Origin: an uncultured Candidatus Peregrinibacteria bacterium
Lineage (GTDB): Bacteria; Patescibacteriota; Gracilibacteria; UBA1369
Length of the DNA: 32,695 nucleotides
Assembly (NCBI GenBank): GCA_937858825.1
Contig: CALMAI010000032.1
Location: forward strand, 1 to 32,695
Direction of reading: 5' to 3'
Both the position numbers and the translations under genes were made by a program. Positions within the stretch are counted from its first letter, which is position 1. Every line of letters begins with the position of its first letter. Below the pieces are notes generated by a model. The model ran no database searches and was not told the origin of the DNA. It saw only the letters and a program-made list of their open reading frames with translations. Shown here one piece after another: positions 1 through 32,695 of the stretch.

Positions 1-180
1 CAGTTTGGTCGCCTGGCTGTTCACCAGTTTGGTCGCCTGGCTGTTCACCAGTTTGGTCGCCTGGCTGTTCACCAGTTTGATCGCCTGGCTGTTCACCAGT
101 TTGATCGCCCGGTTGTTCACCGGTTTGGTCACCCGGTTGTTCACCAGTTTGATCGCCCGGTTGTTCACCGGTTTGGTCAC
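1..180 (-). repeat. 24-bp tandem repeat encoding GDQTGEQP
   Basis: Seven complete 24-bp units (1-168) and half a unit (169-180) follow one another in phase. The three units at 1-72 are identical. Units toward 180 differ at two to four positions, mostly synonymous for the octapeptide. The array continues beyond the left edge by an unknown amount. Being 24 bp, it can expand or contract without shifting frame. Confidence 0.95.
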
Positions 181-637
181 CGCCCGATTGGTCCCCAGGT
201 TGAACCTGTCCTCCCCCACCTCCCCCACCACCGGTTGTAGGCGGCGTAGTTGTAGAAATGACATTCAATTGTCCACTTCCAGACACTCCTCCATAGGTAG
301 CAGTAATATTGGTCGTCCCGGCAGAGACACCTGTAGCCAACCCAAGAGTTGTAACAGTTGCAATTGCAGGAGAAGTTGAACTCCATGTAGTAAGAGGATT
401 GTTCGTTACATCAAGAGTCCCACCTCCGGTATAGTTTGCTGTTGCTGTAAACTGTTGCGTTTCTCCAATATTCTTTTGTGCAGAACTTGGGGCAATAGTA
501 ATGGAAAGTGGCGTTTCCAAAACCGTTACACCAACATCTGTCGCAGATGTAAAAGGCGCAAAAGAGATTAAAATCAATTGAATAACAAACGTTGCCAAAA
601 CGGCCGGGTACAAACTCTTGAAAAAAGATGTTCGCAT
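1..637 (-). CDS. Secreted Big2-like protein with GDQTGEQP repeats (partial, runs off the left edge)
   Basis: The gene opens at an ATG at 637 on the minus strand and has no stop before the window edge, so the C-terminus is missing. A signal peptide or N-terminal membrane segment covers about residues 10-33 (hydrophobic run ending APFTSA). Residues about 40-130 look like a bacterial Ig-like domain of the Big2 type: VTVLETPLSITIAPSSA at the start, then NIGETQQFTATANYTGG, WSSTSPAIATV and GTTNITATYGG, all typical Big2 strand patterns. A Gly-rich linker follows, then from about residue 152 a tandem octapeptide GDQTGEQP. It is read divergently from the WxL-like operon and has its own promoter at 669-697. 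The likely role is an extracellular or wall-spanning stalk or adhesin. The repeat could equally be a spacer; the missing C-terminus would decide how it is anchored. Confidence 0.8.
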   Translation of the reverse strand, partial: MRTSFFKSLYPAVLATFVIQLILISFAPFTSATDVGVTVLETPLSITIAPSSAQKNIGETQQFTATANYTGGGTLDVTNNPLTTWSSTSPAIATVTTLGLATGVSAGTTNITATYGGVSGSGQLNVISTTTPPTTGGGGGGGGQVQPGDQSGGDQTGEQPGDQTGEQPGDQTGEQPGDQTGEQPGDQTGEQPGDQTGEQPGDQTGEQPGDQT

Positions 638-668
638 GTGGATAAGAAACTTTACAAAGTATCTATAA

Positions 669-697
669 ATTATACAATACTTGGCCAAACAAGTAAA
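669..697 (-). promoter_or_regulatory. Promoter of the Big2-like gene with an inverted repeat in its spacer
   Basis: On the minus strand, TTTACT (697-692), a 17-nt spacer and TATAAT (674-669) form a sigma70-type promoter 32 bases upstream of the ATG at 637. The inverted repeat TACTTG-N6-CAAGTA (678-695) fills the spacer and is a candidate operator. Confidence 0.65.
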
Positions 698-742
698 CCC
701 AAATGATTTGCGACGTTTCACAAAAAAGGTACATTCGCAGGC

Positions 743-787
743 GGTGGGGTTATAGGCTCAATTCATCACGCCTACTACAACCCCACC
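743..787. other. Strong imperfect hairpin in the divergent intergenic region
   Basis: GGTGGGGTT (743-751) pairs perfectly with AACCCCACC (779-787). Inside it TAGGC (753-757) pairs with GCCTA (770-774), with a 12-nt loop. There is no T-run on either side, so it is not a simple terminator. It lies between the two divergent promoters and outside both predicted transcripts. A structured regulatory site or a remnant of a mobile repeat are both possible. Confidence 0.6.
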
Positions 788-826
788 ACTAAATATCCAG
801 TCACAAAAAATTATCACTTCTGCGCT

Positions 827-855
827 TTGACGCTGGAGCCCTTTTGATGTATAAT
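827..855 (+). promoter_or_regulatory. Promoter of surface-protein operon A
   Basis: TTGACG (827-832), a 17-nt spacer and TATAAT (850-855) give a near-consensus sigma70 promoter. The predicted transcription start is near 862, about 32 bases before the first ATG at 894. No other comparable promoter is evident within the overlapping genes up to 8697. Confidence 0.8.
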
Positions 856-868
856 TTCTTGAAGCGTA

Positions 869-893
869 TTTTATTTTACGCGTAAAAATAAAA
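869..893 (+). promoter_or_regulatory. AT-rich palindrome in the leader of operon A
   Basis: TTTTATTTTACG (869-880) is followed directly by CGTAAAAATAAAA (881-893), a near-perfect palindrome with one unpaired A centred on CGCG. It lies between the predicted transcription start and the ATG at 894 and ends at the base before that ATG. It could be a repressor operator or an RNA hairpin that controls translation of the first gene. No Shine-Dalgarno sequence is present here. Confidence 0.6.
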
Positions 894-2093
894 ATGACAA
901 AAACCAAACAACGCCCATACTGTAGCGAAATTGCTGCACTCCAACCTTGGAAAGCAATGAGCTTGTCTCTGCTCCTTGTCGCCACTTTTTTTATGGGGAA
1001 CCACACAGCTTTGGCTGGAAGTCAGGTAACATTGACTGTAAAAAATCCCGATCCCGTACAAGGAAATCACAGCTGGTTTATTTATGAACAAGAGGCTGGA
1101 CAAACAATTGAAGACGTCGCAACGCTCAAAAACTTTAGCGACGAACCAGCCAACGTTAACCTCTATGCCGTTGATGCAACCAGCAGTGAAACCGGTAGCT
1201 TCATCCTTAAATTCAGAGAAGAGGAACAAAAAGGAATCGGATACTGGTCCGACGTGGAAACCAAATCAGTCACTATCGAACCACAACAAAGCGTCGACGT
1301 CCCTTTCAAAATTATCCTTCCAGAAGGCGTACCTCCAGGACAATACCTTGGAGGCCTTATTGCCGAAACAGGATATCCACGTGAGGTCGACGATGAGGAG
1401 CACGAAACATGTGTAGAACAGAATCTTTGTGGAACCAACATTTCAGTTCGCACCCGGATTGGAACCCGCATCTACCTGACAGTGCCAGGAAAGACCTATG
1501 AAGATTACAGTCTCACAGATTTTTCAGCCGTAAAAAGCATAACTGGAACAACCAAGTTCGAATTCCGAATCGAAAACAACGGAAACGTTGCCTACGAACC
1601 TGTTGCCCTTATCAATGTTTATGACGGCATGGGCAACCTCTACGAACAGATCGAGAAAAAGCTGGGGACCAGCTCTCCGGGAACAGTTATTCACCCGGTT
1701 GTTAAAATGAAAAACCGACCACTCATTGGAAACTTTAGCGCTAAAGCAGTGGTGACATTTGAACGAAAATTCGGATCGTCTGAATTCCATTCATCAAGCC
1801 CGACAGAAGAACTATCGCTCGAATTCTGGGTTATGCCATGGGAGATCATTTTTATAGTGCTCCTTCTTTTGGTCGCAACCGCAGGCGTTATTCTCCAACG
1901 AAAACGAGTATGGGAAAAATATATGCAAAACGCAGAAGCCTATGTTGTTCAGGAAGGCGAAGATATTGGAGACATCGCCAAAAAACATCACATTAATTGG
2001 AAACGATTGGCCAAATTCAACAAACTCAAACCTCCTTATTTGATCGACAAAGACCAGACATTAATGGTCCCAAAACAAAAAAATGAACAATAA
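894..2093 (+). CDS. DUF916/WxL-interacting-like membrane protein with C-terminal LysM
   Basis: Exported membrane protein of 399 residues and first gene of operon A. A hydrophobic signal segment spans about residues 22-42 (ending ALAG). Residues about 45-160 form a beta-sandwich with the DUF916 pattern: a WFIYEQEAGQ strand, TLKNFSDEPANVNLYAVDA, a G-F-L strand, and the hallmark PPGQYLGGL. A second beta domain (about 200-310) contains IENNGNVAYEPV, as in DUF3324-type regions. A transmembrane helix (about 317-334) is followed by RKR and a LysM domain (about 349-394; YVVQEGEDIGDIAKKHHINW). Known WxL-interacting proteins bind WxL proteins at the wall; that role is inferred here. The LysM is predicted to be cytoplasmic, which is odd. 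An alternative start at 957 has GGAAAG upstream and gives a shorter signal peptide. The 3' end overlaps the next gene by 11 bases. Confidence 0.75.
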   Translation: MTKTKQRPYCSEIAALQPWKAMSLSLLLVATFFMGNHTALAGSQVTLTVKNPDPVQGNHSWFIYEQEAGQTIEDVATLKNFSDEPANVNLYAVDATSSETGSFILKFREEEQKGIGYWSDVETKSVTIEPQQSVDVPFKIILPEGVPPGQYLGGLIAETGYPREVDDEEHETCVEQNLCGTNISVRTRIGTRIYLTVPGKTYEDYSLTDFSAVKSITGTTKFEFRIENNGNVAYEPVALINVYDGMGNLYEQIEKKLGTSSPGTVIHPVVKMKNRPLIGNFSAKAVVTFERKFGSSEFHSSSPTEELSLEFWVMPWEIIFIVLLLLVATAGVILQRKRVWEKYMQNAEAYVVQEGEDIGDIAKKHHINWKRLAKFNKLKPPYLIDKDQTLMVPKQKNEQ

Positions 2094-5000
2094 AAATAAA
2101 AATTATTTCGGACTTCTCATTATTCCGTTGATCGGCGTGATATTCAGCGCCTATCAACTTGCGCGAATTAGTTGGAACAGTGGTCCAGTGGCTCATGCCG
2201 CCATTACCATTGGACCGGAAAACAATGCCAACTCTCAACCCATAATCCAAAGCGTGGGAACAGAGCATAAACCGGACATTGCGATGGACGACCATGGGAA
2301 TTCTATTGCCGTGTGGTCAAGGATGGATGACCTTGGCGCGAACGAAAGCCTTTACTTCCGCAAGGTTGATATTGAAGGAAACCTTATCGGATCAAGTGAA
2401 ACAATTATAGGTGCTACAGATAACATAAGCCGGGACATTCATCCTGCTGTAGCTATGGATAAAGACGGAAACTATGTCATCGCCTGGGAATTTTATGCCA
2501 ATTCAGGTACCGATGGTGAAATTTTACTCAGTGCGTATCAGGCCGACGGAACCCAAATAGGTGGAAGCGCTATGGTCGTTAACACAACAGGGAATCGTGG
2601 TAGTGGAGTCGAAACGTTTCCCGATATTGCTATCGATTACGATGGTCCAGACATTGCTGGAGGCAGCACTGATACACCTGTAATTGTTACCTGGCGTTCC
2701 ACGAATGATGGCGGCACAACACAGAACATTTATGCCCAACGCCTGGACATTGATTTCACTCAAACAGCAGCGCTCCCAACACTAGCAGGATCAGAAATTA
2801 CGGTAAATACCTCTGCTGGAACAACCAACACCCGCAGTAGTGTGGCCATGAACAATTTGGGAGAATTCATGGTCGCTTGGAACAATAGCGATATCTATTA
2901 TCAGGCATATGCTCAAGACGGAACATCTATTGGCAGCAACACAGCCATAACATCACAGGGATTTGCCAATTTGGAAGCACCTTCCGTTGCCACAGACAAG
3001 GCTCCCCGCCTAAGTCTGGATGATGACACGGATCGACAGTTCATCATCGCCTACCCGGATCAGGACGCCAGCTCATATGAGCTCTCTGCTGAAATCATTA
3101 CCTGTACCGACCCGGCACCAGCCAACGGAACTGACACCGATGTAACCTGTAGTCCAAATGGACTCCAATTGGTTGCGAACGACAACACCACCAACACCCC
3201 ACGACAATGGCCAAACATCTCTGCTGATTACCTTGGAAACTTTACCGTTACCTGGTCAGAACGGGATGGGGCAAACTGGGACATTTACAGCCAAAGCTAC
3301 AACTATCAGGGAAAACGGATTGGCAGCAATGTCAGCATCACAGCAGGAGCCAGTGTTCCACAATGGTCAGCAGTTAAAATGAACACAGACGGATTCTATT
3401 CAATTGTATGGGGTAGTGGCAGCAACGTTAAAGAACAAAACTTCATAACAGAAATTTTCAAAACCGAAAACGAAACATCAACAACCCCAATAAGTACCCA
3501 GACAGGAACCAATGTCGACGCCGCAGTAGCGCCAAACGGAAACATTGCATTCGTTTACAGAACAACTGGTACCGTTCCGGCAGAAGCTGTTCGCCTCACC
3601 CTTAAAAGATATGACTCAAGTGCCTCACCAAGCTACATAGATGTAAAAACAGCCGAAATCATTTCTTCAGCATCAGGAGCCGACAATCCATCTGTTTCTT
3701 TCTTTAAGGACACCTCTGGATCATCAGTCGGAAACTTTATTGTAACCTGGGAAGACAACTCATCTGGAACCAAAAACATTTATTACCAACTTTTCGACGA
3801 AGCCGGAGATCCAATTGGATCAGCCACGGCAGTTAATGCCAGCGCAAACCTCCAACAAAATGCTCACGTCGTAGCAGGAGTTTACACAAACAGTGGTGGA
3901 AGCGACATCGAGGAATTTGCCGTTATCTGGCACGATTCCACTGCTCAAAGCATTGAATCCGCATACCATAATACAAGTATGACCTACAATCAGATCTATA
4001 GCGGATGTACCGACTGTGTCGCAGGCGGCGTTGATATGGATCCAGACACTACTGACATTGTTTATGTATGGGAAGATAGCATTGCCGGAATACGCGAAGT
4101 CCTCATACAACAAGCAACTGGAGGATCTCTTGTTGGGTCTGATGCACAGGTCCCTTCTACTGGATCTGAAAATGTCGACCCGGACGTTGCATTCGTATCA
4201 GGAGGTCGCTATGTCGTCACTCTCACCGGTCTCAGCGGAGCAGACAGCGATGTTTTTGCAAAACTCTATGCCTTTAGTGCCGGAGGACCAACAAGTGCAG
4301 GTCTTCACTACCCTCTTACACAATACTCACAGGCTGAAGCCCGCGATTTCGCAACATCTATTGCGGCAGACATAAACTCAAATCAATTCCTAGTTGTCTG
4401 GGGTGATTCACCGGCAACAGCAGAAGATATGATTTTTGGACAGTTCCTTCAATTCACTGGCGGCGGAACATATGGATTCGAACCATTCGGACCAACCTTC
4501 CGCATCAATTCAACTATCAACTCCGGACAAATTCTCCCATCAGCCGACATAAACCAACGTGGACAAACAGCCGTAGCCTGGGAAGGAAACTTTGAAAGCA
4601 CCGGAGGAAACGACTCAAGTACAGCAATATATCAACTACTTCAAAGTCCCCTCGTTCTACTGGGAGTAGACAAATTTGAACCAGTCGCTCAGCAGGAAGT
4701 TCAGGCAGGAGGACAGTTCCTGGATGTTCCAACATCCGTTACCTTCCCATCAGTGCCGGTCAATATTACACAAGACACCGTTCAGGAAATATCAGTTCGT
4801 GATGCCATTTATGGAGGAGACGTAAAATATGTGGAAATTCAGGATGCAACCGGTGTCGACTTTACTCTCACTATTCAGGCAGACGACTTCTTTGCTGCCG
4901 CGGATGGAAAAGCCTACATCAAAAACGATGAACACTTCCGCGTCAAAAACTGGGATAACGATCTCACCGACATCGATGCCGGAGACTGTGACGACACAAA

Positions 5001-5247
5001 CACTCCAACAGACGCAGATTTCTGCTTCCAGACAGTCGAATCAACCAATACTCCAACAGCATTTACCCTCAATCCCGCGACCCAAAACTACACGTTTATC
5101 GACACACAAAAGGTTCTGGCAGAAAAAACCGGAACAACCAACAACGAAATTGGTCGATGGCGCATCTTCCCAGAGTTTGAGATTACCGTACCTCCATTTA
5201 TTGCTCCGGGAACACACAGCGCAGAGATCACATTTACACTCACATAA
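2083..5247 (+). CDS. Large secreted repeat protein with C-terminal WxL-like domain
   Basis: Secreted protein of 1,054 residues. Residues 1-40 are a long signal peptide ending VAHA. Residues about 55-860 contain roughly a dozen or more repeats of 45-60 residues with the pattern P-x-(I/V)-A-x-(D/N)-x-x-G-(N)-x-(I/V)-x-x-W, then an I-Y-x-Q/R strand and a G-x-x-I-G-S turn; examples are IAMDDHGNSIAVWS and VAMDKDGNYVIAWEF. These look like beta-propeller blades. The last 190 residues or so carry the anchor domain of this locus: VEIQDATGVDFTLTIQADDF, then EITVPPFIAPGTHSAEI and a terminal TFTLT. The gene overlaps its membrane partner upstream by 11 bases and is 3 bases from the next partner gene, so co-expression is likely. 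It is probably a surface display or adhesion protein; the ligand is unknown. Confidence 0.75.
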   Translation: MNNKNKNYFGLLIIPLIGVIFSAYQLARISWNSGPVAHAAITIGPENNANSQPIIQSVGTEHKPDIAMDDHGNSIAVWSRMDDLGANESLYFRKVDIEGNLIGSSETIIGATDNISRDIHPAVAMDKDGNYVIAWEFYANSGTDGEILLSAYQADGTQIGGSAMVVNTTGNRGSGVETFPDIAIDYDGPDIAGGSTDTPVIVTWRSTNDGGTTQNIYAQRLDIDFTQTAALPTLAGSEITVNTSAGTTNTRSSVAMNNLGEFMVAWNNSDIYYQAYAQDGTSIGSNTAITSQGFANLEAPSVATDKAPRLSLDDDTDRQFIIAYPDQDASSYELSAEIITCTDPAPANGTDTDVTCSPNGLQLVANDNTTNTPRQWPNISADYLGNFTVTWSERDGANWDIYSQSYNYQGKRIGSNVSITAGASVPQWSAVKMNTDGFYSIVWGSGSNVKEQNFITEIFKTENETSTTPISTQTGTNVDAAVAPNGNIAFVYRTTGTVPAEAVRLTLKRYDSSASPSYIDVKTAEIISSASGADNPSVSFFKDTSGSSVGNFIVTWEDNSSGTKNIYYQLFDEAGDPIGSATAVNASANLQQNAHVVAGVYTNSGGSDIEEFAVIWHDSTAQSIESAYHNTSMTYNQIYSGCTDCVAGGVDMDPDTTDIVYVWEDSIAGIREVLIQQATGGSLVGSDAQVPSTGSENVDPDVAFVSGGRYVVTLTGLSGADSDVFAKLYAFSAGGPTSAGLHYPLTQYSQAEARDFATSIAADINSNQFLVVWGDSPATAEDMIFGQFLQFTGGGTYGFEPFGPTFRINSTINSGQILPSADINQRGQTAVAWEGNFESTGGNDSSTAIYQLLQSPLVLLGVDKFEPVAQQEVQAGGQFLDVPTSVTFPSVPVNITQDTVQEISVRDAIYGGDVKYVEIQDATGVDFTLTIQADDFFAAADGKAYIKNDEHFRVKNWDNDLTDIDAGDCDDTNTPTDADFCFQTVESTNTPTAFTLNPATQNYTFIDTQKVLAEKTGTTNNEIGRWRIFPEFEITVPPFIAPGTHSAEITFTLT

Positions 5248-5250
5248 AAG

Positions 5251-5889
5251 ATGAAAAAACTCCTTACCACAATTGGAACCAGCATCTTTCTGACAGCGCT
5301 CACAGCCCTGCCGGCCCATGCTGCAACAGGAGATTTCACCATCTACCCAACATATCAGCATGGAGATAACACCAGCTGGATTCTCTTAAAAGCCGAACAG
5401 GGACAAACCACCAAAGATTTTGTAACTATCGAAAACCTCACCAATGAACCACTTTCACTCAATTTAGAAATTCTGGATGCGAACGATGAAAGCGGAACAT
5501 TCCTTCTCAATGAAAATCCAACAAAGAAAAATCTGTCTGGATGGATGAGCATCGGCATGGATTCAATCGACCTTAAACCGCATGAGAAAAAAAACGTTCA
5601 AGTCGACTTCAACATTCCGGAAAACGCAAAAACACAAGAGTACAAAGCTTCAATTCTTGCATCAAAATCAGAAAAAAATGCCCAAAATATTCTTATAACA
5701 ACCAGAATCGGCGTCCGTGTTTATGCCAACATTATCGAACCAACAATGGCACAAACTAACATTTTCGCCACTCCCGCATACAGTCAGACAGCATTCTTTG
5801 TTTTAAGCCTCTTCGGAGTTCTGGCAGCAATGTTCTACAACCTCATTCACTACATCGAATCTAAAAAATATGCAAAAAAACAAGCGTAA
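5251..5889 (+). CDS. Short DUF916-like membrane protein
   Basis: Exported protein of 212 residues. It has a signal peptide (1-24, ending AHA), one DUF916-like beta domain (about 28-165; FTIYPTYQHGDNTSW, VTIENLTNEPLSLNLEILDA, and a V-D-F-N-I-P strand) and a transmembrane helix (about 179-197). The tail is short and basic (ESKKYAKKQA). Unlike 894-2093 it lacks both the second beta domain and the LysM. The canonical Gly-Gly after G-x-Y is replaced by EYKASI. It sits 3 bases after the large WxL-like gene and overlaps the next small WxL-like gene by 20 bases, an alternation that fits a partner or receptor role. Expression should follow operon A. The function is inferred. Confidence 0.7.
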   Translation: MKKLLTTIGTSIFLTALTALPAHAATGDFTIYPTYQHGDNTSWILLKAEQGQTTKDFVTIENLTNEPLSLNLEILDANDESGTFLLNENPTKKNLSGWMSIGMDSIDLKPHEKKNVQVDFNIPENAKTQEYKASILASKSEKNAQNILITTRIGVRVYANIIEPTMAQTNIFATPAYSQTAFFVLSLFGVLAAMFYNLIHYIESKKYAKKQA

Positions 5890-6487
5890 CATTTGGCTAG
5901 TAATTGCGACTTTAGGGCTTTTCAGCCTTAACTTCACCCCTGTTTTCGCACAACAGATGCTCATTCAGGTGGTTGGAGGAGGTTACCGGTTCGACGGACC
6001 TTCAGGCATCGTCTTTACGCCAGTACAAGCCCAATTTAGCCAGGTAGACAGCGAAGTAAACATTCGAACTATCACCGGTCCAGGCGGATACACCAACCCC
6101 CCAAACGCTGGAACAGAAGATGGATTCATATCAATATCCGACCAAAATGGAGGAGCAGAATTTCAAGTTGAAGTCAGCGCGTCCGGACCACTCACAAAAA
6201 CAACCTCACCAAACGAAACAATCCCACTTACCAATTTTCAGGTAAAAAATCTGACAACACAGATTAACGACGCGTTCGATGTACAAACCATTAACGGAGT
6301 AGATAGCGGATTCAGTCTTAACGGCTCACTCAATAGTTACACCGACCTGACAACCTCACGCATTCTTGGAACAGGAAGCGGAAGTCAGCCGGGAGAATGG
6401 AAATTCTATCCAGGATTCCGCGTTCAAATACCGTCTACAACCCCAATTGGAGTGTACGAAACAACCCTCACGTTCACCATAATCTAA
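5870..6487 (+). CDS. Small secreted WxL-like domain protein
   Basis: Secreted protein of 205 residues that is almost entirely the anchor domain. A signal peptide (about 1-27, ending VFA) is followed by ISISDQNGGAEFQVEVSAS, which matches the first WxL-like motif region. The C-terminus is the block FRVQIPSTTPIGVYETTLTF ending TII. The pattern V-P/I-P, G-x-Y, T-L-T-x-T is shared with seven other genes here. It resembles the small WxL proteins encoded beside DUF916 genes in Firmicutes, but Trp is absent from both motif positions. Its start lies inside the preceding gene, and its stop overlaps the next start by one base. Confidence 0.7.
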   Translation: MQKNKRNIWLVIATLGLFSLNFTPVFAQQMLIQVVGGGYRFDGPSGIVFTPVQAQFSQVDSEVNIRTITGPGGYTNPPNAGTEDGFISISDQNGGAEFQVEVSASGPLTKTTSPNETIPLTNFQVKNLTTQINDAFDVQTINGVDSGFSLNGSLNSYTDLTTSRILGTGSGSQPGEWKFYPGFRVQIPSTTPIGVYETTLTFTII

Positions 6488-8697
6488 TGATGAAAAAAGC
6501 ACTACAAACCATCATCGTATCAGCCATTGCCACAGTAACAATGTGGAATCTGGCCGCTGCACCGGTAGCAAACGCAGAGTTCTATAACTTTGGAACACTA
6601 GATGTAAAACCGATCCATGCAGATGAAGGATCAAACCAGGACTGGTTTGTAGAATACTTGGCACCTGGACAGCAGAAGCAGGAGGCCATTCAGATATCCA
6701 ACTTTTCTCCAGAACCAAAAGAGCTTTCCATTTACGTTGCCGACACCACAACAAACGAAGGAAAAACATTTCAAACCAAAAACCTTCACGAAAACTCTGA
6801 CGATGTATCCGACTGGATTCATCTTCCGATTCAAAAAATCACGCTCCAGTCAGGTGAAAGCCGTATTTTGAGCACCAACTTTATCATTCCTAAAAATGCA
6901 GGTGTGGGACTTCATACCGGAGCGATCATTGTCCGTGAAAACGGATCTGAATTTTCAATCGAAAAAGGTGTTCGTGTCTACATGAACGTTACCGGGCCGG
7001 TTATCGAAAATGGATCTATTCAATCCATTACATCAACACAAACCGGAACCCTCTACAAATTGAACGTTCAAACTGCAAACACCGGTACCGTCGATTACAA
7101 AACCGACTACACTGTCCAACTCCAGGATATTTTCGGAACAACTCACCAGACTGTTTCAACGACATCCCGAACCGAACCACAAACAACCCACCAGACCACA
7201 CTCAGCATTCAAAAACCAGCGTTTGGATTCTATAACTTGGTTCTCTCAAATGGATCAGCCGAAACCAACATTGGAACCATTCTTTTTGTTCCACTTTGGG
7301 CAATCGGAGCATTCATGATCCTCGTTCTCATTGCCATCAGACCAGAAACATTCACTATCGCAGCACTCCAAAAAGCATTCCAATCTTCAGAGCTCAAAAA
7401 AGGATTCGCATACTTTGGACTTCTTGCCGTCGTGGCAACCAGTGTAGCGGCGCAATCAAGCATCGACCCGACAACTGTTCAGGCACAAATAACCAGCGGA
7501 CCACCATCTGTTGGTCGAGGAAGCGTCAATCAGGACAACACTCCGACAACTCCTCAAAACGTGACTCAAAAAGACAAATCAGCAACCGAATATGTTCTCA
7601 CTATCAAGTGGGGAGAAGTACGCCGTGTTCATGTTCCAGGAAACAAAACAAAAGAGTGGCATGGCCGACTCAGTTTTCAAAACGCTCGCGTAACCACCTC
7701 CGAGCTTCTTCATTTTGAACGAACCGATCAAGCCGAGGTGAAGAGCAACAAAGCCGAACTACAATTCGACCTCCTCACAGGACCAGACAACGACGGCGTC
7801 ATACTCAACGTTCAAGCCGTTGGCAATCAAACCCCAACAGTTACCTACCAAAACACGGACACTGGTGAAGAGTTTGAACTCCAAATCACCGATCTGGTTG
7901 GATCAAGCAGTACTTTTGCCCAGGGACTCTGGGGAGTCCAGTTTGAAGCCGACTATACAGAGCAAGAAAAAGCGCGCCGAAACGTTATATCACTCACACA
8001 AGCCACAGAAGGTGAAGCAACACCAGACACGCTGGCAGAAGGCGAAGCAACACCACAACGGTTCGCACAAATCCCGGAACTCGAAAACCTTTTTGTAGAA
8101 GAACTTCCCGCAACCCGGGAACAGCTCACAGACTTCATTCTTAAATCTGACTACGTCGAAGAAGTGATTAATGAAGATTCAACACAAAAACTCCGAACCG
8201 ACTCTATTCTCATTCAGGCTTTGAAAGCAACGCCAGAAGTTCTCGAAGAGTTAACCGCAACACCAGACCTTAACTTTGTATTCGTACCAACAGAAGAGAT
8301 CAGTTTCCCTCCACAGGAGTTTTCATTTAACGAAAACAAAGAGTCCGAACAAAACCTGGGAACACTTATCTTTGTACAAAATACAGATGCTCCATGGAAT
8401 ACCTTTGTTGGAACAACCGATTTCCAACTTCTCTCTGGAGATCACATCATTCCGGCATCATCACTTACTGTTATTCCTGGTGAAGTAACCATCCTGACAG
8501 AAGATGGTGAAGAAGATATTAATCCTGGGCAAGAAAAGAAACTTACCGGCAGAGGTGATCGAACAACACTCATCAATGCCAACGCCACACGCGGACAAAA
8601 GAAAGCGTTTGTTCTCAATCCACGCCTTCGTGTACAAATTCCAAGTGGAACACCGGCAGGAACCTACCAAGGGGAACTCACCATCACAAGTTTGTAA
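6487..8697 (+). CDS. Natural fusion of a DUF916-like partner and a WxL-like protein
   Basis: One uninterrupted frame of 736 residues. Residues 1-30 are a signal peptide (ending ANA). Residues about 31-260 are a DUF916-like pair of beta domains (IQISNFSPEPKELSIYVADT; GLHTGAIIV). A first membrane helix spans about 266-284. A cytoplasmic loop with several Lys residues follows (285-306), then a second helix (about 307-322) ending SVAAQ, which looks like an internal signal sequence. Residues about 335-735 are outside: a KWGEVRRVHVP region of unknown type, an acidic helical stretch with repeated EGEATP, and a WxL-like anchor (WNTFVGTTDFQLLSGDHII; RVQIPSGTPAGTYQGEL, ending TITSL). The second helix might be cleaved, releasing two proteins. 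Start 6487 overlaps the previous stop (TAATG); 6490 is an equally good Met. Confidence 0.75.
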   Translation: MMKKALQTIIVSAIATVTMWNLAAAPVANAEFYNFGTLDVKPIHADEGSNQDWFVEYLAPGQQKQEAIQISNFSPEPKELSIYVADTTTNEGKTFQTKNLHENSDDVSDWIHLPIQKITLQSGESRILSTNFIIPKNAGVGLHTGAIIVRENGSEFSIEKGVRVYMNVTGPVIENGSIQSITSTQTGTLYKLNVQTANTGTVDYKTDYTVQLQDIFGTTHQTVSTTSRTEPQTTHQTTLSIQKPAFGFYNLVLSNGSAETNIGTILFVPLWAIGAFMILVLIAIRPETFTIAALQKAFQSSELKKGFAYFGLLAVVATSVAAQSSIDPTTVQAQITSGPPSVGRGSVNQDNTPTTPQNVTQKDKSATEYVLTIKWGEVRRVHVPGNKTKEWHGRLSFQNARVTTSELLHFERTDQAEVKSNKAELQFDLLTGPDNDGVILNVQAVGNQTPTVTYQNTDTGEEFELQITDLVGSSSTFAQGLWGVQFEADYTEQEKARRNVISLTQATEGEATPDTLAEGEATPQRFAQIPELENLFVEELPATREQLTDFILKSDYVEEVINEDSTQKLRTDSILIQALKATPEVLEELTATPDLNFVFVPTEEISFPPQEFSFNENKESEQNLGTLIFVQNTDAPWNTFVGTTDFQLLSGDHIIPASSLTVIPGEVTILTEDGEEDINPGQEKKLTGRGDRTTLINANATRGQKKAFVLNPRLRVQIPSGTPAGTYQGELTITSL

Positions 8698-9268
8698 AAA
8701 AAATCAACAAACCACTATCCATATCCAAAAGATAGGATTCAAAATTTTCGTCTGCCTCAATTTTTTCTACAAAACCCTTCAGGTCATTCCAGTGGGACAA
8801 AATATTGTCAGCCACCAGGAGCGACCCCTCATTTAAGAACGGTAATATTGCTGGAACATACTGTTCATACTCCATTTTCGTGGCATCAATAAAAACAAAA
8901 TCAAAACGGATTGTTTTATCAATCTCATCCAAAACTTCCGGCGCATGACCTTTAATTTGAACAATCGAAGAGTCCATTCCCGCCTCAGCAAAATGCTGTT
9001 GAGCCAGAGAGAATCGCTCATTATGCGACTCAACAGTGTAAAGCCTCCCTCCATTTTTCGCAGCAGCATGGGACAAAAATAGCCCCGAATAGCCGTTTGA
9101 TGTTCCAATTTCCAAAACATTCCGCGCGCCCGTCAGCTCCACCAGACTATGAAGCAACACTGCCGAACTCCGTGGCACATTCCAAAAACGAGACTCCTCC
9201 CCTTCTTTCTCAAGACGGAGAATTACCTCTTCCAGTCGCGGCTCAAACGATAATCCAAAAAAATCCAT
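8684..9268 (-). CDS. O-methyltransferase, class I SAM-dependent (COG4122-like)
   Basis: Cytoplasmic methyltransferase of 194 residues that would transfer a methyl group from SAM to a hydroxyl of an unknown small substrate. The SAM-binding motif I is VLEIGTSNGYSGLFLS. An acidic motif II follows (LYTVESHNERF), then FVFIDATKMEY and LLVADNIL, the Asp and Asp-Asn positions that bind the divalent cation in catechol-O-methyltransferase relatives. The start at 9268 (MDFFGLSFEP) was chosen because a longer reading frame would run into the promoter of the divergent gene at 9345. A possible -10 TACATA lies 8 bases upstream. Its last 14 bases overlap the end of the fusion gene on the other strand. It is the only non-surface gene within the surface locus. 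Confidence 0.85.
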   Translation of the reverse strand: MDFFGLSFEPRLEEVILRLEKEGEESRFWNVPRSSAVLLHSLVELTGARNVLEIGTSNGYSGLFLSHAAAKNGGRLYTVESHNERFSLAQQHFAEAGMDSSIVQIKGHAPEVLDEIDKTIRFDFVFIDATKMEYEQYVPAILPFLNEGSLLVADNILSHWNDLKGFVEKIEADENFESYLLDMDSGLLIFFTNL

Positions 9269-9308
9269 ACCCCACGTATGTACCACAAAAAAAATCCCGT
9301 GGCGAGCA

Positions 9309-9338
9309 TTGAAAAAAACCCACAAAAATTGCTATAAT
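9309..9338 (+). promoter_or_regulatory. Leaderless-type promoter of the nidogen-like surface gene
   Basis: TTGAAA (9309-9314), an 18-nt spacer and TATAAT (9333-9338). The expected +1 coincides with the A of the ATG at 9345, so the mRNA should have no leader. This rules out the in-frame TTG at 9309, which is the -35 box. Confidence 0.8.
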
Positions 9339-9344
9339 GCAGCT

Positions 9345-10721
9345 ATGCATAAAACCGCTTTGAAGCATTTCATCGGCCTTTCCACCATATTCCTTGGTGT
9401 AAATTTAATTGTTCCGATCTCTGTAACCGCTCAAACAAGCGGTTCTTCAACAGTCGGACAGGTAATCGACGCATCCGGTGGAGCACTCACTATGCCGTGC
9501 TCACTCGGAAATTTTGCATTCGATCCCGTTGAAATTAATGCCCCAACCGGACCGTTCGGCAGCTATTACCTCAATCCAAAAACACCAGACATTGACCTCA
9601 TCAGTTGTGGAGGAACCGGTGTGACCGTTCAGGACACCCGTTATGATGGAGGATTTGTACTTCAGGTGGCTGCATCAGAATATCTTAAAGATGGAGTTGG
9701 ACCGGAAACCATCGATATCGACCAGCTCAACATTGTCACAGAACAGTTCAGCCCAAGTTACCTTGAAGACAGTTCAGGAACAAGCGACTTCACCGGATTC
9801 CCACCAGGCTCACTCGTGACAGGATCAGATCTTGATGATGAAGTCGGTGAAAACGTGGAAGTACAACTCACTGCTCCAGGATGGAATTTTTATTTTTACG
9901 GAACCGATTATGGTGACACTATTTATGCCTGCACCAACGGATCAATCGCATTCACATCAGGTCAATGTGAATCGCCTCTTACATCTCCAGCCGAAGACAT
10001 TTTTGAAGATCCACAACCAAGAATCCTTCCATATTATAAAGACGTAACAACTGCCAGCGACGCCGGCGGAATCTATACCGATAGTAGCGGTGGCGTCATA
10101 ACCATCACATGGGTTGCAGAACCCTGCATGCCAGACGATCTCACTCCAACACTCTGTGAAGACAGCCGACCAGCACCTTATGACGATGATGTCATGATGT
10201 TCCAGGTTATTTTCACTGGTAACACCGCAGATGATCCAATTCTGATCAAATACAACACAACATTCCTCCGCGACGACTATGGAGATTCACCTATTGTCGG
10301 TATGACAAAAGGAGGCCCATCCGGAACACCAACTTCAGCAACCTATACTGAATCACTCTACAGCCGCTCGCAGGATGCCGACAATCTCCTCGGGAAACTC
10401 CTTCAGTACAACCCTTCCGGGGCAGATTTTATTGAAGTCGTGAAGCCTGGAACTCCAGCCGTTGTGGTTTCTACAAAAGGAGACCCAAATGAAGATCTCG
10501 ACTATACAACTTTCACCGAAGACGGGGGAAACCCGGGGAACAGTTTAAATGTAGACTTGATTAACGGAAACACCGACATAGGATGTGGACGTGTTGGCCT
10601 TTACACCGTCTACCCAAGCTATCGCCTTGATGTACCCGAAACAACCGCTGACGGAAGCTATCAAAATACTATTACGTATACCCTTTCCGATTCTACCGGT
10701 CCAGGGTCTGGAAGCTGCTAA
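9345..10721 (+). CDS. Secreted WxL-like protein with inserted nidogen-like domain
   Basis: Secreted protein of 458 residues with a signal peptide (about 1-29, ending VTA). The anchor domain appears in two parts. The N-terminal part (about 35-135) has GGALTMPCSLGNFAFDPV and VTVQDTRYDGGFVLQVAASEY, very close to the V-x-D-x-R-G-x-G-W-x-L pattern of true WxL proteins. The C-terminal part (about 372-450) has GRVGLYTVYPSYRLDVPETT and ends TYTLSDS. Between them, residues about 165-355 resemble a nidogen/NIDO-type domain: FYFYGTDYGDTIYACTNGSI, then ILPYYKDV, GGIYTDSSGGVITITWV and MMFQVIFT. Several Cys residues could form disulfides. It is transcribed alone from a leaderless promoter. The function is probably surface display or adhesion. 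Confidence 0.75.
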   Translation: MHKTALKHFIGLSTIFLGVNLIVPISVTAQTSGSSTVGQVIDASGGALTMPCSLGNFAFDPVEINAPTGPFGSYYLNPKTPDIDLISCGGTGVTVQDTRYDGGFVLQVAASEYLKDGVGPETIDIDQLNIVTEQFSPSYLEDSSGTSDFTGFPPGSLVTGSDLDDEVGENVEVQLTAPGWNFYFYGTDYGDTIYACTNGSIAFTSGQCESPLTSPAEDIFEDPQPRILPYYKDVTTASDAGGIYTDSSGGVITITWVAEPCMPDDLTPTLCEDSRPAPYDDDVMMFQVIFTGNTADDPILIKYNTTFLRDDYGDSPIVGMTKGGPSGTPTSATYTESLYSRSQDADNLLGKLLQYNPSGADFIEVVKPGTPAVVVSTKGDPNEDLDYTTFTEDGGNPGNSLNVDLINGNTDIGCGRVGLYTVYPSYRLDVPETTADGSYQNTITYTLSDSTGPGSGSC

Positions 10722-10777
10722 AAAATTGGCTATAATAAAGGTAAAACTGACTATTCATAAAAAAAGAATGACACGTA

Positions 10778-10806
10778 TTGACCCATGCCACAAGAAGTGG
10801 TATGAT
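10778..10806 (+). promoter_or_regulatory. Strong sigma70-type promoter of the abundant WxL-like gene
   Basis: TTGACC (10778-10783), exactly 17 nt, TATGAT (10801-10806). The predicted start near 10813 gives a leader of about 83 bases, unlike the leaderless neighbours. A second TATAAT at 10731-10736 has no clear -35. Confidence 0.8.
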
Positions 10807-10813
10807 ATTACGA

Positions 10814-10840
10814 TGTGTTTAATTCAATCTGTCAAACACA
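10814..10840 (+). promoter_or_regulatory. 5'-terminal stem-loop of the leader
   Basis: TGTGTTT (10814-10820) pairs with AAACACA (10834-10840) in a 7-bp perfect stem with a 13-nt loop, at the predicted 5' end. In other bacteria, a stem at the extreme 5' end protects abundant mRNAs such as ompA from decay. The rest of the leader (10841-10895) is AT-rich, unstructured and lacks a Shine-Dalgarno sequence. Confidence 0.6.
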
Positions 10841-10895
10841 CCAAATATACATATAAATATTAATTATAAATACCTTTTTAACCTTTTCATATCAC

Positions 10896-11666
10896 ATGAA
10901 AAAACAAACTCTCGTTGCCGGTCTCGGCACACTCGCCCTCGCGGCAAACGTACTTCTTCCAAGCCTTGCGCTTGGTCAGGGATCCGATCCTCAGGCAGCC
11001 GAACAGGACATTGCTTGTGGAACACTTACTCTTAACGTTAACGCTGACAACGACTTTCAAATGACAGATTTGAACGTTAGTACATCAGCTCAGGACTCTT
11101 TCGCAAACCTTACTGGTTCTGGTTTTGCTGTAACATATCAGAGTGGAACGAGTGCTCTTCCAGAAGAAGCATTTGTTTACGTTGACGATGCTCGTACCGT
11201 TGGTACTGGTGCCGGTTGTGCAACTGATGGTACCGACGAAGGTTGGACCCTCTCTGCTGCCGCTACTGATTTCGCTTCTGGTGGTAACACTATTGCCAAC
11301 ACCAACTTCTATATTGCTACATCTCCAAATATAACTGCTCCTGCAGGATTTACTGAATATGAAGTAGTCGATGGTGATGACGAAAATGTCTACTACACTA
11401 CTGGTTATGCTGGTACACAGGATGCTGCTGCTCAATACAACCTTGCGAGCACTACAGACCTGACAACTGCTACTCCTTTCACTACAGAAAATGCTAGCCT
11501 TGATAGTGCACGAAACATCTTGAACAATGCAACTGGTGCTGGTACAAACGACTTTAAGTTCACTTCTGTTGGAACAGGACTTGCATACTATTTGAACGTT
11601 CCTGCCAACCAGGCTGGTGGTACTTATAGTTCTACTGTAACATTGACTCTTGCTACAGCTACATAG
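10896..11666 (+). CDS. Small WxL-like surface protein, predicted highly expressed
   Basis: Secreted protein of 256 residues made of a signal peptide (1-28, LALG/QGS) and one anchor domain. It contains a genuine W-x-L: DEGWTLSAAATDF (W117). The C-terminus is YYLNVPANQAGGTYSSTVTL ending TLATAT, where the second WxL has lost its Trp. Cys41 and Cys108 could pair. Its mature part aligns nearly end to end with the last 230 residues of 11798-14008. Codon use stands apart: by hand count 18 of 25 Gly codons are GGT, against 3 of 25 in the homologous part of the neighbour. With its own near-consensus promoter, 5' stem-loop and strong terminator, it is a good candidate for a major surface or coat protein. 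That is inference; no abundance data are available. Confidence 0.8.
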   Translation: MKKQTLVAGLGTLALAANVLLPSLALGQGSDPQAAEQDIACGTLTLNVNADNDFQMTDLNVSTSAQDSFANLTGSGFAVTYQSGTSALPEEAFVYVDDARTVGTGAGCATDGTDEGWTLSAAATDFASGGNTIANTNFYIATSPNITAPAGFTEYEVVDGDDENVYYTTGYAGTQDAAAQYNLASTTDLTTATPFTTENASLDSARNILNNATGAGTNDFKFTSVGTGLAYYLNVPANQAGGTYSSTVTLTLATAT

Positions 11667-11696
11667 TTAGCAGAAACAAGCCAAAAACAACAAAAG

Positions 11697-11724
11697 CGGT
11701 CCCGGTCTCCGGGGCCGTTTTTTT
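11697..11724 (+). terminator. Strong intrinsic terminator
   Basis: CGGTCCCGG (11697-11705) pairs with CCGGGGCCG (11709-11717) through nine base pairs (one G-U), with a TCT loop, followed by seven T. It ends the single-gene transcript of 10896-11666. Confidence 0.95.
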
Positions 11725-11747
11725 ATCTACCTCTGAAGTAAAAAATA

Positions 11748-11756
11748 TGGTATAAT
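11748..11756 (+). promoter_or_regulatory. Extended -10 promoter of the propeller/WxL-like gene
   Basis: TGG followed by TATAAT (11751-11756) forms an extended -10 element. No clear -35 is seen at the usual distance. The predicted start near 11763 gives a leader of about 35 bases before the ATG at 11798. Confidence 0.65.
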
Positions 11757-11797
11757 ATGGAGATAAAACATTTTCAAAATTTCATAAAAATATCACC

Positions 11798-14008
11798 ATG
11801 AAACGACGCATTGCTAAGCTTGTTTCAACCCTCTCTCTTATCGGTATGCTCAGTTCACTCGGAGTCTACCAAATAGCCCTTGCCGCCGTTCAGGGACAAT
11901 GGCCAAATTCATCATCCCCAAGTGACATTGTTATTTCCAACAACCCTCCGGATGAGACTGATCAGTTAGTAACCAGAACCAGCGACGGCAACTATGTCGT
12001 GGCTATGCTTTTTAATGGTCGCACAATTGCCACCAAAGTAGCTGAAAGTGATGGATCATACGTCCCAACATGGACTGGATCCATTGCCTCTTCCCTTCTT
12101 GGTGCGCCTTTGGGACTAGTAGCCGACAATAGTGGAGGCGTGTACATTGCTCAAAATATCGACAATGGAGGTGGAGATTGTAGTGTCGCCATTCAGCGAT
12201 TAGACTCAACTGGAAACTTTCAGTTTGGATTCCCTGGATTAGAAATAACCACAGGAAGCGGCTGTGAAGTATTCATGGACATGATTCCTGACGGAGCAGG
12301 TGGTGTATACGTAATATGGGGTAATGGTGGATCGAATTTAAACACATTCCAATCAACCGACCTATATGCCACAAGAGTAACCAGCGCGGGAGTCGTTGAC
12401 ACAAACTGGAACACCGGAGGATCCGGAACATGGCGTCCGCTTCAGCTACCGGAAACATCAGCTTCAACATCAAGTGAACACAGCGCTCAAATGGTAGCAG
12501 ACGGACTTGGTAATGTGGTGGTTATTTATGAAAGTTCAGACAGTAGTTTCGCTTTTGCCATAACAAAATTCGACGCCAACGGGAACATTGCCGGCTTTCC
12601 ATGGAACCTTCCCTTCAATCTAGATCCCGATAACAACGGAAGCCTTGGGCGTCATCTTGTCTCCGATGGTTCTGGTAACGTTTACATTGGATACCTGACC
12701 GGACCATTCGGTTCACCAAACACTGTAAAAGTACAAAAACTAGACAGCTCCGGATTCCCTCCTCAATGGGGAACCGGCGTAGTCGTAAGCAACACCAACA
12801 TTGGATCTTTCTCGGGAAATCCACGCATTACTCCAGACGGCAGCGGTGGAGTATTGGTTGCATGGCAAACAGCCGGCTCCGATAATGAAATGTACGGACA
12901 TCACGTCACTTCAGCCGGAGCCCTCGACACTGCCAACAATTGGTCTACCGCACCAATAGCTCTTTCCAACCTTGATACAAACCCATCGTGGTTTAACACC
13001 CTGGATCGCAAAACCATGCTTTCAGATGGAGCTGGTGGAGCATATGTTCTCTACAACTCATTTGAAGGAGGAGACGCGGCGACATCAAAACTCCAACACC
13101 TCAACAGCGATGGTACCGTTGAATTTACGGGTGATGGTACAACACTTGCTACAGGAGCAGGCATCACCGGAATTTTTGCAGTCATGACATCAGATGGCGG
13201 AACCGGAGTCGTTACCGTTTTCCAGGATGAAGGACCCGACGGTATGGATCTTTATGCTCAACATTTCGACGACACTACAAGTAGCGGTGGTGTTGGTGGA
13301 AGCGAAAATTCAGACGCAGAACAAGAAATCATTTGCGGGGCCCTCACTCTCAATGTGAATGCCAACAACGATTTTCAAATGACCAACCTTACCGTTAGCA
13401 ATAATACACAGGACTCCTTCGGAGCGCTCATCGGAGCTGGATTCGCAACTCCATACCAAAATGGAACCGACACACTGCCCGAAGAAGCATTCATTTATGT
13501 CGATGATTCACGAACTGTTGGAACCGGACCTGGTTGCGCAACCGATGACGTTGATGAAGGTTGGATCGTTGGACTCGAAGCAACCAATTTTATAGATAGC
13601 GGCGCAGTTGCCCCAGACATTCCTTCCAGTAATCTCTACCTTTTGGCAACTTCGAACATCACACCAGACACAAGTTACGGACCTGGATTCACCGAATTTG
13701 CTGGAGGCGGAGACGGATCTACCACCAACCTATTCTACACAACCGGATATTCAGGAACGCAGGACGTAGAAGTCCCTTACAATACGGCCGACACTACAGA
13801 CCTCACAAGCAGAACTTCATTTACCACCGAAAACGCATCTCTCGATAGTTCCCGCGTAATCATGGAAAACGTTAGCGGCGCAGGCGTAAATGACTTCAAG
13901 TTCGCCGCAATTGGAACCGGTATCGCCTACTATCTCAACATCCCGGCAAATCAGGCCGGAGGAAGCTATACCTCAACGCTTACCATTACGCTGATACCTG
14001 CTTCGTAG
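11798..14008 (+). CDS. Secreted propeller-like repeat protein with WxL-like anchor domain
   Basis: Secreted protein of 736 residues. After a signal peptide (about 1-30, ending ALA), eight repeats of about 55-65 residues fill residues 45-495. Each centres on (L/M)-x-x-D-G-x-G-(N/G)-V-x-(V/I), as in VADGLGNVVVIYESSD, VSDGSGNVYIGYLTG and TPDGSGGVLVAWQTAG, consistent with a beta-propeller. A short Ser/Gly linker leads to the anchor domain (about 507-736), closely related to all of the mature protein of 10896-11666: ICGALTLNVNANNDFQMTNL, DEGWIV at the first WxL position, and YYLNIPANQAGGSYTSTL at the end. The relation suggests domain duplication, with this gene adding a display module. Codon use is GGA-rich as in most neighbours, so expression is probably lower. 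Confidence 0.8.
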   Translation: MKRRIAKLVSTLSLIGMLSSLGVYQIALAAVQGQWPNSSSPSDIVISNNPPDETDQLVTRTSDGNYVVAMLFNGRTIATKVAESDGSYVPTWTGSIASSLLGAPLGLVADNSGGVYIAQNIDNGGGDCSVAIQRLDSTGNFQFGFPGLEITTGSGCEVFMDMIPDGAGGVYVIWGNGGSNLNTFQSTDLYATRVTSAGVVDTNWNTGGSGTWRPLQLPETSASTSSEHSAQMVADGLGNVVVIYESSDSSFAFAITKFDANGNIAGFPWNLPFNLDPDNNGSLGRHLVSDGSGNVYIGYLTGPFGSPNTVKVQKLDSSGFPPQWGTGVVVSNTNIGSFSGNPRITPDGSGGVLVAWQTAGSDNEMYGHHVTSAGALDTANNWSTAPIALSNLDTNPSWFNTLDRKTMLSDGAGGAYVLYNSFEGGDAATSKLQHLNSDGTVEFTGDGTTLATGAGITGIFAVMTSDGGTGVVTVFQDEGPDGMDLYAQHFDDTTSSGGVGGSENSDAEQEIICGALTLNVNANNDFQMTNLTVSNNTQDSFGALIGAGFATPYQNGTDTLPEEAFIYVDDSRTVGTGPGCATDDVDEGWIVGLEATNFIDSGAVAPDIPSSNLYLLATSNITPDTSYGPGFTEFAGGGDGSTTNLFYTTGYSGTQDVEVPYNTADTTDLTSRTSFTTENASLDSSRVIMENVSGAGVNDFKFAAIGTGIAYYLNIPANQAGGSYTSTLTITLIPAS

Positions 14009-14021
14009 GCTTTCGGAAGCC
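14008..14021 (+). terminator. Weak hairpin after the propeller/WxL-like gene
   Basis: GGCTT-TCGG-AAGCC begins at the last base of the TAG stop. No T-run follows (AAAACGCTTTATC), so termination would be weak or absent. Confidence 0.35.
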
Positions 14022-14056
14022 AAAACGCTTTATCACAGCTGCCACTAATGATACAA

Positions 14057-14062
14057 TATAAT
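14057..14062 (+). promoter_or_regulatory. Promoter (-10) of surface-protein operon C
   Basis: A perfect TATAAT (14057-14062) overlaps an in-frame ATG at 14061, and a TACAAT lies at 14052-14057. The predicted +1 is about 14069, so the ATG at 14061 cannot be translated from this promoter and the start is set at 14088. No convincing -35 is visible. Confidence 0.65.
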
Positions 14063-14087
14063 GAGTACAACAAATAAACATCATCGA

Positions 14088-15173
14088 ATGAAAAAATCTG
14101 CTCTTCTTGTCATTCTCATGACTCTCGGCATGACTCTCTTCAGTAGTGGAGCTTCAGCAAACTTCAGCATATCTCCAAGTGTAGAGAACCGCAGCATGCG
14201 ATTCCAGATACAATCCGGCGCACAGCAGACAGGATACGCCTACATTCGAAACACATCCGAAGATGCCACTCAGGTTCATATTTATGCCAACGACGGAGCA
14301 AAAACCAATGATGGTCATTTCGCGGTAAAACTTCCAACCGAAGAACAAACCGGCCTTGGAATTTGGACCAGCTTTGACCAGGCAGTATACACCCTGGAAG
14401 GGAAAGAGAGCATGGACGTTCCTTTTCACATTATCATTCCACCTGGCATCCCGCCTGGAGTTTATTCAGGAGGACTGGCTTTGGAAGAGTTTAGCGAACC
14501 AGCTGGAGGTTCCGGTGGAGGAACTTCCGTTCAAATCAAAACCCGTGTGGTTGTACCGTTCTTTGTAGAAGTACCTGGAGAAAAAATATCAGACCTTGAA
14601 TTTAATAGTTTTTCTCAACAACAAACCGCAAATAACAAAGTTTTCTTTACCATGCAGTTCACCAATAATGGTAATACTGCCCTTATCCTGAAGCCAAGAA
14701 TTAAAATTAGCAGTTTTTGGGGTCTCTTTTCAGACACCATTACCGATGATGACATTCAGCTCTACATGGGAGAAAACACCGAATTCCGCGTCAATTGGGA
14801 AAACAAACCATTCTTTGGTTTCTTCAACGCCGAAGCTACCGTTGCATACTATGAAAACGATATCATCAACAATGTAGAAACATTAATCGGAGAAAAAACA
14901 GCAACTGTTTCCGTAACAGTTATTCCATGGATGACAATTTTTGTGCTTCTGATCCTCCTCATTTTGGTAGCGGCATTGATTATTTATCACAAAAATCGAA
15001 TTAAAAATCTGAAGAAAAACAGTTCTACCTACGTTGTTCAACAGGGAGAAACTCTCAATGAAATCGCCAAAAAAAGCGGCGTTAACTGGGAAGTTGTTGC
15101 CAAGCTCAATAATCTTAAACCTCCTTACGAACTAACCCCAAATCAAAAAATACTGATCCCACCTAAAAAATGA
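14088..15173 (+). CDS. DUF916/WxL-interacting-like membrane protein with C-terminal LysM
   Basis: Exported membrane protein of 361 residues and first gene of operon C. The start at 14088 (MKKSALLVIL) gives a normal signal peptide cleaved near ASA (24). The DUF916-like domain (about 25-135) begins FSISPSVENRSMRFQIQSGA, continues YIRNTSEDATQVHIYANDG and ends PPGVYSGGLAL. A second beta domain (about 165-275) includes FTNNGNTALILKPRI. The transmembrane helix (about 282-300) is followed by HKNRIKNLKK and a LysM (about 313-358): YVVQQGETLNEIAKKSGVNW, KLNNLKPPY. The order is the same as in 894-2093. The LysM is again predicted to be inside the cell. Its stop overlaps the next gene's start (ATGA), implying translational coupling. 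Confidence 0.78.
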   Translation: MKKSALLVILMTLGMTLFSSGASANFSISPSVENRSMRFQIQSGAQQTGYAYIRNTSEDATQVHIYANDGAKTNDGHFAVKLPTEEQTGLGIWTSFDQAVYTLEGKESMDVPFHIIIPPGIPPGVYSGGLALEEFSEPAGGSGGGTSVQIKTRVVVPFFVEVPGEKISDLEFNSFSQQQTANNKVFFTMQFTNNGNTALILKPRIKISSFWGLFSDTITDDDIQLYMGENTEFRVNWENKPFFGFFNAEATVAYYENDIINNVETLIGEKTATVSVTVIPWMTIFVLLILLILVAALIIYHKNRIKNLKKNSSTYVVQQGETLNEIAKKSGVNWEVVAKLNNLKPPYELTPNQKILIPPKK

Positions 15174-15805
15174 AAAAAGGTCTCATCTTTAGTTTTTTGA
15201 TAAGCCTCTTTTTGTCGCAAACCGCGTCGGCACAAAGTCTCTCAACATCCTTTGCCGCCGAACCAGCCTCAAAAAATGCCGTAGCTCCATCCATTTTTAT
15301 GTATGAAGCCAAACCGGGAACAACAATAGAAGACGATATCCTTGTTAAGAACATAAATGACAAGCCCCGAACTTTAACACTCTATCCTGCAGACGGACTC
15401 ACCGATGATGAAGGCAAACCAGCCTTCAAAACCTACGGAGAAGAGATGACAGAAATAGGAGCATGGGTGGAAACAGACGGTGAAGTATATGAGTTTGAAC
15501 CGGAAGAAACAAAAAAAATACATTTTCGAATCACCATCCCACAGGATGCCGAAGAAAAAGATTACAAAGGAGGTTTCGCTCTGGAACAAAAGTTTAACAC
15601 CGGCGCACCGGTGCAAACCGCGCTCCGCATCATGAAAAATATTGAAATCAAAGTCACTCAGACTCCGCAAGAAATACCACGATTCACCCCTACTGAAGAA
15701 ACACAGCAGCAACCAACCACATTTTTTTGGGTCACATTAGGAATATTTATAGCGAGCATGGCCTACGTCTTACTCACAAGAGAAAAAAAACATGGAAAAA
15801 AGTAA
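15170..15805 (+). CDS. Short DUF916-like membrane protein
   Basis: Exported protein of 211 residues: signal peptide (1-21, TASA), one DUF916-like domain (about 25-165; ILVKNINDKPRTLTLYPADG, FRITIPQDAEEKDYKGGFAL), membrane helix (about 185-203) and a short basic tail (TREKKHGKK). It lacks the second beta domain and the LysM, like 5251-5889. The start overlaps the previous stop by four bases, and the 3' end overlaps the following WxL-like gene by 14 bases, repeating the partner-then-ligand order of operon A. It is probably a paired membrane receptor for the downstream secreted protein; this is inferred from order only. Confidence 0.7.
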   Translation: MKKGLIFSFLISLFLSQTASAQSLSTSFAAEPASKNAVAPSIFMYEAKPGTTIEDDILVKNINDKPRTLTLYPADGLTDDEGKPAFKTYGEEMTEIGAWVETDGEVYEFEPEETKKIHFRITIPQDAEEKDYKGGFALEQKFNTGAPVQTALRIMKNIEIKVTQTPQEIPRFTPTEETQQQPTTFFWVTLGIFIASMAYVLLTREKKHGKK

Positions 15806-16712
15806 TCTAAAATTAGCAAGTATTGTCGGGCTGATTCTCAGCGCAGCAGCACTCATCGCAAATCCCATAATGAGCATGGCTCAGGGGAGCGACAACAGCA
15901 CTGCTGAACTAACAATTTCTGGGGGTAGTATCACCTACACAACCCCTGATGATTTTAGTTTTGATACTATATTTTTACCGCCATCCGGAAATCCCGACTT
16001 TTATATTTATAAAACACTCACTCCCCTTACCCCCGGGCAAATCATTGAAGTTGAAGATGCCGACGATGGCAATTTTGATTTTAATGTTACTATGTCCCTG
16101 AGTAATTTCACAAATACAAGCACAGGCCATATTATCCCTTTCACCAGCTTTGCCGCAGTCACCATTGCCAACAATACAACAGACGGTGTTGACTCCAGTA
16201 GCGGAAGCCCTCCAGCAGGAACAGCCAATGTCACAGCACCATGGTCATGCGATTGGAATGGGCAAAGTGGCGATCTGGAAACCAACTGTGGAGCCGACTT
16301 GGATTTTGCTGGTTTCACAGGAAACGGAACAACAGTACCAGCCGACCCAACCGTAGCGATCAGCGACACAGACACGACTATTACGGTAACGAGTAGCGCC
16401 GCATATGCCATTGGCGATGTCATTCAATTCAATAGTGGAGAATATGCCGTTGTGTCGAGCCTGGTATGGCCCAATCAAATTAAAGTTTACAGAGGAGTAA
16501 GCGGAACAAATCCAGCCCCTCAAAGTGCTGGATCAGGAATCACTAATATACATACACAAAGCACACAAATCACTATCTTAGTTGGACCCGAACCGGTAGG
16601 CGGACGCATTGGAGCCTACTCTGTGGGATTGGGAATTCGTGCCCTCCTAGAGCCACAATACTTGGATACTGGAAGCTATACCGGCCAAATCACCTTTACG
16701 CTCAGTACATAA
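15792..16712 (+). CDS. Secreted WxL-like protein with inserted tail-fibre-like segment
   Basis: Secreted protein of 306 residues with a signal peptide (about 1-30, ending SMA). Anchor-domain motifs are FDFNVTMSLSNFTNTSTGHI near residue 95 and GLGIRALLEPQYLDTGSYTG at the end, closing with TFTLST. Between them, residues about 186-252 form a compact segment, TTITVTSSAAYAIGDVIQF, YAVVSS, then VYRGVSGT, of a kind seen in phage tail and virion proteins (I-x-V-x-x-G-x-x-I, E-x-x-x-V, V-x-R-G-x-x-G-T). The WxL-like fold apparently tolerates inserts at this point. The start lies within the previous gene, and the stop overlaps the next start by one base (TAATG). Confidence 0.68.
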   Translation: MEKSNLKLASIVGLILSAAALIANPIMSMAQGSDNSTAELTISGGSITYTTPDDFSFDTIFLPPSGNPDFYIYKTLTPLTPGQIIEVEDADDGNFDFNVTMSLSNFTNTSTGHIIPFTSFAAVTIANNTTDGVDSSSGSPPAGTANVTAPWSCDWNGQSGDLETNCGADLDFAGFTGNGTTVPADPTVAISDTDTTITVTSSAAYAIGDVIQFNSGEYAVVSSLVWPNQIKVYRGVSGTNPAPQSAGSGITNIHTQSTQITILVGPEPVGGRIGAYSVGLGIRALLEPQYLDTGSYTGQITFTLST

Positions 16713-17383
16713 TGCAGAAAAGAACATCAAAACGACTAATATTTTTTGCCAGCATTTTCTTTCTGGCCACAAGCATCATGAGCGGAATGGCACTCGCAGC
16801 AACATCAACAATCACTGTTACCAGTTCACCCTATCTTTCATTTGTGACCATTCCTGAATCGTTCAGCATGGCGAACATTGTGGTGCCTACCAGTGATCTT
16901 GAGCTAACAAGCGATTCCAATGGAGTTCTCCCACCCAATCGTTGGCTGACTATTCAGGACAACCGAGGCTGCGGCGGATTGAACCTCCAGCTACAGGCAA
17001 ACGATTTTACTCCAATTTCAACAGAGATCACCACCAGTAACCTACGCGTGGTAACAAGCGCCAGCACTTTCTACGACGGACCTACCATTAATAACATAAC
17101 CTACAATTCCGGTTTCGTGGGAGATCAAACCGCAACTGCACCACTCAACGCCGGCACAATTAATTTTAGCAACCCTACAACCTTTACCTCTCTTGGTAAT
17201 AACTCCTTAGACGTTCCACGAGATCTTATCGACGGAACACTCACCGCCCCAACAGGACGCCAGGGCCAAATGCATTTTGGATTAAGCTTTTATCTATTCG
17301 TTCCAAAATACACATCTCCGGGAAACTACTATACAAAACTCACCTATACCCTTTCCGACGACACATCCGGCTCATGCCCATAG
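16712..17383 (+). CDS. Small secreted WxL-like domain protein
   Basis: Secreted protein of 223 residues with signal peptide (1-30, ALAA) and one anchor domain. LTIQDNRGCGGLNLQLQAND is close to the V-x-D-x-R-G-x-G-W-x-L-Q-V core of true WxL domains, with Leu in place of the first Trp. The C-terminus is FYLFVPKYTSPGNYYTKLTY ending TLSDDTSGSCP. It most resembles the outer parts of 9345-10721, including paired Cys positions. It is coupled to the previous gene by TAATG and is nine bases before a LysM-bearing partner gene. Confidence 0.72.
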   Translation: MQKRTSKRLIFFASIFFLATSIMSGMALAATSTITVTSSPYLSFVTIPESFSMANIVVPTSDLELTSDSNGVLPPNRWLTIQDNRGCGGLNLQLQANDFTPISTEITTSNLRVVTSASTFYDGPTINNITYNSGFVGDQTATAPLNAGTINFSNPTTFTSLGNNSLDVPRDLIDGTLTAPTGRQGQMHFGLSFYLFVPKYTSPGNYYTKLTYTLSDDTSGSCP

Positions 17384-17392
17384 TTTGACTTC

Positions 17393-18493
17393 ATGAAAAA
17401 ACTCCTCACATCATTAGCGGCAATAACACTTTTTCTTAGCGTTTCTCAAACCGCGTTCGCAGAATTTTCTGTTATTCCCGGATCACCACATGAACGTCAG
17501 TTCAACTTTGAAGTTGCGCCAGGAGAAAGCGTTGAAAGTAGTATTGTTGTAAGAAATCTCGGCCGTGACGATATCACCGTCGAAACCTACAGCGCCGACG
17601 GAACCAACAGCAGTCAGGGAACTTTTGCCCTCACATCCAAATCCCATGAACAAAAATTCCTCGGAACATGGGTCACTTTCGAAAGCCCACAAACAACCAT
17701 CAAAGCACAAGACGAGGTTGTCATTCCATTCACACTCACTATTCCGGCCAACGCCACACCAGGAAACTATGGCGGAGGGATTGCCGTAGAAGCTTCATCA
17801 GCAGAACTAAAAGGCGACGATGAACTGAGCCAGGCAGGAGCAGTCAGCACATCGGCACGCATCTACATTCGTACATTTGTATCAGTCCCTGGAGAAGCTA
17901 TAAACGACTACAGTTGGGGGGAATTCACCTTCAATGGTAAAAGCGATAACAATCGGTCACAGTTTCATTTCTCTTTCAAAAATAACGGAAATACCATTGC
18001 TATGGTTGAGCCAAAAATAACACTAAGTGGGCTCCCACCACTAAAAAAATCAGAGCTTACGCTTCCACAAATAACACTTCAGCCGGGAACCGAACTCAAC
18101 GACATTGAACTCCGTTGGGACGACCAACCATCTTTTGGATACTACCTGGCAACTGCATCAGTGACTTTCTCTGAATTCGACATCGCTCGCGATGAAAAAA
18201 TTAATTCAACCACTCAGGTTCGCCAAATCGGAATAAATTTAACGCCATGGTACATAACTGTTATACTGCTAGGAGTTCTTATCTTCCTTGTTGGATGGGC
18301 GGTCTACCACAACATGACCATGAAGCGCATCCGCACAGAATGGAAGTCGTACAAAATTAAGCCGGAAGACACTATCTCAAGCATTTCGAAAGAGTATGAC
18401 GTTGAATGGAAAAAGCTGGCAAAAGTGAACCGACTTAAAAAGCCCTACACGTTGAAATCGGGCAACACGATCCTGGTCCCTCCAAAAAAATAA
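17393..18493 (+). CDS. DUF916/WxL-interacting-like membrane protein with C-terminal LysM
   Basis: Exported membrane protein of 366 residues. A signal peptide (1-23, AFA) is followed by a DUF916-like domain (about 24-135; FSVIPGSPHERQFNFEVAPG, VVRNLGRDDITVETYSADG, TPGNYGGGIAV), a second beta domain (about 165-280; SFKNNGNTIAMVEPKI), a membrane helix (about 287-304) and a LysM (about 319-363; YKIKPEDTISSISKEYDVEW, KVNRLKKPY). It is the third protein in the window with this exact order, and its Gly-Gly-Gly after G-x-Y is the closest match to the DUF916 hallmark. It is nine bases after the preceding WxL-like gene, so it belongs to operon C. Confidence 0.78.
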   Translation: MKKLLTSLAAITLFLSVSQTAFAEFSVIPGSPHERQFNFEVAPGESVESSIVVRNLGRDDITVETYSADGTNSSQGTFALTSKSHEQKFLGTWVTFESPQTTIKAQDEVVIPFTLTIPANATPGNYGGGIAVEASSAELKGDDELSQAGAVSTSARIYIRTFVSVPGEAINDYSWGEFTFNGKSDNNRSQFHFSFKNNGNTIAMVEPKITLSGLPPLKKSELTLPQITLQPGTELNDIELRWDDQPSFGYYLATASVTFSEFDIARDEKINSTTQVRQIGINLTPWYITVILLGVLIFLVGWAVYHNMTMKRIRTEWKSYKIKPEDTISSISKEYDVEWKKLAKVNRLKKPYTLKSGNTILVPPKK

Positions 18494-18515
18494 AACGCTC
18501 AATAATCACCTCATC

Positions 18516-19295
18516 ATGATGAAAAAACTTTCGCTTCTGGTTGCGACCTTCACTCTTCTTGCACTTCCCCTTCAAGTCGGAATGGCACAAGACAATGTGG
18601 ATCTTCCTCCAGAAATTGCCAATATGCAAAGCGAAGGTTTTACGATCGTTCCAGCCAACCCGAATCCACCGGAATCCAGCAATTTCACATTCGAACTTGG
18701 ACCAGGATCAGAAGTGCGGGAAAGCGTTATCATTAAAAATCTTTCAACAGAACCTGCAACATTTTATCTCTACGGAGCCGATCCAACCTTTTCACAGCAG
18801 GGAACCAAAGCCTACAAAACCCGTGCCGACAGCGGTGAAGGTGAAGGTCAATGGATCACCTTTGACGAGCCGGAAGTCCTGCTTCAGGGAGGAGAGCAGA
18901 AACAGGCTTTCTTCACTTTAAAAATTCCACAAGACACATCGTTTGGAGAGTATCGGGCCGGAATCGCAATGGAAAAAACCAAGAAGGATATCAACAATCC
19001 AAACATCACCATTGCTACGCGTCTTGTCCTGCACACAGACATGACTATCACCAACATTCCACCAACAAAAGATGGTCAGGCGAACGGAGTGTGGCAGGCA
19101 TACTATTTCTGGATCTCTCTCACTCTCTTCCTGGTAAGTTTAGCGGCTCTCATCTGGATCACCTTCGAAGAAAACAAAGAAAAAGCTGCCACCAAAAGAT
19201 CCACAGCCAAGAAGAGCAAAACATCGTCTGCCAAAACCAAACGGACGACCACTCGCAAAACAACCAGAAAAACTACTACGAAAAAGAAGAAGTAG
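18516..19295 (+). CDS. DUF916-like membrane protein with Lys/Arg/Thr-rich cytoplasmic tail
   Basis: Exported protein of 259 residues and last gene of operon C. A signal peptide (about 1-24, MAQ) precedes one DUF916-like domain (about 41-175; FTIVPANPNPPESSNFTFEL, VIIKNLSTEPATFYLYGAD, GEYRAGIAM). The membrane helix spans about 196-215. Residues 222-259 are nearly all Lys, Arg, Thr, Ser and Ala, ending TTTKKKK, resembling a histone H1-type tail. By orientation the tail is cytoplasmic and could bind nucleic acid, ribosomes or anionic lipid. Its start (ATGATG; 18516 or 18519) is 22 bases after the LysM partner gene. The last 20 bases overlap the rdgB-like gene on the opposite strand. Confidence 0.72.
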   Translation: MMKKLSLLVATFTLLALPLQVGMAQDNVDLPPEIANMQSEGFTIVPANPNPPESSNFTFELGPGSEVRESVIIKNLSTEPATFYLYGADPTFSQQGTKAYKTRADSGEGEGQWITFDEPEVLLQGGEQKQAFFTLKIPQDTSFGEYRAGIAMEKTKKDINNPNITIATRLVLHTDMTITNIPPTKDGQANGVWQAYYFWISLTLFLVSLAALIWITFEENKEKAATKRSTAKKSKTSSAKTKRTTTRKTTRKTTTKKKK

Positions 19296-19896
19296 CCAAA
19301 ACATCACGTACCGCGTGCATAGCTTTTCCTCTATGGGAAACTCGGTTTTTTTCATCAATCGATAAAGCCGCGTAAACTTTGTCAAAACCTTGTGGCTTAA
19401 AACAGGAGCTGATTGGCAAACCTTTATAAATCGGTGCCTGGAGTTCATGGGTCAAAATCCCTTCAGTCACACCATTAAAAATTTGAATCTTTCCATCCCG
19501 ATCCATCAACGCCGCGCAACAAATAAACCGCGCTGTTCGTTTTTCATCGGGCACATCTTTCATCGCATCCAAAAAATAATCGATCCATTCTTCATCCGTC
19601 GCGTTCTCCCCTGCTCCCCACCGCCGAGTCTTCACCCCCAGCTCTCCAGCCAATGCATCCACAACAATTCCCGAATCTTCCGCCAGCGTCAAAAATCCCG
19701 TCTGCTCAAAATAGTGCCCAACCTTTTTACGCGCGTTTAGCTCATAGGTGTCACCATCCTCAATCACATCATTGTTCAAATTCAAATCCTTGGAAGAAAT
19801 CACCTCAAAAGGAACATCATGCATCACTTCCATAATCTCCCGAAATTTTCCGGGATTAGACGTTGCAATCACTAATTTTTCCATTGCTTGAGCCAT
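19276..19896 (-). CDS. RdgB/HAM1-like non-canonical purine NTP pyrophosphatase
   Basis: Cytoplasmic enzyme of 206 residues expected to hydrolyse ITP, dITP or XTP to the monophosphate and pyrophosphate, cleaning the nucleotide pool. Family motifs are LVIATSNPGKFREI at the N-terminus, LAEDSGIVVDAL (catalytic Asp-Ser-Gly region), RWGAGENATDEEW, and near the C-terminus KNRVSHRGKAM. The usual G-F-G-Y-D-P-x-F loop is changed to GLPISSCFKPQGFDKVY, so specificity may differ. The start at 19896 (MAQAMEKL) lies three bases from the predicted transcription start; 19884 (MEKL) is the alternative. The promoter is shared back-to-back with the polysaccharide polymerase gene. The 3' end overlaps 18516-19295 by 20 bases. 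Confidence 0.82.
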   Translation of the reverse strand: MAQAMEKLVIATSNPGKFREIMEVMHDVPFEVISSKDLNLNNDVIEDGDTYELNARKKVGHYFEQTGFLTLAEDSGIVVDALAGELGVKTRRWGAGENATDEEWIDYFLDAMKDVPDEKRTARFICCAALMDRDGKIQIFNGVTEGILTHELQAPIYKGLPISSCFKPQGFDKVYAALSIDEKNRVSHRGKAMHAVRDVLATSSFS

Positions 19897-19904
19897 AAAT
19901 TTGC

Positions 19905-19911
19905 CATAATG
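19905..19911. promoter_or_regulatory. Symmetric -10 element serving both directions
   Basis: CATAAT (19905-19910) is a -10 for the plus strand, preceded by TGC (extended -10), with +1 at or next to the ATG at 19919. The overlapping CATTAT on the minus strand (19911-19906) has TTGGTT 17 nt upstream and predicts +1 near 19899, three bases before the ATG at 19896. Both genes appear to start from one shared hexamer. Confidence 0.6.
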
Positions 19912-19918
19912 TGCAGAC

Positions 19919-21364
19919 ATGATAGCAGAACCAAACAAAATTACACAACAATTTTTACCGAAAGTCATCTACTGGATCCTTGGCGGTTTGATAGCATCAA
20001 CAGCTGCCATTCTTTTTATGACTCAACCTGAGCAAGTCACGCTTCTCATCCTCTTTGGAGCCATCTTTTTCCTCACCCTAAAAAACACACGGCTCGGTCT
20101 ACACATAACCCTGCTCCTTCCGCTCTTTGGCGAACTGGTGCGACTTCCCATCACCAGTTCCACCACCGTTTTGGTCAGCGATGCCATTATACCTGTAATC
20201 ATCGCTGCCTGGATTTTTAAAAATCTCACCTCGGCGCAAACCAAATCCATATTCGAAGGCCATTCAAAAAATATCTCTCTGGCGCTCATTATTTTTGTAG
20301 TTGTCGCCGGACTTTCCCTGCTCCAGTCACTTACCTTTCTCTCATTTTCAGAAGCACTCGGCGGAAGTCTTTACCTTGTCCGCTACGTCCAGTACGCGCT
20401 CCTCTACTTCATCACACTCCAGTCAATCGAAACAGAAGAGCAAAAAAAAGCCGTCATCACCACCATGACTATTGCTGCCATTGGCCTGGCCGTTGCCGGA
20501 TTCATTCAATTGGCCGTCTATCCGGACCTGGCAGAACTGGAACAGTTTGGCTACGATCCTCACATTAATAGACTTGTTTCTGTCTGGCTGGATCCAAATT
20601 TTGTGGGAGGATTCCTTTCATTCATTGCGAGTATTTTGCTCGGGATCGGGCTTCATGCAGAAAAAAACAAATCAAAAGTTGGGATTTTTTTAATCATCGC
20701 AATTTTGAGTGCGGCAATTTTCCTTACCTATTCAAGATCCGCTTATTTGGCGTTCGCGGCAGGAATTTTTATCATCAGCCTTCTTAAATCCCGAAAAATT
20801 CTCCTTATAACAATCGCTCTCTTTTTAGTAGGAATTACTGTTTCCGATCGGGCACAGGAACGTGTTGGTGAACTGACACAAAGTATCGTTGCCCTTGCTG
20901 GAGATTCCGTCGATACTCCAGATCCAACAGCAAAACTTCGGTTAGAATCCTGGCGGCAGACCTGGAGTCTCATTGAAAAAAGACCGATTCTTGGGAGCGG
21001 ATACAACAATCTCCGCACCGTTAATCACCAGGAAGGATTCACCAAAGAAGAGTCGACCCACTCTGGAAGTGGATCCGATTCCAGCCTCCTTACCATTGCA
21101 GCAACAACGGGAATTCTGGGATTCATTCCGTTTATCCTCATCTATATATTCGCGCTCACATCCAGCTTCCAAATCTGGCACAACAACAAAAACACCCCAC
21201 TCAACCGCGGCTACGCCCTCGGCATCCTCGGCGGGATGTTCGCGCTCCTTGTCCATTCTATCTTCGTCAACAGTCTCCTCTTTGCCCCAATCCTTCTCTT
21301 TTTTTGGATTGCGCTGGCACTACTTCAAAGTCCATCCAAAGAACAACCTACTTCACGTAAGTAA
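19919..21364 (+). CDS. O-antigen polymerase/ligase family membrane protein (Wzy/WaaL-like)
   Basis: Integral membrane protein of 481 residues with about ten or more hydrophobic helices. Members of this family join polysaccharide repeat units or transfer glycans from a lipid carrier outside the membrane. The Wzy_C signature is visible: WLDPNFVGGFLSF, then FLTYSRSAYLAFAAG, the long external loop with RLESWRQTWSLIEKRPILGSG, and HSGSGSDSSLLTIAATTGIL. No sugar transferase or flippase lies beside it, so the substrate is unknown. A capsule, a wall-linked glycan or protein glycosylation are possible; a lipopolysaccharide role is unlikely in a monoderm. The mRNA is probably leaderless. The last 17 bases overlap the anti-sigma-like gene. 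Confidence 0.85.
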   Translation: MIAEPNKITQQFLPKVIYWILGGLIASTAAILFMTQPEQVTLLILFGAIFFLTLKNTRLGLHITLLLPLFGELVRLPITSSTTVLVSDAIIPVIIAAWIFKNLTSAQTKSIFEGHSKNISLALIIFVVVAGLSLLQSLTFLSFSEALGGSLYLVRYVQYALLYFITLQSIETEEQKKAVITTMTIAAIGLAVAGFIQLAVYPDLAELEQFGYDPHINRLVSVWLDPNFVGGFLSFIASILLGIGLHAEKNKSKVGIFLIIAILSAAIFLTYSRSAYLAFAAGIFIISLLKSRKILLITIALFLVGITVSDRAQERVGELTQSIVALAGDSVDTPDPTAKLRLESWRQTWSLIEKRPILGSGYNNLRTVNHQEGFTKEESTHSGSGSDSSLLTIAATTGILGFIPFILIYIFALTSSFQIWHNNKNTPLNRGYALGILGGMFALLVHSIFVNSLLFAPILLFFWIALALLQSPSKEQPTSRK

Positions 21365-22499
21365 AGTTTGTCGTGTACGAAAGTCCATTATCATAGTAAG
21401 CCTTGTTCACGTACTGAACATGATCCCACACCCCGGTCTTTTCATTAAAGGTGTAAAAAGCTGTCGTCTCTCCTCCATCAACGAATCGCATATTCACAGC
21501 CACAATCCCCGGCTCCTGTTCAGAAACAACAACATTTTTAATCTTCCGTCCTCCGGCCAGTCGCGGAATAACCTTCTCCTCCATTTTCACCTCCTGTACA
21601 GAAGAAAGTGCCATCGCATAATCAACCTGTTGAACAGATGGTTCAATTTCCATGGCAGTCGTCTCAACAGCCACCATACCACTCGCATCAATTCGCTGTG
21701 CAGGTTCAACTGTTGGCTCGTCAACAGGCTGCACAACAGGTGCTTCACTTTCCTGAACCGATTGTATTGTTGGTGGCACATCATCTTCAACTTGTTGAAT
21801 AGTCGGTTCAGCATCAAGATCATTTGAATGAACCTCCGGACTTTCATCAAAAACCGGAACATTGTCACCTCGTTCTTCATTTGAAGAAACATTCACATTC
21901 AATCCCAAAAGTTGGAAAGAAAGTGGTTGAACCTGTGAAGCAGGCTGATTTGTCGTATTGGTCGCCGGTTGTTCATCAGATTCTTGTTCTTGCACTGATG
22001 GCTCCACAACCACAGCATCTTGAACATCCTCTTTTTCTGGTGTCAAAACAAGGGATCCCGGGAATGTTTTAATTCGGGTTGTTGAAGTTTGATCATTTTC
22101 AGTCTCAGACAAATTGTCACTCCCAACCTCCTGTTCTGTTTCAACAGATGGCTCTTTAACATTGTCCTGATTATCCGGTTCCACAATCGTGTCTTGTTCA
22201 GCATTTGGCAGCTGCCCTTCTGGAATAACCACCGGCATATTCATAAATTGCGATCCCACAAAAACAAGCAGTGCAAAAGTCGGCACAGCCGCGAACAAAT
22301 ATTTCCATTGAGCAAAGAAACTCTTCCCTCCGGTTTCCGGCAATCGTTGCTGTTCACCAAGCACGCTGGCAGCCTTTGTAAGGATGTCACTTCGCAGCAT
22401 CATCTTGAACGATTCATCAATCTGAATGTTCTCCTTCCGCTTATGAGCAAGAAGTTTTGTGATAACTGATGCAAAATATTTACTATTTGATCGTGCCAT
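21348..22499 (-). CDS. Membrane anti-sigma-like factor with long acidic ectodomain
   Basis: Single-pass membrane protein of 383 residues encoded ten bases after the ECF sigma gene, the usual place for an anti-sigma factor. The cytoplasmic N-terminus (1-66) is basic and helical and lacks the H-x-x-x-C-x-x-C motif of zinc anti-sigma domains. One helix spans about 67-85. The ectodomain to about residue 300 is acidic, Gln/Val/Pro/Glu-rich and low in complexity. The last 60 residues or so form a compact region (KNVVVSEQEPGIVAVNMRFV, VWDHVQYVNKAYYDNG). It could sense envelope state and hold the sigma factor at the membrane. The assignment rests on position and topology rather than domain match. Confidence 0.6.
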   Translation of the reverse strand: MARSNSKYFASVITKLLAHKRKENIQIDESFKMMLRSDILTKAASVLGEQQRLPETGGKSFFAQWKYLFAAVPTFALLVFVGSQFMNMPVVIPEGQLPNAEQDTIVEPDNQDNVKEPSVETEQEVGSDNLSETENDQTSTTRIKTFPGSLVLTPEKEDVQDAVVVEPSVQEQESDEQPATNTTNQPASQVQPLSFQLLGLNVNVSSNEERGDNVPVFDESPEVHSNDLDAEPTIQQVEDDVPPTIQSVQESEAPVVQPVDEPTVEPAQRIDASGMVAVETTAMEIEPSVQQVDYAMALSSVQEVKMEEKVIPRLAGGRKIKNVVVSEQEPGIVAVNMRFVDGGETTAFYTFNEKTGVWDHVQYVNKAYYDNGLSYTTNFTYVK

Positions 22500-22509
22500 G
22501 GTTATAAAA

Positions 22510-23049
22510 TTAAGTTGAGAGAAGTTGTTTAACTTTTTTGAGGGCCCGGAACACTTTCACTCCAATATGATTCGCGCTCAGCCCCATAATTTCGGCAATT
22601 TCCACATTTGAAACCTCTTCAAAGAATTTCAAACGGATGATTTCGCGATCTTCAGGCTCCAACTGCAAAAGCACCTGTTCTATGGCCTCTTTCGCTTCGC
22701 TGTTTCGCATTTCACGCTCCACATCCACCGTTTCATCTTCAAAGGTCATTCCTTCTTCGATTGGTGAAATCTGAAGCTTGCTACTCTTGCGGTAGAACTT
22801 CAAAACATTGTTATGAGCAATTTTGTAGAGCCAGGCAGAGAACGGAAAACCCCTGTGTTCATAAGAATCCATGTGCGATAAGGCATCATAGAACGTTTGG
22901 CTCACGAGGTCATGGACCATATCTTTATCGCCCACACGTCGGTAAACGTAGCGATAAATTTGGTCAAAATACTTATCGTAGAGCGCAGCAAACGCCTGAG
23001 GGTCCTGCTTCGCCTGTTCCACTAACTTTTTGTCTTGCTCCTGCGCCAT
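22510..23049 (-). CDS. ECF-type RNA polymerase sigma factor
   Basis: Cytoplasmic sigma factor of 179 residues. Region 2 is FAALYDKYFDQIYRYVYRRV, MVHDLVSQTFYDALSHMDSY and FSAWLYKIAHNNVLKFYRK. Region 4 is LEPEDREIIRLKFFEEVSN and VEIAEIMGLSANHIGVKVFR, a helix-turn-helix. No region 3 is present, as expected for the ECF class. The start is set at 23049 (MAQEQDKK) because an in-frame ATG at 23085 lies inside the promoter spacer. It is paired with the membrane anti-sigma-like gene downstream. Envelope genes such as those in this window are plausible targets, though no shared promoter motif was recognised. Confidence 0.88.
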   Translation of the reverse strand: MAQEQDKKLVEQAKQDPQAFAALYDKYFDQIYRYVYRRVGDKDMVHDLVSQTFYDALSHMDSYEHRGFPFSAWLYKIAHNNVLKFYRKSSKLQISPIEEGMTFEDETVDVEREMRNSEAKEAIEQVLLQLEPEDREIIRLKFFEEVSNVEIAEIMGLSANHIGVKVFRALKKVKQLLST

Positions 23050-23076
23050 AGTACCGGTTATGTGCGTAAGGGTACT

Positions 23077-23104
23077 ATTATGCATTAATTTGCCAAGTTG
23101 TCAA
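23077..23104 (-). promoter_or_regulatory. Promoter of the sigma/anti-sigma operon
   Basis: On the minus strand, TTGACA (23104-23099), 16 nt, CATAAT (23082-23077). The predicted start near 23070 leaves a leader of about 20 bases. It is a housekeeping-type promoter, so autoregulation by the ECF factor is not evident. Confidence 0.7.
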
Positions 23105-23168
23105 TACTCACTTCTTCTCACTTATTATAAACAAAAAAATTGCAGGCCATTACACGCATTACACACAA

Positions 23169-23197
23169 TAGACTTACCAATTTTTTTTTGCTAGCAT
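23169..23197 (+). promoter_or_regulatory. Candidate promoter of the coiled-coil lipoprotein gene
   Basis: TAGACT (23169-23174), 17 nt, TAGCAT (23192-23197), with TGC before the -10. The leader would be about 19 bases. A direct repeat CATTACAC (23150-23157 and 23159-23166) just upstream may bind a regulator. Confidence 0.45.
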
Positions 23198-23222
23198 ACA
23201 GTCGCTCTTAATTTTAAAAATC

Positions 23223-23735
23223 ATGAATATTACCTTGAAAAAGCCGTTTTTCGCCATCGTTATGGCATCATTTCTTTTGGCAGGATGTGGATCAGCCGCA
23301 ACAAACCTCCCCGAATCTGAAAAAACAGTCCATCAAAACAGCTCAGAAAGTGGCAAAATCGCGACAGATTTAGCCAACGACATTGTTATTGCCGAAGATG
23401 GCAGTGCCAATTACGAACAAATCGCTAAAAATGCCGGTGAAGCAAAAAACAACCTGAATGCAATGAAAGAGGCTGTTGAAAAGGCAGGCGTAAGCGAAAA
23501 CGCGACTCAAATCCAGGAAAACGCAGCCATTCAGATCGATGCTGTCGCTCGAATCGTGGCAAAAGTACAGGAATTGGCAAACAACGCTATCAGTGCAGAA
23601 GCTGGATCAGAAGAGCTCGATCAAATCGTAAAACAGCTCAATGGACTCAAGCTCCGGCTTGAAGGCAGCCAGACCAAGTTCGACGAACTCAACCAGGAGC
23701 TCATCGACGCCATGTCACAGGAACAAGCATCATAA
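23223..23735 (+). CDS. Lipoprotein with helical coiled-coil body
   Basis: Protein of 170 residues with a lipobox LLAGC (Cys22), so it should be lipidated and held on the outer face of the membrane. The rest is rich in Ala, Glu, Asn and Gln, with long helical stretches having heptad-like spacing (ANYEQIAKNAGEAKNNLNAM, VARIVAKVQELANNAI, LDQIVKQLNGLKLRLEG). No enzyme motif is visible, and I do not recognise the family. It is divergent from the sigma-factor operon and shares its intergenic region, so it may belong to the same envelope response. Its last six bases overlap the rescue-factor gene. Confidence 0.75.
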   Translation: MNITLKKPFFAIVMASFLLAGCGSAATNLPESEKTVHQNSSESGKIATDLANDIVIAEDGSANYEQIAKNAGEAKNNLNAMKEAVEKAGVSENATQIQENAAIQIDAVARIVAKVQELANNAISAEAGSEELDQIVKQLNGLKLRLEGSQTKFDELNQELIDAMSQEQAS

Positions 23736-24128
23736 AACATCCTTCCGCAGCTTCTTAATCTCGCTGCGGTGGTGTTTCTCTTCGAGCATCTTCTCTTTTG
23801 CCTTTCGTGAACGCCGTTTTTTCTGTTTCCTCAGCTTATAAATCCGTTTTGCCTCATCAGACTCCTTCCCCTCTTTAAGCGTTTCAATTTTCCGAATAAG
23901 CAACTTATAAGCCGAAAGCCTGTTTTTACTTTGTTCCCGATGTTTCTGGCATCGCACCTCTGTCTCTGTCGGCCGATGGATCAACACCACACAACTCGAC
24001 GTTTTATTAATCTTCTGCCCACCTTTTCCGCTTCCACGCACAAAAAACTCATCCACATCTTCAGGATGGATACCCAAATCCTCCGCTTTTTCTTGAAACT
24101 CTGGTGGTAAATCTACAGGAAACTTCAT
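23730..24128 (-). CDS. GGQ-domain peptidyl-tRNA hydrolase, ribosome-rescue factor (ArfB/C12orf65-like)
   Basis: Protein of 132 residues with only the catalytic domain of class I release factors: FFVRGSGKGGQKINKTSS holds the GGQ that positions water to cleave peptidyl-tRNA. No stop-codon recognition domain is present. The C-terminus is strongly basic (KLRKQKKRRSRKAKEKMLEE), like the tail that ArfB inserts into the empty mRNA channel. It should release peptides from ribosomes stalled without a stop codon, in parallel to the tmRNA encoded at 28240. Exact subgroup is uncertain. Its 3' end overlaps the lipoprotein gene tail to tail. Confidence 0.85.
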   Translation of the reverse strand: MKFPVDLPPEFQEKAEDLGIHPEDVDEFFVRGSGKGGQKINKTSSCVVLIHRPTETEVRCQKHREQSKNRLSAYKLLIRKIETLKEGKESDEAKRIYKLRKQKKRRSRKAKEKMLEEKHHRSEIKKLRKDVL

Positions 24129-24149
24129 GCAGATATTGTACCTTTCTCT

Positions 24150-24416
24150 TTAGTTTGCTGACAACTGCTGCAACTCCCGTCCTCTCTTCAAAGCCAACCG
24201 ATTCAATACTGTATCAACCTGCAAACGCTCCTGATTATCTTTTATAGCTCCCAAAAGATCCTCTCGTAAAAGAGCCACCATCTGCCAGACAACATCGCCA
24301 CTCTCTAAAGACTCCATAGCAGTCCACGCGCCTTTCAGCCGTTCCACACAATCCTTTCCTCGCTCCACCGTTGCCAGCGAGCCTAACTCTTGAGTAATAA
24401 AGCTTTCAATAGCCAT
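24150..24416 (-). CDS. Small hypothetical protein
   Basis: Protein of 88 residues starting MAIESFITQELG. It is predicted to be soluble and mostly helical (CVERLKGAWTAMESLESG, DTVLNRLALKRGRELQQL), with no signal peptide. I do not recognise it. The start at 24416 is chosen because a longer in-frame version (24488) begins upstream of a good promoter at 24439-24467, which would leave that ATG out of the mRNA. The promoter overlaps the end of the upstream gene, so it may be expressed alone or by read-through. It is 21 bases before the rescue-factor gene, which it probably precedes in an operon. Confidence 0.6.
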   Translation of the reverse strand: MAIESFITQELGSLATVERGKDCVERLKGAWTAMESLESGDVVWQMVALLREDLLGAIKDNQERLQVDTVLNRLALKRGRELQQLSAN

Positions 24417-24438
24417 ATTGATGTTATTAAAGGATGGC

Positions 24439-24467
24439 ACAATATCATTTTTTGTCAATATTGTCAA
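24439..24467 (-). promoter_or_regulatory. Promoter within the end of the 24445-24951 gene
   Basis: On the minus strand, TTGACA (24467-24462), 17 nt, TATTGT (24444-24439). A second TTGACA follows at 24458-24453. The predicted start near 24432 gives a leader of about 15 bases before the ATG at 24416. Confidence 0.6.
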
Positions 24468-24951
24468 TTTCTTCAATCGGTGGATCAAACTCTAGAGCAT
24501 CTAATACTGTCTGCTCTGCAATTTCTTTTATTGAACGGATTTTTTCTGCAAACTCATCATGCTCTTTAATCGTTCCCGGACGCTGTCCATAAATAGAAAA
24601 AACCACTTTCAGCTCCTCTCTTCCATCCAGCTCCACCGATTTCAACCGGGAAACAACAAGAACCCGATACGACTTTGAAAACATAAATCCCACCACATTT
24701 TTCAAAAATTCAGGATTTTGCGCCATAATTTCAGCAACAGGAAAATTCACATCTCCCTCATAAACATCAAAAACCAAATCACCCTCTTCAGAAAAAGAAG
24801 GCACAAAAAACTCATCCATCTTCTCTTTCCATGCAGAACCTTCAACTTCAGACATGTTAACAGCCTCTTTCCTTAAGCGACTTTTTCCCAAAATATCATC
24901 GACATCCACCTCTCCCCTGTCTGGGGTCCGCTCATAACTCCTGAATTTCAT
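24445..24951 (-). CDS. Hypothetical cytoplasmic protein
   Basis: Protein of 168 residues that I do not recognise. There is no signal peptide or membrane segment. The N-terminal 45 residues are charged and probably disordered (MKFRSYERTPDRGEVDVDD). The middle is an alpha/beta region (LVFDVYEGDVNFPVAEIM, VVGFMFSKSYRVLVVSRLK, ELKVVFSIYG), followed by an acidic helical end. A -10 TATAAA (24965-24960) lies eight bases before the ATG, predicting an almost leaderless mRNA. It is divergent from the TrmB-type regulator gene with a 90-base gap, so that regulator may control it. Confidence 0.65.
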   Translation of the reverse strand: MKFRSYERTPDRGEVDVDDILGKSRLRKEAVNMSEVEGSAWKEKMDEFFVPSFSEEGDLVFDVYEGDVNFPVAEIMAQNPEFLKNVVGFMFSKSYRVLVVSRLKSVELDGREELKVVFSIYGQRPGTIKEHDEFAEKIRSIKEIAEQTVLDALEFDPPIEEIDNIDKK

Positions 24952-24983
24952 ATCAAAATTTTATAGGGAACAAACATAAAGGA

Positions 24984-25002
24984 TTTTGCCAAAATTGCAA
25001 AA
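24984..25002. promoter_or_regulatory. Candidate operator between divergent genes
   Basis: Inverted repeat TTTTGC-N7-GCAAAA, perfect over six bases per arm, ending two bases before the -35 of the TrmB-type regulator gene. A third TTGC follows in the -35 itself. The position suits autoregulation. Confidence 0.45.
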
Positions 25003-25004
25003 AA

Positions 25005-25033
25005 TTGCCACAAAAGCCATTTAAAGATATTAT
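25005..25033 (+). promoter_or_regulatory. Leaderless-type promoter of the TrmB-family gene
   Basis: TTGCCA (25005-25010), 17 nt, TATTAT (25028-25033). The expected +1 falls at or one base before the ATG at 25041. The in-frame TTG at 25005 is the -35 box, not a start codon. Confidence 0.7.
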
Positions 25034-25040
25034 TTTTTCA

Positions 25041-25799
25041 ATGAAAAACGCCTTACAAAACACACTTTTAGACCTTGGTTTTAGTCCCAACACCGCGGCC
25101 GTCTACCTTGCTATAGTTCAGCTTGGCCCATGCAATGCGGGGCCCATAATACAGGCCACAAACCTGCACCGGAACATTGTCTACAGCTCCATCCAACACC
25201 TGGAAGTACGAAAACTCGTTGCTGAAAAAGTGGTAAAAGGACGAAAAATTTTTTCTGCAACCGCTCCAGAAACACTCGCCCAGGAATTTGAACAAAAAGC
25301 CGAGCTGGCTCAACAGCTCTCTCAAAAAATGAAAGAGCTTTCAAAAAAAGAGTCCGAAGAAATTGTCATATATCAAGGTCCCAAAGAGTATATCAGCCTG
25401 CTGACAGGATTATTGGAAGCCATGCCCGCAGGTTCAGTCGAATATATTTTAGGTACAAGCAACGGACGACTCATGAGCAAATACATAAAATCTTTCAACA
25501 AAACCTATTCTGAAAAACTAGGAAAAGCAAAAAGCAAAGTTCGGATCATCGCTTTTGAAAAAGATAAAGAAGAACTGGAACAAAACCTGAAACACCTTCC
25601 TTCCCGATACGAAGTCCGATACCTCAAATATGATCTTCCCGATCCCCGGGTGTTAGATGTCTATCCCGACCTTAATATCGTCCTTCACAATATCTATTCC
25701 GAAGACGACCGCTCAGTAACAGCAATCAAAATCGTCAATAAAGTCTACACTCAAGAATGTCTTGAGCTCTGTAAAAAGCTTTGGGAAATGGCTTCTTAG
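25041..25799 (+). CDS. TrmB-family transcriptional regulator
   Basis: Cytoplasmic DNA-binding protein of 252 residues. Residues about 5-75 are the winged helix-turn-helix: LLDLGFSPNTAAVYLAIVQL, IIQATNLHRNIVYSSIQHLE, KLVAEKVVKGRKIFSATAPE. A coiled coil (about 80-110) probably dimerises it. The C-terminal domain (about 112-250) has EEIVIYQGPKEYISLLTGLL and a final KVYTQECLELCKKLWEM, typical of TrmB-like regulators common in candidate-phyla genomes; the ligand is unknown. The start at 25041 fits the leaderless promoter. An inverted repeat at 24984-25002 may be its own operator. The SLH-protein gene downstream has its own promoter. Confidence 0.82.
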   Translation: MKNALQNTLLDLGFSPNTAAVYLAIVQLGPCNAGPIIQATNLHRNIVYSSIQHLEVRKLVAEKVVKGRKIFSATAPETLAQEFEQKAELAQQLSQKMKELSKKESEEIVIYQGPKEYISLLTGLLEAMPAGSVEYILGTSNGRLMSKYIKSFNKTYSEKLGKAKSKVRIIAFEKDKEELEQNLKHLPSRYEVRYLKYDLPDPRVLDVYPDLNIVLHNIYSEDDRSVTAIKIVNKVYTQECLELCKKLWEMAS

Positions 25800-25848
25800 T
25801 GATTCTCTTCCCACCTTCCAACAAGGCCCATATTGTCATCAGGATTTG

Positions 25849-25889
25849 TTGACAATTCGTTGACAATTCCAAGTCCTCAAAGGTATCTT
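25849..25889 (+). promoter_or_regulatory. Promoter of the SLH-protein gene with tandem TTGACAATTC
   Basis: TTGACAATTC occurs twice, at 25849-25858 and 25860-25869, 11 bases apart (one helical turn). The second copy gives TTGACA (25860-25865), 18 nt, TATCTT (25884-25889). The leader would be about 30 bases before the ATG at 25926. The first copy could be a regulator site or an alternative -35. Confidence 0.55.
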
Positions 25890-25925
25890 TTGAAACCAAG
25901 TACTTTTAATTCATTTTTGTTTCCT

Positions 25926-28172
25926 ATGTTTCGTTCCATTCGCGTAATCACCCTTTCTCTTGCTTTCGTACTCCTTTGGTCATCTTCAGCTCTTGCTGCA
26001 GGAACCGTTGGAACCGGTACTCCGGGAAGTTGTACAGAAGCAGCTCTTGATACAGCCCTTAGTGGCGGAGGACTTGTTGATTTTGACTGCGGTGGAGCGG
26101 CACACACCATTACACTCACCTCAAACAAATCAATCAGCGCAACCACTACTATTGATGGTGGCGGACTGATTACCATTGACGGAGACAGCACCTACCGCAT
26201 CTTCGGCGTAACACTTGCCAACGACTTTACCGTTCAAAACATCACACTTCAAAACGGAGATGGAACAGGTATTGGTGGAGGAGCTATTGATATGGGAACC
26301 GGAACGCTCACCGTCACCAATTCAACCATTCAGAACAATATAAGCACCCTGGCAGGTGCAGCAATCGGTACAAATGGCGGGGACGTGAATATCACTGACT
26401 CAACCATCTCTGGAAGTTCAACAACTAGTGCTGCCGGAGTTATGTTTGTAAACGGAGGAACTATTACCATTGATGGCTCTACTTTTAGCCAGAATACCTC
26501 TGGGAATGGTGGTGGAGTTTTCCGGATCGACAGTGGAACGGTTAACATCACCGACTCAATCTTCAGTGGAAACTCAACAACAGGAGCAAACGGATCTGTT
26601 TTCATCAATAATGGAGGAACTGTAACCGTTGAACGATCAGTATTGGAAAACAATAATATCCAGGACGTTCCAGTTGTTGAAAACAGTGGAACCCTTACAC
26701 TCAACCGGGTCGCGATAGTCAACAATACCGGTATTGCCCTCTCTTCTAGCGGACCGGTAGAAGTCACAAACTCAACCATTGGTGACAACACAACCATTTC
26801 AAATGTCGGTGCCATTTACATCTTTGGATCAAGCACCCTAAACATGAATAACAGCACCGTTGCGAATAACTCTCCGCGGGGAATCACCATGATTGGAACT
26901 GCCGCAAACCTTATGAACACAGTTATTGCAAACAATACTTCTGTTGACTGCGTCGGAACCATCACCTCTTTGGATGGAAACCTTGATAGCGATGGATCAT
27001 GCTCATTTATGCAAACAAACGACCTCTCCAGCACCAATCCTTTACTGAACGCCCTTTCAACCGTTCCTCATGACGACGTTTCTGGAAACACCCGTGTCTA
27101 TCAACCACAATCCGGAAGCCCACTCATCGATTCCGGTTTTGTAGATGCTGCAAACCCTGCAGTCGATCAACGAGGTATTGCCCGACCCGTGGACGGAGAT
27201 AATAACACCATTGCAATCCTCGATCGTGGTGCGTTCGAAGCCTCTGCAATAGTTGACGTCACTCCACCAACCCTTGCGGAAGTTTCAGCTGTAGCAACTC
27301 CAACAACAGTCACCACACCAAGCTACACCTTCTCGTCTGACGAAGCCGGCACCATTACCTACGGTGGAGATTGCTCAAGTGCGACCACTGCGGCAGTTAC
27401 CGGAAACACCACCATTACCTTTAACACGCTTGCCATCGGGGTACACTCAAACTGTACCATCACCGTTACCGATGCCTCTGCAAATGCCAGCACACCGTTA
27501 GCTGTAACTTCATTTGAAGTGGTAGATCCAAACTCAAGCAATGGTGGCAGTGGCGGAGGCGCAGGAGGATCACTCACTCCACCACCAAACAACAATCCAA
27601 CACCACAACCCGTAGAACATTGCGGTGACTACACCGACATTTCAGTTAACGATCCCGACTGCGAAGCCATTGAATACGCACAAAGCATTGGCGCCATGAC
27701 AGGAAACGACAACGGAACCTTTGCTCCATCAGAATCGCTCCAACGTGATCAGATTGTCAAAATCTCTCTGGAAGCTTTCGGCCTATTCGACGACCAGGCC
27801 GACTACTGTGAAAACACCAATCCATTCCCGGACATCACCTCTTCAGACTGGTCATATCAATATATCTGCCGGGGGAAACAGTTGGGAATGATTACCGGAT
27901 ACAAAGACGGCGAAAACGCAGGACTCTTTGTCCCTGCCAACAAAGTCATGATTGTTGAATTCTGGGCACTCATCCTCAGAAACACCACTGAATCATTACC
28001 TCTTGGAGAATCTTTCAGCGGATGGGTAAACGATGCCTGGTACAGCGGCTACGCAAAATTTGTAGCAGACAACAACCTCTATGACGGCCTATCTCCATCC
28101 CCAACAGAGACAGTACCTCGAAGAGACGTGGCAGTCTTCCTCTACGAACTACACCAGATGGGAGTTCTCTAA
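25926..28172 (+). CDS. Secreted beta-helix protein with three SLH domains
   Basis: Surface protein of 748 residues. It has a signal peptide (1-24, SALA). A right-handed parallel beta-helix (about 45-385) is built of repeats such as ITIDGSTFSQNTSGNGGGVF and VNITDSIFSGNSTTGANGSV. A choice-of-anchor-Q-like block follows (about 389-438; PLIDSGFVDAANP, VDQRGIARPVDGDNN). An Ig-like domain (about 445-533) and a Gly/Pro linker lead to three SLH repeats (about 555-748), with FAPSESLQRDQIVKI, FVPANKVMIVEFWALI and VPRRDVAVFLYEL at their conserved ends. SLH domains usually bind pyruvylated wall polymers, so this protein should be held non-covalently at the wall. The start at 25926 is chosen because a longer version begins upstream of the promoter. 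Confidence 0.88.
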   Translation: MFRSIRVITLSLAFVLLWSSSALAAGTVGTGTPGSCTEAALDTALSGGGLVDFDCGGAAHTITLTSNKSISATTTIDGGGLITIDGDSTYRIFGVTLANDFTVQNITLQNGDGTGIGGGAIDMGTGTLTVTNSTIQNNISTLAGAAIGTNGGDVNITDSTISGSSTTSAAGVMFVNGGTITIDGSTFSQNTSGNGGGVFRIDSGTVNITDSIFSGNSTTGANGSVFINNGGTVTVERSVLENNNIQDVPVVENSGTLTLNRVAIVNNTGIALSSSGPVEVTNSTIGDNTTISNVGAIYIFGSSTLNMNNSTVANNSPRGITMIGTAANLMNTVIANNTSVDCVGTITSLDGNLDSDGSCSFMQTNDLSSTNPLLNALSTVPHDDVSGNTRVYQPQSGSPLIDSGFVDAANPAVDQRGIARPVDGDNNTIAILDRGAFEASAIVDVTPPTLAEVSAVATPTTVTTPSYTFSSDEAGTITYGGDCSSATTAAVTGNTTITFNTLAIGVHSNCTITVTDASANASTPLAVTSFEVVDPNSSNGGSGGGAGGSLTPPPNNNPTPQPVEHCGDYTDISVNDPDCEAIEYAQSIGAMTGNDNGTFAPSESLQRDQIVKISLEAFGLFDDQADYCENTNPFPDITSSDWSYQYICRGKQLGMITGYKDGENAGLFVPANKVMIVEFWALILRNTTESLPLGESFSGWVNDAWYSGYAKFVADNNLYDGLSPSPTETVPRRDVAVFLYELHQMGVL

Positions 28173-28195
28173 AGGCTACGCGAAAATTCACCTTC

Positions 28196-28228
28196 AAAAA
28201 GGCAGTCCGAATGGGTTGCCTTTTTTTT
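28196..28228. terminator. Bidirectional intrinsic terminator
   Basis: GGCAGTCC-GAAT-GGGTTGCC (28201-28220) forms an 8-bp stem with two G-U pairs. Eight T follow on the plus strand, and five A precede it, giving a T-run on the minus strand. It ends both the SLH-protein gene and the convergent tmRNA gene. Confidence 0.85.
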
Positions 28229-28239
28229 GTGTAGTCATT

Positions 28240-28659
28240 TGGTGGAGATGCCGGGAATCGAACCCGGGTCCAAAAATCCCTTCTAGAAACGTCTACCATC
28301 ATAGTTCAGCTTAAAATTTTCGACGACTAGAATAAAAACTGAACACAAAACTCTAGAAGCTTATCCTTAAGGTTTTCGTTCCTACAGGCAGGATTCTGCA
28401 GGACTTATCCCGATAAGGGTGGCGCGGTTCCAAGCCCATCGGACGTCAGCAAGGATGCGACTTTCCCACAAAGGGGGAAAGATTTACGCAGCTACAGGAG
28501 CTGCAGCGAAGAGTGCTCGCAGTTTTGCAACTGTAGCGTTCTCTCCTTCATTAGTGTTATTAGCACTTAGAATGCGCTGGACGGATCTATGGGGAGACAG
28601 CGCGATCCCCAGATGGCAGTTTGTAAAAGATCAATTTTTGTCGAGAGCCTTACATCCCC
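28240..28659 (-). ncRNA. ssrA: Transfer-messenger RNA (tmRNA), one-piece
   Basis: A 420-nt RNA that rescues ribosomes stalled on broken mRNAs and adds a degradation tag. The 5' end GGGGATG (28659-28653) pairs with CATCTCC (28250-28244) to form the acceptor stem (one G-U), followed by A and an encoded CCA ending at 28240. The T arm is CCGGG-TTCGATT-CCCGG. Near the 5' end AAGGCTCTCGACA matches the conserved tmRNA D-like segment. Pseudoknot 1 (28610-28574) is visible: GGGGA pairs with TCCCC, and its loop GCGCTG pairs with CAGCGC. The tag frame begins nine bases later. The gene is not split or permuted. It ends at a bidirectional terminator. Confidence 0.95.
28484..28564 (-). other. tmRNA tag-peptide reading frame
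   Basis: The proposed resume codon is GCT (28564-28562), preceded by TCTAAGT as in other tmRNAs. The tag is 26 residues, beginning ANNTNEGEN and ending LFAAAPVAA, with TAA at 28486-28484. The terminal Val-Ala-Ala should act as a protease signal like the usual Leu-Ala-Ala. A second GCT in frame (28537) is a less likely resume point. Confidence 0.75.
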
Positions 28660-28667
28660 TCATACAC

Positions 28668-28696
28668 AGATTGACAAGATTGGCTGAATATGTCAA
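28668..28696 (-). promoter_or_regulatory. Candidate tmRNA promoter
   Basis: On the minus strand, TTGACA (28696-28691), 17 nt, CAATCT (28673-28668), with TGT just before the -10. The 5' end of the RNA lies nine bases downstream. The -10 is poor, so strength is uncertain. An opposite TTGACA at 28671-28676 makes a 6-base inverted repeat across the region. Confidence 0.45.
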
Positions 28697-28712
28697 TACA
28701 AAGCCGTCTTTC

Positions 28713-28721
28713 TGTTATAAT
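28713..28721 (+). promoter_or_regulatory. Extended -10 promoter of the exported-protein operon
   Basis: TGT followed by TATAAT (28716-28721). The predicted start near 28728 leaves a leader of about 18 bases before the ATG at 28746. No good -35 is visible. Confidence 0.6.
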
Positions 28722-28745
28722 GCAAAACACCATCAAAAACATCAT

Positions 28746-29351
28746 ATGATACAAAAAACCCTACAATCAGCACTCCTTACCACTTTCATGCTCCTGCTCT
28801 TCGTTCCGACAGCATCAGCAAAAAGCGCGGAAGATTTCATTATGGATTTCCACCTCTGGCTTTCCCAGGGCAACGTTGGATCTGATCTTATCAATTCCAG
28901 CGCGGATTTGAGCCGTGAAAAAGCATTGGAATGGAGTTCTGAAGCCGATTTCTATAAATTCGAGCTCGAATACAATCCTGAATACTCTTTCGCATTCCAT
29001 TTTAACGCCGAAGACAAACCAACCGAAGATTTTATTGGCGAATGTTGTACAAATGTGGAGACAGTCGAAAAAAATCCAGCAGCCAGCGCCCCAATCGGAG
29101 ACATCTACACGACGTTAAGAAAATTCGTCCGTCAGATCTTAACAAGCGAAATGGCCTTGTCTCTCTTTGAAAACGTCTATCCGGACAACGCAGACCTCAC
29201 TATATTCGTTACCCTCGAAAACGACGCAAAAGGTCACCTCTACTGGACCATGGAACTCACCGATCTCAACCTGAACAACACTTACACAATCCAACGTCGC
29301 GCCGACTTAAACAGAGCGCCACTCCTGATTACCCACAAAATTCAAAGATGA
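28746..29351 (+). CDS. Exported hypothetical protein
   Basis: Protein of 201 residues with a clear signal peptide (about 1-25, ending TASA) and no later membrane segment, so it is probably secreted. The mature part has aromatic and acidic stretches (FIMDFHLWLSQGNVGSDLI, FYKFELEYNPEYSFAFHF), a Cys-Cys pair (GECCTNVE), and a beta-rich end (LTIFVTLENDAKGHLYWTM). I do not recognise the family. The start at 28746 is preferred because a longer frame runs antisense through the tmRNA gene. Its stop overlaps the next gene's start (ATGA), so the two are probably made together. Confidence 0.72.
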   Translation: MIQKTLQSALLTTFMLLLFVPTASAKSAEDFIMDFHLWLSQGNVGSDLINSSADLSREKALEWSSEADFYKFELEYNPEYSFAFHFNAEDKPTEDFIGECCTNVETVEKNPAASAPIGDIYTTLRKFVRQILTSEMALSLFENVYPDNADLTIFVTLENDAKGHLYWTMELTDLNLNNTYTIQRRADLNRAPLLITHKIQR

Positions 29352-29899
29352 AAAAACTGGTAACACTCACATTAAGCGCGTTTATACTTCTGGGGTGTTC
29401 TCCTATCGACGAGCTCAAAACCTTTGTCGACTCCACTCAGGTTTGCGAATCACTGGATGCCACAACCATCACAAATCTTGTCGGCGAACCATACGAAACA
29501 ACCCCAATGGAAGATTTGGATTTTCGCACTGGCGGATGCGCCTTCATGAACACCCAGGACGACCCGCTTTTTGCACGAAATTTCAACATCATCGCCCGCA
29601 AAACCGAAACTGCTGCCGTTTCCGCCGATGAATTTAACCGGGCCGTAGCCTTCTGGGAAAACAACCAACTGGCCAACAAAGAGTTCCGCGACCTCACCGG
29701 CCTGGGAACCGAAGCCTTCTGGGTCTACGGGGAAACCACTTCTCAAATCATTGCTTACGAAGACGACACCTTCGCCATCATCTCGTTCGCCCACCTTGAA
29801 GACAGCAACGATGAACTCCTGGCAAAAGCCGTCAACATAACAAAAACAGTACTTCAAAAGGTCGCAGAAAATGCTGCGGCCCTTACAGAAGAAGAGTAA
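29348..29899 (+). CDS. Lipoprotein of unknown function
   Basis: Protein of 183 residues with lipobox LLGCS (Cys17), so it is predicted to be lipid-anchored on the outer membrane leaflet. The mature part has two Cys (VCESLDATTITNLVGEP and GGCAFMN) and an alpha/beta pattern with FREL-type and AFWVYGETTSQIIAYEDDTF segments. The spacing of the Cys residues around a helix and a strand recalls DUF3558-type lipoproteins, but only loosely. It overlaps the upstream exported-protein gene by four bases. It ends three bases before the convergent efp gene. Confidence 0.75.
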   Translation: MKKLVTLTLSAFILLGCSPIDELKTFVDSTQVCESLDATTITNLVGEPYETTPMEDLDFRTGGCAFMNTQDDPLFARNFNIIARKTETAAVSADEFNRAVAFWENNQLANKEFRDLTGLGTEAFWVYGETTSQIIAYEDDTFAIISFAHLEDSNDELLAKAVNITKTVLQKVAENAAALTEEE

Positions 29900-29902
29900 T
29901 CA

Positions 29903-30463
29903 CTATTGCGACACACGCTCAACATACTCCCCGGTGTCGGTATTCACGCGAATCGTATCCCCCTCTTTAATAAACAGTGGAGCGGCAACTTTCGCGCCGG
30001 TTTCAATTTCAACCTGCTTGGTTCCACCAGTAGCGGTATCACCTTTTTCTCCAGGCGGAGATTGAATAACCTTAAAGTTCATCTTTGGCGGAAGCTGCAA
30101 ACTGACCGGCTTGTTATCAACAAAAACCACAGTCACTTCTCCTCCATCCATCATATACACTGATTGATCCCCAACAATGTCCCCAGAAATAGTAAACTGC
30201 TCATAGCTGGAGTTGTCCATAAAGTGGTAATCGGTTCCATCGCTATAAAGATACTGTGACTTCTTATACTCCATATTCGCTTCTTCAATCTGTTCATCAC
30301 TCCGGAAAGAAACTTCCAAAGCTTTTCCAGTTCCAACATTCTTCAACTTGGTTCGGGTAAAAGCCGCACCTTTTCCAGGATTCACAAACTGATATCCAAC
30401 AATTACATACGTGTCGCCTTTATATCGAATAGCAAGTCCTTTCTTAAAATCTGAAGTTGTCAT
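29903..30463 (-). CDS. efp: Elongation factor P
   Basis: Cytoplasmic translation factor of 186 residues, the normal length, that binds stalled ribosomes between the P and E sites and promotes peptide bonds between prolines. Domain I starts MTTSDFKKGLAIRYKGDTYV and holds the functional tip NPGKGAAF, with Lys31 at the position that is modified by beta-lysine in E. coli. Domains II and III include VMYM-type and PLFIKEGDTIRVNTDTGEYV segments, the latter the conserved C-terminal signature. The start overlaps the stop of the epmA-like gene (ATGA), tying the factor to its presumed modifier. Confidence 0.95.
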   Translation of the reverse strand: MTTSDFKKGLAIRYKGDTYVIVGYQFVNPGKGAAFTRTKLKNVGTGKALEVSFRSDEQIEEANMEYKKSQYLYSDGTDYHFMDNSSYEQFTISGDIVGDQSVYMMDGGEVTVVFVDNKPVSLQLPPKMNFKVIQSPPGEKGDTATGGTKQVEIETGAKVAAPLFIKEGDTIRVNTDTGEYVERVSQ

Positions 30464-31809
30464 AAATCTTTATAGGGAAAAAATAATACATCGCGAATGT
30501 CCGGCGTATTGGTGAGTAGCATGACTAGTCGATCCACTCCAAGAGCATTCCCTCCAGACGGAGGCATGCCCAATTCTAGTGCACGGATAAAGCTTTGGTC
30601 AACCGGATAATCCCTTTTTCCAAGCTTCTGTCGCTCTTTTCTTTCCATTTCCAGTCGCTCTTTTTGTTCGATAGGATCGTTCAACTCCGTAAACGCATTG
30701 CATAGTTCCACTCCCGCAACATACGCTTCAAACCGCTGTGCATAGCGATCATCACCATCGCACCTTTTTGCGAGTGCCGCCATCTCCACCGGATAATCCT
30801 TCACAATCACCGGTTTTTCCATCCCCAGGTTTGGCTCAATTTCATTCAAAAACACAGAGAAAAATACATCCTCATAACTCGATTCCGGCCCAACATTATA
30901 CCCTTTTGCAGCAACCGCACTCACAAATTTTTCAAAATCTTCAAATACCTCGCGCTCAATTCCAACCTGTTCAAACAGTTCCACCACCGTCACCCGCGGC
31001 CACGGTGTACTCACATCTACAATCTTTCCATTCCATTCAATTTTAGGCTCCCCATGAAGCCGCAGAGCCAAAGCCTCCACCAGTTTTTCCGTGTCCTCCA
31101 TAATCGCCTCATAATCAGCAAACCCGCGATACCACTCCAGTAGCGTAAATTCCGGATTGTGCAGCTGACTATCCGTCTCTTTATTCCGAAAACTTTTACA
31201 AATCTGAAAAACCTTTTCATACCCCGCCACCAGAAGTTTCTTCATGGCATACTCCGGCGACGTGATCAAAAACATCTCCTCTCCCGCCCCTTTCATATCC
31301 ACAAACTCCGTTCCAAACACATCCAGATACGGCTCCATGCCTGGCAATCGGACCACTTCAGGCGTTTCCACCTCCAAAAATCTTCCCTTCTTAAAATATT
31401 CACGAATCCCATTCAGTACCTCCCCCCGCTGCTCCATCACATTCATCAGTGTCCGATCAATCACCGTCCGCCGATAGTTCGCATCATTAGGAGGGATAAA
31501 AAAATCGTCGCTGCAGGGAACCAAGACCTCCATCTCTTTTCCAACAAAAACCGATTCCCCATCTTCCACCACTTTCTCAATCCGCACCTCCACAATATCC
31601 CCAACTCGCACTTTCTCCTCCCATCGAACATCCAGCCTCCCACTTTGATCCTGCACCACAAATCCATCATCCAGAATTCCGACTATTCGCCCGGCAACCC
31701 ACACTCCATTCTTGGCTTCTGTTAGACATTGTTCAAAACTTTCCGCTACCTTAAGGGCGGCAGAATTTCGCCTCGTTTTTGATGGAAATTTTTGCGTTTT
31801 TTTGGACAC
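30460..31809 (-). CDS. epmA: EpmA-like EF-P lysine ligase (class II LysRS family) with N-terminal OB region
   Basis: Class II lysyl-tRNA-synthetase-related enzyme of 449 residues that would activate (beta-)lysine with ATP and attach it to Lys31 of EF-P. The catalytic core reads like EpmA/PoxA: LEVETPEVVRLPGMEPYLDV, LITSPEYAMKKLLVAGYEKV, FRNKETDSQLHNPEFTLLEW, and motif 3 GGNALGVDRLVMLL. E. coli EpmA is about 325 residues without an OB domain; here residues about 34-100 look like an OB fold (VWVAGRIVGILDDGFVVQDQ). The last residues (IRDVLFFP) are typical of true LysRS, so a lysyl-tRNA synthetase cannot be excluded. The four-base overlap with efp favours EpmA. The start codon is GTG. No epmB-like gene is in the window. 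Confidence 0.75.
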   Translation of the reverse strand: MSKKTQKFPSKTRRNSAALKVAESFEQCLTEAKNGVWVAGRIVGILDDGFVVQDQSGRLDVRWEEKVRVGDIVEVRIEKVVEDGESVFVGKEMEVLVPCSDDFFIPPNDANYRRTVIDRTLMNVMEQRGEVLNGIREYFKKGRFLEVETPEVVRLPGMEPYLDVFGTEFVDMKGAGEEMFLITSPEYAMKKLLVAGYEKVFQICKSFRNKETDSQLHNPEFTLLEWYRGFADYEAIMEDTEKLVEALALRLHGEPKIEWNGKIVDVSTPWPRVTVVELFEQVGIEREVFEDFEKFVSAVAAKGYNVGPESSYEDVFFSVFLNEIEPNLGMEKPVIVKDYPVEMAALAKRCDGDDRYAQRFEAYVAGVELCNAFTELNDPIEQKERLEMERKERQKLGKRDYPVDQSFIRALELGMPPSGGNALGVDRLVMLLTNTPDIRDVLFFPYKDL

Positions 31810-31821
31810 CTTTTGAACAAA

Positions 31822-32695
31822 TTATTCAGTTTTCGACGACTTTTGAACATCTTTTTCAACAGGTTTTGCCTCTTTTTTTATACTCTGGCTCAATTTTTTC
31901 ACACTGTCCCGCAGCTCATCAAACCAGTGCATACCCAATTCAGAAATAGTAATTCGCAGTCTGGTACCCACAATTCGCCACTGAGCATTATGCTGTAATA
32001 AACTCATGATATTTTCCGGCTTCACCAATCCAGACATATGAAGCACCACCTCTTTGCCTTTATTCATACCCAGATCTTCAGTTTTCACACTCACCAGCTT
32101 CGCCTTCTTCGCAAGGATTTTCAGCTCCAGCATGCGGAAAAGATTCATCACTTCAGTTGGCATCTTCCCATAATCTTCAACCAAATCATCCCGGATTTCA
32201 TTCAAATATTCCATTGTGTCCGCCGCAGACATTCGCTGATAAGCGCTAATTTTCTCCTTCGAATTCACAATGTATGTGTCAGGAATATAAGCCGTAAGTG
32301 GGAGTTCGATTGAAACATCTTCCGGCTCCTCTTCACGCATAACTTTTCCGGCCTTCAAGTCATCAACCGCCTTATTGAGCATTCGAATAAAGTGGCTGAC
32401 ACCAACCACATTAATCGCGCCATGCTGCTTCGCGCCCAAAATATCTCCAGCTCCACGAATCTCCAAATCTTTCATCGCAATCTGGAATCCACTTCCCAGT
32501 TCGCTCGCTTCCACAATGGCACGCAGTCGTTTCTTGGCATCCAGTTTCAACCGCTGCCCATGGTACAAAAAGTACGCGTACGCCTGCTTCTTCCCGCGGC
32601 CAACACGCCCACGCAACTGATACAACTGCGCCAAGCCAAGCCGTTCCGCATTATTGACAATCAACGTATTCGCGTTCGCCAGGTCGATCCCGTTT
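31822..32695 (-). CDS. mfd: Transcription-repair coupling factor Mfd, C-terminal part (runs off the right edge)
   Basis: The C-terminal 290 residues or so of Mfd, which removes stalled RNA polymerase and recruits nucleotide excision repair. At the edge the frame reads NGIDLANANTLIVNNAERLG and LAQLYQLRGRVGRGKKQAYA, helicase motifs V and VI with the Arg finger region. Then come GFQIAMKDLEIRGAGDILGA and KQHGAINVVGVSHFIRMLNK. The domain D7 region follows (ELPLTAYIPDTYIVNSKEKI, YQRMS). The end is a Lys-rich tail. It stops 12 bases before the epmA-like start, so mfd - epmA - efp is probably one operon. The N-terminal part lies outside the window. Confidence 0.92.
   Translation of the reverse strand, partial: NGIDLANANTLIVNNAERLGLAQLYQLRGRVGRGKKQAYAYFLYHGQRLKLDAKKRLRAIVEASELGSGFQIAMKDLEIRGAGDILGAKQHGAINVVGVSHFIRMLNKAVDDLKAGKVMREEEPEDVSIELPLTAYIPDTYIVNSKEKISAYQRMSAADTMEYLNEIRDDLVEDYGKMPTEVMNLFRMLELKILAKKAKLVSVKTEDLGMNKGKEVVLHMSGLVKPENIMSLLQHNAQWRIVGTRLRITISELGMHWFDELRDSVKKLSQSIKKEAKPVEKDVQKSSKTE

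Follow-up and report, generated by a model that had tools for sequence, protein, structure and literature searches.

An operon-like arrangement of WxL and WxLIP genes was detected between positions 894 and 19295 of a contig from an uncultured Candidatus Peregrinibacteria bacterium, the window being the whole stretch of 32,695 nt that was analyzed. Homologous domains, paired genes, a common domain order and conserved positions of paralogues characterize the cluster. Taken as a whole, it probably constitutes a surface display system of WxL-type proteins with membrane-held WxLIP partners and a putatively precursor-binding LysM domain. The reading offered in the first-pass annotation is largely borne out by these results.

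Organization of the gene cluster

The cluster comprises 14 genes within 18.4 kb, all on the forward strand, encoding seven WxLIP-type proteins and eight WxL-type domains (15 in sum). All genes named in a first-pass annotation of this DNA are present, including those starting at 6487, 9345 and 14088, which have in-frame start codons there within ORFs listed from 6397, 9309 and 14061. The features are as follows (TM, transmembrane helix; aa, amino acids).

894..2093, +: WxLIP-LysM protein; signal peptide, PGBD (about 1071-1367), second Ig-like domain (1452-1766), TM (1839-1895), C-terminal LysM (1941-2075); PF06030 37.3 bits (cut-off 27.3), LysM 34.0 bits
2083..5247, +: large WxL-like protein, 1054 aa; repeat-rich N-terminal region, C-terminal WxL-like domain (about 4714-5244); WxL-like profile i-Evalue 4e-34
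5251..5889, +: short WxLIP; PGBD (5374-5667) and TM; PF06030 31.7 bits
5870..6487, +: small WxL-like protein; domain about 5969-6481; i-Evalue 1.9e-30
6487..8697, +: WxLIP-WxL fusion; PGBD (6643-6939), second Ig-like domain (6967-7269), TM1 (7282-7338), basic loop, TM2 (7408-7464), conserved uncharacterized region, C-terminal WxL-like domain (8251-8688); PF06030 33.9 bits
9345..10721, +: WxL-like protein, 458 aa; two profile segments, the domain halves (9615-9806 and 10407-10697)
10896..11666, +: small WxL protein, 256 aa; PF13731 31.7 bits (cut-off 25)
11798..14008, +: large WxL-like protein, 736 aa; repeat-rich N-terminal region, C-terminal WxL-like domain (13346-13996); i-Evalue 2e-59
14088..15173, +: WxLIP-LysM protein; PGBD (14193-14489), second domain (14541-14864), TM (14928-14984), LysM (15030-15164); LysM 44.6 bits, PF06030 22.5 bits (below cut-off)
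15170..15805, +: short WxLIP; PGBD (15296-15589) and TM; PF06030 29.3 bits
15792..16712, +: WxL-like protein, 306 aa; split domain with internal insertion, segments 42-186 and 185-305
16712..17383, +: small WxL-like protein; i-Evalue 3.9e-47
17393..18493, +: WxLIP-LysM protein; PGBD (17498-17794), second domain (17858-18184), TM (18248-18304), LysM (18350-18484); PF06030 38.0 bits, LysM 43.7 bits
18516..19295, +: short WxLIP; PGBD (18678-18977), TM, tail rich in Lys/Arg; PF06030 23.7 bits (below cut-off), found by iterated PGBD profile

The two gene types had been described as alternating, which holds as a tendency but not as a strict rule: across loci, 54 adjacent mixed pairs on the same strand were counted, whereas 1000 within-locus shuffles gave 25.5 on average and never more than 38. 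Gene 6487 had been placed in both groups with no remark on its topology. The cluster represents a large version of the WxL system in a tiny uncultured bacterium of a candidate phylum. Elsewhere in the genome, a giant adhesin-like protein also bears a WxL-like domain.

WxLIP-type membrane proteins

All seven genes proposed to encode DUF916-like membrane proteins match PF06030, five of them above the gathering score and two below it yet significant (14088, E 1e-4; 18516, E 5e-5). According to hydropathy and charge analysis, the WxLIP-type proteins possess a signal peptide and a C-terminal TM helix. The first-pass annotation overlooked that 5251, 15170 and 18516 have no second ectodomain. Neither the window genes nor any member of the 33-row alignment A1 matches PF11797 (DUF3324, HBD) directly, but positions 40-274 of the WxLIP profile align with the solved EfmWxLIP1 of E. 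faecium (E 3.7e-9), a stretch that covers both ectodomains and the HBD region.

Fold comparison agrees with this sequence match. The 6487 model finds its best match in 9i25_C, a WxLIP of E. faecium in complex with WxL (Foldseek E 4e-13; Z 16.1, with rmsd 2.8 across 134 residues). A second solved WxLIP, 9i1y_A, follows with Z 14.8, and the next unrelated fold has Z 11.8. Owing to its pTM of 0.37, the model is silent on docking between PGBD and WxL; the fusion itself may at most be taken as supportive of a physical WxLIP-WxL complex.

Similarity of the WxL-like domains to WxL

The eight genes credited with a common C-terminal secreted domain form one profile family. Iterated profiles from seven of the eight domains each recovered all eight, with i-Evalues of about 1e-8 to 1e-80 in a set of 434 ORFs; the domain of 9345 was recovered by every seed and never served as one. 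The seeds 5870 and 2083 pulled PGBD proteins into the iterated profile, an effect put down to drift from one Ig-like domain to another. Domain maps were taken from the 16712 profile, which was free of such drift: its one PGBD match was marginal and did not reach the threshold for inclusion. Gene 5870 matches profile A2, built from WxL-like domains including its own, with E 9e-47, and the domains of 11798 and 10896 share 60% identity. The insertion of about 200 aa between the domain halves of 9345 had previously been missed.

The resemblance to WxL proposed from the letters alone was recovered by profile comparison: A2 and A8, the profile of genuine Firmicutes WxL domains, align over the full-length domain (hhalign 98.1%, E 8.8e-14). 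A7 gives 97.3% against A8 (E 2e-11), whereas controls reach 0.2%. With 16712 or 10896 as single sequence, the C-terminal part alone was aligned to A8. Of the window genes, only 10896 passes the PF13731 gathering cut-off, and the other seven fall short individually; homologues from two further genomes (G009 and G020) pass it too. Among the small members, 8 of 29 match PF13731 individually.

By alignment columns, 14 of the 81 profile rows retain the Trp of the first motif and 10 are gapped there; in the window, this Trp is kept by 10896, which has G-W-T-L, and by 11798 and 6487. The second Trp occurs in 3 of 81 rows and is mostly replaced by Phe or Tyr; as stated earlier, it has been lost from the final W-x-L in all eight window domains. 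Since the two Trp-x-Leu motifs are not both conserved, the genes are named WxL-like or diverged WxL. The model of the WxL-like domain is weak (pLDDT 62), its best Z being 5.3, to fibre, GH123 and pilin-type folds. No entry reached an E of 0.001 in its fold search; that WxL is missing from the list carries no evidential weight. A PDB sequence search with the WxL-like proteins gave no credible match, and a sequence search with their profile missed the WxL chain in the solved complex.

Occurrence in relatives and origin

PF06030 was found in 13 of 13 genomes of the same family. In a sample of 380 genomes from the phylum, 71 contained related proteins. The pairing expected in relatives is seen throughout this phylum sample, in which 22 of 27 WxL-positive genomes are also PF06030-positive (p 1.8e-13). 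In a PGBD tree, positional paralogues group together across genomes and diverge earlier than the genera of the family. Pairwise identity among members is mostly about 20-30%, and in a tree of weak support the E. faecium WxLIP lies outside the clades of the family. Of the earlier characterization as a diverged or ancestral system, "diverged" stands; "ancestral" is not established by the PGBD tree, whose support at depth is too weak to decide. Loci from Aquificota, Phenylobacterium and others outside the candidate phyla match by LysM only (6-row alignment) and were dismissed because the search pattern was LysM-biased. WxLIP-type proteins are already annotated in Actinomycetota and PF06030 has a match in Thermotoga maritima; therefore, occurrence outside Firmicutes is by itself not new.

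Unrelated beta-sandwich adhesins that merely resemble WxL would account for the single window gene above the Pfam cut-off and for the fold search that gave no clear match. Such an explanation is hardly credible in view of the full-length profile match with clean controls, the individual PF13731 matches of small members and the genomic co-occurrence with the WxL partner family, and homology of these domains to WxL is supported at the level of sequence. Its source is a separate matter. WxL has mostly been reported from Firmicutes (PMC9772566), as would suit a recent acquisition of the cluster from that group; however, the low identity among members, the split of positional paralogues before the family's genera, the spread across the phylum and the position of the E. 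faecium WxLIP outside the family clades (weakly supported tree) make this very improbable.

LysM domain and membrane topology

In 894, 14088 and 17393, a LysM domain, likewise overlooked before, follows the TM helix after 15 residues. The window and relatives together yielded 42 WxLIP-LysM proteins with a TM-LysM linker of median 15 (range 10-20). Lys plus Arg averages 3.6 after the helix versus 1.1 before it, and is higher after the helix in 36 of the 42. Pfam LysM recognizes 32 of the 33 A1 members (best E 4e-14), and their profile matches solved LysM structures, both from cell-wall enzymes and from further LysM proteins. With a median pI of 9.9 the LysM domain is strongly basic, and it contains the conserved stretch WKKLAKxNKLKxPY. 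Its first acidic residue is commonly followed by Thr, yet often by Asn or Asp; this may be the Thr whose change disables the SpoVID LysM. All 11 WxLIP-WxL fusions in the window and relatives carry two TMs ahead of the WxL domain. The Peregrinibacteria cell makes peptidoglycan: murG (precursor synthesis) scores above cut-off, and mraY is in pieces, split at contig ends and below cut-off.

LysM domains usually act outside the cell, and the same could apply here if the domain sat on wall peptidoglycan and the helix were inserted not into the bacterium's own membrane but into that of a host. Host-membrane insertion has indeed been proposed for the WxLIP helix (PMC10599100). We nevertheless regard this as unlikely, since a signal peptide is followed by one hydrophobic helix with a Lys/Arg excess behind it, helix and LysM are separated by a short and constant spacing, and the two helices and loop before the WxL domain in the fusions make insertion into the producer membrane the simplest explanation. 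The LysM is thus predicted from sequence to be cytosolic, which, with the fusion architecture, would place the helix in the bacterium's own membrane, contrary to the published proposal. What an intracellular LysM binds is a closer question. The surface system could be as described, with a LysM that binds protein or lipid rather than sensing glycan; the basic character and conserved stretch fit this, and the LysM of SpoVID, which is cytosolic and binds lipid II, also binds the protein SpoVK (PMC10659427). The Pfam LysM matches and the similarity to solved LysM domains of cell-wall enzymes and others argue against it, leaving a serious contender of somewhat less than even probability. We infer that the LysM reads the lipid-linked peptidoglycan precursor.

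Proposed mechanism and related systems

In the proposed display system, secreted WxL-type proteins, either small or large and repeat-rich, would be kept at the wall by WxLIP-type partners with a signal peptide, a PGBD outside (often with a second Ig-like domain) and one TM in the own membrane. Each PGBD probably grips a WxL domain in the manner described for E. faecium, in which a WxLIP strand is predicted to complete the WxL beta-sandwich (PMC10599100). This contact in Peregrinibacteria is inferred, as is a role in adhesion or ligand binding. In 6487 the two could pair within the chain, or the partner could come from an adjacent protein. The LysM of three WxLIPs, located some 15 residues inside the membrane, most likely binds the sugar head-group of the lipid-linked precursor, which would position the platform at wall-synthesis sites. 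A transmembrane coupling, with the WxLIP holding an adhesin outside, the LysM binding precursor inside and one helix linking occupancy and wall synthesis, is conceivable but rather doubtful.

The csc clusters of Lactobacillales and Bacillales (E. faecium loci A-C, L. plantarum WCFS1) likewise encode small and large secreted WxL proteins alongside a signal peptide-PGBD-HBD-TM partner, with the same domain order and similarity in profile and fold. The commonest csc cluster has one WxLIP and two WxL genes (PMC10599100), in contrast to seven and eight here. Neither a LysM behind the TM nor two-TM fusions, both found in Peregrinibacteria, are mentioned for these clusters; isolated PGBDs are rare in csc clusters but common here, and the second Trp is lost here, unlike in csc WxL. 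Actinomycetota DUF916 proteins (Cellulosimicrobium protaetiae plasmid pCPRO01) share PGBD, second domain and TM, and their secreted neighbour ends in STLTLTL like 10896, with a weak WxL-like profile match (82%); they lack LysM and form a single pair adjoining glycoside hydrolases. SpoVID of Bacillus subtilis also has a LysM acting on the cytosolic side, on lipid II (PMC10659427), but lacks an ectodomain or WxL partner and serves sporulation, and homology is claimed for the LysM alone. By analogy only, the PGBD resembles PapD-type chaperones of chaperone-usher systems (Z about 11) and the WxL-like model weakly resembles pilin-type Ig folds (Z about 5); no sequence homology to ushers or pilins was found, and the WxLIP partner remains membrane-anchored.

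In an open-access paper library, no papers substantively linking WxL with Patescibacteria were found; literature naming both DUF916 and LysM concerns, judging by titles, lactic acid bacteria. Surface attachment in candidate phyla is poorly understood, and the WxL system is known mainly from gut Gram-positives. The fusions and the predicted inside LysM make the location of the WxLIP helix testable against the published proposal of the host membrane. The WxL-like domain would be a C-terminal display tag common to many proteins of this bacterium, and this tag could serve to list surface proteins across the phylum.

The gene cluster and its surroundings

The first-pass annotation had described 14 genes between 894 and 19295, eight with a secreted domain and seven with a DUF916-like ectodomain, counting 6487 twice. 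All are present as ORFs, and both the reality of this WxL-type surface system and its naming in kind are upheld by the present analysis. The longest ORFs begin earlier at 6397, 9309 and 14061, in frame with the annotated starts. Since most genes overlap or lie no more than about 50 bp apart, the arrangement suggests one operon or a small number of them; wider intergenic gaps precede 9345, 10896 and 11798.

Further features of the window
1-178: 24-bp tandem repeat, 7.4 copies, inside the ORF 2-637
2-637 (-): ORF with a bacterial Ig-like domain (PF02368)
8684-9268 (-): O-methyltransferase (PF01596, E 5.8e-26), after the fusion gene 6487 on the opposite strand
19919 (+): Wzy_C ligase
21348 (-): protein of unknown family, neighbour of the ECF sigma factor
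22510 (-): ECF sigma factor
25833-28172 (+): right-handed beta-helix protein with SLH domains
28240-28659 (-): tmRNA gene, tag ANNTNEGENATVAKLRALFAAAPVAA

The region 19919-23085, from the Wzy_C ligase to the ECF sigma factor, is conserved in the family downstream of the cluster and possibly contains regulators of it. In several relatives, an ORF of the same sequence cluster as the O-methyltransferase adjoins the fusion. The SLH protein is a second surface-anchoring mode within the window. The tmRNA gene overlaps an opposite-strand ORF called at 28419, whose start is doubtful.

Secreted WxL-like domains

The eight genes share a common C-terminal domain as proposed: seven of these domains were used as seeds for iterated profiles, and every profile found all eight in a set of 434 ORFs taken from the window plus 37 related stretches. 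Their assignment to WxL by Pfam held for 10896 (31.7 bits, cut-off 25), whereas the other seven singly remain below the cut-off. For a test of kinship, eleven WxL-annotated proteins from Enterococcus and Paenibacillus plasmids were aligned (A8). The profile of the WxL-like family matched A8 at 98.1% (E 8.8e-14) across 185 columns, signal peptide included, and its closest members (A7) at 97.3% (E 2e-11) with the domain only; in the two controls, the WxLIP profile compared with A8 and A7 compared with an unrelated protein of the window, the value was 0.2%. The Trp of the second motif, described earlier as lost, has given way to other residues in all eight genes and most relatives, with three relatives retaining it; that of the first motif is kept in 10896, 11798 and 6487. 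By the literal two-motif definition, the eight are, as judged from sequence, diverged WxL domains.

The domain also occurs on two other contigs of the same genome, in an ORF that runs off its contig and spans at least 4639 aa (L149:3631-17550, minus strand; kelch, TIG, DUF2341, LamG and invasin-D3-like domains) and in a 709-aa ORF (L150:3214-5343, minus strand) whose N-terminus resembles that of 11798 in character, C-terminally in both. Its position is not always C-terminal, because in a relative (L109:7662-9281) it is N-terminal and followed by a fibrinogen-C-like segment.

Membrane partners and their topology

On the side of the WxL partners (WxLIP), PF06030 exceeded its cut-off in 894, 5251, 6487, 15170 and 17393 but not in 14088 and 18516. 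A profile built from 33 WxLIP-LysM proteins aligned with E. faecium WxLIP1 (9i1y, 9i25) over profile positions 40-274 (E 3.7e-9), spanning both ectodomains, although its members gave no match to PF11797. The shared fold expected for the partners was found in an AlphaFold2 model of the fusion 6487-8697 (pLDDT 72.6, pTM 0.37): its top structural match is 9i25_C, titled 'WxLIP from Enterococcus faecium locus A bound to long WxL', with a Z of 16.1 and an rmsd of 2.8 across 134 residues (Foldseek E 4e-13), and with the next unrelated Ig-like folds at about Z 11.8.

Two features had been overlooked. A LysM domain lies C-terminal to the transmembrane helix in 894, 14088 and 17393. Among 42 WxLIP-LysM proteins from window and relatives, the LysM starts 10-20 residues (median 15) past the helix, and Lys+Arg per 12-residue flank averages 3.6 after the helix versus 1.1 before it, which together with the signal peptide predicts an outside PGBD, the DUF916 domain, and an inside LysM. 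In addition, 6487 and ten relatives are single-chain fusions of WxLIP and WxL, each with a pair of hydrophobic helices ahead of the WxL domain, which would thereby be brought back outside. A conserved stretch following the second helix (TIKWG ... DNDG; approx. 7580-8000 in 6487) is predicted to be beta-rich and has no Pfam match. Hydropathy, charge and domain order in LysM proteins and fusions thus point to a WxLIP helix in the membrane of the producer itself, a location deemed unlikely in the 2023 WxLIP paper, which proposed host-membrane insertion (PMC10599100).

Distribution

PF06030 is found in 13/13 genomes of the family and 25/89 of the order. Family members show a recurrent gene order of WxLIP-LysM, giant WxL, short WxLIP, small WxL and fusion, and as PGBDs group mostly by position and not by genome, the specialised copies appear older than the family's genera. 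The predicted pairing in relatives was borne out: among 380 genomes sampled across the phylum, PF06030 occurs in 71 and the WxL-like profile in 27, with both in 22 (expected about 5; p 1.8e-13, or 2.3e-11 without the same order), p-values which overstate independence because the genomes are mutually related. A Saccharibacteria genome with a G-W-T-L secreted protein directly before a WxLIP-LysM gene is suggestive (81%). WxLIP outside Firmicutes is not new, since DUF916 proteins are annotated in Actinomycetota, one of them adjoining a WxL-like secreted protein; about 9% of WxL had already been counted outside Firmicutes (PMC9772566).

Proposed function

Best supported is a display of WxL-type proteins at the wall, held by membrane-anchored WxLIP partners. 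As is predicted in E. faecium (PMC10599100), the sandwich of the WxL domain would be completed by the PGBD; a WxLIP-WxL complex is stated in the title of 9i25. Repeat-rich regions of the large WxL-type proteins could bind ligands. The predicted inside LysM may link this platform to places where the wall is made: MurG (above cut-off) and fragments of MraY are encoded in the genome, so that a lipid-linked precursor should exist, and the LysM of SpoVID from Bacillus subtilis is able to bind lipid II from the cytosolic side (PMC10659427). A serious rival is a LysM serving as a protein- or lipid-binding module, with which its strongly basic character agrees. As far as our searches reach, new are the large conserved cluster in Peregrinibacteria, the predicted LysM on the inner side, the abundance of short WxLIPs and the fusions with two helices.
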